Source: Haloarcula marismortui ATCC 43049 (GTDB lineage: Archaea; Halobacteriota; Halobacteria; Halobacteriales; Haloarculaceae). From it: DNA of 64,000 bases. The stretch is from assembly GCF_000011085.1 (NCBI RefSeq), contig NC_006394.1:62001-126000 (forward strand), read 5' to 3'. A program made the translations under genes and the position numbers. Position 1 is the first letter of the stretch. Each line of letters starts with the position of its first letter. The notes below the pieces were generated by a model. It had not been told where the DNA came from and did not search any database. It worked only from the letters and a program-made list of their open reading frames with translations. Below are positions 1 through 64,000 of the stretch, in pieces.

Positions 1-126
1 GAAATTGACGACCGCGACGAGCGCAAGCCGACGCGTACTGCCACTTGATTTAGACGGGAGGTTGTGCTCTGCGGTCTCCTCATCAGTATGCTCGTGAAGG
101 GTCATAAGTTCACATTAGAGGGGGTT

Positions 127-564
127 CTATTTCGAATCTGAGGATTCCGGTTGTTCCTGGGTAGATTCCTGGGCCCCGTCTTCACTCGTCACCATCGAAT
201 CCTGCGCCGTTGATTCAGTGCTATCCGAAGAGGTAATCTCCTCATCGGCTCCCTCCGGTTCTGGTTTGGACCGCTCCGATTCTTCGGAGAGTGATGTATC
301 TTGGGCGGAGGAGCCCGCGAAATCGAGCGGACGAAGCCAGATGAACCAAACCACAAATACGGTTGTGCCATAGCCGACGATCCACACGAGGTCAGCAACT
401 GCAGAGAGGTTCGCCTGTTCGAAGGTGTATACCAACAAACCGGGCCCGATGAGCCCAATGAGCACAACGAGGACGGCAAACTGCGGAGACGAGAGTCCGA
501 ACGGGTATCGTTGCTGATCTGCCTCCGTATGGGATGTTGCGTTTCCCTCATTCTCTGCACCCAT
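127..564 (-). CDS. small two-helix membrane protein downstream of metal ATPase
   Basis: A 145-residue protein whose residues about 28-80 hold two hydrophobic segments. A long Glu/Ser/Asp-rich tail of about 60 residues follows, so the tail is probably a disordered cytoplasmic or extracellular extension. The ATG lies one base after the stop of the P1B-type ATPase gene on the same strand, so the two are almost certainly co-transcribed. I do not recognise the family. Its position suggests an accessory to the metal transporter, but nothing in the sequence (no His or Cys cluster) shows metal binding. Confidence 0.7.
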   Translation of the reverse strand: MGAENEGNATSHTEADQQRYPFGLSSPQFAVLVVLIGLIGPGLLVYTFEQANLSAVADLVWIVGYGTTVFVVWFIWLRPLDFAGSSAQDTSLSEESERSKPEPEGADEEITSSDSTESTAQDSMVTSEDGAQESTQEQPESSDSK

Positions 565-565
565 C

Positions 566-3250
566 TTACCCCTCCGAAGCGCTGGTTTCGGTGTCTGTCT
601 CCGGCGTGATTCGAGAGAGTCGCATCGCGTTCCCGGTGACGGCCGTCGTCATTCCGGCATCGCCAGCGAGGACGGCGAGCCAGATCGGGACGTATCCGAA
701 CGGGACTGCGACTGCCAGCCCGGCTTTGACAGCGAGACTCGACCAGATGTTCTGTCGGATGACCCCGTTCGCATCGTGTGCGAGTTCGTAGAGGTACGGG
801 AGCTTTGCGAGGTCATCACCCATCAAGGCGATGTCGGCGGTCTCCAATGCGGTATCAGTCCCGGCAGCCCCCATCGCCACGCCGACTGTGGCGGTGGCGA
901 GCGCCGGTGCGTCGTTGATGCCGTCACCGACCATCGCAACGCCGTCGTACTCCTCGACGAGCTCCTCGATCGCCGTCACCTTGTCCTCGGGGAGTAATTC
1001 GGCCTGGTACTCGTCGACGCCGACCTGTTCGGCGATCGCGCGGGCAGTCCGCTCATTGTCACCCGTCAGCATCACCGTTCGGGAGACGCCGAGTTGCTTG
1101 AGTCGCGTCACTGTTCGCTTCGCTTCGGGTCGGATCTCGTCGGCGACTGCGATGACGCCTTCGAGTTCGTCTTCGGTTCCAACGAGGACAACGGTCTTCC
1201 CTTCTGCTTGGAGTTCGGGAACGGTCTCGTCGAGAAGGTCGAGGCAGTTGTTCCGGTCGCATATCTGCCGAGCTGTCTGGGTGACGACACCGCCGTCAGT
1301 GGTCGCGTGGACGTGTGATAGGTCGAATCCCAGCTCCTCGAACAGCCCCGGCTTGCCAGCGAAGTGGGGCGTCCCGTCGAGGTCGGCCCGGACGCCCTTG
1401 CCGGTGATGCTCTCGAAATCATCGATCTCGCGCTCGGCGACTCCCATGCTGCCGGCCTCAGCGACGATCGCCTCGCCGATGGGATGTTCGCTCCGTTGTT
1501 CGAGCCCGCGGGCACACCGGAGGACGTCTTCCTCCGAATTTTCGTTTAATGGAACGACGTCAGTGACGGTGAGCTCACCTTTCGTGAGCGTCCCCGTTTT
1601 GTCGAAGGCGACGACGTCGACGGCCCCCATCGCTTCGAGGTGGTTGCCGCCCTTGATCAGGACGCCGTTCTTCGCGGCGCTCGTAATTCCCGACACGACG
1701 GACACGGGTGTCGAGATGACGAACGCACACGGGCAGGCCAGTACCAGTAACGTCAACCCGTAGACGACGGCCGTGGGCCAGGTCGTGCCGAGAACGTACG
1801 GGCTTCCCACCGTCGTCAAAATGGCGAAGGCAACGACGACTGGCGTGTAGTACGTTGAGAAGCGTTCGACGAATTGCTCGCGCTCGGTCTTGTTCGACTG
1901 GGCATCCTCGACCATCTCCACGATTCGCGAGAGCGTGTTATCACCGGCTTCAGAGGTAACCTCTACCTCAAGATAGCCCTCTTCGTTGATCGTGCCGGCG
2001 TATACCTCATCTCCCATCGTCTTGTCGACGGGTACGCTTTCGCCTGTGATGGGTGCCTGATTGACGGCGCTTTCACCGTCGACGACGGTTCCGTCCATCG
2101 GGATCTTCTCCCCCGGTTTGACGACGACCACGTCGCCGACAGCGACCTCGTCGACAGGAACTGTCTCCGTGGTATCGTCCCGTTTGACGGTTGCCTCATC
2201 CGGTGAGAGGTCCATCAACTCCCGGAGCGAGTTCCGAGCGCGATCCATCGAGTACCGCTCCAGCAGCTCGGCGATACTGAACAGGAACGCGAGGGTGGCC
2301 GCCTCGAAGTAGAGCGCCTCACCGAAGGCGAGGCTCGCAACGAGTGCTCCGAGGATAGCCACCGACATCAGGAAGTCGATATCGAGGTTCAGATTCCGAG
2401 CGGAGTAGTAGCCGTTGCGGAAGATCTCCTGACCACCGGACGCGACGGCAACGAGGAACAGTACGTCGGCGACGAGCAGCTCCGTTCCGAGAAGGCTTGC
2501 AAGCTGTACATTCTGCCCGGTCAGGAAGAACTCGAAGAGCAAGCCGAGAGCGACGAATCCACCGCTGATCCACGTCTTGAGTGCTCGTGGACTCGTCCAG
2601 ATGCTCTCGCGTTCCTCAGTCGGGTCCTGCCGTCCTGATTCGTCGCTCGACGTGTCTGTAACCTTGTACCCGGCACGTTCGATAGCGCCGATGATATCGG
2701 CTTCTCCAGTCCTCGAAGAATCGTACGTGACGACGACGGTTCCGGTCGTCGGCTGGGTTTCGAATGTTGTAATTCCCTCGACCCTCTCGAGAGCGTTCTC
2801 GATTTTGCCAGCACACGACGGGCAATCCATTTCCGGAACCGTGAATTTCGAGGACACTTCGCCGGTGTCCTCCACGGTGTACCCGGCCTTTTCGACCCGA
2901 TTAGCAATCGCGGTGGCACTCGTTTGTTCGCCGTCGTATGAAACGGTCAGCGTCCCTTTCGTCACTTGCGGGTCGACGCTGCGGATTCCGTCCAGTTTTT
3001 CGACGCTGTTCTCTACCTTTCCTGCACAGGATGGACAATCCATCTCCGGGACCGCGAATTGTGCAACGTCCCCTTGGTCTATGGGTGGAGAAACGTCGTC
3101 GACGCCCTGTTCTGTGTGTTGGGCGTGTTCGTGATCACTGTGGTCGTGGTCATGCGTGTGACTATGCTCGTGGGACCCTTCTTCGTGTTCGTGGGCGCGA
3201 TCCGGTGGCTCACCACTCCTGTTGTGGGAATCGTCGTCGGGGGAGGTCAT
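566..3250 (-). CDS. P1B-2-type heavy-metal (Zn/Cd/Pb) translocating ATPase
   Basis: An 894-residue membrane pump that uses ATP to export soft divalent cations. The N-terminus is rich in His (about residues 20-47) and is followed by two HMA metal-binding domains, each with a DCPSC site (about residues 72-76 and 142-146). Further motifs are TGES near 402, ACPCA near 506, the phosphorylation site DKTGT near 550, SEHP, and GDGINDAPA. The last two helices carry N-x7-K (NIWSSLAVK) and a D-x-G motif (GDAG), the pattern of the Zn/Cd/Pb subgroup P1B-2 rather than copper pumps. The ATG at 3250 is preferred over an in-frame GTG one codon earlier, because a TATA-like box lies 23-32 bases before it. It leads a two-gene unit with the 145-residue membrane protein. 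Confidence 0.93.
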   Translation of the reverse strand: MTSPDDDSHNRSGEPPDRAHEHEEGSHEHSHTHDHDHSDHEHAQHTEQGVDDVSPPIDQGDVAQFAVPEMDCPSCAGKVENSVEKLDGIRSVDPQVTKGTLTVSYDGEQTSATAIANRVEKAGYTVEDTGEVSSKFTVPEMDCPSCAGKIENALERVEGITTFETQPTTGTVVVTYDSSRTGEADIIGAIERAGYKVTDTSSDESGRQDPTEERESIWTSPRALKTWISGGFVALGLLFEFFLTGQNVQLASLLGTELLVADVLFLVAVASGGQEIFRNGYYSARNLNLDIDFLMSVAILGALVASLAFGEALYFEAATLAFLFSIAELLERYSMDRARNSLRELMDLSPDEATVKRDDTTETVPVDEVAVGDVVVVKPGEKIPMDGTVVDGESAVNQAPITGESVPVDKTMGDEVYAGTINEEGYLEVEVTSEAGDNTLSRIVEMVEDAQSNKTEREQFVERFSTYYTPVVVAFAILTTVGSPYVLGTTWPTAVVYGLTLLVLACPCAFVISTPVSVVSGITSAAKNGVLIKGGNHLEAMGAVDVVAFDKTGTLTKGELTVTDVVPLNENSEEDVLRCARGLEQRSEHPIGEAIVAEAGSMGVAEREIDDFESITGKGVRADLDGTPHFAGKPGLFEELGFDLSHVHATTDGGVVTQTARQICDRNNCLDLLDETVPELQAEGKTVVLVGTEDELEGVIAVADEIRPEAKRTVTRLKQLGVSRTVMLTGDNERTARAIAEQVGVDEYQAELLPEDKVTAIEELVEEYDGVAMVGDGINDAPALATATVGVAMGAAGTDTALETADIALMGDDLAKLPYLYELAHDANGVIRQNIWSSLAVKAGLAVAVPFGYVPIWLAVLAGDAGMTTAVTGNAMRLSRITPETDTETSASEG

Positions 3251-3272
3251 CACTCTCCCCTAGCCACTACAC

Positions 3273-3282
3273 ATTTATTAAA
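3273..3282 (-). promoter_or_regulatory. TATA-like box for the P1B-2 ATPase
   Basis: On the minus strand the sequence reads TTTAATAAAT, 23-32 bases before the ATG at 3250. This is the spacing expected for a leaderless haloarchaeal transcript. A second AT-rich stretch (TTTTATAG) lies about 15 bases further upstream, so the choice between them is uncertain. Confidence 0.5.
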
Positions 3283-3376
3283 TCGACTGCTATAAAACAC
3301 CCATTTTCTGCCAATACCTAATAAATACTTTGCCCTATATTATTAACTCGGCCGTTGTCTCATCTCAAATGCAGAC

Positions 3377-3565
3377 CTAAGTATGGTTTGCTCGATACTC
3401 ACCGTGTTTGACCTCGAGGAAGAGCGTAAAGACTCCAAACACGACGAGGCCGACGCTCACCATCATGACTGTACTTTTGCTCGTCGGACTCATCATCGTC
3501 CCACCAATTATGAGGGTGAGCAGGACCCCGAACGCGATTACCGTTTTCGTGTTATCGAATTCCAT
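3377..3565 (-). CDS. small two-helix membrane protein
   Basis: A 62-residue protein with two hydrophobic segments (about residues 6-24 and 31-50) and a short charged C-terminus. An ATG at 3565 is chosen; a TTG start at 3589 would overlap the preceding stop. It lies 20 bases after the larger membrane gene at 3586-3990 on the same strand, so the two probably form a unit. It looks like the tiny membrane proteins that accompany haloarchaeal cytochrome oxidase genes, but no oxidase subunit is present in the window. Confidence 0.6.
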   Translation of the reverse strand: MEFDNTKTVIAFGVLLTLIIGGTMMSPTSKSTVMMVSVGLVVFGVFTLFLEVKHGEYRANHT

Positions 3566-3585
3566 CGATAGTTTGTTACTGAAAC

Positions 3586-3990
3586 TCAATCAGATGTTGT
3601 TTCCGACGTCTCTGCTGTCGATACCGTTGCGCGGGTCTTCCTTCGAACGAAGCCTACCCAGACAAGTGCACCAACGAGACACAGGATACCAGCGATCGCA
3701 ATCGATTGACCGCGGATTGTCGTCCCGGTCTGGTTCTGTGTGATCAGCAAGATACCGATGCCGAAGAGGACGAATCCTTGAACACCTGCTGCTTTCGCTG
3801 GTTCAGTAATATACTCCGCCTCTGTGAGAATGCCAGCAACAGATCCGACGAACAACAACAGTCCCGCAACAGAGACAGGACGAAGGCCGAGAACGACACC
3901 GACCTCCGAGAGAGCAAATCCAATAGCGACAAAGAGTGGCCATGGACTCGCTCCCGTGAAGGTTGAATCCGTGTCTTCGGAATCGCTCAT
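3586..3990 (-). CDS. four-helix membrane protein, 'cox cluster' type (DUF7541-like)
   Basis: A 134-residue protein with four hydrophobic segments (about 17-37, 41-56, 67-85 and 93-113). The motif WPLFVAIGFALSEVGVVLG and a GSVAGIL segment resemble small membrane proteins found in haloarchaeal cytochrome oxidase clusters. I recall these as DUF7541, and that name needs a profile search. A TATA-like box 21-30 bases upstream of the ATG suggests a leaderless transcript. Here the gene is separated from any oxidase, so it is either an orphan or has another role. Confidence 0.6.
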   Translation of the reverse strand: MSDSEDTDSTFTGASPWPLFVAIGFALSEVGVVLGLRPVSVAGLLLFVGSVAGILTEAEYITEPAKAAGVQGFVLFGIGILLITQNQTGTTIRGQSIAIAGILCLVGALVWVGFVRRKTRATVSTAETSETTSD

Positions 3991-4010
3991 TATCTCGAGT
4001 TGAGCTTCAC

Positions 4011-4020
4011 GATATAATAA
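4011..4020 (-). promoter_or_regulatory. TATA-like box for the 3586-3990 gene
   Basis: TTATTATATC on the minus strand, 21-30 bases before the ATG at 3990. It lies in a markedly AT-rich intergenic stretch (3991-4200). Confidence 0.5.
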
Positions 4021-4170
4021 ATCGGCTGTTATTGATACCCCTATAGTTAATAGAAAATGGCTGTAATTCAGCCGTTAGTTAATATTGGTGCGGTATAACC
4101 TCACAGTCTGAAGCTGGTAATACTGCTTAGTCCCGATTCTCCGCGCTATCCCATCTTACGGTCAAATGGT

Positions 4171-4177
4171 TTTATAG
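4171..4177 (+). promoter_or_regulatory. TATA-like box for the 49-residue gene at 4201
   Basis: TTTATAG lies 24-30 bases before the ATG at 4201, which is the leaderless spacing. It is followed by a pyrimidine-rich run ending in six T directly before the start codon. Confidence 0.5.
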
Positions 4178-4200
4178 AGACGCTCTGCCTACTCTTTTTT

Positions 4201-4350
4201 ATGTGCATCTACTGCGACGCCTACGAAGAAGAGCGAGAAACGGAGAGTCAGTCTCCAGTCGAAGACAACCACTCTGAACAAAAGACTACTTCCACGCTGT
4301 CAAAGGGAGCGTTTGGACAACTTCGTTCTTCGCTAGCAGATCTGTTGTAA
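4201..4350 (+). CDS. 49-residue protein with CxxC motif
   Basis: A short reading frame beginning MCIYCDAYEEE, with an acidic body and ending in SSLADLL. The CIYC pair at residues 2-5 could bind a metal or take part in a redox reaction. The frame is too short for most gene finders. It is supported by a well-placed TATA-like box and by its position before a zinc-finger membrane gene. No homologue is recognised. Confidence 0.45.
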   Translation: MCIYCDAYEEERETESQSPVEDNHSEQKTTSTLSKGAFGQLRSSLADLL

Positions 4351-4471
4351 CCGACCATTCTGGCCATTGATGACGCCACGTAGGTCGATACGCGAGCGGA
4401 GAAGTTCGAACGTCGAACCAGAACGGTTTCAACGCTGACTGGCCTACGGCCGAATAACAGCTTTCGAGAGT

Positions 4472-4738
4472 ATGTCATACGAAGGCACTACGGTTCCACG
4501 GCGTGACTCACCTGCAGGGGAGTGTGATTACTGTGGGCATCCGTTCCCGACGACCGACCGCCTCGTCCTCCACAAAGGCTTAGAACATCCCCAAGAGCTG
4601 GATGACGACGAGGAGGACGCATTCCTCTCTGCCCGAGCAGACGAAGAAGACGAGTTGCGTACACTCCGTCTGAAAGCGCTTGGAGCCCTCGTGCTCCTGT
4701 ACTTCGGTCTTCTATTCATGTATGCTATCTTTGCCTGA
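4472..4738 (+). CDS. C2H2 zinc finger protein with C-terminal membrane anchor
   Basis: An 88-residue protein. Residues about 18-38 form a C2H2-type finger (CDYCGHPFPTTDRLVLHKGLEH). An acidic linker follows, and the last 20 residues form a hydrophobic helix. The architecture is known among small haloarchaeal proteins that precede polytopic membrane proteins. The downstream membrane gene begins inside its last codons (ATG at 4722), which implies translational coupling. Confidence 0.75.
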   Translation: MSYEGTTVPRRDSPAGECDYCGHPFPTTDRLVLHKGLEHPQELDDDEEDAFLSARADEEDELRTLRLKALGALVLLYFGLLFMYAIFA

Positions 4739-6233
4739 CTCAGATACGAACACCGGGGCAAGCGAAGAGGTACACATAGAGTCAGGTCCAGGGTCGAGGC
4801 TTCGTCATTGGGTCGTCTCGAACACGAAGCTCAGACTCTTCGTACAGTTTGTACTCTGGGTCTCGATACTGACGCTGTTTACCGAAACAGTCGCTGCCGG
4901 TAACGGGATGACGCTCTCGAAGCAGCCTCGGGATACCCTTGCCGTTCCCCGATGGCTGTATCTTGCCACTGGCGGCGCCACGATCGGCGCCTCTGCCCTA
5001 CTTGCGAGCTTCGTTACTGATCGAGCCTTTATCCGCTATCTCCACAACTGGTCACTCCCCGGTCCGACGGTCGACGACTGGTGGACACCGATTCGATGGA
5101 TCGGACGTAGTTTTGGGATTGTCGTCCTTGGACTGGCAGTGTATCTCGGACTGACCGGACCGCAGCTCCCGACAGCAAGCTTCACCATTCTCGTCACATT
5201 TGTCGTCGTTCGAGCGGGCTTGCCGATGCTTACGTATCTTGGAGGGAACGTTTGGCCAGCACTGAACCCCTGGCGAGGGATCGTCTCGCTTCTCCCAGCT
5301 GGACACAGAACGTATCCAAGAGAATTAGCCCGATGGCCAGCTGTCGGTGGCCTATTACTCCTTGTGTGGATTGAGGTGATTTTCCCTGTCAGCACGATTC
5401 CGTCAATTCTTTCGCTTGCGATCCTCGGCTACAGTGCCGTCACAATCGCAGGCGCAGTACTCTTCGGTCCTGACGCGTGGTTCGAGAACGCAGATCCGTT
5501 ATCCGTCCTGTTCCGATTTTTCGGGGCTGTCGCCCCTGTAAAACGGCGGGACGGGAAGCTCACTGTAAAACTGCCCGGTAGCGACCTGACTGACTCAGAC
5601 TTAATCACGGACACCTCCGATGTTGCGTTCGTCATTGCGCTGATTTGGGAGCTCACGTACAGCGGCTTCATCACGACGCAGACGGGCGCAGCAACTACCG
5701 AGGCACTCGTCAGCCTCTCCAATATTGGAGTGGGAGCCGTACAGATTCGTGCGATCCTCATCTACACACTCCTTTTCGTCAGTGGCTACGTCGTTTTCTT
5801 CGCCGCGTATTGGTATGCGGGCGTACTCTCTCGGCGACGGACCGGGACATACATCACAGCGAAACGTATCGCCTTTCGGTTTGCACCCTCGCTATTGGCC
5901 ATCGCAGCGGGATATCACCTCGCCCACTACACCGGACTGGCTGTATCCCTCAGTCCGGCTCTAGGCATGGCAATTCTCTCTCCACTGTCGCCCCCAGCGA
6001 ATCCCCTGACATTGTCTCCACCTGGGTGGTTCGAGGGTTTGAGTATCGCCTACGTGCTCATCGGGCATCTCCTCGCTATCTGGGCAGCGCACGCGACCGC
6101 CTACGAACTCTTCTCGAGTCGTCTCGTCGCAATCCGGAGCCAGTACCCGTTCATCGGTGTGATGATCGGGTACACCGTTATTAGCCTCTGGATTCTCTCA
6201 CTTCCAGGAGCGACGCCCCCATATCTACCCTGA
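4722..6233 (+). CDS. polytopic membrane protein of unknown transport role
   Basis: About 503 residues with roughly ten or more hydrophobic segments, including a conserved-looking WPALNPWRGI loop. I associate this loop with the membrane family often mis-annotated as 'fenitrothion hydrolase'. The start at ATG 4722 overlaps the zinc-finger gene by 17 bases; a TTG at 4731 is possible. The gene lies convergent to an iron-type module of Tat lipoproteins and a DyP-like peroxidase, so a role in metal handling is plausible but is only inferred from context. No FTR1-type REXXE motif was seen. Confidence 0.75.
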   Translation: MLSLPDSDTNTGASEEVHIESGPGSRLRHWVVSNTKLRLFVQFVLWVSILTLFTETVAAGNGMTLSKQPRDTLAVPRWLYLATGGATIGASALLASFVTDRAFIRYLHNWSLPGPTVDDWWTPIRWIGRSFGIVVLGLAVYLGLTGPQLPTASFTILVTFVVVRAGLPMLTYLGGNVWPALNPWRGIVSLLPAGHRTYPRELARWPAVGGLLLLVWIEVIFPVSTIPSILSLAILGYSAVTIAGAVLFGPDAWFENADPLSVLFRFFGAVAPVKRRDGKLTVKLPGSDLTDSDLITDTSDVAFVIALIWELTYSGFITTQTGAATTEALVSLSNIGVGAVQIRAILIYTLLFVSGYVVFFAAYWYAGVLSRRRTGTYITAKRIAFRFAPSLLAIAAGYHLAHYTGLAVSLSPALGMAILSPLSPPANPLTLSPPGWFEGLSIAYVLIGHLLAIWAAHATAYELFSSRLVAIRSQYPFIGVMIGYTVISLWILSLPGATPPYLP

Positions 6234-6293
6234 TTCTGGTGGTTTCGAGAGAACAACGGATCGCACACTAAGGTCAGAACTCAACCAGAAAGA

Positions 6294-7364
6294 TCACTCG
6301 GCAGTGAACTCAATCGGGTCCATGTCGAGAAACGCGGTTTCGTAGCCGTCGTGGCGCGCCAGTTGGGGTGGTGTCTCTACAGTGATTCTGACCGTATCGC
6401 CAGTCTTGAGTTCATCAATACCCATCCCATAGAAACTCCCGAGGTCAGGATCAAGGGACGCTTGGAGTGTCCCTTGTGTGATTGTATCCCCTCCACGGTC
6501 GAGTGTTGCTGAAAGAGCCATCCTCGGAAGCATCACGCGATTGTAGGGTGTGCGTGGAGAAACGATTAGGAAGGGTCCTTCAGTATCACTAAACCGATGG
6601 TCACCGTCAACGAGAGCAACCAGCATCGTTGCGTCACCGGATTGCCCTTCGTGGAGTAGTCGACCGGGAAGCTCGGATTTTGTCGGCACGACCGGTTCAG
6701 GAATCATTTCCATATCCATTAGATCGACTGTCCCACGGGTGCCTGCTTTGTCCCCTAACCGGCGAATCTCCAAATTGTACGTCTCATCCGTATCGAACGT
6801 GAACTGCATCGTGGCAGACTGTCCCTCTGTAAATCGCCCGTTGAATGGACTCGTACGAGCTGTCTGCAACGGGCCAACCTGGAGCGTCACATCGTACTGT
6901 CCTTCCCCCGGGAGAGCGATATTGTCGCCGTAGTGGAACCCCATATTCGGCGAGATCATCGGCCAGAGGTTGGTCGAGGACACTCGACCGTCGCTGTTAC
7001 TGATTTCGACAGAGACGTCGACCGGGAGGATCGTCTCCGTCTCGGTGTCCCAGACACTCGCCATCAGATGCACCGAATCATCCGACTGAACGACGACTTT
7101 CGTCTTTCGTGAGCCAGTGAGGTTCCAGAAACGGTGCGGGAAGGAGTGCATCAGTGCAAATCCGAGACTGCCTGCCGTCGTCGTTCCGTACATTCCCATC
7201 CCTTCGATGATTGCCGGATAGTAGACCGCGTCAGGTCGATCCTCCACGATCGGTGGATCACGCCATGCAGACTGCGTCTCGAATCCGAGCCGCCCCAGGC
7301 AACCAGACAGTACCAGGCCCCCCGAGAGAGCAGTCCCCTGTTTGAGAAACGTTCTCCGATTCAT
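6294..7364 (-). CDS. Tat lipoprotein, P19/Tp34-like iron-transport-associated protein (copy 1)
   Basis: A 356-residue exported lipoprotein. The N-terminus NRRTFLKQGTALSGGLVLSGC is a twin-arginine signal with a lipobox Cys at about 22. The body contains SVHLMASVW and PNMGFHYGDN, which resemble the Met/His copper and iron-binding positions of the bacterial P19/Tp34 family of high-affinity Fe(II) transport proteins. DUF7350 is the name I recall for the haloarchaeal form. A paralogue lies at 7594-8655 on the same strand, and a DyP-like peroxidase is next upstream, matching the peroxidase-plus-P19 logic of Efe-type iron uptake. The transport permease itself is not obvious. Confidence 0.72.
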   Translation of the reverse strand: MNRRTFLKQGTALSGGLVLSGCLGRLGFETQSAWRDPPIVEDRPDAVYYPAIIEGMGMYGTTTAGSLGFALMHSFPHRFWNLTGSRKTKVVVQSDDSVHLMASVWDTETETILPVDVSVEISNSDGRVSSTNLWPMISPNMGFHYGDNIALPGEGQYDVTLQVGPLQTARTSPFNGRFTEGQSATMQFTFDTDETYNLEIRRLGDKAGTRGTVDLMDMEMIPEPVVPTKSELPGRLLHEGQSGDATMLVALVDGDHRFSDTEGPFLIVSPRTPYNRVMLPRMALSATLDRGGDTITQGTLQASLDPDLGSFYGMGIDELKTGDTVRITVETPPQLARHDGYETAFLDMDPIEFTAE

Positions 7365-7466
7365 GTTCTCCTCTGAGATACTATGTTTGGTAGATTCATT
7401 GAGTCGACCTCGCTGTCGTCAACCGGGGGTTTCTGTAACTGCCAGCCTCGGCCATTCTGTGACTGT

Positions 7467-7553
7467 CTACGCTAAGCGAACGACGAATCCGGTGAGTACC
7501 AGGAGTGAGACAACGCCAAGTAACGTCGCCAGTAGGAGGTGCTTCTCTTCCAT
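7467..7553 (-). CDS. possible 28-residue transmembrane peptide
   Basis: A short frame beginning MEEKHLLLATLLGVV: a four-residue charged start, one hydrophobic helix, and a VRLA end. It lies in the 229-base gap between the two P19-like lipoprotein genes on the same strand, 40 bases after the upstream stop. The single-helix composition is better than chance for this GC-rich genome, but there is no other support. Confidence 0.35.
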   Translation of the reverse strand: MEEKHLLLATLLGVVSLLVLTGFVVRLA

Positions 7554-7593
7554 AGATTTGGCTTCGGTTGGAATTCTAAAGACACCTTTGGAA

Positions 7594-8655
7594 CTACAAC
7601 GTCACCTGCACATCTGGCATATCAACGAAGGCTGTCTCGTATCCTTCATGGCGAGCTGTTTGTGGGGGCGAATCGACCGTGATCGTCAGCTCATCTCCCG
7701 TCTGTACATCTGCGACCGTCGCTCCGTAGTGATAGCGGAGCTCTGGATCGATGGTTGCCTGTAGAATTCCGTCGAACACTGACATCCCGTCACGGTGCAG
7801 TGTTCCCGAAAGCGACATCATCGGCAGCATCGTTCGATTGTAGGGTGTGCGCGGAGAAACAGCGAGATACCTCTGCTCCTCGTCCCCACCGAAACGTGAC
7901 GCGTCTTCGAGGATCGTAACCACGAACTTCGCGTCCCCACTCGTCCCCGAGCCACGAACGTCCCCCGGGAGCGCGTCCGGTGTCGGCACTTGCGAACTCG
8001 GTAACATCTCCATGTCCATCAGGTCGACAGCACCCTTCGTGCCTTCTCTGTCGTCGGGAATGTCCGTATACGAGATCTCGTTGAGCGTCGATTCGCTGAA
8101 TTCGAACTCGAACGTGAACGAGGCGTTCCCCTGATTCTCGGCCAGCGACCCCGTCCGTCGCGTCGACGGCCCGCCGATGCTGACCTCGACAGTGTATGTG
8201 CCGTCGCCCTGGAGCTGTGCGTTATCGCCGAAGTGAAACCCCATCGGCTGGGAGAGCATCGGCCACGGTGCGAACTGGTCGACCTGCTCGCCGTCCTGTG
8301 TAATCGTGAGCTGTGGATTGATATCGGGTGGGATGATCCCCGTCTGTGTCTCCCAAACGACCGGCATCAGGTGAATCGAATCTTCGGATTGAATCTCGAC
8401 CTTCGTGATCCCATTCGGCTTCATCAGCCAGAACCGGTGCGCATACGAGTACGTGAGCGCACAACTGTACCCGCCCTGTTCCTTCATTCCGGGCATTTTC
8501 ATGCCCTCGTAGTGGGTCGGATAGTAGACTGCGTCCGGGCGGTTCTCGGGGAGCGGTGGTGCCCGCGCTGACCGCGTCTCAAACAGGCCGGTACACCCCG
8601 CGAGCCCCACGAGTGACGTGCCCCCGACCGCCCGAAGCACGTCACGACGATTCAT
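7594..8655 (-). CDS. Tat lipoprotein, P19/Tp34-like iron-transport-associated protein (copy 2)
   Basis: A 353-residue paralogue of the 6294-7364 product. They share the order RPDAVYYP, SIHLMPVVW, QPMGFHFGDN, VDLMDMEM, VSPRTPYNR and ARHEGYETAF. The N-terminus NRRDVLRAVGGTSLVGLAGC is a Tat signal with lipobox. Its first codons overlap the end of the DyP-like gene by 14 bases on the same strand, so these are translated from one transcript. The expected role is cell-surface binding of Fe (and possibly Cu) via Met/His residues. Confidence 0.75.
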   Translation of the reverse strand: MNRRDVLRAVGGTSLVGLAGCTGLFETRSARAPPLPENRPDAVYYPTHYEGMKMPGMKEQGGYSCALTYSYAHRFWLMKPNGITKVEIQSEDSIHLMPVVWETQTGIIPPDINPQLTITQDGEQVDQFAPWPMLSQPMGFHFGDNAQLQGDGTYTVEVSIGGPSTRRTGSLAENQGNASFTFEFEFSESTLNEISYTDIPDDREGTKGAVDLMDMEMLPSSQVPTPDALPGDVRGSGTSGDAKFVVTILEDASRFGGDEEQRYLAVSPRTPYNRTMLPMMSLSGTLHRDGMSVFDGILQATIDPELRYHYGATVADVQTGDELTITVDSPPQTARHEGYETAFVDMPDVQVTL

Positions 8656-9949
8656 GCGTCACCTCCTGTGCGTTCTCGACCGGTCGCGCAGGCGGCAGCG
8701 AACGCAACGACCGTGGGGGGACGAGGAAATTACCGCGACGCTCCGTTCGGATGTACTGCAGGATGCCGTTGTTGTTTCGCTGACCGACGGCCGACTGCTC
8801 GGTGACGTCAGTGCCATTCATCGCTTCTCTCGTGTCGACGAAGTCGGTGATCCGTCGCTGGAGCGCAAGGAAGTGGAGGCTGGCGGTTTCACCGTCGGTA
8901 GAATCGAAGTCGCGCCGAAGGATGAGAGGCGAGTCATCGTCATCGCGAGCGCGGGCGGATTTCTGGGAGTGACCGACGACGCCCATCTCGCGGGCCGTCT
9001 CATCCGTTGGCTGACAGTCGTCGATTTTGCTGCTGGTTCCGAGATTGTCTCCAGCGCCCTCGATTACGTCGTTCTCGGCGTGGTACGGACAGAACATCTT
9101 CGCCTCACGCTGCCAGCGATCGTCCTGATTGTACCACTGATTGAGATTGAGCTGGAGCTTGGAGATGTGCTGGGTCGTTCCACCGGCGAACGGCCCCGAC
9201 TGGATTGTCACGCGATCTTCACTGGCCTGGTTCTTTTTGAATCCCGATTTGAATCCCATAAACAGCGGCGCGTCCTCTGGGACCTTATCTGCCGGAACAC
9301 CCTCTGCATCGTCAGCATTCTCCGCCGGCAACCCGTCCCCAATAAAGCCCGTCCGCCGGTCGGCGATTGAGAAAACATCGGTCAGTGTAGCGTCAGGCTG
9401 ATCGACACCGTTGAGGGTTGATTTGTTCCCTTTGAGGGCTTCTTCGGCACCGAGCACCACCTGTGCCGTGTTACTCGCGAGATGGACGACTGCATCGGGC
9501 GTATCGAACTCGGGATCCTCAAACGGCGCAAGTGCTTCTGGATCAGGGAGGTCAACGTCTTCGGGAAGCGATTCGTCGAATCGGTCGAAGTATGCCGGAG
9601 AATAACTCACCGTGAGCAATAACCCGCCCCCGCTTCGCTCGTAGGCGTGTTCGATCCCACGGAGAGCTGTTTCAACTTGGTCACGGTCGTCTTCGTTCGG
9701 GGGCCCGTCTCGTCGGTAATTTAGATAGAGGAGCACACGATGGCTCGGAGCGACGACGTTCCCGTGGTCGTCCCGTGGGAGGGCCTCATTCCAAGCGTGC
9801 TGACGTTGTGGATACGACGAGAGATCATCCGGCCCTGTTGGGACGTCAACATCTTCACGGCCTAAACAGGCACTGAATGCCGCTGCGCCTCCGATAGCGA
9901 CGGCCGACTTGAGGAATTCTCTGCGAGGGATACCTCTCTCATCAGTCAT
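8642..9949 (-). CDS. Tat-exported DyP-type (EfeB-like) heme peroxidase
   Basis: A 435-residue protein with Tat signal RREFLKSAVAIGGAAAFSAC at its N-terminus. DyP family hallmarks can be seen: GFIGDG (the distal aspartate GxxDG site) and later GHSQKSAR...ILRRDF, which matches the H-x-R-K-A-x-x-R block carrying the proximal heme His. This is followed by SLHFLALQRRITDFV. In bacteria, EfeB peroxidases act with P19-like and EfeO proteins in iron acquisition, and the two P19-like genes downstream support the same assignment. It is the first gene of this minus-strand operon. DUF7405 is the haloarchaeal family name I recall. Confidence 0.72.
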   Translation of the reverse strand: MTDERGIPRREFLKSAVAIGGAAAFSACLGREDVDVPTGPDDLSSYPQRQHAWNEALPRDDHGNVVAPSHRVLLYLNYRRDGPPNEDDRDQVETALRGIEHAYERSGGGLLLTVSYSPAYFDRFDESLPEDVDLPDPEALAPFEDPEFDTPDAVVHLASNTAQVVLGAEEALKGNKSTLNGVDQPDATLTDVFSIADRRTGFIGDGLPAENADDAEGVPADKVPEDAPLFMGFKSGFKKNQASEDRVTIQSGPFAGGTTQHISKLQLNLNQWYNQDDRWQREAKMFCPYHAENDVIEGAGDNLGTSSKIDDCQPTDETAREMGVVGHSQKSARARDDDDSPLILRRDFDSTDGETASLHFLALQRRITDFVDTREAMNGTDVTEQSAVGQRNNNGILQYIRTERRGNFLVPPRSLRSLPPARPVENAQEVTHESS

Positions 9950-10025
9950 TGACGACAGTTAGGAAGCCAACGGAAAAGGCGGTTCTGGTAGAGTTCTTGA
10001 ATCCCCGCTCAAGGTCGGTAGTAGA

Positions 10026-10613
10026 CTATCTGGTGATGAGCTTCTTCACCAAGTTCCACCCGATAAATCGGGGGGCCCGCTTGCGGTATTGCTCGTATTC
10101 CTGGCCATACTGCTCTCGCAGCCACGGTTCTTCGGCAAACGGGAACAGTGCGTACACGAGGATGGTCAAGATGCCGTGTACAGCCAGTTTCCGGGAGTTC
10201 ACTGCAATGATCGCGCCGACGATGAACGTAATGAATCCCACGCTCTGAGGGTTGCGCGTGTACTGGTAGATACCGTTCGTCCGAAGTTCCCCTTCTCTTC
10301 CACTGCTTTCCATCCACCCAAGTTCGAAGAGTGCTGAGAGGGCAAATCCCATCCCGAGTGCGGCGATACCGCTACCCGTGAGTTTGCTCCAACGTTCGGT
10401 GAAAATGAAGGAGTCCCGATCGAGCGCGCCCAGCACGGGAAACCCAGCGAACACGACGGAGAGCGCTGACCAATTGAACCACCACCGCCAAGAGCTGTCA
10501 CCGATGGGCCACACTCGACGGTCAGGATGAACCGCACTGATGGCGTACCCGAGAATCAGCGTGACATCCGCGACGACCGCCGTCAGGAGCGCACGATCTG
10601 AGAACGAGGACAT
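10026..10613 (-). CDS. membrane methyltransferase of the PEMT/ICMT family
   Basis: About 195 residues with five hydrophobic segments. The C-terminal signature of phospholipid or isoprenylcysteine methyltransferase-like proteins is present: GIYQYTRNPQSVGF, then EEPWLREQYGQEYEQYRKRAPRF. These enzymes transfer a methyl group from S-adenosylmethionine at the membrane. The substrate is unknown. The ATG at 10613 is preferred to longer upstream starts, because the region before it is not protein-like. Confidence 0.78.
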   Translation of the reverse strand: MSSFSDRALLTAVVADVTLILGYAISAVHPDRRVWPIGDSSWRWWFNWSALSVVFAGFPVLGALDRDSFIFTERWSKLTGSGIAALGMGFALSALFELGWMESSGREGELRTNGIYQYTRNPQSVGFITFIVGAIIAVNSRKLAVHGILTILVYALFPFAEEPWLREQYGQEYEQYRKRAPRFIGWNLVKKLITR

Positions 10614-10783
10614 ACGTGTATGTCGTGATAGTGAAGGACAAAAAAGTGAGACAATCTTGGGTTCGCATCTGGGTACTGCTCCCTCTGAAGAGGTTTGGAA
10701 CCACCAACCACTCTCTACAATTCTAACATCCGGAGTAACTCGAATCGACGTTCTCAGGTAACTGCGTTTCAAATTCAGCCCAC

Positions 10784-11122
10784 ATGGCGGGATTTGTCCC
10801 ACTCCATAGCGGGTTTACCGGTTCGCAGTCCCTTCCGTTGCTCGTGGTGATCACCGCCGCGGCTGCGGGTACAGCGGTACTTCTGGGACTTGCGATCGGC
10901 GCGTTCGTTCAACGCCAATCCCGTCCATATCTGTTAATCGTCGCTGCATTGGCTGCCCTTCTTGGACGCTCTGCGGTTGCGGGGATCTCCATCGTAGGCC
11001 TGTTTTCACAAGCCGAGCATCACCTCCTCGAACACGGGCTTGATGTCATTCTTGTAGCGCTCGTTATTGCTGCAGTCTATCACTCCCGAACCATTTCGAA
11101 CGAGACCAACTTCGATACATGA
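10784..11122 (+). CDS. three-helix membrane protein paired with a wHTH regulator
   Basis: A 112-residue protein with three hydrophobic segments (about 18-40, 48-62 and 84-98) and a short hydrophilic tail. Its stop overlaps the ATG of the following double winged-helix regulator (ATGA overlap at 11119-11122). This is the usual arrangement of a haloarchaeal membrane protein with a cognate wHTH protein, perhaps as a sensor and regulator pair. I recall the family as DUF7471, but this is unverified. Confidence 0.7.
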   Translation: MAGFVPLHSGFTGSQSLPLLVVITAAAAGTAVLLGLAIGAFVQRQSRPYLLIVAALAALLGRSAVAGISIVGLFSQAEHHLLEHGLDVILVALVIAAVYHSRTISNETNFDT

Positions 11123-11637
11123 CACACCAACGTGACCGAATTCACGAGTATATTGCCACCCACCCTGGAGAACACTTCAACGCGCTCACGCGGAGACTCG
11201 ACCTCGCACCAGGACAGGTACAGTACCATCTCAGGAAACTCCAGAATCAAGAGAGAGTGGTCAACCTACCTCTCTATGGCCGGACCCACTATTACACACC
11301 GGAATATGATGCGTGGGAGCGGGGAGCAATCGCTGTCCTTCGCCGGGAAACAGCACGCGACATCTTATTCTGTGTTCTCGAACAGGGAACATCCAGCCCG
11401 AACGCTGTCACAGAGTCCCTCGGGATTGCTCGGGGAACCCTTGAGTGGCACTTGGATCATTTGACGGAACAGAATCTCATCGAGAAACACCGAGATGTCA
11501 ATAATCACGTGACGCTGGTCGCAGCCGAGCGGACTGAGACCGCTCGCCTCCTCGAAGAGATCTCCCCCTCGCTGTCCGATCGGATGATCGACCGGTTCAC
11601 CCGCCTCGTCGATAACCTATTGGCGGATGGATCGTAA
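11119..11637 (+). CDS. tandem winged-helix transcriptional regulator
   Basis: A 172-residue protein containing two winged helix-turn-helix units. The first is about 4-55 (HPGEHFNALTRRLDLAPGQVQYHLRKLQ) and the second about 72-125 (SPNAVTESLGIARGTLEWHLDHL). This is the MarR/ArsR-like double wHTH layout common in haloarchaea. It is translationally coupled to the membrane protein before it. Targets are unknown. Confidence 0.82.
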   Translation: MTHQRDRIHEYIATHPGEHFNALTRRLDLAPGQVQYHLRKLQNQERVVNLPLYGRTHYYTPEYDAWERGAIAVLRRETARDILFCVLEQGTSSPNAVTESLGIARGTLEWHLDHLTEQNLIEKHRDVNNHVTLVAAERTETARLLEEISPSLSDRMIDRFTRLVDNLLADGS

Positions 11638-11708
11638 CGAGCCCTCGGATGTATTTCGTTGAAACGAGAACTTGATTGTTCGATTACTGCACCCACTTGG
11701 ATAGAACG

Positions 11709-12002
11709 CTATGCAGTCCCTGAGTCCACGGTTCCCAGATACTGGGTTTCCCACTCACGACGTGCCTCTATTTCACGCTGACCGCGCTGTGTAACTGTGT
11801 ATACGTTCGTCCGCCTGTCGAGTTCACCCTTCTCGAGCAGTCCTTTGTCGACGAGGTCGTCGAGATTCGGATAGAGGCGCCCGTGGTTGATCTCCTGTTC
11901 GTAGTAGTCGTCGAGTTCGTCTTTGATTGCGAGCCCGTGTGGTTCCTTGAGCCCGGCCGTTACATACAAGATGTCCCGCTGGAACCCAGTTAGATCGTGC
12001 AT
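11709..12002 (-). CDS. PadR-family transcriptional regulator
   Basis: A 97-residue winged-helix protein: MHDLTGFQRDILYVTAGLKE...GRLYPNLDDLVDKGLLEKGELDRRTNVYTVTQRG. It strongly resembles haloarchaeal PadR proteins, including the RosR oxidative-stress type. The start MHDLTGF is the family start; longer in-frame extensions to 12188 read as non-protein. It is divergent from the histone-fold gene at 12136. Confidence 0.85.
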   Translation of the reverse strand: MHDLTGFQRDILYVTAGLKEPHGLAIKDELDDYYEQEINHGRLYPNLDDLVDKGLLEKGELDRRTNVYTVTQRGQREIEARREWETQYLGTVDSGTA

Positions 12003-12102
12003 CCGTCTGTTCTCTATTTTGAGGGGTGGCATATGTTCTCTCTGGTACCCCGAGGCGATTTTGGCTTGACTGGGTCGGGATATCGCGTGAAAACTTCGAA
12101 CC

Positions 12103-12110
12103 TTTATATA
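12103..12110 (+). promoter_or_regulatory. TATA box for the histone-fold gene
   Basis: TTTATATA lies 26-33 bases before the ATG at 12136, giving a short or absent leader. It sits in the divergent intergenic region shared with the PadR gene. Confidence 0.6.
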
Positions 12111-12135
12111 GTGGACAGGTGAATTCCGCGATGGA

Positions 12136-12303
12136 ATGTCTGACCTAATCGTCAAAGCAGCCGTGAAGGACGCACTCTCGGACAACAACGTCTCGGCAGA
12201 TTTCTACGACACGCTCAACGAGGAGGTCGCCGAACTGCTCGACGACGCCGCAGAGCGTGCCGAGTCCAACGACCGGAAGACGGTCCAGCCCCGCGACCTG
12301 TAG
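12136..12303 (+). CDS. histone-fold protein (DUF1931-like), 55 residues
   Basis: A 55-residue protein: MSDLIVKAAVKDALSDNNV...FYDTLNEEVAELLDDAAERAESN, then KTVQPRDL. The helix pattern and the VKAAVK start, with the KTVQPRDL end, match the short histone-fold family DUF1931 found across haloarchaea. A perfect TATA box is 26 bases upstream. It could act as a small chromatin or DNA-binding protein. It falls below usual gene-length cut-offs, which makes it easy to miss. A possible hairpin (CTGCG-TAA-CGCAG) lies just after its stop. Confidence 0.78.
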   Translation: MSDLIVKAAVKDALSDNNVSADFYDTLNEEVAELLDDAAERAESNDRKTVQPRDL

Positions 12304-12378
12304 GCCTGCGTAACGCAGCCAAGCCCGTCACTCGAACGTAGCTTTTTGAGGTTCCTGTACAGAAGTTAGGAAACGAAG

Positions 12379-13431
12379 ATGGCGGACGCACCGGATACTG
12401 AACGGCAGGCGGTCGAGCCTGAGGCAGGAGACGTCCTCAGCGTGTCACAGCTGAACGACCGAATCGCCTCGGTCGTCGAGGATGCGCCTGCCCTCGACGG
12501 TGTCCGCTGTATTGGCGAAGTCACGGATCTCCATCAGAACAGTACAGCGCTCTACTTCACGCTTACCGATGGCGACGCCGAGCTCCCCTGTATGATCTGG
12601 GCAAACCGCTATCGGAAGATGGACGCCGAGCTCGAGGACGGGACTGAGGTCATCCTGGAAGGCGATATCGACTACTGGACTGAAGGCGGGAAAATCGACC
12701 TCAAGCCGTGGGAAGTGATCGTCGTCGGCGACGGCGACCAAGCGGCCGCGGTCGAGCGACTGCGCAGCGAGCTCGAAGAGCGTGGCTGGTTCGACGACGA
12801 GCAGAAACAGCGCCCGCCAGCGTTTCCGGAACGGGTCGGTGTTGTGACCTCACTCCGAGGGGATGCTCGGTACGACATCCAGAGCGCGATCCACGAGCAA
12901 GACCCTACAGTCGACATCCTGGTGAAGGATGCGACCGTCCAAGGGTCAGAGGCACCGACGTCTATCGCGAACGGGATTCACCATCTGGACCGCTCCGAGG
13001 ACGTCGATTCAATTATCGTCGGCCGCGGCGGTGGGAGCGATTCGAACCTTCAGGCGTTCAACACCGAGCGGGTCGCGGAAGCGATCTTCACCGCGAACAC
13101 CCCGATCGTCACGGCAATTGGCCATACTGACGACCGGCTAATCGCGGATCGGGTAGCGGATATGGCCGCGATCACACCGACAGCGGCCGGCGAGTACATC
13201 GCGAAGTCTCGGAATGACTTCCTGGCTAGCGACATTGGCCCGCTTGAGCAACAGCTTGAGGCCGCGTACGAGACCTTTGAACAGGAGCACGAACACGAAC
13301 AGGAACTGGCCGAGGCAGTCGAAGAGGCGACCGCGCCTGAGGGCCTGTCGCCAGTTTACTACAAGGTTGCAATTGTCGTGCTCCTAGTGCTGTTGCTGCT
13401 CATTACTGCACTCTGGCTGGGGGTGATCTAA
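12379..13431 (+). CDS. xseA: exodeoxyribonuclease VII large subunit with C-terminal membrane helix
   Basis: A 350-residue protein. Residues about 20-110 form the OB-fold of XseA (VSQLNDRIASVVED...GEVTDLHQ...YFTLTDGDAELPCMIW). Residues about 140-285 form the catalytic core, with RVGVVTSLRGDARYDI, VGRGGGSDSNLQAFN and AIGHTDDRLIADRVADMAAITPTAAGE. The long coiled-coil region of bacterial XseA is reduced to one short acidic helix. The last 20 residues are a clear transmembrane segment, which is not part of the normal family. XseB follows three bases later. Exonuclease VII degrades single-stranded DNA; tethering to the membrane is an inference. Confidence 0.88.
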   Translation: MADAPDTERQAVEPEAGDVLSVSQLNDRIASVVEDAPALDGVRCIGEVTDLHQNSTALYFTLTDGDAELPCMIWANRYRKMDAELEDGTEVILEGDIDYWTEGGKIDLKPWEVIVVGDGDQAAAVERLRSELEERGWFDDEQKQRPPAFPERVGVVTSLRGDARYDIQSAIHEQDPTVDILVKDATVQGSEAPTSIANGIHHLDRSEDVDSIIVGRGGGSDSNLQAFNTERVAEAIFTANTPIVTAIGHTDDRLIADRVADMAAITPTAAGEYIAKSRNDFLASDIGPLEQQLEAAYETFEQEHEHEQELAEAVEEATAPEGLSPVYYKVAIVVLLVLLLLITALWLGVI

Positions 13432-13434
13432 TCG

Positions 13435-13617
13435 ATGGCAAAAGACACGGACATCAGGAGTCGGATGAACCGAATCGAAGAGATTATCGACCAACTCGAC
13501 GCGGATGAGGTGTCACTTGATGAAGGGAGTGAGCTGTACGAGGAAGGGCAGGAGTTACTAACTGAAATCCGCGAGCGACTCCACGAAGGCCAGGGCGAGG
13601 TCATCGAGATCAAATGA
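13435..13617 (+). CDS. xseB: exodeoxyribonuclease VII small subunit
   Basis: A 60-residue protein: helical hairpin RMNRIEEIIDQLDADEVSLD, then a second helix ELYEEGQELLTEIRERL. This is the small-subunit pattern of exonuclease VII. It starts three bases after the xseA stop, so the two are co-expressed as the heteromeric enzyme. Confidence 0.86.
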   Translation: MAKDTDIRSRMNRIEEIIDQLDADEVSLDEGSELYEEGQELLTEIRERLHEGQGEVIEIK

Positions 13618-13649
13618 GGAACGGCAGCGGTATCGACTGTCTCTCCGCG

Positions 13650-13690
13650 TTAACCAACAGCCTGCCGTTGTTCACGAGCTTGTTGGTTAA
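13650..13690. repeat. TTAACCAACA dyad, copy 1
   Basis: Inverted arms TTAACCAACA (13650-13659) and TGTTGGTTAA (13681-13690) separated by 21 bases. It lies between xseB and the HExxH membrane gene. The same dyad with 21-22-base spacing occurs at 39219, 54576 and 63301. Confidence 0.75.
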
Positions 13691-13764
13691 GGTCGCTAGC
13701 CACGGTTACCCTTCAGGCTTATCTGCGATGTCCTCCCATTTCGAACCGTTCGACGGTAGTTCCA

Positions 13765-14139
13765 ATGTTCCATGAGACGGTTCTGATATTCGGCGTCTAC
13801 CTACTCGCGTGTGGTGTAGCGTGGATCCTCCATGAGTCCGCACACTACGCCGTCCACAGGCTCTATGCGGAATCAGTCTCGTTCGGTGTCAATCGACGTG
13901 GCCCATACGTTGACGCCGTTTACGCCCCGTCTGCTCCGACGGTCGCTATCCGACTCGGTTCGATCGCGCCGACTCTCCTCTATACCCCTATTGTCGTACT
14001 CGGAATTGGAGCCTATCTCTCGTCGAATCCGGTTCCACAGTTGGATCCAGTCGGGTGGTCGCTTGTCGCCGTTCCTCTCGTGATTTTGACTTTTCCGACT
14101 GGTGCTGATATCCAAGCGTGTCTCAACGCCTCAGAATAG
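13765..14139 (+). CDS. small membrane metalloprotease-like protein (HExxH)
   Basis: A 124-residue polytopic protein with an intramembrane zinc-protease-like signature: HESAH at about 23-27 (ILHESAHYAVHR) and a distant FPTGADIQACL that could supply the third ligand Asp. About four hydrophobic segments are predicted. It resembles DUF3267 or site-2-protease-like minimal membrane proteins. Protease activity is inferred from the motif only. Confidence 0.6.
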   Translation: MFHETVLIFGVYLLACGVAWILHESAHYAVHRLYAESVSFGVNRRGPYVDAVYAPSAPTVAIRLGSIAPTLLYTPIVVLGIGAYLSSNPVPQLDPVGWSLVAVPLVILTFPTGADIQACLNASE

Positions 14140-14247
14140 CGTTTCTTAACGTGTATTCGGTCGGCGTCAGACAAACACTTCATTAGTTACATAGTCAGAT
14201 TTTAAGAAAGTCATTGGCCGTCAGTATTTAGTAGATAAGACGCAAGT

Positions 14248-14547
14248 ATGTGCAAATGTATCATGGCACAAGCCAGTCCCCGCAGTACCCCCCGTGAAAC
14301 TGATACGGACGAGCGGTCCTCCGTGTCAGTTGAAGCGTGGTTGGAGGCGGTCAGTAGAGAACTGGATCCCGCCGAGTGTGAGGACCTCTCCGAACTCGGC
14401 ATCTACTCGATCCACGAACACAGCAGCGCCCGCACGATCACCCTTCCTGAGGATGCGGACGAGTTCGAGGACGCGACGACGGTAAAGCAGTACTATTTCG
14501 AGGGCGAGGATTGCCCGCTTCTCATCGTTGCTCCGCTGCAGGTCTAA
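14248..14547 (+). CDS. conserved-looking 99-residue haloarchaeal protein
   Basis: A 99-residue protein with an acidic body and a C-terminal YYFEGEDCPLLIVAPLQV that looks like the final strands of a small alpha/beta domain. A TATA-like TATTTAG 15-24 bases upstream supports the first ATG (MCKC...). An ATG at 14263 is a second option. No function is recognised. Confidence 0.55.
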   Translation: MCKCIMAQASPRSTPRETDTDERSSVSVEAWLEAVSRELDPAECEDLSELGIYSIHEHSSARTITLPEDADEFEDATTVKQYYFEGEDCPLLIVAPLQV

Positions 14548-14567
14548 GTCGCCCTGTGGGTCGCAGA

Positions 14568-14771
14568 TCAGCAGTCGGTGTCATCTTCTTTGTGGTCGGA
14601 ATAGAACTGGATGAGGTACTGGAATCGGCCTGTATCACTCGTGAATGAGTCGAGTTCTTCCTGTAACCACTCGTATTTGTCCTGCGGGATTCGCATATTG
14701 ATTCGGGCCACATCGTCGCTAACATCCGAGTCGGAGTTGCTGGCGCTGGTTGCTGTGTCCGCGTCTGACAT
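14568..14771 (-). CDS. ribbon-helix-helix-type regulator next to the conjugation module
   Basis: A 67-residue protein with an acidic N-terminus, then ARINMRIPQDKYEWLQEEL...FQYLIQFY. The strand (INMRIP) followed by two helices is the CopG/Arc-like ribbon-helix-helix layout. It is divergent from the type IV secretion-like operon. The intervening DNA contains three direct copies of GAGAACTT, so it is a reasonable candidate for the module's regulator. Confidence 0.6.
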   Translation of the reverse strand: MSDADTATSASNSDSDVSDDVARINMRIPQDKYEWLQEELDSFTSDTGRFQYLIQFYSDHKEDDTDC

Positions 14772-14814
14772 TAGTTCGACCCAGGCTATGCGGTCGCATA
14801 TATCCCAGTAGAAT

Positions 14815-14844
14815 GAGAACTTCTCTAGAGAACTTGGAGAACTT
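14815..14844. repeat. three direct GAGAACTT repeats (candidate operator)
   Basis: GAGAACTT occurs at 14815-14822, 14828-14835 and 14837-14844. It lies between the divergent RHH gene and the first gene of the secretion module. Short direct repeats are typical targets of ribbon-helix-helix repressors. Confidence 0.5.
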
Positions 14845-14910
14845 TGAAGATCTACAAATTCATTCAAATTTTCTGACCTCTTTTGGTCGTGCTATCCTTT
14901 CCCACAAACG

Positions 14911-15333
14911 ATGTGTGCTAAGGTCCCCTCCGGCGAGACGCCGGCCAGTACTGAGGAATCGACGTCCGTCATTCGGATCATCCACAGGTCCATCGGCCCG
15001 ATTCTGCTGGCGCTCCTCCCGCTGATCCTGTTCGTGGGGACGGCGGCCGCACAGTCGGATCCGGGGAGCGCATTCTGCGACTCGAACATGGCCGACACCA
15101 TCCAGAACATCTTCACCATCATCCAGTTCGGTGGGCCGCTCATCGGCGGCGTCCTCGCGCTCGGCGCGACGGTGGCGATCCCGTTCACCCGTCGCTCGGA
15201 CTGGAAGAAGGAGATGAAATCTGTCCGGAATCAGGGCCTGCTCTGGGGCGTGATCGTCGCCCCCCTCGGGACGGAGATCGTCCAGTTCATCCTGAACAAC
15301 ATCGTGGTCGGTGGCACGAGTTGTGGATTCTAA
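14911..15333 (+). CDS. VirB2-like small membrane protein of the secretion module
   Basis: A 140-residue protein. A signal-like hydrophobic segment (about 28-47) ends in FVGTAAAQSD, a good signal peptidase site. Two more hydrophobic helices follow (about 66-90 and 108-130) with a basic loop (RRSDWKKEMK) between them. A cleaved leader plus two helices and a short cytoplasmic loop is the VirB2/TrbC pilin layout. The position, first gene before VirB6-, VirB4- and VirD4-like genes, supports this. No sequence identity to VirB2 is claimed. Confidence 0.6.
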   Translation: MCAKVPSGETPASTEESTSVIRIIHRSIGPILLALLPLILFVGTAAAQSDPGSAFCDSNMADTIQNIFTIIQFGGPLIGGVLALGATVAIPFTRRSDWKKEMKSVRNQGLLWGVIVAPLGTEIVQFILNNIVVGGTSCGF

Positions 15334-17014
15334 CCACGCACCAGGATTCGCACTCGTCATGTCCGCCGTCCTCGTCGCATCGACAGCCGCCGTTCCAGTG
15401 GGCGCCCATCCCCCGAATAGTACTGACCACGGCGTTCCGGAGGAGACCTTTCACAAACTGTGGTCGGGGGATCAAGACGGTGCGACCGACGGTGCGAATC
15501 TGAGTAACGGGTCGGCGGTCGAGCAGCTTGGCGAGGGGACCGATGTCCCGTTCGATTCGCCCCCGCGTGCAGTTGAGCGATGGAACCGTGGCGACCACTC
15601 GGAGTTCCCGGCGACCAACAGCTCCGTGTCGATCCATCCACCAGATGCGGACCTCACCAGCGACCAGTTCATCAAGGAAGCCTATACTGAGGTGTTCGCC
15701 GTTCAGCCGTCCACCCGAGCGCGCCTCTCGTCGTCTAGACAGCCGCTTTACGTCGCTCCAGACGGGACGCTCCGCGGGACCGTCGATTACCGGGTGGCGG
15801 TGCCGCCTGACGACACCTCCGGCGATCGACGTGTCTACTGGAGTCTGGAGAGCCATCAGGTTGAGGAGACGAGACTCCTCGTCGACGGCGACGAGGAGAC
15901 GACGGCTGGTGGTTCCCACACGCCGGCACTGTCGTACTCCTTGGATGGATACGCCGGCGAGGACCACCAGCTCACGCTCCAGGCGAATATCTCGGTCCGA
16001 CTTCGGAAGGAGGTCGAAGTTTGTACCGCTCACAACGACGAAGGCGATTGTACCAACTGGGAGAGTTCCGTTTCATACCCGACCGAGACCGTCACGGTAA
16101 CCGATTCCATCGAGGTCACGAAGTATGACCTCGCGGTATCAGGGTTCATCGCGGAGTATCCGAACGGTGATCTCGGCCTCGTCGTTTACAAGAACCAGCC
16201 GTGGCTCGGCTACCAGTTGCCCAACGGTGATGTCCGAGGTGTCTGGCGGTTCTACTCAGCCCGAGACAAGGACTGGGATACGCTGGTCTACAGCTCGGAC
16301 GACGGACAGCGGACCGCCCACTCACCGCTCCATCCACTCCAGGTGAACGCGTACCCCATCGAGACGGGGCCGACGCCGTCGCCCCGCCGGAACGTGACGA
16401 TACTGGATGTGTACGGGACGTCGACGTCGCCGCCGACGCTCCCGTCGAACGTTCACCTGGATGTTCTCACGGAGTCGTACACGGCCAGCTACGGCATCGC
16501 GACGCGGGCCACGACCGACGAACAGCCCGAGACTGTCCGTGCGTGGGGGCTCGTCAGAGGGGTTGAGGCAGAACGGCCCGCCGATGAGTTCGCTCGAATC
16601 CAGATCGACGAGAGCAACCTCTCTCTGGAGGTGGTGAACCAGACCGAAGATACGGTCACCGTCCGGGTGACCCTCCAGAACGCGAACACCGGCGCACCAA
16701 TCAATACCGACGAACGGGACGGCTACGTCGTCGTCAACGGGCAGCGGGTGAACACGACCGGGAACGGAACCGTCACGACGACGATTGAACGTTCCCCTGG
16801 CGGTGTGTCGGCCCGATACGAACCCGGCCACTGGTGGCTCAATCCTCCCGGCTATACCGGCGACTCGGATACTGTCCTGCTGCAAGGCTCAGTGCTCCAG
16901 TTGGTGTCGACGCTGTTCCGGATCGGCGTTCCCGTCTCGCTGTTCCTCCTTGCAGTGTTCTTCATCGATCGGATTACAGGGTGGCGTATCTGGCCCCCGT
17001 GGAGGTCACTATAA
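15323..17014 (+). CDS. large secreted or membrane-anchored protein of the secretion module
   Basis: About 563 residues. The N-terminus has a signal-like stretch (SAVLVASTAAVPVGA). A long beta-rich extracellular region of about 470 residues follows, including a disulphide-capable ECTAHNDEGDCTNW-type segment near 230-245. The C-terminus has one transmembrane helix and a short basic tail (DRITGWRIWPPWRSL). The start is uncertain: GTG 15311, GTG 15323 (used here) or ATG 15359. It overlaps the previous stop and is followed without a gap by a Tat lipoprotein. It could be a surface subunit of the transfer apparatus; no family is recognised. Confidence 0.65.
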   Translation: MDSNHAPGFALVMSAVLVASTAAVPVGAHPPNSTDHGVPEETFHKLWSGDQDGATDGANLSNGSAVEQLGEGTDVPFDSPPRAVERWNRGDHSEFPATNSSVSIHPPDADLTSDQFIKEAYTEVFAVQPSTRARLSSSRQPLYVAPDGTLRGTVDYRVAVPPDDTSGDRRVYWSLESHQVEETRLLVDGDEETTAGGSHTPALSYSLDGYAGEDHQLTLQANISVRLRKEVEVCTAHNDEGDCTNWESSVSYPTETVTVTDSIEVTKYDLAVSGFIAEYPNGDLGLVVYKNQPWLGYQLPNGDVRGVWRFYSARDKDWDTLVYSSDDGQRTAHSPLHPLQVNAYPIETGPTPSPRRNVTILDVYGTSTSPPTLPSNVHLDVLTESYTASYGIATRATTDEQPETVRAWGLVRGVEAERPADEFARIQIDESNLSLEVVNQTEDTVTVRVTLQNANTGAPINTDERDGYVVVNGQRVNTTGNGTVTTTIERSPGGVSARYEPGHWWLNPPGYTGDSDTVLLQGSVLQLVSTLFRIGVPVSLFLLAVFFIDRITGWRIWPPWRSL

Positions 17015-17916
17015 TGATCAGAGAACATTCAGAATCCCATGACCGGAATTCGGAACGGTGGATTAGTCGACGCCGTCTTTTGGCTTCGTCTGGAACAGCC
17101 CTGCTTGCAGGAGTAGCAGGGTGTTCCGGAACCGATGGTCCCGGCAACCAGACTGAATCCCCAACAGGTTCGTCCTCTACGTCGCCGTCTACAGATTCGG
17201 TATTTGAGGAAATCAGCTTCGCGGGACCCAACCTTGTGGTGACGCTGGCTGATGATCACGATGTCGACCAACTCAATCTGATTGGTCCAGATGGTACTAC
17301 GTTCGAACAGTCAACCGTTGCACAGGGAGCTACAAGAGTCGAAATACAGATTGTCTTCAAGACTGGTGGGACGTACTCTGCCGGCGAGTACGAGTTAGTC
17401 GCCGTTTCGGGCGAGACATCTGAGTCGATGTCCCTGGAGCTTCGGCCCGATATCCAGATCGTCGATGTCGAACCGGAGTTCGATGAAGATGATGGCTACA
17501 GTAGCGGTCGGCTCTTTGTGACGGTCGAGAACGTCGGTACTGGTCCCTCTTGGGTGTATAATATTGGCTTCCGGAATGCGCCGTATCGGAACGCACCTGA
17601 GGTAATCGAAGGAGACGGCGTTGCTGATACCACGTTCGAGCGTCCGGAGGCGAGCGAAGAATTCCTCAGCCCCGGTACTGAACGGGAATTCCTGAAACAA
17701 CGGGGTGTTCTCGTCATCGATGACAACGACGATGTCTCATGTGAGAGTGATACTGCAGAATTAACCGTTGTTGTTCAGACCCCACACGGAGATATTGAGC
17801 AACCGATTCGGGCGGAACTGTCCGGTGGATACCACATCGACGATCAAGGCGCAATCCAACACCCGTGTAAAGACGTCCAGATTGAACTACTGGACGGGGG
17901 TGGAGACAATGCGTAG
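17014..17916 (+). CDS. Tat lipoprotein of the secretion module
   Basis: A 300-residue exported lipoprotein. The N-terminus carries SRRRLLASSGTALLAGVAGC, a Tat signal with lipobox Cys. A Ser/Thr-rich linker and two Ig-like beta-domains follow. The second contains VTVENVGTGPSWVYNIGF, similar to CARDB-type adhesion folds. The ATG overlaps the previous TAA by one base. It may play the part of a surface lipoprotein (VirB7-like position) in the transfer apparatus, by context only. Confidence 0.7.
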   Translation: MIREHSESHDRNSERWISRRRLLASSGTALLAGVAGCSGTDGPGNQTESPTGSSSTSPSTDSVFEEISFAGPNLVVTLADDHDVDQLNLIGPDGTTFEQSTVAQGATRVEIQIVFKTGGTYSAGEYELVAVSGETSESMSLELRPDIQIVDVEPEFDEDDGYSSGRLFVTVENVGTGPSWVYNIGFRNAPYRNAPEVIEGDGVADTTFERPEASEEFLSPGTEREFLKQRGVLVIDDNDDVSCESDTAELTVVVQTPHGDIEQPIRAELSGGYHIDDQGAIQHPCKDVQIELLDGGGDNA

Positions 17917-19282
17917 TCCCGTCCGATTCCTAGTTCGCTCTATCTTCGTCTTTTTCGGGCTACTGACTACGGGCACTGCTCCGGTTTTAGCTCAAAGTGA
18001 CGGAGGCAGCGATGGAGGTGCTCTTGGAGACATTATCATCAGCGCTATCCAAGAACTCCTTGAGATACTCTTCAGCCCTATAGAGACCGTCATAGAGAAT
18101 CACGGTGATGCAGTCTTGCGGACAGTGGTGGGTACTCCCCATCCAGATTCGGTGTTCAATCAGCCGACGAACGCAGCGTGGCCCGGAATTTATGACTACT
18201 ACTGGGAGATGATTATCCCGCTTTCGCTATCGCTGTACGGCCTCTCGATTGGAATCGTCATTTTCCTTGAATCGACGAGCCACTTGTTCAACGGATACCA
18301 TCGCTCGAAGCTCAAGAAACGCGCCTTCGCTGGACTGCTCGGTATCTTGTCGTGGTGGTGGATCTCAGCGCTATCGTTGCGGTTTATGGATGCATTGGCT
18401 GGGTTCCTCGTCCCCTCGGTGTCAGAAATCTCGCTATTCCAGACGCTGTCGTTCACTGGGATGGGCGTGCTCGGCACGGTCGTCGCTCTCTCAACGAATT
18501 TGCTCCTATTCGTGTTGATCGGCCTGATTTACCTAGCGAGACAACTGGCACTCTACCTATTTGTGTTCCTGATGCCACTACTCATTGTATTCTGGATCCC
18601 TGGCGTCGGGCCGTTCGCCCTAGTCTCGAAATTCATGAAGAAGTTGGCCGGGTTCTACGTCCCTTTCCTGTTTATGACGGTTCCAGTTGCTCTCCTGTTC
18701 CGTCTCGGGGACATCTTGGGGACGAGCTTCGGCCCCTCAGCCGGTGAGTTCGGGGCTTGGTTGACGGCACTCGTTATCCCGCTTCTCGCCGTTGCCTCTC
18801 CGTTTGTTTTGTTCTGGCAGGCCGGGGCGTTGTTCTTCATCGCCGACAGGGCGGCCAGGCATATGTCTGCTGAGAAGGCCCGTAGTCGGTTGTCTAGAGG
18901 GCGTGAACAAGTCCAATCGGCCAAACAGGGTGGGAGAAACTTCGTTCGAGGAGTGCGCGATGAGCCCGCAGTCAAGAGCGGTGGCCAATACGTCTTGAAC
19001 TCTGGTGATTCGAGAGCCCACTCTACCGGCCAACGACTCAATACGACTGGCTCTCGCCTCCGTGAAGCGATCACCGACGGCAGCGGTGGAGGGGGAGGAA
19101 ACAGCGGAGGCGGAAACCTCGGCGGCGGAAATGATGATTCTACGGCCGGCTCCACCACCAGCGAGGATAGTAGTGGGAACGACGGAGGCGAGGAATTCGA
19201 TCGAGACGATGCGTTCCGGGACCCCCAGACTCGGAACCGGAATCCAGATTCAGCAGATGACCCGCCACGCTATATCCACTAA
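17909..19282 (+). CDS. VirB6/TrbL-like polytopic membrane protein
   Basis: A 457-residue protein with a cleavable signal (about 1-28, ending VLAQSD), an amphipathic region, and then six or seven transmembrane helices (about 90-330). The soluble C-terminus ends in a glycine-rich and acidic low-complexity tail (from about 390). This is the VirB6/TrbL arrangement of type IV secretion channels. The ATG at 17909 overlaps the previous gene by eight bases. The next gene starts six bases after its stop. Assignment is by topology and synteny with the VirB4 gene. Confidence 0.65.
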   Translation: MRSPVRFLVRSIFVFFGLLTTGTAPVLAQSDGGSDGGALGDIIISAIQELLEILFSPIETVIENHGDAVLRTVVGTPHPDSVFNQPTNAAWPGIYDYYWEMIIPLSLSLYGLSIGIVIFLESTSHLFNGYHRSKLKKRAFAGLLGILSWWWISALSLRFMDALAGFLVPSVSEISLFQTLSFTGMGVLGTVVALSTNLLLFVLIGLIYLARQLALYLFVFLMPLLIVFWIPGVGPFALVSKFMKKLAGFYVPFLFMTVPVALLFRLGDILGTSFGPSAGEFGAWLTALVIPLLAVASPFVLFWQAGALFFIADRAARHMSAEKARSRLSRGREQVQSAKQGGRNFVRGVRDEPAVKSGGQYVLNSGDSRAHSTGQRLNTTGSRLREAITDGSGGGGGNSGGGNLGGGNDDSTAGSTTSEDSSGNDGGEEFDRDDAFRDPQTRNRNPDSADDPPRYIH

Positions 19283-19288
19283 CAACCC

Positions 19289-20302
19289 ATGAGCTCCGCA
19301 ACTGACCCCGCGAAACGAATTCCGAAGTCACTCGGTACCGACACCCAGTTCCTCGGGAAGTACTCGCTGACGGACCTCGCCGTCGCCGGTCTTCCCGGTG
19401 TACTGGTAGTCCTGGTGACGCAGGTCGTTATCCCACCGTCACTCACCGTTCGTGGCATTCCGGTGTCCGCCCTCACGATCCCCCTCGCAGCGATTGCGAT
19501 CGCCTTCGGTGGGCTGTTCGTCTACCTCACGCCCGGCTACACCAACAGTCTCGACTGGCTCGGTCTGTTCGTGAACTTCCACCGCAGCGAGACGGAGATC
19601 GCCCACGAGGAGGCGAAGGAGTACACTCACGTCGAGCGCGTCTACCCGCGACAAGACGCCATCGAGCGGACGGACCGGGCTCTTGTCGGAGCCGTTCAGG
19701 TGTCGCCACCGACGATGGCGCTCGCGACCGACGAGGAGTGGGCCCAGAAGGCGGAGGCCTTCCAGGACTTCGTCAATACGACCGTCGAGTTCCCGATCCA
19801 GATTTACTCGACGACGCAGGCGTTCCCCGCCGACGAGTACGTCGGGCGGTACGAAGACCGGTTGAGCGACCCGGACGTCAAATCGAACGAGAAACTCCAG
19901 GCGCTCATCGAACACTACGTCGACTGGTACGACCGGGAGCTGGCGCAGCGTCAGATGACCATTCGCGACCACTACGTCCTGATTCCGGTACGACCTGAGG
20001 AGGTCCGATACGAACGGGCCAGCCTCCTCGAAAAGCTCGCTAGGATCCCCGTACTGGGCATCCTCATCCAGATTGTCACGGCGCCGCCGGAGGAGGAAGA
20101 GCGAGCCGCGATGCTCGAGGAACTGGACGAGCGGCGCCGGCGGGTCGAGCGCGGCCTCCGCGGCATCGAGGGGTGTGACACGCGCCCCGTTGATGCGGCC
20201 GAACTCACCCGCCTCATCGCGGAATACTGGACCGGCACGGAAATCGAGTACGGCGACCCCGAACAGGTGCTTCGAACGTCCCCCGTCATCAACAAGTCAT
20301 GA
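19289..20302 (+). CDS. VirB3/PrgI-like membrane protein fused to a VirB4 N-terminal-like region
   Basis: A 337-residue protein. Residues about 1-85 hold IPKSLGTDTQFLGKYSLTDL and two adjacent helices, as in VirB3/PrgI proteins. The rest resembles the N-terminal domain of VirB4 (substrate-side region with FVNTTVEFPIQIYSTTQAF and HYVLIPVRPEEV). Its stop overlaps the start of the VirB4 ATPase gene (ATGA at 20299-20302), suggesting a split and tightly coupled VirB3-VirB4 pair. The family call is inferred from topology and position. Confidence 0.65.
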   Translation: MSSATDPAKRIPKSLGTDTQFLGKYSLTDLAVAGLPGVLVVLVTQVVIPPSLTVRGIPVSALTIPLAAIAIAFGGLFVYLTPGYTNSLDWLGLFVNFHRSETEIAHEEAKEYTHVERVYPRQDAIERTDRALVGAVQVSPPTMALATDEEWAQKAEAFQDFVNTTVEFPIQIYSTTQAFPADEYVGRYEDRLSDPDVKSNEKLQALIEHYVDWYDRELAQRQMTIRDHYVLIPVRPEEVRYERASLLEKLARIPVLGILIQIVTAPPEEEERAAMLEELDERRRRVERGLRGIEGCDTRPVDAAELTRLIAEYWTGTEIEYGDPEQVLRTSPVINKS

Positions 20303-22383
20303 TTGGAAACCTGCTGCCCTTCACCGGCTCGGATAGTTCAGAAACTGACGACGAGGCGACCGCAGACGAGGCCCCCGACGAAGAGGGGGAAGATGCTGAA
20401 TCACAGTTTACCGTGGACTACGAGGCCGACGGTGAGGCAGTCGACGGCATCCCCGAGATCCATCAGACCGTCGTCTCGCCGTCGAGTATCGAGCGAACGC
20501 CCAGCGCCCTCCGGACTGACACCCAGTGGGCGCAGAGTCTGTGGGTCGGTGAGTATCCCGATGCTCCGATGGATGGCTTCCTCGAAAAACTGTACGCGGC
20601 CGCCGAGACCCAACAGACAGATGTCAGCATCCACATCGATCCTCGTGATACGCGAGAGACGTTGGATTCGCTGGAGAACAAGATCGAGGACCTCGAAGCC
20701 GACTACGAGTACCTGACCGAGAAGCATCGTGCGAGCGCCCGGGGCGTCGAGAAAGACCTCGAGGACCACCAGGAGATGTACGACGTCCTTCGGAACACGA
20801 CGATGCAGGCGTTCGACGTCTCGATGTATCTCACGGTCAGGGGCAACGATCGCGAGAACATCGACGCCGAGTCGGTGTCGACGACAGCCCGACAAGCGCC
20901 TGCGAATCTGACGCCGGTGACGCCCCGGTGGTCACAGCTGAAGACGTTCACCTCAGCGAGCCCGATCGCCCTGGATCAGTTCAACGAGACGCTCGACAGC
21001 AAGACGCCGATGCTCGGCGGGGCAGTCGGCGCGATGTTCCCCTTCGTTTCCGGTGCGTTTGCGGAACCCGGTATCGAATACGGGACGTACGCGCTGAATT
21101 CGAGTCCACTCATCCTCGACCGATTCAAACGGCAAACCGGCTACTGTATGATGGTTATCGGCCGGCTCGGCGCAGGCAAATCCTTCGCGACGAAGCTCCG
21201 GCTCGTGCGGCGGGCGATGTTCGACGAGGATACGGTCGTCATTATGCTCGACCCGATGCGGGGGTTCGCCGGCGTCAACGAGGCGCTCGATGGCGAGCGG
21301 ATCACGGTCGGTGGCCGGCGGGGGCTGAACCCGCTGGAAATCAAACCGACGCCCGACCACGTCCTGCAGGAGGTCGACGACATCGACCCGTGGGGCGAGC
21401 AGATCAACTGGGTGATGACCTTCTTCGCGACGTTCTTCGAGCACGTCGCAGACCATCCACTCGGCGAGCGCAACCAGACGCTCCGGCGGGCCGTCCAAGA
21501 AGCCTACGAGAAGCGCGGGATCACCCGCGATCCAGAGACGCACACCCGGGACTCGCCCACCATCCACGACGTCATCACGGTCCTCGAAGAGATGGTCGAA
21601 GACCCCGAGGAGTACGGCTACGTCACGGATGGGGAGCAGGAAGCCGTCCAGTCCGATGCTCAGTCGCTACTCAAGGACCTCCGACCGTCATTCCGCGAGG
21701 GCGGTGAACTCGAGAATCTGGCTCGCCCCTCCGAGTTCGACCTCGATTCGAAGGTCATCTACCTCGATCTCCACCAGGAGGAGGGGACCCGTGGCCGGGC
21801 GGAGACCAGCCTGATGATGCAGGTGCTGTTCAACAGCGTCTACGAGCGGGTCAAACAGACCGACAAGCGCGTCGTCTTCTGTATCGACGAGGCGCACTAC
21901 CTGATGAACGACGCCGTCTCGTTGGACTTCCTGGAGACAGCCGTCCGGCACAGCCGCCACTTCGATCTGAGCCTCGAATTCATCACGCAAACGGGGGGTG
22001 AATTCGCGCTGACGCCGGAGGCACGCACCATCGCGAACCTCTGTTCGTTGACCGTCCTCCACCGCGTCAATGAGGAGAAAGAGAAGATCGCCAAGTGGTT
22101 CGACCTCAGCGAGCGGCAGGTGAACTGGGTTACCTCCGCGAAGGCCGGGGAAGACGAGGACGGCTACTCTGAGGCGCTCGTCGGTATCGACCAGGAGGGA
22201 TGGTTCCCACTCCGAATTCGGGCAAGTGACTACGAGGCTCACGTTATCGACGGCGGCGCTGCGGACGTGGCCGAGCTTGAACCCGAGCCGACGACGAGCG
22301 TGACGAATCCAGATAGCCGACCCGCCGGAACGCGTGCCGACGGCGGTGAACCAACTAGCACTACCACTCAGGAGGATGACTGA
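20299..22383 (+). CDS. VirB4/TraC-type conjugation ATPase
   Basis: A 694-residue cytoplasmic ATPase expected to power type IV secretion. Walker A GRLGAGKS is at residues 288-295, and Walker B CIDEAHYLM is near 528-536. A downstream Gln-rich sensor region (FITQTGGEF) and an Arg-rich C-terminus follow, as in VirB4 proteins. An acidic linker lies at about 12-40 and a coiled-coil-like helix at about 115-160. It sits between a VirB3-like and a VirD4-like gene with overlaps on both sides. Confidence 0.88.
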   Translation: MIGNLLPFTGSDSSETDDEATADEAPDEEGEDAESQFTVDYEADGEAVDGIPEIHQTVVSPSSIERTPSALRTDTQWAQSLWVGEYPDAPMDGFLEKLYAAAETQQTDVSIHIDPRDTRETLDSLENKIEDLEADYEYLTEKHRASARGVEKDLEDHQEMYDVLRNTTMQAFDVSMYLTVRGNDRENIDAESVSTTARQAPANLTPVTPRWSQLKTFTSASPIALDQFNETLDSKTPMLGGAVGAMFPFVSGAFAEPGIEYGTYALNSSPLILDRFKRQTGYCMMVIGRLGAGKSFATKLRLVRRAMFDEDTVVIMLDPMRGFAGVNEALDGERITVGGRRGLNPLEIKPTPDHVLQEVDDIDPWGEQINWVMTFFATFFEHVADHPLGERNQTLRRAVQEAYEKRGITRDPETHTRDSPTIHDVITVLEEMVEDPEEYGYVTDGEQEAVQSDAQSLLKDLRPSFREGGELENLARPSEFDLDSKVIYLDLHQEEGTRGRAETSLMMQVLFNSVYERVKQTDKRVVFCIDEAHYLMNDAVSLDFLETAVRHSRHFDLSLEFITQTGGEFALTPEARTIANLCSLTVLHRVNEEKEKIAKWFDLSERQVNWVTSAKAGEDEDGYSEALVGIDQEGWFPLRIRASDYEAHVIDGGAADVAELEPEPTTSVTNPDSRPAGTRADGGEPTSTTTQEDD

Positions 22384-25300
22384 ACAGACCCCGTCAGAAA
22401 TCCCGTCAGTGGCTAACGGCGACGAGTACATCCGGATCACTCCCTCCCGGAGCGATCTCGCGCCGGAGACCGTAGTCCGTCAACTGGCCGGCCTCCACGG
22501 CCTTGACGCTGGCAACGACGGACTTCTCGCAAGTATCGGTCCCTTCGGCGATCCGCCACCGGTGTTCGAGTTCCTCGCAGTGAGTGAGGGGGCAGACGAG
22601 CCGGTCGAGTTCTATTACGGGGCCGACCGCCGGTTAGATGCCTTCGAAGAACGCCTCCGGACGCTGTATCCTCCGACCGTCACGTTCGAGCGGGTCACCC
22701 TTGACTTGGAAACGAAGCTACTCCCATCGACAGCAGACCCGTCTCAGGACCACAGTGCCGGAGGTGACGATAGCCACGGAATGAACCCCAGGACAGCTGA
22801 GGAATTCTCCGGAGACCCGAATTCGGATTCAGAGCCCGTGACTCTCTTCGATTCGACGGGGCAGGAACCGGTCGGTGATGGCGGAAGTGTGCTGTCGGAG
22901 AGCACTATGTCGCAGGACGAGGACGAAGTCTTGTTCGAGGCCGATTCGAGTGACGAGTCCACAGCGGCTGGTCCGTCCGACTCCGAACTCGATGCCGATC
23001 ACCAGCCGGCTCATACGCAACCGACCGTCGATGAGACGACCCCACTCGGAATCAGTTGGCACGGGCAGGCTACCCGGCGGGAAGACTGGATGACGACACT
23101 ACCCCAATTCACGAATACGGAAGACGACGATGACGATCACGCTCGGGCCCCGCTCGCGTCACTCATCGATCAGCTGACCCGGGCCGAACACCCGATCGCG
23201 TTCCAGGTACTCTTTCAGCGGAAATCGGACTGGACGCACGAGGCACGAGAGCGCCAGCGGAAGCTCCGTGAAGGCGAAGACCGGGTCGTCGACTGGTTCT
23301 TCGGAGAACTCCTCGGAAACACAGAGAACGAACCACAGAGTCCGTCGAACACCGGGCGACAGCGTCGGTATCTCGACATCGGTGGGCGAGAGCGGGTCGA
23401 GGCTATCGACGAGAAGGAGCCACAGCACACGTTCACGGTGAATATGCGGGCACTTTCGCTCGTGACCTCCGACCGACAACGAGAGCGGGTTGACCATCGT
23501 CTCGATGATATCGGGTCGGTATTCGATCACCTGAACGGGCCGCACTATCGGCTCCGACCGAAGCGCATCCGCCGTGGGCTTCGAAAGGGGCGGCGAGCCA
23601 AGAAGCACGCCGACCGGGTACTCAACGCTACGTTGGCTACCAAGAGCGACTGGCGGAAGACCCGCCCCGATCTCGTCCTCGGGCCGGCTGAGTTGGCGAA
23701 CTTCGTGGTCGTTCCGCCGGCAACTGACCTCACGACCGAGGGCGGGCGGGGGTCCGACGCCGAACCCGAGAGCCGGACGCCCCTGCCACTCCCGGCGCAG
23801 GACCACATGGATGCGTTCACGGACGCCGGGATGGCGATCGGCCGCGGTCTTGGGGAAGACGGTACGCCCACGTCGGAGCCGATGCGGATTCCCCCGCATC
23901 TACTTCCGTTCCACGTCGGCCGGTTCGCGAAGAGCGGCGCCGGCAAATCGGTCGCGCTTGAAAACGACGCCCTCTCGCTGTACGACCAGACGAACGGGCC
24001 AGTGTTCATCATCGACTCCAAGGGCGGGAATTTCCCCGAGAACTATATGCGGGCTCACGCGAAGCGCTTCGGCACCGACGACCTCGAGGAGAACGTCCTC
24101 CACTTCTCGGTGCCCGACATCCTGCCTGGCTTCGCGTTCTTCGACATCACGCCGGCATTGGAGGACGGCGTCCGACGCGTCGACGCGATTCAGGACAAGG
24201 CCGACCACTACGAGGAGCTCATCAAGCTCGTGATGGGGCCGGAGCGGTACGAGGACGCCATCGCCTCGCCGACGCTCATCAAGTACCTCATCAAGGCGAT
24301 GTACGACGAGGAGTACGGCCTCGAAAACGGACACTTCCGGCAGGATACAAACTACTTCACCCACGACCAGTTTGAGCAGGCGGTGACCCAGTTCCACGCC
24401 GCCGGGCCACCAGATTCGACACCCGAAGATGCACCGCGAGCCAGCGACCCGCAGGTCGCCGAGAAACTGGAGCGACACCTGCGCTCGAACCCGGCGACGT
24501 TCTCGAACGTCGTGAGCGGCATCAGCAACCGGATGGACTACATCACGCAGGACGCCCATCTCCGGCGGATCTTCAACAATACCGAGTCACAGTTCGACTT
24601 CCGCGACCTCCTCGACGAGGACAAAGTAGTCATCTTCGACCTCGGCGATCTCCGCGACGAGGCCGCCCGTGTGATGACCGGCGTCATTCTGACGCAGCTC
24701 TACGATGCTGTCAAGCGTCGCGACGGCGACGAGCTGGCCCGCAAGCCAGACGACTACGTGGCGAACCTGCTCATCGACGAAGCGTCGTCGGTCGTCGTCT
24801 CTGATACGCTGACGACGCTGCTCGAAAAGGGGCGGGAGTTCCGGCTATCCATCGAACTCGTGACGCAGTTCCCTGAGCAGATGAAGGAGGCCGGCAACCG
24901 CGAGGTCTACCTGAACGTCCTGAACAACATCGGCAGTCCGCTCGTCGGGAAGATCGCCGTCGACGCCGACATCGCCGAGGCACTCTCACACGAGGCAATG
25001 GATCCCGTCGAGTTCAAGAATCGGATCAGTTCCCTCCCGCGTGGCGAGTGGATCGCACAGCTCCCGAGCCCAGAGTTCGGCGAAACCGGCCCCGACCCGT
25101 TCAGTATCGAACCCCTTCCGATTCCACCCGGTCATCCCGATAGCGAGCAGCCACTGACCGGGACGCAAGAAGAGCGATTCCAAGACGCCTTGGACGCCGT
25201 CCACGAGCATACCCGCGAGGAGTACGGGGTCGCCGGCGGGACGACCGTGGAGAGCCGTGACGCTGCGACTGACGTCGCTCTGGAGAACGCGGATGACCTA

Positions 25301-26746
25301 CCGTTGGAAGTCGCGATGGCCCGTGCGATTCGCGCCGTCCAGCTGTCGAACGACGTACGTGAGACGAACGGCTGGGTCTCCGTCGAGGACGTCGATGAGG
25401 AACTGCTCTCGCGCATCGAGGAAGACACCATCGAGGCGCAGGGCTACGAGACACTACCAGAAGTGAGGGAGGCGTCCTCGCTCATCGAGGTCGATCTCCC
25501 GGACGGTGGTTCGTCGGTGCAGTGTCGGCTCACAGACGAGGGTGAGCAAGCAGCCGCGCCCGACACGTCGACATCACCGACCGGCGGGGGCGAGCACCAC
25601 GATGCAGTCCTTGAAACGGTCGAGCAATCCCTCGCAACTGCGGGGTTCTCCGTGGAGGTCCTCGATCAGAACGGGGAGTCCCGCCCCGATGCCATCGCGA
25701 CGCATCCGGATCTCGACCGGGAGCTCCAGGTGGAGGTCGAAACCACCACCCACGTCCGGCCGGCGAAGGTCCTCACGAACCTCCGGAAGGCCCAGGAACA
25801 GGAGCGAATCCCGCTGTTCGTCGTCGCAGACCACGACGATCAGCCGGCTGACGAGATTGCCGACCGGCTTGCGAAAATCCTCAGCGAGCCGCGAAATCAG
25901 CTCTCCTCCGGGGAAACACGGCTGTATACGATGAACCACAACGTCACATTCAACGGTGGTGCGCGAGCCGCGGATGGAGTGACGGCCGTCCGACCGGCCA
26001 CTGGTGGTAGTCGCCACACCCGCTGGTTCGAGCGGGACGGTGCGTTCGTCCTCGAGGATAGTGCCGGAGACCAGCACGCCCGGATCGACTCCTTCGACGC
26101 TGTGTCGAAAGATCAGTTCCCGGCGACGTACAGCTACGACGCCGAGAGCGAGTCATACACCGTCTTTAGGCCGGGAGAACTTCCCGAGTCCTACGAGTCA
26201 CGTGAGGCGTTCGAAGCGGATTGGGTACCTGTCAAGCGCCCGTTCGTGCCCAGTACCGACCTACCCGTTCCGGAGTACACGGATGATTCGTATGCGATAG
26301 GTGTCATCGAGGATGAGCAGAATCTCGAGCTCTACACTCGAGACTCTGACGCGACCAAAGACCTTGCTGGGCTCATTGAGGCGATCGAAAACAATGAACT
26401 CCATCTGGCAGGTGTGGAGCCAGACGAACCTGCCGATAAGCAATCTATGAAGCAGGAAGACCACGAGAACGATCCGTTCGGCATCCAAGCATTCGTCCGC
26501 GATAGCATCGTTAAATCCGGCGACGGGGTCGTCGCGGTCGCTGAGGTCTACGATGCGTACGAGCAATATGCGACGGCCGAGGAGTACGAGGTGAAGCCAA
26601 AAAACCGGTTCACACGTACGCTTCGCGACCACGTTGCGTTCGAGCGTGACAAGAAGTGGTTGGACGGTCAGACGCGACGCTGTTACGTCGGAATCGAGCT
26701 GGACGACGCCGGCGACCAGGAGGAACCGAATGATGCCAGTGCGTAG
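22376..26746 (+). CDS. giant VirD4/TraG-like coupling ATPase with extra C-terminal domains
   Basis: A 1456-residue protein. The N-terminal 430 residues hold an acidic disordered insert (about 120-230). The ATPase core has Walker A KSGAGKS at about 519-525 and Walker B LLIDEAS near 798-804, as in VirD4/TraG/HerA-like DNA pumps. Beyond about 1080 lies a nuclease-fold-like block (RPDAIA...LQVEVETTTHVRPAK) reminiscent of PD-(D/E)XK proteins. The final ~90 residues look like a primase-associated winged helix (VYDAYEQYA...FTRTLRDH). It overlaps VirB4 by eight bases, with a GGAGG site just before the ATG. Its role would be bringing DNA to the channel. Confidence 0.82.
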   Translation: MTEQTPSEIPSVANGDEYIRITPSRSDLAPETVVRQLAGLHGLDAGNDGLLASIGPFGDPPPVFEFLAVSEGADEPVEFYYGADRRLDAFEERLRTLYPPTVTFERVTLDLETKLLPSTADPSQDHSAGGDDSHGMNPRTAEEFSGDPNSDSEPVTLFDSTGQEPVGDGGSVLSESTMSQDEDEVLFEADSSDESTAAGPSDSELDADHQPAHTQPTVDETTPLGISWHGQATRREDWMTTLPQFTNTEDDDDDHARAPLASLIDQLTRAEHPIAFQVLFQRKSDWTHEARERQRKLREGEDRVVDWFFGELLGNTENEPQSPSNTGRQRRYLDIGGRERVEAIDEKEPQHTFTVNMRALSLVTSDRQRERVDHRLDDIGSVFDHLNGPHYRLRPKRIRRGLRKGRRAKKHADRVLNATLATKSDWRKTRPDLVLGPAELANFVVVPPATDLTTEGGRGSDAEPESRTPLPLPAQDHMDAFTDAGMAIGRGLGEDGTPTSEPMRIPPHLLPFHVGRFAKSGAGKSVALENDALSLYDQTNGPVFIIDSKGGNFPENYMRAHAKRFGTDDLEENVLHFSVPDILPGFAFFDITPALEDGVRRVDAIQDKADHYEELIKLVMGPERYEDAIASPTLIKYLIKAMYDEEYGLENGHFRQDTNYFTHDQFEQAVTQFHAAGPPDSTPEDAPRASDPQVAEKLERHLRSNPATFSNVVSGISNRMDYITQDAHLRRIFNNTESQFDFRDLLDEDKVVIFDLGDLRDEAARVMTGVILTQLYDAVKRRDGDELARKPDDYVANLLIDEASSVVVSDTLTTLLEKGREFRLSIELVTQFPEQMKEAGNREVYLNVLNNIGSPLVGKIAVDADIAEALSHEAMDPVEFKNRISSLPRGEWIAQLPSPEFGETGPDPFSIEPLPIPPGHPDSEQPLTGTQEERFQDALDAVHEHTREEYGVAGGTTVESRDAATDVALENADDLPLEVAMARAIRAVQLSNDVRETNGWVSVEDVDEELLSRIEEDTIEAQGYETLPEVREASSLIEVDLPDGGSSVQCRLTDEGEQAAAPDTSTSPTGGGEHHDAVLETVEQSLATAGFSVEVLDQNGESRPDAIATHPDLDRELQVEVETTTHVRPAKVLTNLRKAQEQERIPLFVVADHDDQPADEIADRLAKILSEPRNQLSSGETRLYTMNHNVTFNGGARAADGVTAVRPATGGSRHTRWFERDGAFVLEDSAGDQHARIDSFDAVSKDQFPATYSYDAESESYTVFRPGELPESYESREAFEADWVPVKRPFVPSTDLPVPEYTDDSYAIGVIEDEQNLELYTRDSDATKDLAGLIEAIENNELHLAGVEPDEPADKQSMKQEDHENDPFGIQAFVRDSIVKSGDGVVAVAEVYDAYEQYATAEEYEVKPKNRFTRTLRDHVAFERDKKWLDGQTRRCYVGIELDDAGDQEEPNDASA

Positions 26747-26785
26747 TCGTTTCGCTCCCGCTCAGGAGGTGCAGGAGCACACGAA

Positions 26786-28801
26786 ATGACGCTCTCCGAG
26801 GCAGCCATCCGCGAGCACTACCGTCGTGCCAAACCCATCTACGAGGCGCTGGCGACTGTCAAGAACTATCCAACCATCGGGTTGAACGACTTCGTCGGAT
26901 GGTACATCAAACGCGACCACGACGACGTCGAGGCGATTAAGGCCGGGTATCCGCAGCGCGGACGGGTTGCCCGCCTCGATCGTGACTACGACGAGATTCA
27001 CGACCGCCTCAACCGGACCCTCTATGCCGTCACCACCTACAAGACACCGACCGCCTTCCAACAGTGGGAACCCTGTCGCTACGACGAGTCTGAGGGGACG
27101 ACCGTTTGGCAGGATGAGCCCCCAACCCCCGGGTATGCCGACCTCCGGGCAGTTCCCACCTGGGGCGATATTGACCTCGCCGACGACATCAAGCCGCAGC
27201 GAGGCGACCTGGATGGCGAGACGCGTACCCTCGTCGAGCGTACCCTCGACGCCTACATCGACGAGTATGCAACGCTCTACGGCACGCGGAAGGCGGTGTA
27301 TGCGCTGGACTCCGTCGGGGGCGCGTACGTCTTTGGGGCCCCGGAGGCCACACTACCAATTGCGGACCACTTCAATGACGATCCGGATGCGCTCGAACGG
27401 GTGTTCAACGAGTTCCTCGACCGCTCGAACGCATGGCTCCAGAAGGCAGAGGCCCGCGTGAACGAGCGCGTCGACGGCGCCGGCGACGTCATTCAGCCCG
27501 ATTGGGTGAACAACAAGAACCGCCAGTACAAGCCGCCACTCTCGATCCACGCCGACCACGATGCCGTCGTCACGCCCATCGCGACCGACAACGTCCGCTA
27601 CGAACTCCGTCCGTTCGAGGGTGTCGACGACGCACTCCTCGAGCAGGCGGTCAGTTGGGCCGATGACCTCACGCGAGTCGAGCACACGGACTGCGTCGAC
27701 TCGCTTGTCGCGACGCTCTGGCCGGACCTGTACGAGGACCACGGGGGGTGGCAGGCCACGCTGGAGGAATGGGTGGAAGCGGAGCGTGAGCGGGAACGGG
27801 AGCGCCAGCGACAGCGTGAGGCAGCGCTCCAGCGACGCGAAGAGCGAATGGCAGAACTCGACGGTACCCTCGAAGGCCGTCCCGTTACGCCGTTCAAAGA
27901 GGACGTCTACGAGGCTGTCGAGGATATCGACATCACCGAGATTGCCCGTCACTACGCGAGCGATGCCTACGATACGGATCCGAACCAGCCGCGGCCGCAG
28001 TTCGACCCGTGCTGGCGCCACAGTGAGAGCGGGCAATCCTGTTTCGTCGACGAGCAGGCCAATACCTTCGGCGATTCGAAGGTTAACGCCGGGGGCGGGC
28101 CGGCGAAGCTGATGGCGCTCGCGACGGGGATTATCTCCGCCGCCGATGCGGACCTCGACGGGGAGGACTACTGGGCTGCCGTCGACGAACTGCGGAGCGC
28201 CGGCTACGACATTCCGGTGTGGGTTCCAGAGGCCGGATCGGACCGCGTCGACGGCGGGACCTACGACCAGATGCCGTTCTGGGCCGTTCGGAAAGCGGCT
28301 GTCGCGCTCGAGATTTGTCCGGAGAATGCGTTCGTCGATCGTGAGGGCGAGGAAGGAACCTACGAGGGATTCCCCGGGTACGAAACCTACAACGAGACGC
28401 TAGAAGCCATCGAAGACACGGACCTGAACCACGGGCGCGAGCGGGTCACGCCCGAGGAGAACGCAGCTGACGATGAATCGAAGTCACCCCCCGAATCTCC
28501 TACGAGTGACGATCGACCTGGTGACTTGGACCGGGCTCACCTTCGCGAAAAGAACCGTCTGTTGACAGCGAAAATCAAGCGTCTCGAATCTGAACTGGAG
28601 GAGAAATCGGAGCAAATCGAGGGGCTGGAAACAAAGGTCAACCATCTCCAATCGGAGCTCGCTACCGTCCGCTCTGAACGTGATCGGCTAGAGGCTGCTC
28701 TCGAAGAACGTGAGTTCGAGCAAGAGCCAAATCAGGGAAACCAGGACGAGAATCGATCCCCACTTGACAGGGCGAGAAGGTTCATTTCATCCAATCGGTA
28801 G
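26786..28801 (+). CDS. primase/replication-like protein of the conjugative element
   Basis: A 671-residue protein. The first ~300 residues resemble archaeo-eukaryotic primase-type plasmid proteins (ALDSVGGAYVFGAPEA, then SIHADHDAVVTPI). A highly charged helix (about 330-350) follows, then a Cys/His-containing domain (FDPCWRHSESGQSCF) and a C-terminal coiled coil (about 590-650). A GGAGG-type site precedes the ATG. It is the last gene of the module and could prime the transferred strand or plasmid replication. The active-site acidic pair was not identified with certainty. Confidence 0.68.
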   Translation: MTLSEAAIREHYRRAKPIYEALATVKNYPTIGLNDFVGWYIKRDHDDVEAIKAGYPQRGRVARLDRDYDEIHDRLNRTLYAVTTYKTPTAFQQWEPCRYDESEGTTVWQDEPPTPGYADLRAVPTWGDIDLADDIKPQRGDLDGETRTLVERTLDAYIDEYATLYGTRKAVYALDSVGGAYVFGAPEATLPIADHFNDDPDALERVFNEFLDRSNAWLQKAEARVNERVDGAGDVIQPDWVNNKNRQYKPPLSIHADHDAVVTPIATDNVRYELRPFEGVDDALLEQAVSWADDLTRVEHTDCVDSLVATLWPDLYEDHGGWQATLEEWVEAERERERERQRQREAALQRREERMAELDGTLEGRPVTPFKEDVYEAVEDIDITEIARHYASDAYDTDPNQPRPQFDPCWRHSESGQSCFVDEQANTFGDSKVNAGGGPAKLMALATGIISAADADLDGEDYWAAVDELRSAGYDIPVWVPEAGSDRVDGGTYDQMPFWAVRKAAVALEICPENAFVDREGEEGTYEGFPGYETYNETLEAIEDTDLNHGRERVTPEENAADDESKSPPESPTSDDRPGDLDRAHLREKNRLLTAKIKRLESELEEKSEQIEGLETKVNHLQSELATVRSERDRLEAALEEREFEQEPNQGNQDENRSPLDRARRFISSNR

Positions 28802-28844
28802 ACATCTCACTCACTCAGCATCAAATCTTAAACTACCTCAACAG

Positions 28845-30824
28845 TCACGTCTCCGGCGAATCCTCTCTATCAAACGCCCCCTCAGACACTGGGAAGATAT
28901 CGATAACGTGCTTATCAAAGGTTCCCCACATAGTCTCGTGCCCGAAACGAATCCGATGACTAAACTCCGATTCAGCCTCCTCCCTATCAACCTCCGAACG
29001 CTGGAGCTCACCGACCGTCTCCCCATACCCTTCTCGCAGCTTATCAAGTAACTCATCAGGTGTATACTTCGTCGACTCAGGGTGTGTCCAGCGTACTTCC
29101 CCAGGAAAACGTTCCATATCATCCGCATCCTGAGATTCGCTCAAACCCATTATAGCACGGAGCTCGCCTAAATCCTCAGCGTGTGCCGGCTCATCCTCAT
29201 CAACATCTACATCCGAGAAATCACCCTCCCAGACAGCAACACCCACTAATGACCGCCGAACCTTTTCACCTCGCTCCTGAAGCTCAGAAAGAATCTCCTC
29301 TGCTGTATCAGAGTCCAAATCGGAATCCTTGTAGTCATCGTACACCTCCCGATGCTTCTCCGTGATAAACTCCGGAAGAGGAATCCGAGTATCCGTCGCC
29401 AACCCCACACGTTTCACAAACTCGAGGATATCACGATCCTCGGGCTCAGGTAAATCGATACCTTCGAAAGGCTCCTCAAGCCGCTGCTGATACGTCTTAT
29501 CCGAATCTGGGAATTCAAATTCTACCCTCCGGATATCATCCTTATCCTGGATTTTGAGCATCTCAAAGTATTGCTCAACACTCAGATCATCAGGATCAAC
29601 ATTAAAATTGAACTGGCCTTCTCCGAATTCGTGGATATCATCGGCAGTCTTCTCCCAATTAATCTCAACGTGGATTGGATGCTCAGGTGTAGGCTCCGAA
29701 CCAAACTCTACCTCAAACTCCAGCGTGTCGCCGGCAAGAGACCAATTACCGATCCACTCTACTGTTGACTTTTCTGGAACCTGCAAATCCTCAATTACAT
29801 CCGGCATTACATTTCTCGGCAATAGAATCCGAGAATCAGGATTAGCGATATGTATCAAATCATTCTCATCCTGGCCACCACCACCGGTGGACTTCCAGAA
29901 GCTGAGATTAATCTCTTCACCCTCATCTAAAGTCGCCACATCATATGCCTGGGTATAGAGAGTATACACATCTTCGACGACATTCAGAGTCTTCTCTTCC
30001 AGAATCGATCGAGGAATAGTCAGCAGATACGGCTCACCATCCTGTGAATCAGCAGAGTACTTACACAGGAACTGAATGACTTCATCATCGAGAACAATTC
30101 GATCATCGAGTAACTCGTCATTCCCGAGCTCAAACCCAGTACTGTCACCAACCGTAACCCGATTGCCGTGTTTAACGGCGTTGTACGCCTCTCGGAAATT
30201 CAAATAGAAGACAGCAATATTCTTGAGTTTATTTCTCAGATTCTCAATCGAATCCTCGACTAACAACTCCATCTCCATCGACTCAGGGATATCCTCACCC
30301 TCACCTTCGTGAATCTCTATATCAGCCAACCCAACATCAACTGGAACATCTTCCAGTTCTTCCTCTGAGAAACTAATCGCTCCCTCTCGCACCGCCTGAT
30401 ACCCAAAGATCAAACTCAGAACCTCATTCGAGTCAGCCTCAACATCTCGTTTATCAAGATACCCATCAAGTTCCTCCTCCAGAATAGCCTCAAAGAGTGG
30501 CCGTATATCTCCGCTTGAAGTCCGGATAATCTCATTAATATAGGATTCCTTATTCAAAATGAGATATCTGAAATAGGATCCAAACTCCTCGATATACTGC
30601 ATCGTTGCTCGGAAAAGATCCACGACCGAGTACACCTTTACAGTATCCCGCTGGTCCTCAGGTACCGCATCCAACCCTGCGTTGATTGTCCCTGCGATTT
30701 TACATATGTGAGCGTACGCTATCTCCGGGTCTTGACGATCCTGAATAACCTCTTCGGGATCCTGAGTCTCTGAGTCAGAATAAAACTCGGTATACTCGAA
30801 GAAGCTTTTCTCATTTTCAGACAT
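28845..30824 (-). CDS. 659-residue AT-rich orphan protein, function unknown
   Basis: A long, very acidic protein convergent with the primase gene, with clearly more A/T-rich codons than its neighbours. The N-terminal third is helical, with NLRNKLKNIAVFYLNFREAY and YNAVKHG, a helix motif seen in HEPN-like and abortive-infection-like families. The middle contains a glycine cluster (KSTGGGGQ) and beta-rich stretches, and the C-terminus is helical. The apparent TATA sequence lies only 10-18 bases before this ATG, so translation might begin further in. It is a single-gene cargo with no recognised family, and a defence role is speculation from context. Confidence 0.7.
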   Translation of the reverse strand: MSENEKSFFEYTEFYSDSETQDPEEVIQDRQDPEIAYAHICKIAGTINAGLDAVPEDQRDTVKVYSVVDLFRATMQYIEEFGSYFRYLILNKESYINEIIRTSSGDIRPLFEAILEEELDGYLDKRDVEADSNEVLSLIFGYQAVREGAISFSEEELEDVPVDVGLADIEIHEGEGEDIPESMEMELLVEDSIENLRNKLKNIAVFYLNFREAYNAVKHGNRVTVGDSTGFELGNDELLDDRIVLDDEVIQFLCKYSADSQDGEPYLLTIPRSILEEKTLNVVEDVYTLYTQAYDVATLDEGEEINLSFWKSTGGGGQDENDLIHIANPDSRILLPRNVMPDVIEDLQVPEKSTVEWIGNWSLAGDTLEFEVEFGSEPTPEHPIHVEINWEKTADDIHEFGEGQFNFNVDPDDLSVEQYFEMLKIQDKDDIRRVEFEFPDSDKTYQQRLEEPFEGIDLPEPEDRDILEFVKRVGLATDTRIPLPEFITEKHREVYDDYKDSDLDSDTAEEILSELQERGEKVRRSLVGVAVWEGDFSDVDVDEDEPAHAEDLGELRAIMGLSESQDADDMERFPGEVRWTHPESTKYTPDELLDKLREGYGETVGELQRSEVDREEAESEFSHRIRFGHETMWGTFDKHVIDIFPVSEGAFDREDSPET

Positions 30825-30930
30825 ACTATACAGTATATAAAAGAGGGTGAAAAGCGTTTGTCACCAGAATTTCTTTCACTTTCTTCAGAGTTCGACAGGG
30901 CCATTTCGGTTAAATCGTCCGAACAGTTAA

Positions 30931-31117
30931 CCTGACACCAGCGACGACCTCCCCTAGACACCAGGTATGCTGAGAGTCGTGCTGAGTCAACAAATCGTAG
31001 GACGGCAGCACTAGACACCAGACTCACCGACGAGGGAGTTCCCGGACAGCCCCCGAAATCTGGTGTCAGGTATTGCTGTCTTGCGATTTGGAGGCGAATT
31101 GTGCCACTAGACAGCAG
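30931..31117. repeat. cluster of CTAGACACCAG-type repeats in both orientations
   Basis: The 525-base gap between divergent genes (30825-31349) holds related 10-11-base units: CTGACACCAG (30932), CTAGACACCAG (30954 and 31011), the inverted CTGGTGTCAG (31060) and CTAGACAGCAG (31107). CCTGACACCAG at 30931 and CTGGTGTCAGG at 31060 form a perfect 11-base inverted pair. GCTGTCT (31075) and AGACAGC (31109) form another. It could be an origin, a partition site or a multi-site operator. Confidence 0.6.
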
Positions 31118-31303
31118 GAAAATCAACCGATATGTGGTGGGGGTGGCGGCCCAAAGTTATGTTCGCGGCCACCAGGGCCGAGATGCCAGGCCGCTGGCCA
31201 AGCGAGAGTAGGCTGCCACCCGGACGATGGCGTGGGGCGTGGAGGGTGAAGGAGCAGATCGACATCGTGACTGAGAATGGTGACTGTGGCGACTGTTTAT
31301 TGT

Positions 31304-31324
31304 GCCCCCGAGTGGGTGCGGGGC
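31304..31324 (+). promoter_or_regulatory. leader hairpin (a) of the GGGT-loop family
   Basis: A GCCCC/GGGGC stem enclosing a loop with GAGTGGGT, preceded by GTTTATTG. It lies 25 bases before the ATG at 31350. GGGGC can alternatively pair with GCCCC just upstream of the start codon. Confidence 0.6.
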
Positions 31325-31349
31325 GGTTCCTGTGCTGCCCCTGATTTGT

Positions 31350-31640
31350 ATGTCTGGTCCGGATAGATACGACGATACGGCAGACGATCACGAACGGTTC
31401 GAAGCGGAATTGCTCGCTCAGGATCGGGATGCGCGGTCACCATCGACGGCGGATCTTGACGACGAGACGGCCCGCCAGCTGGTTCGAGAGCTACTCGATG
31501 CCGGGACAGTCACACCGGTCGTCGACCAGCGGCTCCTCGTTCACGAGCCCAGCAACACAGCGTTCGAATCGATGCAGCAGCTCGCCGTCTTCCACACAGG
31601 CTGGACGGCCGCCCGGGACGCCGGCGAGGGTGATGGGTGA
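31350..31640 (+). CDS. 96-residue acidic plasmid-type protein
   Basis: A helical protein with DDETARQLVRELLDAGTVTPVVDQRLLVHEPSNTAFESM. No enzyme motif is seen. The start MSGPDRYDD follows a GGGT-loop leader hairpin, and the stop overlaps the next ATG by one base, so it begins a run of small zinc-ribbon genes. A family member of haloarchaeal plasmids is likely, but no function is known to me. Confidence 0.6.
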   Translation: MSGPDRYDDTADDHERFEAELLAQDRDARSPSTADLDDETARQLVRELLDAGTVTPVVDQRLLVHEPSNTAFESMQQLAVFHTGWTAARDAGEGDG

Positions 31641-31966
31641 TGCAGCAGACGCTGGCCGGCTGTGCCTTCTGCGAGGCTCCATCCGGGATAGAGACTGGGA
31701 TCGCCTACACGTGGGGGAAGGAAGAGCGGGTCAACCACCCGATTTGCGTCGACTGTGCGATCCAAGAGACGCCGGATCCCGATGATCGTGATCACTACGC
31801 CTGTGACAGCTGTGGCCTCGTCGTCAACGCGCTCGCAGCGCTCACACGGTTTCGAATCGAACTCGGCCATCTCGAAGGCCCGATACAGGTCTGTGCGCGG
31901 TGTAGTCCAGGCGGGCCAGCAACGTACTGGACACGCGACCTCGAGGCACACATCGTCTCTGACTGA
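31640..31966 (+). CDS. double zinc-ribbon protein
   Basis: A 108-residue protein with CAFC, CVDC, CDSC and CARC pairs spread over the chain. This would form two zinc ribbons (first pair around residues 8-11 and 36-39, second around 54-57 and 85-88). It is coupled to the previous gene by a TGATG overlap. Probable nucleic-acid or protein-binding role; no partner can be named. Confidence 0.68.
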   Translation: MQQTLAGCAFCEAPSGIETGIAYTWGKEERVNHPICVDCAIQETPDPDDRDHYACDSCGLVVNALAALTRFRIELGHLEGPIQVCARCSPGGPATYWTRDLEAHIVSD

Positions 31967-32116
31967 CCCGCCGAGCGGTCGTCGACGCGAGTGGTACGGC
32001 GACCACTGCGGGAGGGTCACAGTTGTCCGTAGCTGTCCCACCCCGCGAACTCAGCAGCGCTGGTTGTGTCGCTGTCTCGTTGCTCCGCTATCTTCAACAG
32101 ACGGGCGCTCCTCGGG

Positions 32117-32473
32117 ATGACTATGGACTGCCCCGCGTGCGGGTCCCCCGTCACCCTCGAGGTCGGACCAGACCGGCCCCTGTCGACGTCGCTGTCCGAC
32201 GCCGTCCTCGCAGCGGAAGAGGACGAGCAGATCGAGGTGACCCGCGATTGTTGGGACTGTGGCTGGCACGAAACGCGGGCGCTTCGCGTCGCATCGATCG
32301 ACAGGACCGCCGGCGACGAGACTGCCGTCGAGCGAGCCGCACTCATCGACGAGATTGCCGATGAGCTCGCAGCGATCGGCTGTGTGGGTACGCTTGAGGA
32401 GACGCTGGCTGCAATCCGTGAGCAACGAGAAACCGACTCGGCGACGACCGATACGGACGACGCGGCGGAGTGA
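32117..32473 (+). CDS. zinc-ribbon protein, 118 residues
   Basis: It starts MTMDCPACGSPVTLEVG and has a second pair CWDCGWHETRALRV, forming one zinc ribbon over the first ~55 residues. An acidic helical tail follows. An ATG at 32123 would give a start directly at MDCPAC. It lies in the same run of small co-directional genes as its neighbours. Unknown function. Confidence 0.62.
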   Translation: MTMDCPACGSPVTLEVGPDRPLSTSLSDAVLAAEEDEQIEVTRDCWDCGWHETRALRVASIDRTAGDETAVERAALIDEIADELAAIGCVGTLEETLAAIREQRETDSATTDTDDAAE

Positions 32474-32479
32474 CTCGCA

Positions 32480-32809
32480 ATGCCTGATACAGAGGCCAAC
32501 TATAATGTTCGTGAGCAAACCGGGAATCCCGAGCACGCATCGGTCGACGATGTGGTTGACCTCGTGATCTACCGGGCGCAGAACCCGCGAACCGAGCACG
32601 AGGATGCACATTTCGATACGGCGGTCGCGGCTCTCGTCGACAGATACGGAACGGAGTCGGTCCGGACAGTCATCAACCGCATCCTCGTCGACGACGAGCC
32701 GTTCCGGACCGCCACGAACGGCCTTGAGATGCGCAACGTCGACGGCGTTCGGATCGGAACCGCAGCCAGCTGGTTTCTCGAGGAGCTAAACGCACAGGAC
32801 GACCACTGA
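32480..32809 (+). CDS. 109-residue acidic protein of unknown function
   Basis: Mixed helical protein: VDDVVDLVIYRAQNPRTEHEDAHFDTAVAALVDRYG followed by TVINRILVDDEPF. It starts six bases after the zinc-ribbon gene, so an operon is likely. No motif is recognised. Confidence 0.58.
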   Translation: MPDTEANYNVREQTGNPEHASVDDVVDLVIYRAQNPRTEHEDAHFDTAVAALVDRYGTESVRTVINRILVDDEPFRTATNGLEMRNVDGVRIGTAASWFLEELNAQDDH

Positions 32810-32893
32810 GGGACCGGTTGAAAGGCCGCAGCGACAGGCCGTCGAGCCCCCATTTTTAACTCCTGTTCGTCCTATCTACCCGTCGAGGCCATA

Positions 32894-33151
32894 ATGGCAC
32901 CCTCCACCCCGAGAGACTCAGATCCATCCCCCGATCTACTCGTTGAAATCGTCGAGACACTGGAAGCCCACGGGCTCCCCACCGACTCGTATCAGCTCCA
33001 CGACGCTGTTGACGTCGAGGCACTCGAGCAGCTTCTCGCATCCTCAGCCGGGGACGTGGAAGTCCGGTTCACCGTGGAGGGGATCCAACTCGCCGTCACC
33101 CACGACGGCGTCGATGTCCTTCTCGACGAGCCAGCCGGGGCACCGGATTAG
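32894..33151 (+). CDS. HalOD1-domain protein
   Basis: An 85-residue protein that is almost entirely a halobacterial output domain 1: LLVEIVETLEAHGLPTDSYQ, then LHDAVDVEALEQLLAS, and the beta strands VEVRFTVEGIQLAVTHDG. HalOD1 is an archaeal output module usually fused to response regulators or free-standing. Here it stands alone in a plasmid-type cluster. Confidence 0.72.
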   Translation: MAPSTPRDSDPSPDLLVEIVETLEAHGLPTDSYQLHDAVDVEALEQLLASSAGDVEVRFTVEGIQLAVTHDGVDVLLDEPAGAPD

Positions 33152-33738
33152 TAGCGCGATCGAATTCGTCGACAGCGACACTCCCTGAAAGCCCTCGGCC
33201 GCTCGGCATCCCGCGACCACCGCTGCGCTCCTCGTCCCTGCGGTGCTTGCGGGGTCGGGGGACGACCGAGGCGGCCTCGCCCTTTCTGAGTCCGCCAGGA
33301 CGGTGAATGACCATCCGAGCGGCGCAGCCGGGTGGACAGGTGTGTCCGTACCGGCCCGCCCCGCTCGCCGCTGCCGCCCTCCGCGTCGCTCGCGACCGAC
33401 CATTCCGGGCTGCCTGCCTGCGGTAGCGGGCGGGCTGCCGGGCTAAAGTGAATGTGCCCTCGGCGCCAGCGGGAAAGCGCGGGGGGTTGCGCGGCGTGGC
33501 TGCTCACCCCCCACGCTTTCTCCGCTGGCCGCTCGCTCCGGGCGGGTCGGCGCGCGGTGCTGGTTGGGGTCGCCGCACTCGGGCGCGCTCTCGCTCGCGC
33601 CCGGTAGGGCGCTCGCGAAGGCGCGAGCGAGAGCGCGCAGTCGGTGCTATCGGTCGTCGACGTCGTCGGAAAACCGCGATGTTAGGGGCATCGCGGTGGC
33701 GGCGCACGAGCGCCTTCAGTGGTATCTGGAGGATACCA
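33152..33738. other. 587-base GC-rich stretch without a convincing gene
   Basis: No frame here has haloarchaeal protein composition; open frames are arginine/proline-rich shadows of GC-rich DNA. It contains the long inverted repeat listed separately and several CGCTCG-type tandem motifs. It lies directly before the OB-fold gene and could hold an origin, transfer origin or a structured RNA. Confidence 0.55.
33583..33638. repeat. 19-base perfect inverted repeat in the gene-free stretch
   Basis: The arm 33583-33601 (GCGCGCTCTCGCTCGCGCC) is matched without error by its complement at 33620-33638, leaving an 18-base loop. It is the strongest stem-loop I found in the window and lies about 100 bases before the OB-fold gene. 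Confidence 0.75.
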
Positions 33739-34599
33739 ATGTCAAGTAACAACTCGAGTCGCAAGGTCGTTACGGTGGATGAACAGGCATTCGAACGAAC
33801 CGAAGACGCCGGCGTCGACGAGGACGGCTTCAAGGTCGTCGACGACAAACCGGAGTTCCGAGCGACGGTTCAGCAGGAAAAGCAGGCGAAGGTGGATTCC
33901 AACCACCCAGACGGCATCGTCCAGGACTTCTCGCACCTGCCCCTCGCGCAGGAAGAGAAGATTCGCGCCCGGGAGGCCGAACTGGACCACATCAGCGCCC
34001 AGGCGGAACTCGGCACCCAAGACGGGCGGGCGAAGCGAACTCGCAAGGTCGTCACCGAACGGCGACAGCGTAAGCGGGCGGAACGCACCCCGGACCGGAC
34101 GGATCCGCGAGAGCGTCTCTCCCGGATGGAGCTGGCGAAGGTGAACCAGGAAGCAGACCGGATGGCACAGCGGCTTCGCACCGGTCACAGTCGGGCGGCC
34201 GTCTCGCGGGCGCTCGCAAAGCGGGTCGCCAAGGGGCAAGACATCACCAAAGCAGTGTTCGACACGATGGATGCACTCAAGGCGGCCCCCGGCGCCATCT
34301 GCCCGATCGAGGACGTCCCGGACGTGCAGACGGATGAGGTGAGCATCGAAGGAGAAGTCGTTCAGCTCTGGGATGCTTCCAGCCGGAAGATCGCTCAAGT
34401 GGGCTTGGTCGCGGACGACACCGGGAAAATCAAGTTCACCTCGTGGCGAAAATCGGAGCCTGCCTTCGTCCAAGAAGGGGACACCGTCCGAATGCGGGCG
34501 GTTAAGAAGAACTGGTACGAGGGACGATGTTCACTCGCCGTGACCTACGACAGTATGATCGTCTTCCCAGAACGCGACCGCCGCTGGTGGGAGGAGTAG
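33739..34599 (+). CDS. OB-fold single-stranded-DNA-binding (RPA-like) protein
   Basis: A 286-residue protein. Residues about 1-200 are charged and helical, with a basic stretch (RKVVTERRQRKRAERTP). The C-terminal ~90 residues form an OB fold: VSIEGEVVQLWDASSRKIAQ, then VGLVADDTGKIKFTSW and EGDTVRMRAVKKNWYEGRCS. This matches the OB domains of haloarchaeal RPA proteins. The start MSSNNSSRK is chosen because the longer frame upstream is arginine-rich non-protein. A terminator-like hairpin follows the stop directly. Confidence 0.8.
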   Translation: MSSNNSSRKVVTVDEQAFERTEDAGVDEDGFKVVDDKPEFRATVQQEKQAKVDSNHPDGIVQDFSHLPLAQEEKIRAREAELDHISAQAELGTQDGRAKRTRKVVTERRQRKRAERTPDRTDPRERLSRMELAKVNQEADRMAQRLRTGHSRAAVSRALAKRVAKGQDITKAVFDTMDALKAAPGAICPIEDVPDVQTDEVSIEGEVVQLWDASSRKIAQVGLVADDTGKIKFTSWRKSEPAFVQEGDTVRMRAVKKNWYEGRCSLAVTYDSMIVFPERDRRWWEE

Positions 34600-34620
34600 G
34601 GGCAACGCCCTTTCTTTTTT
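34600..34620 (+). terminator. hairpin plus T-run after the OB-fold gene
   Basis: GGGC-AAC-GCCC followed at once by TTTCTTTTTT, starting at the last base after the stop. A T-run is the usual archaeal termination signal. Confidence 0.6.
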
Positions 34621-34830
34621 CGTGAGTGCCGGACCGGCCCAGGCCCCACCGCCCCACCCACCGCTCCGTGCTCGCTCCCGCTGGTCGCTGCGCGCGCAGC
34701 CACAACCTCAAGAACCGAGCTGAGATGTATGTCAGAATTCGGGAATTCGCTAACCGCGTGTATCCGTCCGAAATAAAAAGCAACTACCGCCTAGAGAGGT
34801 TTTTAGGCTGACTAGAAACATAGAGGGAAT

Positions 34831-36168
34831 ATGGTTAAATCGGGAGACGTGGATCAGCGGTGGCAGGATCTATTGCGTAATCCACGAGAAGAGGTCCATC
34901 GTGAAATCAAAAGCTGGCTTGATCTGTCTGATAATGTGGACAAGGCAAACGTAGCAAAAGCGATGCTCGCATTAGCGAATTCTGGTGGGGGTCAGATTTT
35001 GATTGGATATGAGGAGGTCGGTGAATCATGGGAACCGGATCCATCTCGACCACATCCGATTGACCACTACGATCAAGATACGATTAATGGGATCGTTGAG
35101 AAGTTTGCTGAGCCCCAGTTTCACTGTGAAGTATACCATATTGAACATCCAGAATCTGGTGAAGTCTTTCCAATTATCGATGTACCGGGAGACCATCGGG
35201 TGCCGATTCGATCAGACAGTGCTGGCCCTGAAGACCAACACGTTACCTACAACACATATTATATTAGGCGGCCAGGGCCAGAAAGTGCAGCACCGAAGAC
35301 AGGACGTGAGTGGGACGAATTGATTCGGCGGTGTGTCACTGCCTCACGTGATGATCTGTTAGATCGAATGCGAACCGTACTGACGGGGTTCGAAAAAGGA
35401 GCAAGTGAAGAAGAGATTGATCCGCTGGATCAGCTTGCTTCGTGGACTGAGGCTATGCGGGAAGACTGGGAAGCCAACGTGATGGACGAGTACGGAAATA
35501 TGGATAATTCACCCTATCGTCACGGGTACTGGTCATTTGCTTACAGTCTGGATTCTGAGTTTGATCAGCCATCTCTCTCTGAGTTCTTAGATCTACTACG
35601 GGAGGTGAAAGGTCATGAAACGGGGTGGCCGGCGTGGCTGATCAGCGAGGATCAGGTACATCCCCGCGATGAGACAATCGAAGGGTGGTATACCGGCGGA
35701 ACATTCGATGACCCAGCGCACGCAGACTACTGGCGTGCATCCCCAGACGGGATGCTGTTCTTGCTTCGTGGCTATCAGGAAGACAGCAAAGATGAACTTG
35801 AGCCAGGTACAGTTTTGGATTATATTCTCCCAATCTGGCGAGTCGGTGAATGCTTGCTACATGCGAAGCGGTTGGGGCGAGAACTCGGTGAGGAAAACAC
35901 GTCGGTCACCGTGCAAGCCCGATGGACGGGACTAGAGGGACGAACACTGGGCTCAATTGAAAATCGCCGTGGACTTTTCCCTCCGATTGAAAGAGAATCA
36001 CATCAAGCGACAGTTACGGCCAGTCAACGCTTCACTGTTCAAGATTTTGAAGACGCTCTACCGGAAGTGGTTGAGACCTTGACCCAACCGCTATACCAGA
36101 TCTTTGATTTCTACGAGCCGCCATCCGATCTAATCCAGAATGAGCTGGACCGGATGCAAAGCCAGTAA
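34831..36168 (+). CDS. AlbA_2 (Schlafen-type) domain protein, candidate defence gene
   Basis: A 445-residue protein with A/T-richer codons than its surroundings. The N-terminal ~150 residues match AlbA_2 putative DNA/RNA-binding domains: HREIKSWLDL, ANVAKAMLALANSGGGQILI, then GYEE and a later VPGDHRVPIRS...YIRRPG. The C-terminal ~290 residues are unassigned. A convergent gene with similar base use ends six bases away. AlbA_2 proteins occur both as regulators and in anti-phage systems; here the isolated AT-rich island favours cargo. Confidence 0.72.
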   Translation: MVKSGDVDQRWQDLLRNPREEVHREIKSWLDLSDNVDKANVAKAMLALANSGGGQILIGYEEVGESWEPDPSRPHPIDHYDQDTINGIVEKFAEPQFHCEVYHIEHPESGEVFPIIDVPGDHRVPIRSDSAGPEDQHVTYNTYYIRRPGPESAAPKTGREWDELIRRCVTASRDDLLDRMRTVLTGFEKGASEEEIDPLDQLASWTEAMREDWEANVMDEYGNMDNSPYRHGYWSFAYSLDSEFDQPSLSEFLDLLREVKGHETGWPAWLISEDQVHPRDETIEGWYTGGTFDDPAHADYWRASPDGMLFLLRGYQEDSKDELEPGTVLDYILPIWRVGECLLHAKRLGRELGEENTSVTVQARWTGLEGRTLGSIENRRGLFPPIERESHQATVTASQRFTVQDFEDALPEVVETLTQPLYQIFDFYEPPSDLIQNELDRMQSQ

Positions 36169-36173
36169 CAACG

Positions 36174-36923
36174 CTACTCTAGATGTTCATCCAATTCCCA
36201 CGCACCTTCATCATCGTAATAGAAACCGGGATGATATCCGAACTGAGAGTTTGATAATGGTCGGAAAAGCGGTGTGAGTTGGTCACGGATACCGTCTTCA
36301 TCGGACAGACTGAGAGGTGTGAGGCGCGAGGTGCGGTTAGGTTCAGGAAATGCTTCAACCCGGTCAACCTGCCGATGTTGGTCTATTGTCGCGTTCGTGA
36401 GATTTGTCCCACTGAGGATTGCATACACCTTCTCGCTGTGTTCATCAGGAAGGACGTCACGATAGAACTGGAGGACGGTGACGAGACTTAATTCAAGATC
36501 CTGTGAACTGACTGCATAGTCACAGTCGTATGAATGACCGGTTGGATAGCAGAGCCCGCTCCCCCGGGCCTCATATATGCCAGTATCATACAGAGTTGCC
36601 ACTGAACTCAGGTCTTTTCGATTCTCGTAGCGAGCGACAATATGGTTCCATGTCGGATCCGCGTGTTCAAACAGTCTATCGGGCCGAAACGATGGTCGAC
36701 ACGTCGCGGGAACAGGCAGTTCCTCAAGTTCTGTGATATCGACAAGACGCGATCCATCAAGAGCACTTTCAGGAACAATATGGAACAAGAGCTGTGGAAT
36801 TGCATCCTCTGAATTAAGCATATCGAAGCGCTGAAGGTGGTATTCGCGATATAATGTCGACCGATCAACCGCCGGATATTCACGGTTGAGTTCATGGAGA
36901 CGCCGAAGATGTGAATCACTCAT
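36174..36923 (-). CDS. 249-residue protein convergent to the AlbA_2 gene
   Basis: It contains IPQLLFHIVPESALDGSRLVD, a segment similar to the region after the AlbA_2 domain in larger AlbA_2 proteins. LHELNREYPAVDRSTLYREY at the N-terminus replaces the AlbA_2 part. The base composition equals that of the adjacent AlbA_2 gene, suggesting a shared origin. It might be a detached second half of a two-component AlbA_2-type system. No catalytic motif is seen. Confidence 0.6.
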   Translation of the reverse strand: MSDSHLRRLHELNREYPAVDRSTLYREYHLQRFDMLNSEDAIPQLLFHIVPESALDGSRLVDITELEELPVPATCRPSFRPDRLFEHADPTWNHIVARYENRKDLSSVATLYDTGIYEARGSGLCYPTGHSYDCDYAVSSQDLELSLVTVLQFYRDVLPDEHSEKVYAILSGTNLTNATIDQHRQVDRVEAFPEPNRTSRLTPLSLSDEDGIRDQLTPLFRPLSNSQFGYHPGFYYDDEGAWELDEHLE

Positions 36924-37132
36924 ATGCTCCCCCTCTCACCTTAGATAAATATGTATTCGGTCCCCTGTTGTGGCCTTGAGTGCCGCCCCAGTTCCTGCAT
37001 AGCCAGTTCATTGGTATAAGAATCAGACTCGGTCGCTGTACGCCATCGGTTCCGAGATATCTGAACCGTCTTGTAGAGGTTTATTCCACCCATAATGGGT
37101 GAAGGATTCGCTGTACTGGCGAGTTCCTGAAC

Positions 37133-38065
37133 ATGGTGAGAACGATGACTACCAGAGACATCTACGAAACTGGCTTCGACGAAGACGTCCAAACAGAGTC
37201 GAGCGCTACCCAGTGTCCAGAGTGTGACGGCCGGGTCACTACGAATGCGGTCGAAACGATCTGCGAGGACTGTGGACTTGTTATCGAGGAACAACGTATC
37301 GATCACGGGCCGGAGTGGCGGGCGTACGATGCAGACGAGCGCGAGCGAACAGGCGCACCACTCACTACAGCCCGTCACGATCGAGGCATCTCGACCGAGA
37401 TCGGCCACGGAACCGACGCACACGGGAACGAACTCTCTGGTCAGAAACGCCGGCAGCTGGCCCGGATGCGACGTGAGCAGACCCGTGGTCGCTGGCGGTC
37501 CAAAGCGGAACGGAATCTCGCACACGGGTTGGGCGAGGTACGCCGGCTGGCGAGTGCGCTCGAGCTCTCTGAGTCGATTCGTGACCAGGCGTGCCAGCTC
37601 TTCCGGAGCGCTCAGAGCGAGGATCTGCTTCGAGGCAGATCCATCGAAGCCATCGGTGCAGCGAGTATCTACGGTACCTGTCGATGTAACCAACACCCGC
37701 TTCTCCTCGAGGATGTCGTCGACGCCGCCCGAGTCGAGTCCGCTCGTGTCACCAACGCCTACCGAACACTGAATCGCGAATTAGAGCTCCCAGCACCACC
37801 AATGCGCCCGACGTCGTTCATTCCACGCCTGATCTCGGCGCTGGAGTTAGACCACGACATTCGTCGGCGCGCGAACGAACTCGCAGAACGCGCCGAGGGG
37901 ACAACCCTCACGAACGGCTGTCAGCCATCGGGCGTCGCGGCCGCCTGTGTCTATCTGGCTGCCCAAGAGCAGGGCGCGTTGATTACCCAATCCACCGTCG
38001 CGTCGGCAGCAGAGGTGTCAGTCGTGACGCTCCGAAGCCGGCGAGACGAACTCCAAGCGATCTGA
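37133..38065 (+). CDS. transcription initiation factor TFB
   Basis: About 310 residues. An N-terminal zinc ribbon (CPECDGRVTT...CEDCG) is followed by the B-finger/linker (GPEWRAYDADERERTGAP) and two cyclin-fold repeats (QLARMRREQTRGRWR...IYGTCR and PPMRPTSFIPRLISALEL...AAACVYLAAQEQGAL). TFB recruits RNA polymerase to TATA/BRE promoters. Haloarchaea carry several TFBs with different promoter preferences. An ATG at 37145 is an alternative start. This copy is adjacent to a TFB C-terminal fragment (39264-39452) and precedes a long run of genes with unusual leaders. Confidence 0.92.
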   Translation: MVRTMTTRDIYETGFDEDVQTESSATQCPECDGRVTTNAVETICEDCGLVIEEQRIDHGPEWRAYDADERERTGAPLTTARHDRGISTEIGHGTDAHGNELSGQKRRQLARMRREQTRGRWRSKAERNLAHGLGEVRRLASALELSESIRDQACQLFRSAQSEDLLRGRSIEAIGAASIYGTCRCNQHPLLLEDVVDAARVESARVTNAYRTLNRELELPAPPMRPTSFIPRLISALELDHDIRRRANELAERAEGTTLTNGCQPSGVAAACVYLAAQEQGALITQSTVASAAEVSVVTLRSRRDELQAI

Positions 38066-38118
38066 GACGCCTCCGGTAGAGGAATACCTACATACAGGCA
38101 GAGAGTCTACAAGGGGGT

Positions 38119-38223
38119 ATGGATCTGGACGAGACTGTCGAGTATCTGTCGACAGAACTCGATATCGAGCGGAGTGAGCACGTTCGCGAGGTCGGTCGAG
38201 CGGTCGCCGAGCTCCGTGACTGA
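38119..38223 (+). CDS. possible 34-residue protein
   Basis: MDLDETVEYLSTELDIERSE followed by a helical end, read in a frame with haloarchaeal composition. A GGGGG run lies just before the ATG. Too short for certainty. Confidence 0.4.
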   Translation: MDLDETVEYLSTELDIERSEHVREVGRAVAELRD

Positions 38224-38328
38224 ATCGGTCTCAGGCGGTCAGATTTATCCCGTCGTCGCCGAATCCGTCCCCGCATTTTCTCACCCCTGAGTTTAAATAC
38301 CAAACCGGGGGAAACGCGGAGCGAATCG

Positions 38329-39198
38329 ATGACTGACCACAACTCAGACCGAGAGGCGTTCCAACCTGTCGGGGAGGGCGCTCTGGTGCCGGACCCAGCG
38401 CTGGATCAGCCAGCAGACGGCCAGCCAAGCCGCCAGCGTGAAGCCTCGCATTCGGGTGGGTATCCGGACGGAACAACCGACACAGACCGATCCTGTGTCT
38501 CCTGTGGCGCATCGATCCCGGCGTCGCAACGAAAATGCCGGTTCTGTCTCGAACACGAACTTGACGGCGCGTCGGAGTCGGGTGCTGCGAGTTCCGAGCA
38601 GACACTGCGTGGTGTGATCCACTTCCTCGTCGAATCGGGGACGTTCTACGGCGCCGTGGCAAGGGGAGCAGCAGCAGCGACACTTCTCTCGTCAGGTCAC
38701 GACCAGCCCATCGACGACTGTACGCTCATCTACGATCTCGACGACGAGCCCGCACCCCAGCTAACCGAGCGCTGGCCTACGCTCCCCGCTGCTACTGAGG
38801 TGACCGCAGCGGCTGGCGACGCGTTACTAACAGCGGCCCGTGAGCGGACAGCGTGGAACGAGAGGAGCGATCGTTCTCAGACGGAGATTCCACGCGTCTA
38901 TGACGAGCGTGGCCAGGGAATTCGCGATGAGTCGTCCCTCGAGCACACGCTCGACGACAGCGATCAGCTGTGGATCGTCCCAGCAATCGCTGTGGAAACA
39001 GTACCCCGCGAAACGAAATCCTCCAGTACCAGAGCTGAAATCCCGACCGTAACAGCCCTCGAGTGCCAGCACTGTACGAAAGAAACAGAACATCGCTTCA
39101 GTACACGCGAGTCGCTCCCTGACGAGACCTGGACGGGCCAACCAATCTGGGAGTGCCAAGTGTGTGGCACAGGTCGCTACGGGCCTGCTCCCGAATAG
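38329..39198 (+). CDS. zinc-ribbon plasmid protein sharing a domain with the 46435 gene
   Basis: A 289-residue protein. An acidic disordered N-terminus is followed by a CVSCGAS...CRFCLEH ribbon (about 56-77). The central alpha/beta region ends in YDERGQGIRDESSLEHTLDD then SDQLWIVPA, and a C-terminal ribbon has CQHC...CQVC pairs. The GQGIR...LWIVPA block is also the end of the protein at 46435-46935, so both belong to one plasmid family. A TATA-like TTTAAATA lies about 32 bases before the ATG. Confidence 0.68.
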   Translation: MTDHNSDREAFQPVGEGALVPDPALDQPADGQPSRQREASHSGGYPDGTTDTDRSCVSCGASIPASQRKCRFCLEHELDGASESGAASSEQTLRGVIHFLVESGTFYGAVARGAAAATLLSSGHDQPIDDCTLIYDLDDEPAPQLTERWPTLPAATEVTAAAGDALLTAARERTAWNERSDRSQTEIPRVYDERGQGIRDESSLEHTLDDSDQLWIVPAIAVETVPRETKSSSTRAEIPTVTALECQHCTKETEHRFSTRESLPDETWTGQPIWECQVCGTGRYGPAPE

Positions 39199-39210
39199 GG
39201 CAGTAGGAAT

Positions 39211-39268
39211 CTCACCGTTTAACCAACAGTCTCCGATGGAGATGGCTTCTGTTGGTTAACACGGTGAG
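39211..39268. repeat. TTAACCAACA dyad, copy 2, with extended arms
   Basis: TTAACCAACA at 39219-39228 and its complement at 39250-39259, 21 bases apart. The arms extend outward: CTCACCGT (39211-39218) pairs with ACGGTGAG (39261-39268). An inner TCTCC/GGAGA pair lies in the loop. It overlaps the presumed start region of the TFB-like fragment. Confidence 0.75.
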
Positions 39269-39452
39269 TACCCGCAAGTCCGACGTCAGTCATAGCGGGC
39301 GTTCATTCGGCAGGTTCGCAGCGGCCTGTCTCTACAAAGCGGGGCGGGAACAGGGGGTGTGGGTAACGCACCGTGACATCGCCAAGTCCGGAAACGTCAC
39401 GCCGACCACGGCCTGGACGCATCACCAGAGGTTCGATGAACTCGCTGTCTAG
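39264..39452 (+). CDS. TFB C-terminal cyclin-fold fragment (mini-TFB or remnant)
   Basis: No ATG is present; GTG 39264 or TTG 39252 could start it. The product FGRFAAACLYKAGREQGVWV...THRDIAKSGNVTPTT...RFDEL aligns with the last cyclin helices of the TFB at 37133 (AAACVYLAAQEQGALITQST...RRDEL). It lacks the zinc ribbon and first repeat. It is either a degraded TFB copy or a small regulator derived from one. The dyad repeat spans its start. Confidence 0.45.
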   Translation: MSTRKSDVSHSGRSFGRFAAACLYKAGREQGVWVTHRDIAKSGNVTPTTAWTHHQRFDELAV

Positions 39453-39937
39453 ACGGGCCAGGTAGGGAGCGAGGGCGCTCCATTCTTCCAGTGGATCGCA
39501 TCTAGCGCGGGCGGGAACTGCTGTAGTCGGTCATCGAGGACGGCGAGTGGGTGCGCATCGAGAAACGTCGCCTTGTGCCGATCAACCGGCGTGTCTTCGT
39601 GATTGAGTTGGATATGACAGGGCCCAAGGTCCGGATGGTCGGCATCTTGGTGGAATCCGAGCATCAGATTTCGGTCCGGTTCGACCCAGTTTATGCGGTA
39701 GTATTCGTGGTCGACGCCGGCGGGGTACCAGAAGCGAATCTCCAGTCGTGCTGTCGCCGCGTCGTACGAGTCACTCAGGAACGTCGTCGGATCGACACCC
39801 GCGATGACGTACCGGGGTCGGCGTCGAGACGGGCGATAGCGGACCTCTTCACACCCTGGCTGGTTCGTCAATCGGTCGTGAACGTCGCGGAGGAGGGTCC
39901 GCTGTGTATAGCGGTCGCGACCGGCAAGAAAGATCAT
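39449..39937 (-). CDS. possible TumE/DUF6516-like toxin of a toxin-antitoxin pair
   Basis: A 162-residue protein whose centre (ARLEIRFWYPAGVDHEYYRI, FHQDADHPDL, HIQLNHEDTPVDRHKATFLD) has the strand pattern and His-rich order of the TumE/DUF6516 toxin family. It lies 18 bases after a winged-helix gene on the same strand, as in antitoxin-toxin operons. The similarity is weak and needs a profile comparison; otherwise the function is unknown. Confidence 0.5.
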   Translation of the reverse strand: MIFLAGRDRYTQRTLLRDVHDRLTNQPGCEEVRYRPSRRRPRYVIAGVDPTTFLSDSYDAATARLEIRFWYPAGVDHEYYRINWVEPDRNLMLGFHQDADHPDLGPCHIQLNHEDTPVDRHKATFLDAHPLAVLDDRLQQFPPALDAIHWKNGAPSLPTWPV

Positions 39938-39954
39938 TCTGTGAGAGAGGAGGG

Positions 39955-40506
39955 TTAGCTCGTGGCGCGGTCAGCCACGTCGGTCATCTGCTCGCGGGCA
40001 GCTTCGACGTCGGAGTAGAGTTCCAGTGCGTGCTTGATGAGGCGGCGATCCTCCTCGTTCTCACGCCAGAACGCGATGACGTCGCGGCGGTCCCGGAGCT
40101 CCGCACTTGTGAGGTCGCCGTCGGCGAGCGACTGTTCAAGCTCTTCCCACGTCTCGACGTCGTAGGTCGCCTGCCACTCCTCGATCTCCTCGGTAATCGC
40201 GGCCAATTCACTCCGCAGCTCCTCGCGGGTATTTTCCTCGATGAGCGTGCGGATCTCCTCGAAGAGCAGTCGCGTGTAGTCCGGTTGGTAGCGCGTCGTC
40301 TCGCCGGCCTCGACGCGACGCAACTGGCCCTGGTCGACGAGGTCCTGAAGTTCCTCGTTGGTCGTGCTCCAGGCGGCGTCGGCCTGCTCGCTGATCCAGT
40401 TAACTGAGCGGGGTTCGCGAAGTGACTCGGCGACCGCCCGAATGCGGTCGCGGGCGCTCATCGACTCAGTCCACGATTGGACCCCATCTCGCGAGGATTC
40501 GGTCAT
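39955..40506 (-). CDS. winged-helix regulator (DUF7342-like), possible antitoxin
   Basis: A 183-residue protein. Residues about 15-75 form a winged helix (RDRIRAVAESLREPRSVNWI, SEQADAAWSTTNEELQDL). A long helical, acidic C-terminus with coiled-coil character follows. I recall this as the haloarchaeal DUF7342 family. It begins at MTESSRDG; upstream in-frame starts are not protein-like. An inverted GACAGT/ACTGTC pair flanks its probable promoter, suggesting self-regulation. It is followed by the TumE-like gene. Confidence 0.68.
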   Translation of the reverse strand: MTESSRDGVQSWTESMSARDRIRAVAESLREPRSVNWISEQADAAWSTTNEELQDLVDQGQLRRVEAGETTRYQPDYTRLLFEEIRTLIEENTREELRSELAAITEEIEEWQATYDVETWEELEQSLADGDLTSAELRDRRDVIAFWRENEEDRRLIKHALELYSDVEAAREQMTDVADRATS

Positions 40507-40522
40507 GGTTGGCACCTCTTGG

Positions 40523-40563
40523 GACAGTGTTCGCGCCCTACTCCCATATATGTTTGTACTGTC
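40523..40563. promoter_or_regulatory. GACAGT/ACTGTC inverted pair around a TATA-like box
   Basis: GACAGT at 40523-40528 and ACTGTC at 40558-40563 flank CATATATG (40544-40551), upstream of the minus-strand winged-helix gene. This is a candidate autoregulatory operator. Confidence 0.4.
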
Positions 40564-40641
40564 TCGCATAATCAAGAATGCCTTGCGGGCGAAGGCGTCC
40601 GGACGTTGAAATGCGATACCGACAGAAGGTATGGCCAACCG

Positions 40642-40845
40642 ATGTACGACCGATATTCTGACGTTGAGGAACTACGGCCGACCGGCGAGGCATCCCACAG
40701 CCCGGACACAATGTTGGACGACGGGTGTGAGAGTGACCTCCTGGCGGCAACGCGTCGCGACGAGCACTGGTGGCGACCTGATGCGACGACGACAGTCACG
40801 TGGAGTGTCTATCCGCGCCGGCGAGTGGTGAGGCGCTACCGATGA
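40642..40845 (+). CDS. 67-residue protein
   Basis: MYDRYSDVEELRPTGEASHS is followed by an acidic middle and a Trp/Arg-rich end (TWSVYPRRRVVRRYR). The stop overlaps the next ATG (ATGA), which favours real translation. No family is recognised. Confidence 0.5.
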   Translation: MYDRYSDVEELRPTGEASHSPDTMLDDGCESDLLAATRRDEHWWRPDATTTVTWSVYPRRRVVRRYR

Positions 40846-41030
40846 ATCAGCAAGTCGAACAGGGCTACTGGATGCATCGTGTACTCAGCAATCTCAGCCG
40901 CCTCGACGTCGAGCGGTTGGACGACGCGGATCGAGAGCGAGTCGAGACTGCAAGAGACCTCCTGGAAGAAGTGAGCCTACTCACGGGACCAGAGGACGGG
41001 AGCGGACCAGACGCCCCAACAGACGACTGA
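40842..41030 (+). CDS. 62-residue helical acidic protein
   Basis: MNQQVEQGYWMHRVLSNLSR is followed by a second helix (DADRERVETARDLLEEVSLL) and an acidic tail, a helical hairpin. It is translationally coupled to the upstream gene. Unknown function. Confidence 0.55.
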   Translation: MNQQVEQGYWMHRVLSNLSRLDVERLDDADRERVETARDLLEEVSLLTGPEDGSGPDAPTDD

Positions 41031-41076
41031 TCGTCATCGCCGTCGACGCCAGGGGCACTTCCAGTGTCGGTTTATC

Positions 41077-41099
41077 GCCCCCCAAGAGGGGTGCGGGGC
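41077..41099 (+). promoter_or_regulatory. leader hairpin (b) of the GGGT-loop family
   Basis: A GCCCC-type/GGGGC stem around AAGAGGGGTGC, preceded by GTTTATC, 17 bases before the ATG at 41117. GCGGG can alternatively pair with CCCGC four bases later. Confidence 0.62.
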
Positions 41100-41116
41100 T
41101 TCCCGCGAGTCCAGAC

Positions 41117-41497
41117 ATGGCGACACTACAAGCTGCGACGACGTCAACCGGCGCGATCGTATCGGATCCACAGGCTGTCCGCGAACTCTGTGAGAGCTAC
41201 TGCTTCGGGACGCTCGACTGGGAGGTCACCGACAAGGGCGAACTCACCATCTGGGGGTACGATGACTTCGAAGTGTACGAGGCGCGGGAGAACGGCCTCC
41301 CGGACTACGAGGGCGGCATCGTGACCCACGAATTCTTGCGAGAACTTGCCGACCACCTCGAAGCTGACGAGGAACTCGACATCCAGACAGCGGGGTTCAC
41401 GAAGTGTCGCTTCCCAGTGCTGGCGAAGCGGTACGTCGTTCGCGACGGCGAAGTCCTCTACGCGGATCTCAGTTCCCCCGAACCAATCGAGGAGTAG
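41117..41497 (+). CDS. 126-residue plasmid-type protein
   Basis: An alpha/beta protein: AVRELCESYCFGTLDWEVTD, GELTIWGYDDFEVYEAREN, VTHEFLRELADHLEADEELD. It looks like a compact single domain. It follows leader hairpin (b) and precedes hairpin (c). The strongly acidic composition is as expected of a haloarchaeal cytoplasmic protein. Function unknown. Confidence 0.62.
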   Translation: MATLQAATTSTGAIVSDPQAVRELCESYCFGTLDWEVTDKGELTIWGYDDFEVYEARENGLPDYEGGIVTHEFLRELADHLEADEELDIQTAGFTKCRFPVLAKRYVVRDGEVLYADLSSPEPIEE

Positions 41498-41504
41498 CGT
41501 TGTT

Positions 41505-41548
41505 CGTCCCCCGAGAGGGGTGCGGGGCGATCCAGTAGCGGTCGCCCC
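41505..41548 (+). promoter_or_regulatory. leader hairpin (c) with an alternative pairing
   Basis: First stem: CCCC-type arm and GGGG around GAGAGGGGTGC (41505-41529), after GTTGTTCG. Alternative stem: GGGGCGA (41524-41530) with TCGCCCC (41542-41548), seven perfect pairs. The two stems share the GGGG segment and cannot form together. The ATG is at 41565. Confidence 0.65.
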
Positions 41549-41564
41549 GTGAGGTGATTGCTCG

Positions 41565-42227
41565 ATGGGCCACCGCGCACTCGTTGCGTACGAACGCACA
41601 GACGGACAGTACACGCTCCACTACAGCCATTGGGGCGCAGCGAACCTCAAGCTCAAGCACCGAATTTCGGCTGAGTCGCCGTTCGGTGGCGACGACACCA
41701 ACTCCAAGTGGGCGAAACAGCTGCTGGCTGAACTGGCCGATGGCCTCGAGGCAGATGCGGTCGACGGCTACCTCGCTGACGAGGATCGACCGTCGACGGT
41801 CGTCGAGCCGAAGCCCCGCGCCACCGGGCTCACCCTCGACGAGATCATCGCTGACCATCTCGACTACCTCCACCACGAGGCGTTCTACGTGGTGTCACCG
41901 ACCTTCGAGGTGACCGCCTACCGGACGCTGTGGTTCGGCCTGCAGTACGATTCAGAGACAATCGACAACGGTGAGACGGTCGGGAACGGGGCGCTCGCGA
42001 CCGTTCGGTGGCACGACGGCGAGCCGGTCGGCGACGGCCATCTGAAGGGGCAGTTCCGGGCGCTGAAGGACGTCGTCGGCGATATGGTCGACAAGGGGGT
42101 GTTCACGCCGTCGACGGCGAGGCAGTACCTCAAGCAGAAACTCGGCGAGTGGGTCGGCGAGCGCCAGGAACTGCGCATCCCTGGTGGTGAATCACCGTCG
42201 AAAACTGCGTCAGTCGACCGATTATAA
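41565..42227 (+). CDS. DUF6735-like haloarchaeal plasmid protein
   Basis: A 220-residue protein beginning MGHRALVAYERTDGQYTLHY then SHWGA, an opening I associate with the haloarchaeal DUF6735 family. An alpha/beta body and a helical C-terminus (TARQYLKQKLGEWVGER) follow. It is preceded by hairpin (c). The role is unknown; the family tends to sit in plasmid and provirus clusters. Confidence 0.68.
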   Translation: MGHRALVAYERTDGQYTLHYSHWGAANLKLKHRISAESPFGGDDTNSKWAKQLLAELADGLEADAVDGYLADEDRPSTVVEPKPRATGLTLDEIIADHLDYLHHEAFYVVSPTFEVTAYRTLWFGLQYDSETIDNGETVGNGALATVRWHDGEPVGDGHLKGQFRALKDVVGDMVDKGVFTPSTARQYLKQKLGEWVGERQELRIPGGESPSKTASVDRL

Positions 42228-42264
42228 CGCCAATCCCTTTCTGAGTCCCCACGAACGTCTGGAT

Positions 42265-42549
42265 ATGTCAGATCGGGCTGATGACGAGGTGCGAGTATGG
42301 CTCGTCGAACGTACCTACTCCGATGATGAACAGAACCTAATCATCCTCACCTACGCGACACCCGACGGCAAACAGTATTATCGGAAAGAGCGGGCACTCA
42401 CGTCCTTCACCGATATTCGAGATACGACAGCGGCAGTCGATGCGGGGCCCGGCAATCTCGGCACGGTTGATGACCCCGATCTCCAGGACCAATACGCGGC
42501 CGAAGCGCAGCGAATGCAGGAGGTCCACGACCCGAACGACGTGATCTGA
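42265..42549 (+). CDS. 94-residue acidic protein
   Basis: It starts MSDRADDEVRVWLVERTYSD, followed by LIILTYATPDGKQYYRKERA. A short beta domain with an acidic helical tail. The in-frame extension upstream to 42184 overlaps the previous gene and is less protein-like. Function unknown. Confidence 0.6.
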   Translation: MSDRADDEVRVWLVERTYSDDEQNLIILTYATPDGKQYYRKERALTSFTDIRDTTAAVDAGPGNLGTVDDPDLQDQYAAEAQRMQEVHDPNDVI

Positions 42550-42610
42550 TGCTCACCAGTAGACGTAGTCCCGTGCCATTGGTTATGTCGGAGGAGGCCG
42601 TAGACGGGGT

Positions 42611-43360
42611 ATGCGCGAACTCGTCTTCGCCCTCGAATACGAGCCGGGGTGCAATAGGGTGGCGGATGCCCTTGCCGACTACCCCGACGCCCGTGTCCGC
42701 TCGCTTTCGTTGCACGCGACTGCCGACCAACTTTGGCGAGTCGACCATGCCACCGGCACTCCGGACGCACTCGACGCCATCGAGGACGCGTTTCGAAACA
42801 GCGACTACTACGCCGACTGTCTCGCCACCGAGGACTGCGGCGCCACCCAGACCACCCGCGTCCTTGACCGCACGGACGACACGCTCGTCCTCTACTCCGA
42901 CTGGGAGCGAACCCCCACCTGCGCCTCGGTTCCCCACATCGCCCGCGACCATCTCGGGGACGGCGTGCTGTTCGAGACCCGTCATGAGGGCCGCCACTAC
43001 ACGTGGCGACTCATCCACTCGGGCGACGGCGACGTGGCGGCATTCTTCGACTCCCTCGAGGTTGCCGTCGAAGAATGCGCTCAGATGGAGATGCTCCGCA
43101 CCGCGGACACGACGACAGCAGCTGGAGGAAGCGACGAAACACCGAGCGGATTACCCCCGGCGCAGGAAGCCGCCCTCCAAGCCGCCGTCGAACACGGCTA
43201 CTACGAGTCGCCCCGCGAGGTCGATGTCGGCGAGTTGGCCGAGCATCTCGACGTGCCTCGGTCAACACTTACCTACCGGCTCCGTCGGGCGGAAGAACAT
43301 TTGGCGAAGCAACACGTCGCCGGCGAGCGGGTAGCGGAAGAACGGCTGGCATCGCACTGA
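42611..43360 (+). CDS. HTH_10 (bacterio-opsin activator-type) regulator
   Basis: A 249-residue protein. The N-terminal ~150 residues form a sensor-like alpha/beta region. The C-terminal ~70 residues (PPAQEAALQAAVEHGYYESP, REVDVGELAEHLDVPRSTLT, YRLRRAEEHLAKQ) are the HTH_10 domain of the haloarchaeal Bat family. It lies 59 bases before a P1B-2 ATPase gene on the same strand, with a perfect palindrome in the gap, so it is the likely metal-responsive controller of that pump. Several Cys and Met residues (ECAQMEM, DCLATEDC) could sense metal. Confidence 0.82.
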   Translation: MRELVFALEYEPGCNRVADALADYPDARVRSLSLHATADQLWRVDHATGTPDALDAIEDAFRNSDYYADCLATEDCGATQTTRVLDRTDDTLVLYSDWERTPTCASVPHIARDHLGDGVLFETRHEGRHYTWRLIHSGDGDVAAFFDSLEVAVEECAQMEMLRTADTTTAAGGSDETPSGLPPAQEAALQAAVEHGYYESPREVDVGELAEHLDVPRSTLTYRLRRAEEHLAKQHVAGERVAEERLASH

Positions 43361-43368
43361 CACCGCGG

Positions 43369-43382
43369 TTGGAATATTCCAA
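43369..43382. promoter_or_regulatory. 14-base palindrome TTGGAATATTCCAA
   Basis: A perfect palindrome 38 bases before the ATG of the second P1B-2 ATPase and nine bases after the HTH_10 gene stop. Candidate operator. Confidence 0.55.
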
Positions 43383-43419
43383 CAAAGACATATCGAACTC
43401 CCGCTCCTACCGTGAGGTG

Positions 43420-45783
43420 ATGACAGAGAATTCCGATGTGGATACAGCGGGACCACCGAACGGCGGCGGGCAGCGGGAGTTGACTGCCCGTCTCACGGTC
43501 CCCGAGATGGACTGTCCGTCGTGTGCGCAAAAAGTCGACAAGAGCCTCCAGCGCGTCGACGGCGTCGTTGAGGCCACGCTCCAGCCGACCACCGGGACAG
43601 CTACCATCAAGTACGATCCGGACCGGACTACCAAAGCCGACGTCGTCGCGGCGATCGAAGCCGCCGGCTATGACGTGATCGGCGGAGCAGACGACGAAAC
43701 CGACGAGTCTGCCGACGGCGTCGATATCGCGCCACCTTCGGAGGTCTGGACGAGTTCTCGCGCGAAGAAGACGTGGCTCGGCGCAGCGTTCGTCATCCTT
43801 GGTCTAGTCTTCGAGTTCCTTCTCACCGGCCAGAACGTCGCGATAGCGAGCATCCTCGACTACCCGCTACACATCGCAGATGTCCTGTTCCTCGGTGCCG
43901 TCGCGGCCAGTGGCATCCCGGTCGTCCGCAGCGGGTACTACTCCGCGAAGAACCGAAGCCTCGACATCGACCTCCTGATGGGGACAGCGATCATCGCCGC
44001 AACCGGCATCGGCTACTTCGTCGAGGCCGCGACGCTGGCCGTCCTGTTCAGCATCGCCGAACTGCTCGAGGACTATGCGATGGACAGGGCACGGGATTCT
44101 CTGCGCGAGCTGATGGAACTCTCGCCCGACGAGGCGACCGTCCGTCGCGATGGTGAGGAAGTGACCGTTTCCGTCGAGGAGGTCGACGTTGGCGAGACCG
44201 TCGTCGTCCGCCCTGGCGACAAGATTCCGCTCGACGGGACGGTCATCGAAGGCGAGAGTGCAGTCGACCAGTCGCCGATCACGGGCGAGAGCGTCCCCGT
44301 CGACAAGACCACCGGCGACGAGGTGTACGCCGGCGCGATCAACGAAGAGGGGTACCTCGAGGTAGAGGTCACCTCGACCGCTGGCGATTCGACGCTCTCG
44401 CGTATTATCGAAATGGTACAGGGCGCACAGGCGAAGAAGACCGAGTCTGAGCAGTTCGTCGACAGCTTCTCCGGCTACTACACACCCCTCGTCGTCGTGC
44501 TGGCAATCCTGACCGCCGCTATCCCGCCGCTGGTTATCGCTGATCCGGTGGCGGTGGACCTAGCCGGTTACGGGTTCACCTTCGCGGGCGACTGGCAGAC
44601 GTGGTTCATCCGTGGGCTCACGCTGCTGGTGATCGCCTGCCCGTGTGCGTTCGTCATCTCCACACCCGTCTCGGTGGTGTCGGGCATCACGAGCGCCGCG
44701 AAGAACGGCGTCCTGATCAAGGGCGGAAATTACCTGGAAGCGATGGGCGAGGTCGACGCCGTCGCCGTCGACAAGACCGGGACGCTCACCAAGGGCGAAC
44801 TCGCCGTCACCGACGTCGTTCCGGTGGGTGACACTACGGAGGACGATCTGCTCCGTCGCGCCGCTGGGCTGGAGCAGCGCAGTGAGCATCCCATTGCTAC
44901 GGCGATTCTCGCCCGTGCTGAGGAGGCGGGCGTGGGCAACCTGCCCGACCCGACGGGTTTCGAGAGCCTCACTGGGAAGGGCATCCGCGGCGAGATCGGC
45001 GGCGAGACGTACTATGCGGGCAAGCCCGCGCTCTTCGAGGAACTGGGCTTCGACCTCGCTCGGGCACGCCGCGAGACGGACGGCGGCGTTATGACGGAAG
45101 AGGCGACCGAGGGCGAGAACGGGGCGTTCGCCGAGGATGCCCTCTCCGCGCTGGAGCGGGAGGGCAAGACTGTCGTTATCGTCGGGACGGAGTCGAAACT
45201 GCTGGGTGCGATCGCCATCGCCGACGAGGTTCGCCCGGCCTCGAAGCGGGCCGTCGAACGCCTGCACGAGCTGGGCGTCGAGCGCGTGGTGATGCTCACC
45301 GGCGACAACGAGGGCACCGCCCGCGCAATCGCCGAGCAGGTCGGGGTCGACGAGTATCGCGCAGAACTCCTGCCCGACGAGAAGGTCGACGCTGTCGAGG
45401 AGTTACAGGCAGAGTACGGTGATGTCGCGATGGTCGGTGACGGCATCAACGACGCGCCCGCGCTCGCCACCGCGGAGGTCGGCATCGCGATGGGCGCGGC
45501 CGGCACCGACACCGCTCTCGAGACGGCCGATATTGCGTTGATGGGCGACGACGTCGGGAAACTCCCGTACCTGTACGACCTGTCGCATACGGCCAACGGG
45601 GTGATCCGGCAGAACATCTGGGCGAGTCTCGGCGTGAAGTTCCTGCTCGCGCTGGGCGTGCCACTGGGGCTGGTCAGCGTTGCGTTGGCGGTCGTTGTCG
45701 GTGATATGGGGATGAGCCTCGGTGTCACCGGGAACGCGATGCGGTTGTCGCGAATCGAGCCCGATCGGTTCTCCGACACCTGA
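43420..45783 (+). CDS. P1B-2-type heavy-metal (Zn/Cd/Pb) ATPase, second copy
   Basis: A 787-residue pump. One HMA domain with DCPSC at 31-35 is present, compared with two and a His-rich extension in the 566-3250 paralogue. TGES, ACPCA, DKTGT, SEHP and GDGINDAPA are all present. The last helices carry N-x7-K (NIWASLGVK) and D-x-G (GDMG), the P1B-2 pattern. The ATG at 43420 (MTENSDVD) is chosen because the longer frame overlaps the HTH_10 gene and is Arg-rich. Probably regulated by the upstream HTH_10 protein. Confidence 0.93.
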   Translation: MTENSDVDTAGPPNGGGQRELTARLTVPEMDCPSCAQKVDKSLQRVDGVVEATLQPTTGTATIKYDPDRTTKADVVAAIEAAGYDVIGGADDETDESADGVDIAPPSEVWTSSRAKKTWLGAAFVILGLVFEFLLTGQNVAIASILDYPLHIADVLFLGAVAASGIPVVRSGYYSAKNRSLDIDLLMGTAIIAATGIGYFVEAATLAVLFSIAELLEDYAMDRARDSLRELMELSPDEATVRRDGEEVTVSVEEVDVGETVVVRPGDKIPLDGTVIEGESAVDQSPITGESVPVDKTTGDEVYAGAINEEGYLEVEVTSTAGDSTLSRIIEMVQGAQAKKTESEQFVDSFSGYYTPLVVVLAILTAAIPPLVIADPVAVDLAGYGFTFAGDWQTWFIRGLTLLVIACPCAFVISTPVSVVSGITSAAKNGVLIKGGNYLEAMGEVDAVAVDKTGTLTKGELAVTDVVPVGDTTEDDLLRRAAGLEQRSEHPIATAILARAEEAGVGNLPDPTGFESLTGKGIRGEIGGETYYAGKPALFEELGFDLARARRETDGGVMTEEATEGENGAFAEDALSALEREGKTVVIVGTESKLLGAIAIADEVRPASKRAVERLHELGVERVVMLTGDNEGTARAIAEQVGVDEYRAELLPDEKVDAVEELQAEYGDVAMVGDGINDAPALATAEVGIAMGAAGTDTALETADIALMGDDVGKLPYLYDLSHTANGVIRQNIWASLGVKFLLALGVPLGLVSVALAVVVGDMGMSLGVTGNAMRLSRIEPDRFSDT

Positions 45784-45862
45784 CTCTGCGGCGGGAAGTG
45801 CGGGCAGGACGCTCCTCTTTCGCGACTTTCCTGCGCTCTATCGAGACAATTTGCAGTTTGTC

Positions 45863-45886
45863 TGGGGCAGTAGAGACTGAGCCCCA
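45863..45886 (+). promoter_or_regulatory. TGGGGC/GCCCCA hairpin before the 45904 gene
   Basis: TGGGGC (45863-45868) pairs with GCCCCA (45881-45886), preceded by CAGTTTGTC and 18 bases before the ATG. It resembles only the second stem of the leader family, without the conserved GGGT loop. Confidence 0.45.
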
Positions 45887-45903
45887 CCGCAGGCTCTGAT
45901 TTG

Positions 45904-46326
45904 ATGCCCGAGAATCCAGACGACGATCCACTCCACGATTGCGAGTTAAGTCCCGACGCAGTCCTCGGGACGCGCACCTTCCACGATGTCCTGTTCACTG
46001 ACGATACCGAGACGCCGGTAAACGTGCTCACCGGCGAGACACCCGCACATTCGCAGGCGACCGTCGAGGAAGCGAAGGCGTTCGCTACGAGTATCGATAC
46101 GGACACACCACAAATCGCGCTCCCGGCCTCTGTCGAGACGCAGATCGAAACCCAGAGCCAACCCTACACGGCGGCCGCGTTCTTCCACTTCAAGGCGACC
46201 GGGTCGCTCGAACTGCACCGTGCCTACCACGCCGCCTACGACTCCGACGCGTTCAGCACCGACTTCGAGGCCGACTACGAGTCGGGCGACCTGACGATCA
46301 CCGTCGAGCAGACTGCCGATTCCTGA
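45904..46326 (+). CDS. 140-residue acidic plasmid-type protein
   Basis: MPENPDDDPLHDCELSPDAV is followed by a Thr-rich middle and a C-terminal beta/alpha region (AAFFHFKATGSLELHRAYHA). No motif is recognised. It lies in the co-directional run of small genes after the second P1B-2 ATPase. Confidence 0.58.
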   Translation: MPENPDDDPLHDCELSPDAVLGTRTFHDVLFTDDTETPVNVLTGETPAHSQATVEEAKAFATSIDTDTPQIALPASVETQIETQSQPYTAAAFFHFKATGSLELHRAYHAAYDSDAFSTDFEADYESGDLTITVEQTADS

Positions 46327-46355
46327 ACGCGGTCTCCCGAAGCGAGGTTTTTCGA

Positions 46356-46378
46356 GCGCCGGCGATGGGTGCCGGCGC
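46356..46378 (+). promoter_or_regulatory. leader hairpin (g) of the GGGT-loop family
   Basis: A perfect eight-base stem GCGCCGGC/GCCGGCGC around loop GATGGGT, preceded by GTTTTTCGA. It is identical over 23 bases to hairpin (h). The ATG of the next gene is at 46435. Confidence 0.68.
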
Positions 46379-46434
46379 ACCGAGCAGACAGCGCCGAGCG
46401 GCGCCCGGTGAGTCGGCACTCCGAGGTGAACCAG

Positions 46435-46935
46435 ATGCATATGGTCATCTACGCGCTGGTGGAAGCACCGACACAGCACGACGCCCTGGTCGAGGGGAAA
46501 GCAGTCTTCGACCGTCTCGTCGGCGCGAATCCCCACGGCTGCGCCGTGTTTGATTACTACGTCACGTTCGATGAAGACGACACGACGGTCGCCGGGAAGG
46601 CCCGCTGGGGTGACCTGCCGACGGCGGCCCCCATCAACTCAGAGGAGGGCGGTGAACTGCTCGACCGGGCTTGGAAGGCCACGAAAGAGGAGTTTCAGCG
46701 GAATCTCGACCGCGTGAAGGAGGCGCTCGACGAGCTCAGCGACGAGGCGATCATGCGCGACGAGGACCTCGCCCGCCACGCGTTCCACCAGGTCGGCGCG
46801 TACGAAGGGCCCTCAATCCCGATGTACGACCAGCACGCCCAGGGGATTCGGCATCGAGGCCAGCTCGACCGAGTCCTCGAGGAAGACGAGGACAGCCAGA
46901 CGCTCTGGATCGTCCCCGCAGACGTTCATTTCTGA
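46435..46935 (+). CDS. plasmid protein sharing the GQGIR/LWIVPA domain with the 38329 gene
   Basis: A 166-residue protein starting MHMVIYALVEAPTQHDALVE (ATG 46441 also possible). It has a ferredoxin-like N-terminal half and a C-terminal block MYDQHAQGIRHRGQLDRVLE...LWIVPADVHF. That block is clearly related to the middle of the zinc-ribbon protein at 38329-39198. The next gene begins six bases later. Unknown role. Confidence 0.66.
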   Translation: MHMVIYALVEAPTQHDALVEGKAVFDRLVGANPHGCAVFDYYVTFDEDDTTVAGKARWGDLPTAAPINSEEGGELLDRAWKATKEEFQRNLDRVKEALDELSDEAIMRDEDLARHAFHQVGAYEGPSIPMYDQHAQGIRHRGQLDRVLEEDEDSQTLWIVPADVHF

Positions 46936-46941
46936 CCAACG

Positions 46942-47307
46942 ATGCCACGAATCACCAACTGGTCACGAGAGAGTCGCTCACCAACACTCGCGTATCGAAA
47001 CACCGAGACTGGAGCGCGAGCTGTTCTACACCGGGCGCCGGATTCATACCGGTACAAGTGGCGCGGAGCGATCCTCGTCGACGGCTACCCGATCTGGTCG
47101 CGAGGCTTCGAGACGAAGGAGGCGACAACGTTCCGGGATGCGCTTCGGGAGCGGCCAGCGCCCGAACTGAACTGTCCGGAGTGTCCAAACGACGACGTCC
47201 TCGTCGGTGAGAAGACAGCTGATGGAGCGACGGTACAGCGCTGGTACGACTGTCCGGACTGTGGGTACGAAGCCCCCTCGCGCATCGTCTACGGCCCTGA
47301 ACGCTGA
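46942..47307 (+). CDS. zinc-ribbon plasmid protein (DUF7568-like)
   Basis: A 121-residue protein: MPRITNWSRESRSPTLAYRN then TETGARAVLHRAPDSYRYKW, with a C-terminal ribbon CPECPNDDVL...CPDCGYEAPS. I associate this with a well-conserved haloarchaeal family (DUF7568, unverified). It probably shares a transcript with the 46435 gene. Confidence 0.66.
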   Translation: MPRITNWSRESRSPTLAYRNTETGARAVLHRAPDSYRYKWRGAILVDGYPIWSRGFETKEATTFRDALRERPAPELNCPECPNDDVLVGEKTADGATVQRWYDCPDCGYEAPSRIVYGPER

Positions 47308-47351
47308 GGACGTACACACGCAGGGTGTTTTTCGGCCGGGGCGGAGAGAGT

Positions 47352-47370
47352 GACCCGGTCGAACCGGGTC
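47352..47370 (+). promoter_or_regulatory. GACCCGGT/ACCGGGTC hairpin before the 47380 gene
   Basis: Eight perfect pairs with a three-base loop, ending nine bases before the ATG. A GTTTTTCG box lies about 20 bases upstream of the stem, as in the other leaders, but the conserved loop is absent. A variant or unrelated hairpin. Confidence 0.5.
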
Positions 47371-47379
47371 GGTCCAACA

Positions 47380-47775
47380 ATGAGTCTCGAAGTACTCGAC
47401 CGACACAGCGAGGCACTGTTCGAGTTCCTCTGGTGTCCCGTCTGCGGGCAGGAAGTGTTCACCCACATTCCCTTCGAGGGAGTGTTCTGCAAGAACTGTA
47501 ACACGCAGGTCGTCCTCCAAGAGTCTCGAGAAGACCGTGGCTACGAGGAGGCTGTGCTCGCGTGCTTCGACACCGACTCAACGTGGAACCTTCACGTCGA
47601 CGAGAAGCTCCGCCGCGACCTGCCTGACGGCTCGGCACGGGCAAAAATCCTCGGTGCACCGGGTGCCTATGAGATCGACTGGTGGAGTCCAGCACCTGGG
47701 GAGGATTGGGAGCCGGTCGAGCGTGGTGAATTCGACGACGTGGAGGAACCAGACGAGGTGTCACATCTCGCGTAG
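47380..47775 (+). CDS. zinc-ribbon protein (131 residues)
   Basis: The N-terminal ribbon is LWCPVCGQEVFTHIPFEGVF then CKNCNTQVVLQ. An alpha/beta region with NLHVDEKLRRDLPDGSARA and a Trp-rich acidic C-terminus (YEIDWWSPAPGEDWEPVE) follow. Haloarchaeal plasmid-type gene; unknown function. Confidence 0.65.
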   Translation: MSLEVLDRHSEALFEFLWCPVCGQEVFTHIPFEGVFCKNCNTQVVLQESREDRGYEEAVLACFDTDSTWNLHVDEKLRRDLPDGSARAKILGAPGAYEIDWWSPAPGEDWEPVERGEFDDVEEPDEVSHLA

Positions 47776-47814
47776 CGGATTGCAATCCCGCTACGACTGT
47801 GTGGTGTTGTTTCA

Positions 47815-47849
47815 GCGCCGGCGATGGGTGCCGGCGCACACGCGCCGGC
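47815..47849 (+). promoter_or_regulatory. leader hairpin (h) with duplicated 5' arm
   Basis: GCGCCGGC (47815-47822), loop GATGGGT, GCCGGCGC (47830-47837), then ACAC and a second GCGCCGGC (47842-47849). The middle arm can pair with either flank, giving two exclusive eight-base stems. It is preceded by GTTGTTTCA. The ATG is at 47858, within TACCGATG. Confidence 0.72.
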
Positions 47850-47857
47850 GAGTACCG

Positions 47858-48442
47858 ATGTCGACACGGAGCCAACTCCGATTCGTCCAACGAGTCGAAC
47901 AGACCGGTGAGACAGATGGCAGCGCCGACCGCGTCGCGCAGGTGTACCGGCATTCGGACGGGTATCCCGGGAGCGTCCTCCGGGATCTCGCACAACTGAA
48001 AGAGCTGCTCGATGCGACCCGCGCAGAGCGTGGCCCGGGCTACACGGCGGCGACCTTCGTGTTCCTCGACAAGCTCTCGACGGTCGACCTCTACCTGGAT
48101 GGCGACCCAGAGCGAACGATCGACGCGGCTCAGCCAGCGGATCTCCTCGAGCCGTCCAATATGGAGCACCTGGACCAGCCGCTGTTCCTGCTGGGCCACG
48201 GCGTCGAGAATCCGGCCGACGGCATCCACGGCGACGAGGAGTACCTCTACGTCGTCGAACTCCCGACGGAGAACCCGTTCGACGAGCCGACCGAGTGGAC
48301 AGTCAAAGTGAGCGGTCACTCCGCGTTCCCCCGCTGGGACGGCCCGACCGACGAGGCCTTCGAGCAGGCGAGCTGGCAGTTCCACGGGTCGCTCGAGGAC
48401 GCGCTCGCAGAACTGGTCCGGGACGAAGCAGTCGTCAAGTAA
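47858..48442 (+). CDS. 194-residue plasmid-type protein
   Basis: MSTRSQLRFVQRVEQTGETD is followed by VYRHSDGYPGSVLRDLAQLK, FVFLDKLSTVDLYLDGD and a C-terminal region with EWTVKVSGHSAFPRWDG. A single alpha/beta domain. It starts immediately after leader hairpin (h). Found in a cluster of plasmid genes; no function recognised. Confidence 0.66.
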   Translation: MSTRSQLRFVQRVEQTGETDGSADRVAQVYRHSDGYPGSVLRDLAQLKELLDATRAERGPGYTAATFVFLDKLSTVDLYLDGDPERTIDAAQPADLLEPSNMEHLDQPLFLLGHGVENPADGIHGDEEYLYVVELPTENPFDEPTEWTVKVSGHSAFPRWDGPTDEAFEQASWQFHGSLEDALAELVRDEAVVK

Positions 48443-48454
48443 AATCCCAAATCG

Positions 48455-48462
48455 TATTTATA
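48455..48462 (+). promoter_or_regulatory. TATA box for the 48487 regulator
   Basis: TATTTATA lies 25-32 bases before the ATG at 48487. This contrasts with the neighbouring hairpin-led genes, which lack such a box. Confidence 0.6.
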
Positions 48463-48486
48463 CAGTTAGGGTTTAGAAAGACCCAG

Positions 48487-49437
48487 ATGATTTCGAAGGC
48501 CGGACTCGCCGTGCTTGACGCGCTGAGTACCGGCCGTGAAGCAACACCGGCGGAACTCGCGGCCGAAACCGGATATTCACGAGACCATCTGTACGACGTA
48601 CTCAACGAATTGCTCGCAGCGGGATTGCTCACAGAAACCCGTGGGTCCAGCAATCAGCGTCGTGTCCGCATCGCGGAACATCCAGTTACCGAAGCGTATC
48701 GAACGCTGCAGTCGGAGTTCAGCCACGTAGACTGGACGGAACTGCTCTCCCCAGCCACACTCCGCGTGTGTTGGTATCTCGATAGACCACGACACATCGC
48801 TGATATCGCAGACCGGCTCGGAATCACTCGACAAGGTGTCCACAGCGCGTTATCACCGCTCAAGCACCGAGCACTACTCTCCAGATCTGATTCGAAGTAC
48901 GCCCTTCATGACGAAGTCTCGCCGCTGTTGGCGTTCGCCCGGGCTACTGTAGAGCACGAACATCGAGCCCGAGTCCGGGAAATCGCTCCCAGTGCCACGA
49001 TCGCGTGGTGCGATCCGAAGCGAGCACTCGTTCGCCTGCAGACCGACGAGGATACGGACGCACTCCAAGCAGCTCCGGACTGGGAGATGACCGGACTGGG
49101 TCGGTTTACAGCGTATGGTCTACAGTTTTTCCTCGCCGGCGAGCCTCCGTTCTGGTATGCTCCGGACGAAGACCTAACGCCTGCTGAAGTCGTATGCCAT
49201 ACGCTCCTTCTGGATAGCGGATCTAGGCGGGTCAGCTATTCGATGCTGCTGATCGAGGCGGAGGATATCGATCAGGAGACACTCGTCGAGACCGCACAGT
49301 GGTACGACCTGGAACCCACTGTGAAAGCGTTGTATCGGCCACTTCAGGGCGACTTCGACAGAACAGATGATCTGCCAGTCATCCTCCCAAAAAAGAACGA
49401 ATATATGGCACTCAAAGACCAGTACGGAGTCGCGTAA
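48487..49437 (+). CDS. double winged-helix transcriptional regulator
   Basis: A 316-residue protein. The first winged helix is about 1-65 (ISKAGLAVLDALSTGREATP, AELAAETGYSRDHLYDVLNE) and the second about 85-145 (HIADIADRLGITRQGVHSAL). The C-terminal ~150 residues are an uncharacterised ligand or effector domain. It has its own TATA box. It is convergent with the Mrr-type nuclease gene. Confidence 0.74.
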   Translation: MISKAGLAVLDALSTGREATPAELAAETGYSRDHLYDVLNELLAAGLLTETRGSSNQRRVRIAEHPVTEAYRTLQSEFSHVDWTELLSPATLRVCWYLDRPRHIADIADRLGITRQGVHSALSPLKHRALLSRSDSKYALHDEVSPLLAFARATVEHEHRARVREIAPSATIAWCDPKRALVRLQTDEDTDALQAAPDWEMTGLGRFTAYGLQFFLAGEPPFWYAPDEDLTPAEVVCHTLLLDSGSRRVSYSMLLIEAEDIDQETLVETAQWYDLEPTVKALYRPLQGDFDRTDDLPVILPKKNEYMALKDQYGVA

Positions 49438-49473
49438 CACCAACCACGCAGTCTGGCGGAAAATTGCGATGGG

Positions 49474-50838
49474 TTAGATGATGCCGCCGATCACGAGTAG
49501 TCCGACGACGAGCAGCAGCGTCGCAACCACGCTCCCTCCAGCAAGCAGCTTGTTCTCCATCGCCTTCTCGTGGAGGGGCATCTCGGCGTACTCCTTGCGG
49601 AACGCGTCGAGGTTCTCCTCGTCGTAGAAGTACTTCCTCTTCAGCGCGAACCGTTCGGTCACCGCACAGCCGGTACAGACCGGCTCCCCTTCGAGCCGTT
49701 CGGTCTTGATGTGGGTGTCGCAGGCGATCGCCCCGCAGTTCGGACAGTAGGTGTACGTCTCGTCGACGCCGCTCGTTTCGCAGTGGACGCAGCGATGAAT
49801 CCCGTCCTCCAGAGTGACCCGTGAGGGGCCAGCAGCATAGTATTCGTACGGATACGAGTACTCCAGTATCTCTGTCGTCTGCCGAACCTCAGGTAGATAC
49901 ACCGGCTCAATCGATTGCACTGAGATGTCCGAGAGATTCGGCTCACAGGTCTTGTTGTACGTGACGTTATTGTCGCCGGTGTAGGTCACCGTCGTCGTGT
50001 GGTAATCCTGGAGGCGGTCAACAGCCCACTCCTTGTACTCCGTTTGGGTCTGGCCGAACCGTCGTTCGTCGACGTCGTCGAATACCTCGGTAAACTGCCC
50101 GGTATCGAGGGGGACCGTCGCGTGGAAGTTCTCGGTGACCAGCGTCGCGACTTCGTCGTCGGCCACCTTCGGATGGCCGCGCTCAGCGTGGACAACGAAC
50201 TGTGTGCGGTCGTTGATCCGGTGGATGACACCGACTGAGGTCTCGAAGACAGAGTTCGTGTCGGCGGTGATCGCAACCACTGGTCGGAACGTCACTTGCG
50301 AGTGCGGCACCGGCAGATCCGCGGCCTCGATGTTCTCAATGTCGCGGAACGCCTCCTGGACAGGTGCGTCGACATCCGCCGCCGGATCGTACGGTCGGAG
50401 CGTCTCGTCACAGAGGATCTCGATGCGCCCGTTGTAGAGATCGAGACCGATTTCGTCGGCGATCTCCCGAAGGTCCTCGCCGTCGATCAGCTCGATGGGA
50501 TAGGGATCGTCGTTCCGCTGGAGCCGGTCAGCGTACTCCTCGGCAGGGTTCGTAAATCGACCTGTGGTGGCGACCATCCCTCGCTTCGGGCCGTCGAAGT
50601 CGAACGTCGCGATGGCCGAGTGCAGCTTCTGGACGACCGGCCGGCCGACCGTCCCGGTGTGCTTGCACTCGACGATGATCGCCCGTCGCGTGCCGTCGAC
50701 GATCTCCTCCATGATGACGTCGCGCCCCTCGTCGGCCGTCCGCTCGGCCTGGCGGACGTTTTCGTAGCCGAGGTTCCGGAAGACGTCCTCCATCAAGTCC
50801 TCGAACTCGAATCCCGAGAGGTCGTCCAGTACAGCCAT
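49474..50838 (-). CDS. Mrr-type restriction endonuclease fused to zinc ribbon and membrane helix
   Basis: A 454-residue protein. Residues about 8-110 form an Mrr_cat nuclease fold: FEFEDLMEDVFRNLGYENVR, DEGRDVIMEE (catalytic Asp) and IIVECKHTG (E-x-K). The middle ~220 residues are beta-rich and unassigned. A CVHC...CPNC...C...CTGC zinc ribbon follows (about 350-400). The protein ends in a strongly hydrophobic helix (LLAGGSVVATLLLVVGLLVI). Mrr nucleases cut modified foreign DNA; membrane tethering is unusual. A start at 50838 (MAVLDDLSG) is preferred. Confidence 0.78.
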   Translation of the reverse strand: MAVLDDLSGFEFEDLMEDVFRNLGYENVRQAERTADEGRDVIMEEIVDGTRRAIIVECKHTGTVGRPVVQKLHSAIATFDFDGPKRGMVATTGRFTNPAEEYADRLQRNDDPYPIELIDGEDLREIADEIGLDLYNGRIEILCDETLRPYDPAADVDAPVQEAFRDIENIEAADLPVPHSQVTFRPVVAITADTNSVFETSVGVIHRINDRTQFVVHAERGHPKVADDEVATLVTENFHATVPLDTGQFTEVFDDVDERRFGQTQTEYKEWAVDRLQDYHTTTVTYTGDNNVTYNKTCEPNLSDISVQSIEPVYLPEVRQTTEILEYSYPYEYYAAGPSRVTLEDGIHRCVHCETSGVDETYTYCPNCGAIACDTHIKTERLEGEPVCTGCAVTERFALKRKYFYDEENLDAFRKEYAEMPLHEKAMENKLLAGGSVVATLLLVVGLLVIGGII

Positions 50839-50930
50839 CCGAATGTAATTGGACAGTATCTTGCTATGACTATATACGTTGCCGACGGTGGCGACGAAGT
50901 CGCGACGACGTGAGCGCTGGTGTTGTTGTT

Positions 50931-50967
50931 CGTCCCGCAAGGGGTGCGGGACGACACATTCGTCCCG
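50931..50967 (+). promoter_or_regulatory. leader hairpin (d) with two alternative stems
   Basis: CGTCCCGC (50931-50938) pairs with GCGGGACG (50946-50953) around AAGGGGT. CGGGACG can instead pair with CGTCCCG at 50961-50967. It is preceded by GTTGTT. The ATG is at 50976 within TACCGATG. Confidence 0.7.
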
Positions 50968-50975
50968 GATTACCG

Positions 50976-51422
50976 ATGAGTTCTGAGAGCAACAGCGAGA
51001 GCGCCCCCGACAACTGGTGGTTGCAACGCCGAACAGATGACGACCATTTCGTGTTCGCCTACGAGTTCTCGAAATCCGTCCTTTGCCACGTCCAGCAACC
51101 CTCGGACTGGCTGGTCCGGATCGATCGAGCCGATGGGACGATCCTCTTCAGTCAGCACGACCTCCGGTCGCGAGCAGCGGCGTTCGACCTCGCCAAGAGC
51201 GTCATGGAGCTCTGTACGATGCTCCATCGGGAGGTCGTCACGGAGCGAAGTCAAGCGCGAAAACCGATGTACGTCGGGCCCCGACCAACCGAGGCCGCGA
51301 GTGGGAGCAATCAGGGAGCCGGACCTGGTCCAGATACCGCCCGTCGGCCGTCGGATTCCTTCCCCCGCCAGCCCCCAGAACGACCACGAGGTATGGGTCA
51401 CTGGGAGGGTGGGTTCCGATGA
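50976..51422 (+). CDS. 148-residue plasmid-type protein
   Basis: MSSESNSESAPDNWWLQRRT is followed by a compact domain (FVFAYEFSKSVLCHVQQPSD, LVRIDRADGTILFSQHDLRS, a helix to about 90) and a Pro/Gly-rich tail. The stop overlaps the following ATG (ATGA at 51419). Unknown function. Confidence 0.62.
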   Translation: MSSESNSESAPDNWWLQRRTDDDHFVFAYEFSKSVLCHVQQPSDWLVRIDRADGTILFSQHDLRSRAAAFDLAKSVMELCTMLHREVVTERSQARKPMYVGPRPTEAASGSNQGAGPGPDTARRPSDSFPRQPPERPRGMGHWEGGFR

Positions 51423-51973
51423 CCGGCGGCCGAGCGTACCGCGGTGAACGCTGTATGGGTGGACAGCTGGTGTACACGCCCGATGGCGACGTACTGGACA
51501 AGCACCTCCACGTCTTGCGCCGCGCTCCTGGTGGATTCGACTGGGGACCGGAGGCCGACGAGGCCTGCATCGATCAACTCGCGATCGCGCTGCTGGCCGA
51601 TTCAGCGACGAAGAAGATCGCACTCGACCACTACAAGGAGTTCGCGCAGTACCTGCGTGAAGAGCTCGAGGGTGACGAGTGGCGGCTCCCGACCAGCGAC
51701 ATTTCGGCCGATACCTGGTCGCGAGACATCGACGTGGCTGATGAGACGCCCTCACCGGAGGACGTCGACATCACGGCAGTCGATTTCGACGAGATGACCT
51801 TCGCGGTCGAGCGAGCGCTCTGCGAGCAGCACGACATTAGCATCCACCAGAGCGTCGACGACCGCCGCGAGGAACTGGAAGACGCCCGCCAGGCAGTCCA
51901 ATCAGAAACTACCGACTCGGAGGCGTCAGAGACCGACACCGGCGGGTTCGAGTTCCCCGCAGCTAGCCAGTAG
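51419..51973 (+). CDS. DUF6166-like protein (copy 1)
   Basis: A 184-residue protein. RAPGGFDWGPEADEACIDQL then AIALLAD matches the GFxWGxxGxGPxQLAxAxL signature I associate with DUF6166. The start MTGGRAYRGERCMGGQLVYT carries the usual Y.G.R opening. The C-terminal half is acidic and helical. It is coupled to the previous gene, with a second DUF6166-like gene downstream. Confidence 0.7.
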   Translation: MTGGRAYRGERCMGGQLVYTPDGDVLDKHLHVLRRAPGGFDWGPEADEACIDQLAIALLADSATKKIALDHYKEFAQYLREELEGDEWRLPTSDISADTWSRDIDVADETPSPEDVDITAVDFDEMTFAVERALCEQHDISIHQSVDDRREELEDARQAVQSETTDSEASETDTGGFEFPAASQ

Positions 51974-52007
51974 GGACGGTGAGGGCGTTTCCGGCTCTGT
52001 TTGTAGA

Positions 52008-52042
52008 ACCCCCGAGAGGGGTGCGGGGGTCACCACTCCCGC
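52008..52042 (+). promoter_or_regulatory. leader hairpin (e) of the GGGT-loop family
   Basis: ACCCCC (52008-52013) pairs with GGGGGT (52025-52030) around GAGAGGGGTGC. GCGGGGGT can alternatively pair, with one G-U, to ACTCCCGC at 52035-52042. It is preceded by GTTTGTAG. The ATG is at 52052 within TACCGATG. Confidence 0.68.
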
Positions 52043-52051
52043 AACGTACCG

Positions 52052-52738
52052 ATGAACGGGAACGCCCGACGCACCACGTCGAACGTAGTCCAGACAGAAG
52101 CGCTCGCTAACCGTCGCGACGACTCCGTCGAATACGTCGGCTTTCGCATCGACGGCCAGGCCGTCGTTCTGAATCTCTCCGAACACCAGCGTCTCACTCC
52201 GGATCGAAGTCTCGATCTGGTCAACCACAGTCCCACCGGCTACGAGTGGGGATACGCTGGAAGCGGGCCCGCACAGCTCGCCTGTGGGCTCCTCCTCGAC
52301 TACTACAACGACGCTCAGGTCGCCCGAGAACACTACATCGCGTTCCGAAATCGCGTGATCAGCCAGCTCGAGTGTGATGGCCCCGCGGCGTGCTGGCACC
52401 TCACAGGTGAAGAAATCGACGCGGCGATGGCGACGATCACCGACGATGTCGTCGCCCTTCCCGACGGCGGGGGGCCGTCACCGTCACTCCCCGAGAACTG
52501 GCGAACGGTCACTCGCCCTGACCGACGAGTCTTCCAGCGGGCTGATCGCGACCACTACATCGTGCTCGGGGAGGGAACCGACGGCTGGCTGGCCGTCCTC
52601 TGCAGTCAGGGAGACCGCGCCTACCCGGCACCCCTAGCGAGCCGGACGGTTTCGGGCGATGCCGATGTCGATCGGGCCGTCCGGGCCCTCGTCGACGAGA
52701 GCAACGACCTCATCGAGCCACCGGAGGGGGAGTGCTGA
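52052..52738 (+). CDS. DUF6166-like protein (copy 2)
   Basis: A 228-residue protein with EYVGFRIDGQAVVLNLSEHQ, then SPTGYEWGYAGSGPAQLACG and LLLDYYND, the DUF6166 signature. Residues beyond about 130 form a second domain ending in DRAVRALVDESNDLI. It is related to the 51419-51973 product only in the central block. It is coupled to the following 43-residue gene by TGATG. Confidence 0.72.
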   Translation: MNGNARRTTSNVVQTEALANRRDDSVEYVGFRIDGQAVVLNLSEHQRLTPDRSLDLVNHSPTGYEWGYAGSGPAQLACGLLLDYYNDAQVAREHYIAFRNRVISQLECDGPAACWHLTGEEIDAAMATITDDVVALPDGGGPSPSLPENWRTVTRPDRRVFQRADRDHYIVLGEGTDGWLAVLCSQGDRAYPAPLASRTVSGDADVDRAVRALVDESNDLIEPPEGEC

Positions 52739-52869
52739 TGGAGACGCTTCGGTTGTCGCGAGCCACCCACCAGTTGCTCGAACGGGGGGTCGAGGCGCTC
52801 GAGAAAATCGGTCGCGAACTGGAACGGTACAACGACCGGCAAGAGCAGACTGACGGTACCGACTCGTGA
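52738..52869 (+). CDS. 43-residue helical protein
   Basis: METLRLSRATHQLLERGVEA is followed by a charged amphipathic helix. The ATG overlaps the previous stop by one base, and the stop overlaps the next GTG (GTGA at 52866). The coupling on both sides argues that it is translated. It may be a small adaptor; no family is known. Confidence 0.55.
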   Translation: METLRLSRATHQLLERGVEALEKIGRELERYNDRQEQTDGTDS

Positions 52870-53531
52870 CGCAGACACGTTCTCCCGGCCAGCGAGTGAG
52901 TACCGGATTCCAGTACACGCGCACTCCCGAGGGGTGCTCGTGTCCCATTCATCGCGACGGCCAGCCGTTCACGGCGCCGCTCGGCTTGCGGTTCGCAGAG
53001 CGCGTCCATATCGAATCGATCCCGCGCCACGTCGCCGGCGCGATCTACGAAGCCCATCATTCCTATATGGACAGTGTCCCGCGGACGAACCTCGTCCATC
53101 ACGGGCTCTGTTACCAGGACCAGCTACTGGGTGCGATTACCTGGCGCTATCCGCTGATTCGCTCGCTGGAGTACGACGGGACGCGATACGAGGGTGACGA
53201 GATCGTCGAGGCAGCACGGATCTGCATCGGCGTCGACTTCCCGAACCTCGCCTCTGCCGCCCTCGCCCGGTCGATGGAACGGTTCGTGCGCCGGCACGGC
53301 CGGCGGCGAGGCGTTCGCCTTCTGCTGACGTTCGTGCGAGCTGACTTCGATGGCTCGATGATCAAAGCGCTCAGAGACAAGGGCTGGCACTGTGCCGGGA
53401 AAACGGAACCCGGACAGGCAGGTAACCGACCCGACAAGCAAATCCGAGAGCGGCCGAAATGGCGGTTTCTCTGTGAAGTTCCTGCTGAGTCGAGACGGGA
53501 ACAGACCTCACTCGGACGGTGGACCCCGTGA
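52866..53531 (+). CDS. GNAT-fold protein resembling phage Mom DNA-modification proteins
   Basis: A 221-residue protein from GTG 52866. The block HHSYMDSVPRTNLVHHGLCY, QLLGAITWRY, EAARICIGVDFPNLASAALA, RSMERFVRR, LLLTFVRADFDGSMIKALRD and KGWHCAGKT follows the order of the GNAT-type Mom family. In Mom proteins a similar E-L-x-R strand, P-N-x-x-S helix and final 'GW.y.G' element build the acyltransferase that hyper-modifies adenine. Function here is inferred. It is coupled to genes before and after. Confidence 0.62.
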   Translation: MTQTRSPGQRVSTGFQYTRTPEGCSCPIHRDGQPFTAPLGLRFAERVHIESIPRHVAGAIYEAHHSYMDSVPRTNLVHHGLCYQDQLLGAITWRYPLIRSLEYDGTRYEGDEIVEAARICIGVDFPNLASAALARSMERFVRRHGRRRGVRLLLTFVRADFDGSMIKALRDKGWHCAGKTEPGQAGNRPDKQIRERPKWRFLCEVPAESRREQTSLGRWTP

Positions 53532-54064
53532 CCACGAACGCTCGCCTCATTGAGTTCGCAGCAGAGGAAGACTCGAACAACCAGCCGGAGCGCGATCCAT
53601 CAGTGGTTGAGCGACTGTTGGACCCGATATCACCGGCCCTCGGGCTGCGACTCATCCCTGGTCGGGGTGACCCGGTGTACCTCCAAAATAGGGGCACCGA
53701 ACGCTACCTGTTCCGGGATGCCCACGAGCGGTGGTTCATCCTCCAGCCCTCGGCCAAGGAGTCGGTCGACGACTTCGTTCGCTGGGTGTATCTCCCCGAG
53801 GGCAAGCCCGCCGAGATCGCCCGAATAGCGATCCGTCAACGGACGGTTCTCGGCTACAGGTACGTTCAGCGGAGTGAGGCTCCGGAGCCGGTCGCGACGA
53901 CTGTGACAGCGAGGTATGTCAGTGAGCCCTGGCCCGACGATGTCTACGAGTGTGGTCCCTGTGGTGAGCTGTTTGACGAACCACAGACCCACGCTGTTCA
54001 TTGTTGGAAAGAACACTTCTGGATTCCAAATCCCAAGCAGATTCGCCGTGCGCGAAGGAAATAA
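53528..54064 (+). CDS. 178-residue protein with C-terminal C2HC finger
   Basis: It starts at GTG 53528, overlapping the previous stop (GTGA). The first ~130 residues form an alpha/beta domain (RYLFRDAHERWFILQPSAKE, VDDFVRWVYLPEGKPAEIAR). The C-terminus YECGPCGELFDEPQTHAVHC then WKEHFW is a zinc-finger-like element. Possible nucleic-acid-binding partner of the Mom-like protein, by operon position only. Confidence 0.62.
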   Translation: MTTNARLIEFAAEEDSNNQPERDPSVVERLLDPISPALGLRLIPGRGDPVYLQNRGTERYLFRDAHERWFILQPSAKESVDDFVRWVYLPEGKPAEIARIAIRQRTVLGYRYVQRSEAPEPVATTVTARYVSEPWPDDVYECGPCGELFDEPQTHAVHCWKEHFWIPNPKQIRRARRK

Positions 54065-54121
54065 CATATAGTTGTTATTTAATGACCAATCTCTATATCG
54101 TTTGAATTTGTGTGTGGTAAT

Positions 54122-54511
54122 ATGGCGACAAGGATGGCCACCCGACTTGAGGACTACTTCGAGCAACGAACGGACGGAAAGCTCCGTAGCATCGTGAAAT
54201 ACGAGGAGAGTTCCTACGAGATCATCCACCTCAGGGATGATGTTGCCAAGCAATATACGCCGGACGAGCTTGAATCGGCAATCGATGAGTCCCGGATGGA
54301 ATCGTTAGCTGCCCCAATATATGAGAACACGTTCTCAGAAGGCCACGGACAGCTCACGTGCCTTGTACAGTGCTTCGAGAATGTTATTGAGATGAATTTC
54401 GTTCTCGACGATGGGATTGGGGCCGCAGTCGCTCTTGATGCTGAAGCCATGGGTGATGCTCACGGGCTTGTAGCTGAGGCAAGGCAAATCGTCCTCGAAG
54501 AGCGAGAGTAG
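54122..54511 (+). CDS. 129-residue haloarchaeal protein (DUF7522-like)
   Basis: A single domain: LEDYFEQRTDGKLRSIVKYE, SSYEIIHLRDDVAKQYTPDE, NFVLDDGIGAAVALDAEAMG. The YEI-(I/L)-(H/Y)LRDDV pattern recalls the haloarchaeal DUF7522 family (unverified). It has an AT-rich upstream region (54063-54105) with TATTTAAT and TATATC, so it is probably transcribed independently of the run before it. GTG 54110 is an alternative start. Confidence 0.66.
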   Translation: MATRMATRLEDYFEQRTDGKLRSIVKYEESSYEIIHLRDDVAKQYTPDELESAIDESRMESLAAPIYENTFSEGHGQLTCLVQCFENVIEMNFVLDDGIGAAVALDAEAMGDAHGLVAEARQIVLEERE

Positions 54512-54575
54512 TCGCCGATACTGGGCCATCCAGCCGCATTTTGAGAGGTTCTTCACGCCTATCGGCGACAGTTGA

Positions 54576-54617
54576 TTAACCAACGAATTCCGAGGGACCA
54601 GAGTGAGTGTTGGTTAA
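54576..54617. repeat. TTAACCAACA dyad, copy 3
   Basis: TTAACCAAC (54576-54584) and GTTGGTTAA (54609-54617), matching the four-copy dyad at the same spacing, with the tenth base pair of the arms lost. Hairpin (f) begins 14 bases later. Confidence 0.72.
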
Positions 54618-54631
54618 GTGGTGTTGTTGTT

Positions 54632-54657
54632 GCGCCCGGCAGAGGGGCGCAGGGCGC
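54632..54657 (+). promoter_or_regulatory. leader hairpin (f) of the family
   Basis: GCGCCC (54632-54637) pairs with GGGCGC (54652-54657) around a loop containing GAGGGGCGC, preceded by GTTGTTGTTG. The ATG is seven bases later. No alternative downstream arm is seen. Confidence 0.6.
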
Positions 54658-54663
54658 GAGACG

Positions 54664-55869
54664 ATGCAGGCGGCCGTCGATGAGCGTTCCTGCGTCGAGG
54701 TGACTGAAATGAAGGACCCAGAGTCGAGAACCATCTTCGCTGGCGTCGATGGACGTACCGACACCGAACTGCCCAAGTGGTACCGACAGCGGCACGGGGG
54801 CGAAAACCCCGTGAGCTTCGCCGAGGCGATCCGTGACCTCCCGCAGGCCGTCGAGACGACCGTGGCGTACCAGAATCCCTATACTGACGAGTGGGTCGAG
54901 ACGGAGCGGTTCAACGCGCTCGTCGAGCCAAGTCGCGCTCGCTCGCAGGCCCGAGAAGGGGACGCCGAGACCGATCCGCTATTTCACGTTCCGACGGACA
55001 GCTACGCGATCATTAACCCCGTCGACGTCTACGGACCGCTGGAGGAGGTCCTTCGCGAAGAGACCATCGATGGGACGCCGCTGGGTGACGTGATGTTCGG
55101 CGAGATCCGGCGCTACCGGAGCGGCGGCGAGGTCCATATGGACATCATGTTCGACGGCCTCGAAGTGCACCTCCCCGGCCGGTCGGACCCGATCACGATG
55201 GGCGTCACGTCGGGTTACGACTTCTTCGGTGAGCACGCCGTCTACGTCGAGGGGTTCGCTCAGGACGGGTATTGTTCGAACACGATGCGTTCGCTCACCG
55301 ACAAGGAGGTCATCAAACACGTCGGCGACGTGTGGAACTTCCGGAGCTGGTGGGAGGAACTCCTCGCACAGGTCGAACTCGTCGCTGACGACCTCTTCGA
55401 GTTCATCCGGGACGCCCAGGACATCGACCTCGACTTCTCGGAGCTGCCGTTCACCGTCACGGAGTTTTATAGTCTGCTGGGCTTCCCGGACTACCTGGCC
55501 GAGCGCGCTGCGAGCGATGCGGAGGCCAACGCGCCCTCACCGATCGAGATCGATATGTGGACGCTGCATTCCGGGGCGACGTACGCGCTGACCCACTTCT
55601 TCCAGGGCAAGGAGGGTGCGTCGCTGGACGGCTACGTTCGCACGGCCAACGACATTCTGTTCAACCCGGAGGGCACCATCGAGCGCGTCGAACGCGCTTA
55701 CGAGGAGCAGCTGGAGACAGACGGCGATGACGGGTCGCAGGCGTCGCTCGCCGGCGAGCGGGCGCTCGCGAGCATCGAGCGCATCAGCGACGATCTGCAA
55801 GAGAAGGTCAACCAGTTCGAGGAGCGCGAGGACGCGCTTCGTGAGCGGTTCCAAGATGCGATGAGCTGA
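54664..55869 (+). CDS. DUF932-like plasmid/phage protein
   Basis: A 401-residue protein. The order FAEAIRDLPQAVETTVAYQN, YAIINPVDVYGPLEEVLREE, MGVTSGYDFFGEHAVYVEGF, NTMRSLTDKEVIKHVGD resembles DUF932 plasmid-like proteins, which occur on many plasmids and phages without a settled role. A helical C-terminus with a terminal coiled coil (ISDDLQEKVNQFEEREDALR) follows. It is preceded by a TTAACCAACA dyad and by hairpin (f). Confidence 0.7.
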   Translation: MQAAVDERSCVEVTEMKDPESRTIFAGVDGRTDTELPKWYRQRHGGENPVSFAEAIRDLPQAVETTVAYQNPYTDEWVETERFNALVEPSRARSQAREGDAETDPLFHVPTDSYAIINPVDVYGPLEEVLREETIDGTPLGDVMFGEIRRYRSGGEVHMDIMFDGLEVHLPGRSDPITMGVTSGYDFFGEHAVYVEGFAQDGYCSNTMRSLTDKEVIKHVGDVWNFRSWWEELLAQVELVADDLFEFIRDAQDIDLDFSELPFTVTEFYSLLGFPDYLAERAASDAEANAPSPIEIDMWTLHSGATYALTHFFQGKEGASLDGYVRTANDILFNPEGTIERVERAYEEQLETDGDDGSQASLAGERALASIERISDDLQEKVNQFEEREDALRERFQDAMS

Positions 55870-55911
55870 TTGTCGGAGCGGCGTTCATTGATACAATCCT
55901 AAAATAGCAGT

Positions 55912-56466
55912 CTACGTTAGAGATTCCGGTTCCTCGTTATATTCGACTACTAATTCAACATCCTCAGGACCGAGTTCATCGCGTTCCGCTTCCAGCGTCT
56001 CAAGAGCGTCTTTAACCGGGAAGAAATCCGGCTTCTCGAGTGCATCTTCTGTCGCCCAGGCGTATCGAATCGTTTGCTGGGAATCGATAAGGAACACGGC
56101 ACGCTGCGGGACGCGCTCGTGATTCTCCCATTCGTCATAACAGATGTCATATGACTCAGCAACCCGCCCGGAACTATCACTAAGTAACGGGAAATTGAGG
56201 CCGTATTCCTCGGCGAATGCTCGGTGGGCGTAGACGCTGTCACCAGAAACTGCCCAGACATCGAGAGCTGGCGTCAGCTGAAACCACTCCGCATCGCGAA
56301 TCGCACACAGTTCGTTTGTACAAACAGGACTGAAATCAAATGGGTAAAATACCAGCAATGCAGCCCGATCATTGGCAGTTGTCTCATCCAAGCAGTACCC
56401 GGTTTGTTCTCCGTCACGGAAACCCGGAAGAGTAAATGACGGTGCAGACGCTCCCTCGTTTATCAT
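55912..56466 (-). CDS. peroxiredoxin (AhpC/Bcp type)
   Basis: A 184-residue thioredoxin-fold peroxidase: MINEGASAPSFTLPGFRDGE, LLVFYPFDFSPVCTNELCAI with the peroxidatic Cys (SPVCTNE), VWAVSGDSVYAHRAFAEEYG, then RAVFLIDSQQTIRYAW. A second Cys four residues after the first and one later (CYDEW) may resolve the disulphide. It reduces hydroperoxides. The start MINEG is preferred. Confidence 0.9.
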   Translation of the reverse strand: MINEGASAPSFTLPGFRDGEQTGYCLDETTANDRAALLVFYPFDFSPVCTNELCAIRDAEWFQLTPALDVWAVSGDSVYAHRAFAEEYGLNFPLLSDSSGRVAESYDICYDEWENHERVPQRAVFLIDSQQTIRYAWATEDALEKPDFFPVKDALETLEAERDELGPEDVELVVEYNEEPESLT

Positions 56467-56567
56467 GCGACATAGTCGCACACGAAGACAGGATAGTCTT
56501 TGGGTCAGCACTGCGATCTGAATTGTTGACTACTTGATGGGGGATGAAATCCATTAGAACCCGTACG

Positions 56568-56912
56568 TCAGGAGTTCGCCGTCGCCCACTCAAGAAGGGG
56601 TTCTAATCTCGAACGAATCTCATCCCCCTCGGCAGTTAGCGCGTATTCGACGCGTGGCGGAATTTCGTTGTACTGCGTCCGTGAGACGAGTCCTGCCTCC
56701 TCGAACTCGTCGAGGCGTTTCGAGATTGTCGAGGTACTCGCCGTCGGGAGGTGCTCCTCAATCTCCGCGAACCGCAGCGAATCGTGTGCGCCGATGATAC
56801 TGACGAGTTGCATCGCGTATTTTCGGCTCAATGTGTCGATAACTCCTGTGAGCGGGCAGTAGCACGTCCCGTCGACATCGCACGCGGGCGCCGATGACGT
56901 AGTGTCTGCCAT
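56568..56912 (-). CDS. HxlR-type winged-helix regulator divergent from merA
   Basis: A 114-residue protein: CPLTGVIDTLSRKYAMQLVS, LRFAEIEEHLPTASTSTISK, RLDEFEEAGLVSRTQY, then PPRVEYALTAEG, the HxlR layout. The N-terminus has a Cys cluster (ACDVDGTCYCP) that could sense Hg(II) or redox state. It is divergent from the mercuric reductase gene with a 78-base promoter gap, so it is the probable mer regulator in place of a MerR protein. Confidence 0.82.
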   Translation of the reverse strand: MADTTSSAPACDVDGTCYCPLTGVIDTLSRKYAMQLVSIIGAHDSLRFAEIEEHLPTASTSTISKRLDEFEEAGLVSRTQYNEIPPRVEYALTAEGDEIRSRLEPLLEWATANS

Positions 56913-56947
56913 AGCTTCGTGGCCTCCAACCTACTCTATAGCTTCGG

Positions 56948-56964
56948 ACTCTGGAGTATAAGAA
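56948..56964 (+). promoter_or_regulatory. merA promoter with short dyad at the TATA box
   Basis: ACTC-TG-GAGT (56948-56957) overlaps GTATAAG, which lies 29-35 bases before the merA ATG. A repressor bound to the dyad would cover the TATA box. Confidence 0.45.
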
Positions 56965-56990
56965 CTTCCCGTCGTAAAGTTTCGGTATAG

Positions 56991-58445
56991 ATGACTCACA
57001 CATCCGACTATGATCTCGTGATTCTCGGTGGGGGCGCCGCAGCCTTCGCCGCAATCACCGAAGCGAGTCGACGCGATCTCTCGACAGCGATGGTGAATAC
57101 CGGCTTGCCCATCGGCGGGACGTGCGTGAACGTCGGCTGTGTCCCGAGTAAGCATCTGCTCGCCGTCGCCGAGAGCGGCGCTGCAGCGTCGGAGAACCCT
57201 TTCGACGCCGTCCGATACCCCGAGGAGCCGACCGTGGATTGGGCCGCCGCCCTCAACGACACCGACGAACTCGTCGAGCGGTTCCGGCAGGAGAACTACG
57301 TCGACATCGCTGAGCACTTCGAGATCGACATCTACGAGGGGTACGGCCAGCTGGTCGACGATACTACCATCGAGGTCGTCGACGGCGCCGACGAGGGCGC
57401 GCGCATCACTGGAGAAAAGGCCCTCGTCGCGACCGGCAGTTCACCGTGGGCGCCGCCCATCGACGGCCTCTACGACGTCGACTACTACACGAGTGAGACC
57501 ATCCTCGAGGAGCGCGACCTTCCCGAGAGTATCCTAATGCTCGGTGGGGGATACATCGCGCTGGAGTGGGGACAGATCCTGCACCGTGTCGGCATCGACG
57601 TGACGGTTCTCCAGCGCTCCGACCGCGTCCTCTCGGACATGGAAGGCCAACTTGGTCGCGAGATGCAGCGTGCATTCGAGGAGGAGGGCATCGAGGTGAT
57701 CACCGGCAACGACTTCCAGCGCGTCCGCACGCTAGCAGCTGACGGCGGCGCCGAAGCGATTCAGTCAGGCGTCGCCGTCGAAACGACCATCGACGGAGAC
57801 GAGCGAACGGTCACCGGCGACGCGCTGTTCGTCGCGACCGGCGTCCAGCCGAATAGCGAGGGCATCGGCCTCGAAACGGTTGGGATCGAAACGAACCCCG
57901 ACGGGACGATTCGTGTCGACGAGTACTTCCAGACGACGAATCCCGACATCTACGCGGCGGGCGACGTGATCGGCGAGCCCGAACTGGAGACCGTCGCCGC
58001 CAAGGAGGGCAATCACGCCGTCAAGAACGCGTTCGGCAACGAGGGCGTCAGCATCGACTACGACGCGGTGCCAGCAGTCGTGTTCACCAGCCCGGAAGTC
58101 GCCGCAGTCGGGACGACCGAACTGGAGTACATGGACGAGCACGGCACCTGCTCGTGCCGAACCGTCCAGATGGCGGATGTCCCGCGAGCGAAGGCCGTCG
58201 AGAACACGGATGGCCTCGTCCAAGTCGTCAAACACCACGAAACTGACGAGATCGTCGGCGTCCACATGGTCGGCCCCCGTGCCGCCGACATGATTATGGA
58301 AGCCACGCTTGCGGTGACGTTCGGCCTCACGGTCGACGACATCATCGACACCGTCCACCCGTTCCCGACGTTCTCCGAGGCGTTCAAACAGGCCTGTCAG
58401 GCGTTCCGACGGGACATATCGATGATGAGCTGCTGTATCGAGTGA
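56991..58445 (+). CDS. merA: mercuric reductase MerA (without N-terminal HMA domain)
   Basis: A 484-residue flavoprotein that reduces Hg(II) to Hg(0) with NAD(P)H. FAD-binding YDLVILGGGAAAFAAITEAS is followed by the redox pair GGTCVNVGCVPSK (Cys45 and Cys50). The NAD(P) site is LMLGGGYIALEWGQILHRVG. The second FAD contact is DIYAAGDVIGEPE. The dimerisation domain ends in the MerA-specific vicinal cysteines SCCIE (481-482), which separate it from dihydrolipoamide dehydrogenases. The N-terminal NmerA metal-binding domain of many bacterial MerA proteins is absent. Divergent HxlR regulator. Confidence 0.88.
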   Translation: MTHTSDYDLVILGGGAAAFAAITEASRRDLSTAMVNTGLPIGGTCVNVGCVPSKHLLAVAESGAAASENPFDAVRYPEEPTVDWAAALNDTDELVERFRQENYVDIAEHFEIDIYEGYGQLVDDTTIEVVDGADEGARITGEKALVATGSSPWAPPIDGLYDVDYYTSETILEERDLPESILMLGGGYIALEWGQILHRVGIDVTVLQRSDRVLSDMEGQLGREMQRAFEEEGIEVITGNDFQRVRTLAADGGAEAIQSGVAVETTIDGDERTVTGDALFVATGVQPNSEGIGLETVGIETNPDGTIRVDEYFQTTNPDIYAAGDVIGEPELETVAAKEGNHAVKNAFGNEGVSIDYDAVPAVVFTSPEVAAVGTTELEYMDEHGTCSCRTVQMADVPRAKAVENTDGLVQVVKHHETDEIVGVHMVGPRAADMIMEATLAVTFGLTVDDIIDTVHPFPTFSEAFKQACQAFRRDISMMSCCIE

Positions 58446-58448
58446 ATC

Positions 58449-58856
58449 TCACTCCGGGTCGGCCGGCGCAGTACTGCGGAGGAGCATCGTCTTCACACGA
58501 CCAACCCCATCGAAATCACGGAGCCGATACACGAGTTCCCGCACCCGCGCCGCATCGCCATGACAGAAGACGGTCTCTAAACACCACTCGCCCTGGTGGG
58601 TATGGCTCATCGTTTCGATGACGTCCTGAAACTGGTGCTGGGCCGAATGGAGATCGTGAATCACCTCGTGGTGCTGGTAATCGAACGCCAGTACAGCGAC
58701 GACCTCGCCTGAAACCTCCTCGAGCTGTGAATGTCCCTCGATGTATTCCTGCATCGCTTCACGAATCGCCCGCGAGCGGGAGTCCAACCCCTCAGCCTGC
58801 CACGTCTCATCGAACTCCTCGAGAATGTCCTCAGACACGTTCAAGCTCGTGCGCAT
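58449..58856 (-). CDS. nikR: NikR-type nickel-responsive repressor
   Basis: A 135-residue protein. The N-terminal ribbon-helix-helix MRTSLNVSEDILEEFDETWQ...SRSRAIREAM is followed by an ACT-like domain. His74, His85, His87 and Cys92 correspond to the NikR square-planar site (H-x10-H-x-H, then C); the last spacing is one residue shorter than in E. coli NikR. It is divergent from a Ni/Co transporter gene, as expected for its target. The start at 58856 gives the family length; a longer frame to 58925 is not conserved-looking. Confidence 0.85.
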   Translation of the reverse strand: MRTSLNVSEDILEEFDETWQAEGLDSRSRAIREAMQEYIEGHSQLEEVSGEVVAVLAFDYQHHEVIHDLHSAQHQFQDVIETMSHTHQGEWCLETVFCHGDAARVRELVYRLRDFDGVGRVKTMLLRSTAPADPE

Positions 58857-58959
58857 ACTCCCCAATTGATCCCCTACTGTCTTGACCCCTCGATTATTAC
58901 GGAATTCCCGTTTCAGTCTTAACAACCGCTATACAGCGCAGGGATAGAGGAATATATGA

Positions 58960-59787
58960 ATGCTCCACGGCGAGGCGTTACCAGTATTGGTCGGGGCGAT
59001 TGCGCTCGGATTTGTACACGGCATCGAGCCCGGACACGGATGGCCAGTCGCCGCGAGCTATGCGCTTGATCAATCCAACAAGTGGCTCTACGGCCTCGCC
59101 AGCAGCTTGCTAATCGGCATCGGCCACCTCATTAGCAGTCTGGCGATGGTCGGCGTGTTCTTCTACGCGAAATCCTCCTTTCAGTTGACGCAGGTGAACG
59201 AGCCGATCTCGATTCTTGGCGGCGTTTCCATCGGCGGTCCGGTCAGCATCGTCGCAGGCATCTTACTCATCGGACTCGGGATTCGAGAGTACACACACGG
59301 CCATTCTCACCAGCACGAGGTCGACCACGGACACGGTCAGGACCACGATGAGCATACGGAGGAGCAGTCGAGCCACCACAGCCACGGCACGCCACCCACG
59401 CACGAACACTCCCCGGATGGGCCTCTTACCTGGGTGAAAATTCGGCTTGGAAAAATCGGAGGGCACTCCCACGAGCACGGGACCGATCCGGCTCCTGACG
59501 CCGACCGCGGACTCCTCGGAATCGCCTGGTTCGCATTCGTCCTCGGGTTCGCTCACGAAGAAGAATTCGAGATTATCGGCCTCTGTGCCGGTTCGACGTA
59601 CTGTCTGGAGCTGATGACTGCGTATGCGCTGACGGTCATCGTCGGCATTGTCGGGTTAACGATGCTCCTCATCGCCGGCTATCAGGAGTACGAAGAAACA
59701 GTCGAGCGGTATACACCGTACCTGCCGCTGTTCTCAGCGATCGTCCTCGTCGTCATGGGACTCGGCTTCATCGCCGGCGTCTTCTGA
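58960..59787 (+). CDS. NicO/RcnA-type nickel/cobalt transporter
   Basis: A 275-residue membrane protein. The first helix carries GFVHGIEPGHGWPVAASYAL, the H-x4-(D/E)-x-x-H-like signature of nickel/cobalt permeases. A long His-rich loop follows (about 108-180, many HGH, HSH and DHD units). The second HAEE-like site is FAHEEEFEIIGLCAG. About six helices in total. Export or uptake cannot be told apart from sequence, but the His-rich loop and resistance setting suggest efflux. Divergent from nikR; its 3' end overlaps the convergent ArsR-like gene by 54 bases. Confidence 0.83.
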   Translation: MLHGEALPVLVGAIALGFVHGIEPGHGWPVAASYALDQSNKWLYGLASSLLIGIGHLISSLAMVGVFFYAKSSFQLTQVNEPISILGGVSIGGPVSIVAGILLIGLGIREYTHGHSHQHEVDHGHGQDHDEHTEEQSSHHSHGTPPTHEHSPDGPLTWVKIRLGKIGGHSHEHGTDPAPDADRGLLGIAWFAFVLGFAHEEEFEIIGLCAGSTYCLELMTAYALTVIVGIVGLTMLLIAGYQEYEETVERYTPYLPLFSAIVLVVMGLGFIAGVF

Positions 59788-60333
59788 ATCACGCCGAACG
59801 CTCTCCACCGTCCCATTCTCAGTGAGGTCAATAAGCGCGCGATTTAGCAGTTCCCGGAGGACGAACTCCTCGTAATGCTGTGTTGCACAGTATTCGCACG
59901 GCTTCATGTCTCGTGCCACCGCTTCGATGTCGTCGCCGTGCTCCCCATAGAGCGTTTCAACGAGCCCTGCTAATTCGGCGGTCGCGGTTTCCTGCGCCTC
60001 AGCGAGCGTCTGCTCAGCGTCCTCTGGAAGGTCATACGAGAATATCCGCGTGTTCGACTTGTAGTACTTCCGCGTCCCCCCACCAGCTTCCTCGAGACGG
60101 GCGATCTCAACCATCCCTGCGTCCTTCAGGACGTTCACGTGGTGGCGCACCGTCGTCTCGGCCTTTTCCTCGCCACGACGATGCAGTTCGTCGTGAATCT
60201 CCTCGATTGTCATCTCCTCGGTTGCGAGCATGTCGAGGATCTTCGCCCGAACGTCGTTCTCCAGTGCCTTCGCTTTCTCCGGGTCCGTCGTCACGACTTC
60301 GCGGATCGGCACGTCAGATTCGAGGAGCGCCAT
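59734..60333 (-). CDS. ArsR-like winged-helix regulator divergent from the third metal ATPase
   Basis: A 199-residue protein. Winged helix about 15-75: ALENDVRAKILDMLATEEMT, IEEIHDELHRRGEEKAETTV, RHHVNVLKDAGMVEIARLEE. The C-terminal region has CEYCATQHYEEFVLRELLNR, whose CxxC could bind metal. Divergent from the P1B ATPase at 60465, with an inverted repeat between them. The start MALLESDV at 60333 is chosen; the extension to 60378 is hydrophobic and unlikely. Confidence 0.8.
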   Translation of the reverse strand: MALLESDVPIREVVTTDPEKAKALENDVRAKILDMLATEEMTIEEIHDELHRRGEEKAETTVRHHVNVLKDAGMVEIARLEEAGGGTRKYYKSNTRIFSYDLPEDAEQTLAEAQETATAELAGLVETLYGEHGDDIEAVARDMKPCEYCATQHYEEFVLRELLNRALIDLTENGTVESVRRDSEDAGDEAESHDDEDDR

Positions 60334-60412
60334 TATTGTGACGAGGTAAGCGGACGACGACGGTAAGAGTAACGCCACGCTCCCGACAGCAGTATCAGTA
60401 CTTCGAAACCGC

Positions 60413-60428
60413 TATGAGTTTCGTCATA
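60413..60428. promoter_or_regulatory. TATGA/TCATA inverted repeat in the divergent promoter
   Basis: TATGA (60413-60417) and TCATA (60424-60428) around GTTTCG, 37 bases before the ATPase ATG. Candidate site for the ArsR-like protein. Confidence 0.4.
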
Positions 60429-60464
60429 ATGGTTATCCGCGTCGCACGATAATCAATAGGCACG

Positions 60465-62741
60465 ATGGGAACGACACACGAACAATTCAACGTCGGGGGA
60501 ATGTCCTGCTCGTTCTGTGCCGAGAGCATCAAGAAGGCCTACAGTCGAACCGACGGCGTCGAGGACGTCGACGTAAGCCTTGCCCACGAGGAGGTCCTCG
60601 TCGAATACGACGATGAGCGCCTGACCGGGGTCGAGGTGAAGGACACGCTCCGAGATCTCGGGTACACCATCCGCGACCCGGACAAAGCGAAGCGGTACGA
60701 GCAACAGCAGGCCGAACTCGCCGACGGCAAGCGCCGCCTCCTCTTCGCCGGCGGCGCATCCATCGTTGTCGCTGCCCTGATGGGATGGATGATTGTCGTG
60801 ATGGGGCGCTTCGAGTCAGTTTCTCTCGCGATGGATATAGTGACTCTGGGGCTGGCACTCGGGACGATGTTCGGCCCAGGACGATACATCAAAAAGAAAG
60901 CCTACCAGAGCCTGCGCCGGGGGATCTTCAACCAGCACGTCCTTCTGGAAGCGGGCGCGTTCGCCGGGCTCGTGGGGGGACTGCTTGGCCTGTTCGTGTT
61001 CCCGAGCTTCCCGACCGTCCACTTCTTCGCCGTCTCGGTGTTCATCACCACCTACCACATCCTCTCGGAGTACACCAGCCTCATCGTCCGCACTCGGGCC
61101 TCCCAAGCCGTCCAAGGCCTTCTCGACCTCCAGCCCGACACGGCACGCCGCGTCAGTGATGACGGTGGTGTCGAAGAGGTCCCTGTCGACGACCTCGACG
61201 TCGGTGATCGCGTCCGGGTCAAGCCCGGCGAGAACATTCCCGTCGACGGTACGGTCGTTGAGGGTGCGTCCACGGTCGACGAGTCGGTCGCCACCGGCGA
61301 GTCGATTCCCGAAGAGAAATCCACAGGCGACGAAGTGATCGGCGGTAGCGTCAACGAGACGGGCACGCTCCTCGTCGAGGTGACCGCCACCGGCGAGGAC
61401 GCGTTTCTGAACCAGGTGGCCCGCGAAATCGAGGAGGCGCGGGCGATGAAACCCGGCATCATCCAGCTCGCCGACCGCGTGCTCAAGTACTTTGTCCCGG
61501 GCGTCTTGTCGATTGCCGGGCTGTCGTTCCTCTTCTGGGTGGTTGCACCGCTCGCGTGGGGGGCAGACCCCAACGTCCAGCGCGGGGCGTTCGCAGCGCT
61601 GGCGGTCCTCGTGCTTGGCTATCCGTGTGCGCTCGGGATGGCGACGCCGCTGGCGCTCATCCGAGGCGGCGGGAAAGCCGCCGACCGCGGCATCCTGATG
61701 CGCTCCGGTGACGCCTTCCAGATATTTCCCGACGTCGACCACATCGTGTTGGACAAGACCGGCACCATCACCGTCGGCGAACCCGCCGTCAGTGAAGTCG
61801 TCGCGTTCGGTGCCGACGAGGTGGATGTACTCACGACTGCGGCTAGCGCGGAGGCCTTCTCTGAACACCCGCTCGCAGATGCGATCCTCGAGTTCGCCGA
61901 CGAGCAAGATGTCGAGTACGCTGACCCCGATGATTTCGACTCCGTGACCGGCAAGGGCGTCCGGGCAACCGTGGCCAGCGACGACGTGCTGGTCGGGAAA
62001 CCGGGATGGCTCAGCGACGAGGGGATCGACCTGTCGAAGGGGAGCGACGACATCGAGCGACTTCAGGGCCACGGCCTCACCGTTGCCGGAGTTGTTCGTG
62101 ACGGTGACCTACTCGGTCTGATCGGTATCGGTGACGAGGTCAAGAGCGACGCCGCTGCGACCATCCAACGGATGCGAGACGCCGGCATCACGCCCGTGAT
62201 GATCACTGGAGACAACGAGCGCACCGCAGACGCGGTCGCCGAGGAGGTCAGTATCGACCGCGTCATGGCCGACGTGCTGCCCGACGAGAAACGCGAAGAG
62301 ATCGGTCGCCTGCAGGACGAGGGTCACCGCGTAGCGATGGTCGGCGACGGCATCAACGACGCTCCCGCACTCACGCAGGCCGACATCGGGATCGCCATCG
62401 GCGCCGGGACCGACATCGCCATCGAATCGGCGGACATCGTCCTGATGGGCGACCGGCTTGGTGGCGTGATGGACGCCTACGAGATCGGGAACGAGAGCTA
62501 CCGGAAGACCCGTCAGAACCTCGCGACGGCCTTCGCGTTCAACGGGGTCGGTGTCGCCGCCGCGACCACGGGGCTCGTTCACCCGGTGTTCGCGATGCTC
62601 GCGATGGTGCTGTCCGTCTCGGCCGTCCTCGCCAACAGCTTCGCTGGTCAGCTCCTCTCCGGCGAGGGTGTCAACACCGAGTTCGCCCTCGACGACCGCA
62701 CCGACGGCGAGCGTGGAGACGGCCGAGTGACAGCCGATTAA
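60465..62741 (+). CDS. P1B-type metal ATPase with unusual YPC transport motif
   Basis: A 758-residue pump. The HMA domain carries MSCSFC (Cys15, Cys18). TGES is at 278-281, DKTGT and SEHP follow, and GDGINDAPA is intact. The membrane metal site, normally CPC or SPC, reads Tyr386-Pro-Cys388 (VLGYPCALGMATPLA). The later helices carry N-x6-F-N (NLATAFAFN) and M-x2-S-x-S-x3-AN, close to but not identical with the copper (P1B-1) pattern N-x6-YN and M-x2-SS. Copper or a related soft cation is the best guess. A CopZ-like gene is convergent and overlaps its end by four bases. Confidence 0.9.
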   Translation: MGTTHEQFNVGGMSCSFCAESIKKAYSRTDGVEDVDVSLAHEEVLVEYDDERLTGVEVKDTLRDLGYTIRDPDKAKRYEQQQAELADGKRRLLFAGGASIVVAALMGWMIVVMGRFESVSLAMDIVTLGLALGTMFGPGRYIKKKAYQSLRRGIFNQHVLLEAGAFAGLVGGLLGLFVFPSFPTVHFFAVSVFITTYHILSEYTSLIVRTRASQAVQGLLDLQPDTARRVSDDGGVEEVPVDDLDVGDRVRVKPGENIPVDGTVVEGASTVDESVATGESIPEEKSTGDEVIGGSVNETGTLLVEVTATGEDAFLNQVAREIEEARAMKPGIIQLADRVLKYFVPGVLSIAGLSFLFWVVAPLAWGADPNVQRGAFAALAVLVLGYPCALGMATPLALIRGGGKAADRGILMRSGDAFQIFPDVDHIVLDKTGTITVGEPAVSEVVAFGADEVDVLTTAASAEAFSEHPLADAILEFADEQDVEYADPDDFDSVTGKGVRATVASDDVLVGKPGWLSDEGIDLSKGSDDIERLQGHGLTVAGVVRDGDLLGLIGIGDEVKSDAAATIQRMRDAGITPVMITGDNERTADAVAEEVSIDRVMADVLPDEKREEIGRLQDEGHRVAMVGDGINDAPALTQADIGIAIGAGTDIAIESADIVLMGDRLGGVMDAYEIGNESYRKTRQNLATAFAFNGVGVAAATTGLVHPVFAMLAMVLSVSAVLANSFAGQLLSGEGVNTEFALDDRTDGERGDGRVTAD

Positions 62742-62944
62742 GCCACTACGTCGTAGCCAGCTTGTTCGATTGCCGCGTTCACGTCGTCGTCTGAGACTCC
62801 ATCCTCGAGGACCACGTCGACCGTGTCAGCTTCGTGGTCGGCCTCGATCCGATTCACATCATCGAGGTTTCGCAGGGCGGTCTCCACGTTCTGTTCGCAC
62901 CCGTTGCAGGACATCCCGGTGACTGAGATCGTCTTTCGCTCCAT
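62738..62944 (-). CDS. CopZ-like HMA metallochaperone
   Basis: A 68-residue HMA domain: MERKTISVTGMSCNGCEQNV, ETALRNLDDVNRIEADHEAD, then AIEQAGYDVVA. Metal is bound by Cys13 and Cys16 (MSCNGC). It would carry Cu(I) or a similar ion to the neighbouring ATPase, with which it is convergent (four-base overlap). A longer start at 63022 (MSTSNRDE) is possible. Confidence 0.85.
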   Translation of the reverse strand: MERKTISVTGMSCNGCEQNVETALRNLDDVNRIEADHEADTVDVVLEDGVSDDDVNAAIEQAGYDVVA

Positions 62945-63048
62945 GCGGGCCTGTAAACACTCGCGGGGAATGACCATTACGGTAACCGTTGTATCGGTTT
63001 CATCTCTATTAGAGGTGGACATTATCGTCCGGAGAGTTGTTTGTGTCG

Positions 63049-63067
63049 GCCCCAAAGGGGTGGAGGC
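63049..63067 (+). promoter_or_regulatory. weak leader hairpin (i)
   Basis: GCCCC-AAA-GGGG, with an outer GCC/GGC, preceded by GTTTGTG and nine bases before the ATG at 63076. It keeps AAAGGGGT of the loop core but the stem is short. Confidence 0.4.
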
Positions 63068-63075
63068 TCTTTGAG

Positions 63076-63291
63076 ATGGGAACCACTGACGACGAAGAGA
63101 GCGACGAATTCCCTCCAGAGAAGCGTCTGGAAGCACCGAACACGCGCCTGATCAAGGCAGGGATCGCGACGATTCCCGATATGGAAACCTTGCAAGAGTG
63201 TGTAGCCTACGAGAACGCCCACCAAAATCGAACGCAGATTCTGCGCCGGCTCAAGTGGAAAGCTGAAGAGTTGCGTGAGGACGAAGGGTAA
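63076..63291 (+). CDS. 71-residue acidic plasmid-type protein
   Basis: MGTTDDEESDEFPPEKRLEA is followed by a helical part (RLIKAGIATIPDMETLQECV, NRTQILRRLKWKAEEL). It may be a small DNA-binding or adaptor protein. Leader-like sequence upstream and a TTAACCAACA dyad directly downstream. Function unknown. Confidence 0.6.
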   Translation: MGTTDDEESDEFPPEKRLEAPNTRLIKAGIATIPDMETLQECVAYENAHQNRTQILRRLKWKAEELREDEG

Positions 63292-63300
63292 GCGCTGTCC

Positions 63301-63342
63301 TTAACCAACACACTCCGCGTGAGTTTCCCTATTGTTGGTTAA
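63301..63342. repeat. TTAACCAACA dyad, copy 4
   Basis: TTAACCAACA (63301-63310) and TGTTGGTTAA (63333-63342), 22 bases apart, with an inner ACTC/GAGT pair. Leader hairpin (j) starts 23 bases later. Confidence 0.75.
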
Positions 63343-63365
63343 TATGCTGTGCCGCGGTTTTTCGG

Positions 63366-63386
63366 GCCCCTGAATGGGCGCGGGGC
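63366..63386 (+). promoter_or_regulatory. leader hairpin (j) of the family
   Basis: GCCCC (63366-63370) pairs with GGGGC (63382-63386) around TGAATGGGCGC, preceded by GTTTTTCGG. The ATG of the next gene is at 63415. Confidence 0.58.
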
Positions 63387-63414
63387 GACCAACAGCCGCC
63401 TCGCGAGTTCCGTT

Positions 63415-64000
63415 ATGTCCCTCGGTTTGAGTCCAGACTCCAGCACGGCTAGCGACATCGCTGTCGCCAGACAAGCGGACCATGTGGCGTTCCTCCATCG
63501 AGCCCCATTCGTCGCCGATTCTCTCGCCCTCGGATTTCTCCCCGGGTTTCGGGAAGACTGTGGGTACCAGACGGACCAGTACCTGAACCTCGAGATTCCT
63601 GTCGGGATGCTCGACAACGATTTTCGGGATCCCGATCTGGAGCGGTTCGTCGACCGCTTTTTCGAGTACGAACCACGTGTCGGGGTCATCGGGGACGTCG
63701 ACGAAATCGACGACGTCGACGCCCACGTCGCTGCTGCTCGTGAAATCCAAGCGAGCTACCCCGAAGCTGAGCTCATCGTCGTTCCGAAGTCGCGGGCGGT
63801 GATCGACGCGATACCTGAGAACCTCGTCCTCGGGTATTCACGGGGATACGCCGACCGCCTGGCCCACGATTTCTCCGATCCAGCCGATTGGAGAGGGCGG
63901 CGCGTCCACATTCTCGGCGGGAGTCCGCCCAAGCAGCTCGACGCTATTCGACAGTTGACCCGACCGACACTCACTGACGAGCCACCGGCCGATATCGTCG
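63415..64000 (+). CDS. phage/plasmid protein (DUF6610-like), cut by the window end
   Basis: The first 195 residues of a frame that remains open at the window edge. HVAFLHRAPFVADSLALGFL, then GFREDCGYQTDQYLNLEIPV, are followed by VGVIGDVDEIDDVDAHVAAA, ELIVVPKSRAVIDAIPENLV, LGYSRGYADR and RVHILGGSPPKQLDAIRQL. The 'VPK...VLGYS...HILGGSP' order matches phage-type proteins I recall as DUF6610, and resembles the substrate-binding part of tRNA-guanine-transglycosylase-like phage proteins. It is preceded by both a dyad and a leader hairpin. Confidence 0.7.
   Translation, partial: MSLGLSPDSSTASDIAVARQADHVAFLHRAPFVADSLALGFLPGFREDCGYQTDQYLNLEIPVGMLDNDFRDPDLERFVDRFFEYEPRVGVIGDVDEIDDVDAHVAAAREIQASYPEAELIVVPKSRAVIDAIPENLVLGYSRGYADRLAHDFSDPADWRGRRVHILGGSPPKQLDAIRQLTRPTLTDEPPADIV

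Follow-up and report, generated by a model that had tools for sequence, protein, structure and literature searches.

The hairpin array of plasmid pHMA155 and its gene neighbourhood

The window, i.e. the whole stretch of 64,000 nucleotides that was analysed, is part of plasmid pHMA155 of Haloarcula marismortui and carries copies of an element that, on conjugation-type haloarchaeal plasmids, is found just 5' of many unrelated genes and consists of a T-rich box (T-box) followed by a small hairpin. All nine plus-strand hairpins that a preceding sequence-only reading had placed here could be confirmed, each with its T-box, a short stem whose sequence differs between sites, and a loop with GGGT or GGGC at its core. 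The covariance model R1 was built from these nine sites, which therefore reach scores of 33-46 bits by construction. In map order, they are located at 31288..31330 upstream of gene 31350, the first gene of the array (38.4 bits; A2), at 41063..41105 upstream of gene 41117 (43.5 bits), at 41492..41534 upstream of the DUF6735 gene 41565 (Pfam PF20509; 44.0 bits), at 46341..46383 upstream of gene 46435, with the hairpin GCGCCGGC-GATGGGT-GCCGGCGC (43.3 bits), at 47800..47842 upstream of gene 47858 (44.1 bits), at 50916..50958 upstream of gene 50976 (42.2 bits; annotation), at 51993..52035 upstream of the DUF6166 gene 52052 (Pfam PF19663; 45.6 bits), at 54619..54661 (33.0 bits; annotation), and at 63350..63392 upstream of the DUF6610 gene 63415 (43.2 bits; annotation). 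The start proposed at 54664 for the gene behind the eighth hairpin is probably too early, as according to the annotation of the same plasmid and a check of the ATG this gene most likely starts at 54709, about 50 nt past the hairpin. The stop codon of the gene preceding 41565 abuts the T-box of the element at 41492..41534, and the upstream neighbour of the element at 50916..50958 is a restriction gene on the minus strand (about 49474-50838).

The copy at 63033..63073, 5' of the small gene 63076, is indeed weaker than the other nine (11.5 bits with R1, alone not significant) and was omitted from both A2 and R1; among the orthologues of this gene elsewhere (group 17), three leaders were positive by the scanner. 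The earlier list of sites can further be extended by degenerate copies upstream of four genes. These are located at 37072..37106 before the plasmid TFB gene 37145 (9.7 bits, not significant), where orthologous leaders in other plasmids have a better hairpin, and at 40800..40841 before the small gene 40842 (stem GCGCC/GGCGC, loop GGCGAGTGGTGA; 15.0 bits, E 0.079), and they include two plus-strand variants identified by eye, namely a T-box with the stem GGGG/CCCC at 45856..45885 before gene 45904, whose orthologues carry a AATGGGTGAG loop in their leaders, and a T-box with the stem CCGGG/CCCGG at 47327..47358 before gene 47380. Since both variants lack GGGT, the fixed loop of the sequence-only reading holds as a tendency, with a conserved core. 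Likewise, the GC said to follow GGGT is present, but its role differs: in some families it forms the closing part of the stem, in others it is left without a partner. Beyond the window, an extra copy (22.6 bits) at contig position C6:126841 coincides with the position where an ArdC-like gene begins in a near-identical H. roseum plasmid.

The array comes after the T4SS genes, of which the one coding for a conjugative DNA-transfer protein (22376..26746, plus strand, by annotation) lies upstream of it on the same strand, and the last strong copy precedes an ArdC-like gene. In the loci L052, L055, L177 and L176, an annotated ArdC-like gene has the hairpin at its 5' side, and in L177, the sole ArdC-like gene tested, ArdcN scored above the Pfam cut-off. 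At least on pHMA155 itself and on stretches of two others, the element is regionally limited: positions 1-31000 of the window, where the T4SS protein gene lies, contained no scanner match, and zero copies were found in the scanned T4SS and replication stretches of two plasmids. The plasmid TFB (transcription initiation factor IIB family; 37145..38065, plus strand, start from annotation and ATG check) is a candidate partner of the element, with Pfam matches to TFIIB (2.9e-34) and Zn_Ribbon_TF (2.9e-14) on 37133-38065. Of the 60 listed DUF6735 plasmids, at least 36 have a TFB in their record; however, with 261 records TFBs are widespread on haloarchaeal plasmids, so that this co-occurrence is not specific. 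A candidate gene for a single-stranded DNA-binding protein (OB-fold, RPA-like; 33739..34599, plus strand) has its own, different leader hairpin at 33673-33697; the match to Pfam PF21473 on the longer ORF 33448-34599 (E 8e-4) is under the family cut-off, and the homologous position in other plasmids is annotated as 'replication factor A'.

A function is known for few of the array genes. Of ten proteins submitted to PADLOC, nine had no match, the minus-strand restriction gene being the sole one that did. The relaxase search gave no Pfam or PHROGs match for the 659-aa gene between T4SS and array and none to Pfam for four hypothetical proteins from the right flank of the H. roseum plasmid, and neither an oriT nor a relaxase was identified in the stretches searched; archaea have been suggested to possess unknown relaxases (PMC3158045). 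Viral homologues of the 54709 gene are found in 13 records, and neither of the two examined had a scanner match; a scan of IMG/VR with two exact hairpin cores gave 0 matches.

Distribution and stem covariation

According to a covariance-model search of haloarchaeal genomes, 145 of 292 sampled genomes of the class (E<=0.001) and 47 of 77 genera carry the element, the genome of origin included in both counts, and R1 had a match at E<=0.01 in 26 of 40 relatives with that genome excluded. Scanner matches with a score >=20 numbered 335 in 1.49 Mb of fetched loci versus 3 in 0.55 Mb of Markov sequence, a density that is not genome-wide because the loci were chosen for holding matches. Site counts exclude duplicates and matches below score thresholds of 20-24, depending on the analysis. 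Within the fetched loci, 561 of 570 matches are on the majority strand of their locus, and the element lies 5' of 41 protein groups (23 of them with at least two members), i.e. before many unrelated gene families, as the sequence-only reading would have it. The end of an insertion element, which would flank transposase genes or both ends of a unit, appears improbable in view of the one orientation, the 41 groups preceded and the presence of an ATG ORF within 160 nt at 435 of 457 unique sites.

That the stems vary in their letters while pairing persists is borne out by matched arm changes within and beyond the nine sites. In the nine-site alignment (six pairs and an 11-nt loop), 85.2% of the cells are paired, 12 cells show double changes and the covariation score is 0.491, values reached by none of 500 shuffles, whereas four doubly changed pairs and seven pair types are unremarkable, with 133 and 67 of 500 shuffles, respectively, reaching these numbers; partner positions slid along the alignment score only 0.023-0.167. 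In most counts the scanner's detection made use of stem pairing, which inflates pairing, and the statistical test was repeated on a stem-blind set of 149 sites, where the hairpins' own arms scored 1396.6 as compared to a mean of 947.4 for permuted arms (5000 permutations, sd 26.5, maximum 1052.2). Within orthologue groups, and with the outermost pairs excluded, distinct compensated changes number 14, as compared to 36 distinct changes in one arm alone (11 G.T, 6 A.C and 19 other). Pairing is thus tolerant inside families, and the strong covariation comes mainly from the comparison between families.

With respect to the strand and the molecule that might fold, G.T mismatches with two intact pairs to either side were found 8 times versus 6 for A.C in 220 distinct hairpins, and 9 versus 7 times in a set of 264 that includes loci fetched for holding one exact hairpin core. 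Other counts vary by method (1 versus 8, 14 versus 16, and the above 11 versus 6 distinct single changes), and for comparison, the tRNA acceptor stems of relatives (11 distinct stems, counted only if they had at least five standard pairs) contain 4 G.U among 77 pairs and no A.C. As G.T is not clearly above A.C, folding as RNA receives no support from these method-dependent counts. Folding of the minus strand, suggested by the first of them (1 versus 8), was dropped because the others are about even or lean the opposite way, and a T.G pair conserved in the DUF6735 family is in keeping with folding of the plus strand. A copy of at least six bases of the 5' arm is found downstream of the hairpin at 12 of 106 sites, which are related to one another, versus 4.2 expected, a weak excess that would fit a switch-like second pairing partner.

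Leader layout and homology boundaries

The T-rich box just before the hairpin, already recognised in the sequence-only reading, is conserved across sites (consensus TGTTTTTC, variants GTTGTT and GTTTAT). It is located at a nearly constant distance from the hairpin, while the distance from hairpin to ATG is variable, amounting to 17-57 nt in 391 of 435 sites and seldom to less than 17 nt. With 0.60-0.65 the T-box is the most A + T-rich part of the aligned leader, with lesser rises at -70 (0.51) and -45 (0.47), and no positional signal was found at -90..-28 in 127 representatives. TATA-like words at -75..-30 occur in 3.9% of 383 hairpin sites versus 1.6% further upstream, and a minority of sites may have an upstream TATA-like box; hairpinless control ORFs, which contained many false genes, gave a weak TATA signal (5.7% in 25 nt, 8.9% in 45 nt). 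Shine-Dalgarno-like words precede the ATG in 89 of 258 leaders versus 53 of 810 control windows.

In BLAST comparisons, from which the loci L056-L059 and L061 were left out, the beginnings of homology blocks are most frequent at -25 to -16 relative to the loop GGG, where two bins of 5 nt hold 854 and 645 counts, and blocks begin at -45..+5 for 286 of 536 hairpins. Per 100 gene starts, 72 beginnings fall into a 20-nt bin at starts with a hairpin versus at most 6.5 at hairpinless ones, these being pair counts and not independent; smaller peaks lie at -125..-111, -40, -30 and +30..+44. The ends of blocks peak at -65..-51 and again at +10..+19, and 277 of 2352 homology breakpoints lie within 25 nt of a hairpin as compared to 1.4% of random positions.

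In line with the earlier proposal that each gene unit has its own copy and that this is not one operon leader, 15 of 56 annotated matches follow a gene on the opposite strand, according to a hand count of plus-strand matches in six annotated plasmids (one minus-strand match in L055 left out). With a plain ORF caller, 124 of 380 sites lay behind an opposite-strand ORF and 256 behind a same-strand ORF, 106 of these within 35 nt; this caller mislabels neighbours, e.g., the DUF6735 site of L053, which it placed behind an opposite-strand ORF against the annotation.

Possible function and relation to known systems

Tentatively, and with somewhat less than even confidence, we favour the view that T-box and hairpin together form a self-contained transcription-start module which acts as DNA and switches on establishment-type genes together. 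A start module is suggested by homology that begins at the T-box, by the lack of a TATA box at a fixed distance and by the cases behind an opposite-strand gene, and the first two of these, together with G.T not clearly exceeding A.C, lean towards a promoter working at the DNA level. Each module would comprise about 45-85 nt with the T-box at its beginning, which would stand in for a TATA box, although it bears little resemblance to the TATA motif of haloarchaea. Transcription would be expected to begin close to the hairpin's 3' end, in most cases 17-57 nt upstream of the start codon. The hairpin would act as strand-separated DNA, be it in an open complex, a cruciform or single-stranded plasmid DNA, and its loop would be recognised by one factor common to all copies, which may be the TFB of the plasmid itself. 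The modules probably activate these genes as a group, so that the region of establishment-type genes, flanked by the T4SS and the replication genes, would come on together.

Somewhat more doubtful, if quite conceivable, is an RNA leader, i.e. a hairpin in the 5' part of the mRNA whose loop would be read by a plasmid or host RNA-binding protein or the ribosome for translation or stability, the mRNA being started at an upstream promoter or forming part of a long transcript that reads through the array. Structured RNAs are usually recognised by stems that covary around a conserved loop, a hairpin that seldom ends less than 17 nt from the ATG would suit a position just outside the ribosome, and the Shine-Dalgarno-like words, the many sites shortly behind a same-strand ORF, the excess of upstream TATA-like words and the second copies of the 5' arm at related sites are all compatible with it. 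However, the lack of an upstream TATA box at a fixed distance, the beginning of homology at the T-box, and the opposite-strand genes in front of 15 of the 56 annotated cases argue against a leader, the method-dependent mismatch counts at most lean the same way, and Rfam 15 gave 0 matches at gathering score in the whole window; a relaxed search of 40900-54800 (E<=2) gave two sub-threshold matches, neither at a hairpin.

The remaining explanations appear far less probable. Integron attC sites likewise keep a structure while their sequence varies, with one site per gene unit, and the enrichment of breakpoints at the hairpins might speak for T-box, hairpin and gene as a mobile cassette. We nevertheless consider an attC-like attachment or recombination site improbable, because most left-hand blocks stop short of the T-box at -65..-51 and others end at +10..+19, so that there is no single junction, because the sites keep a bounded distance from the ATG in front of which they lie, and because the array order is partly common to six named annotated plasmids; an exact cassette junction was rejected, since blocks begin at the edge of the T-box and end mostly 30-45 nt further left. 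Still less credible is an operator palindrome for a regulator binding double-stranded DNA: the distribution resembles a regulon, but the arms are wholly different between families (CCCC/GGGG, GCGCCGGC/GCCGGCGC, GGGG/CCCC) with pairing kept, and a reader of double-stranded arms would conserve their letters. We give equally little credence to a single-strand replication or priming signal (a complementary-strand start, or one like an oriT or RCR origin) repeated along one strand. The one-strand occurrence on conjugation-type plasmids would fit, as would halovirus SNJ2, in which a conserved hairpin in the DNA is the putative origin of replication (PMC13107129); however, that element lies downstream of rep while a start codon follows 17-57 nt behind most copies here, and the T4SS and replication stretches without copies would need priming as well.

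An extension of the start-module view that we regard as unlikely, if worth stating, holds that the elements are archaeal single-stranded DNA promoters. The hairpins would fold on the incoming plasmid single strand and be recognised by host RNA polymerase with plasmid TFB, and protective genes, i.e. those for the ArdC-like anti-restriction protein, the TFB and many small unknown proteins, presumably for counter-defence, would be expressed before second-strand synthesis. If true, this would be a convergent counterpart, in another domain, of the bacterial leading-region system, and indirect evidence for single-stranded DNA transfer in haloarchaeal conjugation.

A full-text search of open-access papers, which did not extend to subscription papers and preprints, found no description of the element. 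Present in roughly one of every two genomes sampled from the class, it marks a block of mostly unknown genes beside the T4SS, and it offers a handle on gene expression of haloarchaeal conjugation-type plasmids, a simple rule for locating candidate counter-defence genes in archaea, and a route to testing directly whether the DNA is single-stranded at some stage of archaeal conjugation. Amongst known systems, the cis-regulatory RNA leaders of Rfam likewise combine a conserved loop with a covarying stem before genes. The promoters of the phage N4 virion RNA polymerase are short stems with a small loop near the start site in single-stranded DNA; however, they serve a different type of polymerase, and single-stranded use of the haloarchaeal element is a proposal. 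In contrast to attC, the element sits 5' of a start codon and its left-hand blocks lack a single end point. The SNJ2-type hairpin of Rep-Arvir elements is a conserved DNA element of haloarchaeal mobile elements, with similar sequences reported in H. marismortui, but it lies downstream of rep and is a proposed replication origin (PMC13107129), whereas the array copies precede genes. The Frpo / ssi elements, the single-stranded DNA promoters of bacterial leading regions (PMC11541004), likewise fold and lie 5' of genes along a single strand of conjugation-type plasmids, and the likeness extends to a region that here holds an ArdC-like anti-restriction gene and a candidate single-stranded DNA-binding protein. 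Frpo imitates a double-stranded promoter and its -35/-10 boxes, whereas the haloarchaeal element has short GC-rich stems with a conserved loop, no core promoter boxes in the stem and the T-box outside it. Frpo lies in the leading region beside oriT, with the T-strand as template, while the searches around the array identified neither oriT nor relaxase. Frpo also precedes establishment genes (ssb, ard) on one strand; among the candidates for such genes here, the ArdC-like ones carry the hairpin, but the OB-fold gene has a different one.

Form and distribution of the element

The element, a T-rich box (T-box) followed by a small hairpin in front of a gene, has a common form that, anchored at the loop GGG, reads TGTTTTTC, a few nucleotides, a stem (mostly 5-9 bp), a loop with the core RAKGGGTG, and the 3' arm, the loop comprising 11 nt, or 7 nt where two extra pairs form. 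All nine hairpins reported by the sequence-only reading were located on the plus strand of the window (bases 62001-126000 of contig C6, 155.3 kb, in a genome of 4.27 Mb and nine contigs), and the observation proved correct with a wider scope than had been stated. R1, a covariance model built from these nine hairpins, matched 27 of 41 genomes at E ≤ 0.01 and, at E ≤ 0.001, 145 of the 292 class members sampled, spread over 47 of 77 genera (own genome included in both). In a draw from the whole phylum R1 matched 16 of 148 genomes, each belonging to the own order, and there was no match in eight more listed genomes of that order or in the remaining 124 (12 listed, all of other orders, and 112 not listed). 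An exact 23-base core occurs in at least 119 stretches of GTDB genomes, with haloarchaeal names throughout among the 80 matches listed, and IMG/VR scanned with two exact cores gave no match.

Plasmid pHMA155 of Haloarcula marismortui ATCC 43049, whose older name is pNG600, agrees with the window at 99.9% over the 1165 bases compared and at 100% in the T4SS protein and TFB, and a Halobaculum roseum plasmid shows 99.9% identity to the window over 27.4 kb.

Base pairing in the stems

The further claim that the stems change in sequence with their pairing kept is borne out by shuffling, sliding and stem-blind permutation. Across the nine hairpins of the window, 85.2% of cells are paired and 12 cells are changed on both sides, neither value being reached in any of 500 shuffles. 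Pairing holds for 91.7% of cells across 150 matches aligned by the model (96 of them distinct), with 135 double-change cells as compared to 54.6 (sd 4.5) after shuffling and 2-62 when the partner is slid by 1-3 columns. Since this alignment had been fitted to the model, the test was redone without stems in the detection. T-box and loop alone gave 542 matches (about 7 expected from Markov sequences), and for 149 non-redundant sites the stem scores with the own partner sum to 1396.6, as compared to 947.4 on average after permutation (sd 26.5; maximum of 5000: 1052.2). When each of 37 downstream protein groups contributes a single site, detected stem-aware, the own sum is 417.4 and the permuted maximum of 5000 is 316.5. 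In view of these two permutation tests the pairing is real and does not stem from one family. Inside orthologue groups the signal is softer, with 14 distinct compensated versus 36 distinct single-sided changes.

The same loop core sits on stems of quite different letters, even with swapped arms (GGGG/CCCC versus CCCC/GGGG). As base pairing is what is kept, some factor must see a folded single strand, whether this is an RNA, a DNA in single-stranded form or a cruciform extruded from the plasmid.

The hairpin as a possible part of a transcription start

Three facts are invoked to argue that T-box and hairpin form a module at which transcription would begin. With the loop GGG as position 0, homology between plasmids often starts at the T-box edge, its beginnings peaking at -25 to -16 and lying at -45 to +5 in 286 of 536 hairpins, and left-hand homology ends mostly at -65 to -51 with a second peak at +10 to +19; these figures count pairs, which are not independent of one another, and a lone short box would escape BLAST. 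Upstream, 127 representatives show no positional signal at -90 to -28, and A + T content there is near background with small rises at -70 and -45. TATA-like words occur in 3.9% of 383 sites as compared to 1.6% further out, and a minority of sites may therefore have an upstream box. Finally, the upstream gene lies on the opposite strand in 15 of 56 matches by annotation (six named plasmids) and in 124 of 380 by a plain ORF caller that mislabels some genes; operon read-through therefore cannot be general.

If the T-box occupies the place of the TATA box, transcription would start near the 3' end of the hairpin, and the hairpin would hardly be part of the RNA. This last point would agree with the finding that G.T is not clearly preferred to A.C amongst mismatches with two pairs on either side (G.T 8 and A.C 6 in 220 distinct hairpins, 9 and 7 in 264; 1 v 8, 14 v 16 and 11 v 6 under other ways of counting), a small control of 77 tRNA acceptor pairs having four G.U and no A.C. 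Against a promoter speak the unusual T-box sequence, the minimum distance of 17 nt to the ATG, the presence of SD-like words in 89 of 258 leaders and a T.G pair conserved in one family. Until transcript starts are mapped, 'start-module hairpin' is preferred to the earlier term 'leader hairpin'.

Additional repeats accompany some copies. Inverted pairs TTAACCAAC...GTTGGTTAA lie at 13650-13690, 39219-39259, 54576-54617 and 63301-63342, two of them directly upstream of T-boxes (sites 54619 and 63350), with similar ones before hairpins in other plasmids; possibly they are an operator added to the module. Tandem copies precede a TFB gene in locus L052 (anchors 5417 and 5449; 24.6 and 31.6 by a separate scanner of T-box, loop and stem) and lie 90 bp apart in another genome (G121:C21, 40813 and 40903). 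A second copy of the 5' arm (at least 6 bases) is found between hairpin and ATG in 12 of 106 representatives (4.2 expected).

The gene array and known systems

In 127 loci (2.63 Mb), picked because matches were present there, 612 matches (457 unique) were found, all on one strand in 84 of 92 loci with at least three matches (561 of 570 matches on the majority strand). Behind 435 unique matches an ORF of 45 or more codons opens with ATG within 160 nt, the distance from hairpin to ATG being 17-57 nt in 391, and these ORFs form 41 BLAST groups, 23 with at least two members; some of the 18 singletons may be false ORFs. For the first locus set, 258 of 270 matches had an ORF of this kind, as compared to 53% of random places. 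Among the downstream families are DUF6735, DUF6166, DUF6610, TFB and an ArdC-like one, which exceeds the Pfam cut-off for ArdcN, and many others have no Pfam match.

On the own plasmid contig R1 matches at E ≤ 1 lie solely within C6 93288-126884, and no hairpin precedes the window's minus-strand restriction gene or metal ATPase genes. Stretches with T4SS, replication, BREX and metal-resistance genes were scanned in H. roseum (60000-109500, 139000-161865) and Natrinema J7-2 (37500-95989), and the only copies in them stand in front of the first gene of the array and of the ArdC-like gene. Halorubrum salinarum has a weaker R1 match (17.9 bits) before a single gene past the ArdC-like one. The array lies downstream of the T4SS on a single strand and holds a candidate OB-fold (RPA-like) gene, a TFB gene and, towards its far end, the ArdC-like gene. 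By hand comparison DUF6735 and T4SS share a strand in 35 of 37 plasmids with both places listed, the two exceptions having two copies of each gene.

Between T4SS and array, 28845-30824 (minus strand) encodes a 659-aa protein without Pfam or PHROGs match, followed before the first array gene by repeated words (30955-31117: TAGACACCAG at 30955 and 31012, CTGGTGTC at 31060, TAGACAGCAG at 31108), possibly iterons or transfer-origin sequence. The OB-fold gene (33739) has a different leader, in which the hairpin ACCGCGAT...ATCGCGGT (33673-33697) is accompanied by another small inverted repeat; three copies of this leader from Halorubrum and Natrinema plasmids are almost the same. Tailed haloviruses carry homologues of gene 54709-55869 (30.9-37.3% identity among the matches listed; PHROG 13083), two of which (L330, L331) lack a scanner match upstream.

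The boldest reading, an idea by analogy, is that the array hairpins might be single-stranded DNA promoters, because the array follows the T4SS on one strand with ArdC-like, OB-fold and TFB genes. Bacterial conjugative plasmids carry such promoters in their leading regions, before anti-defence and SSB genes (PMC11541004). For the array, this reading would require that its minus strand is the one transferred. No oriT was found, nor a relaxase in Pfam and PHROGs searches of array-flanking proteins; archaea may have unknown relaxases, according to one survey (PMC3158045).

Open-access full-text searches showed no description of the element among the matches listed, and Rfam holds no family for it. 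The nearest described haloarchaeal hairpin found, the SNJ2 element, differs in place (PMC13107129). We file the element as new and, as to mechanism, as a candidate for the known general class of folded cis-acting start elements.
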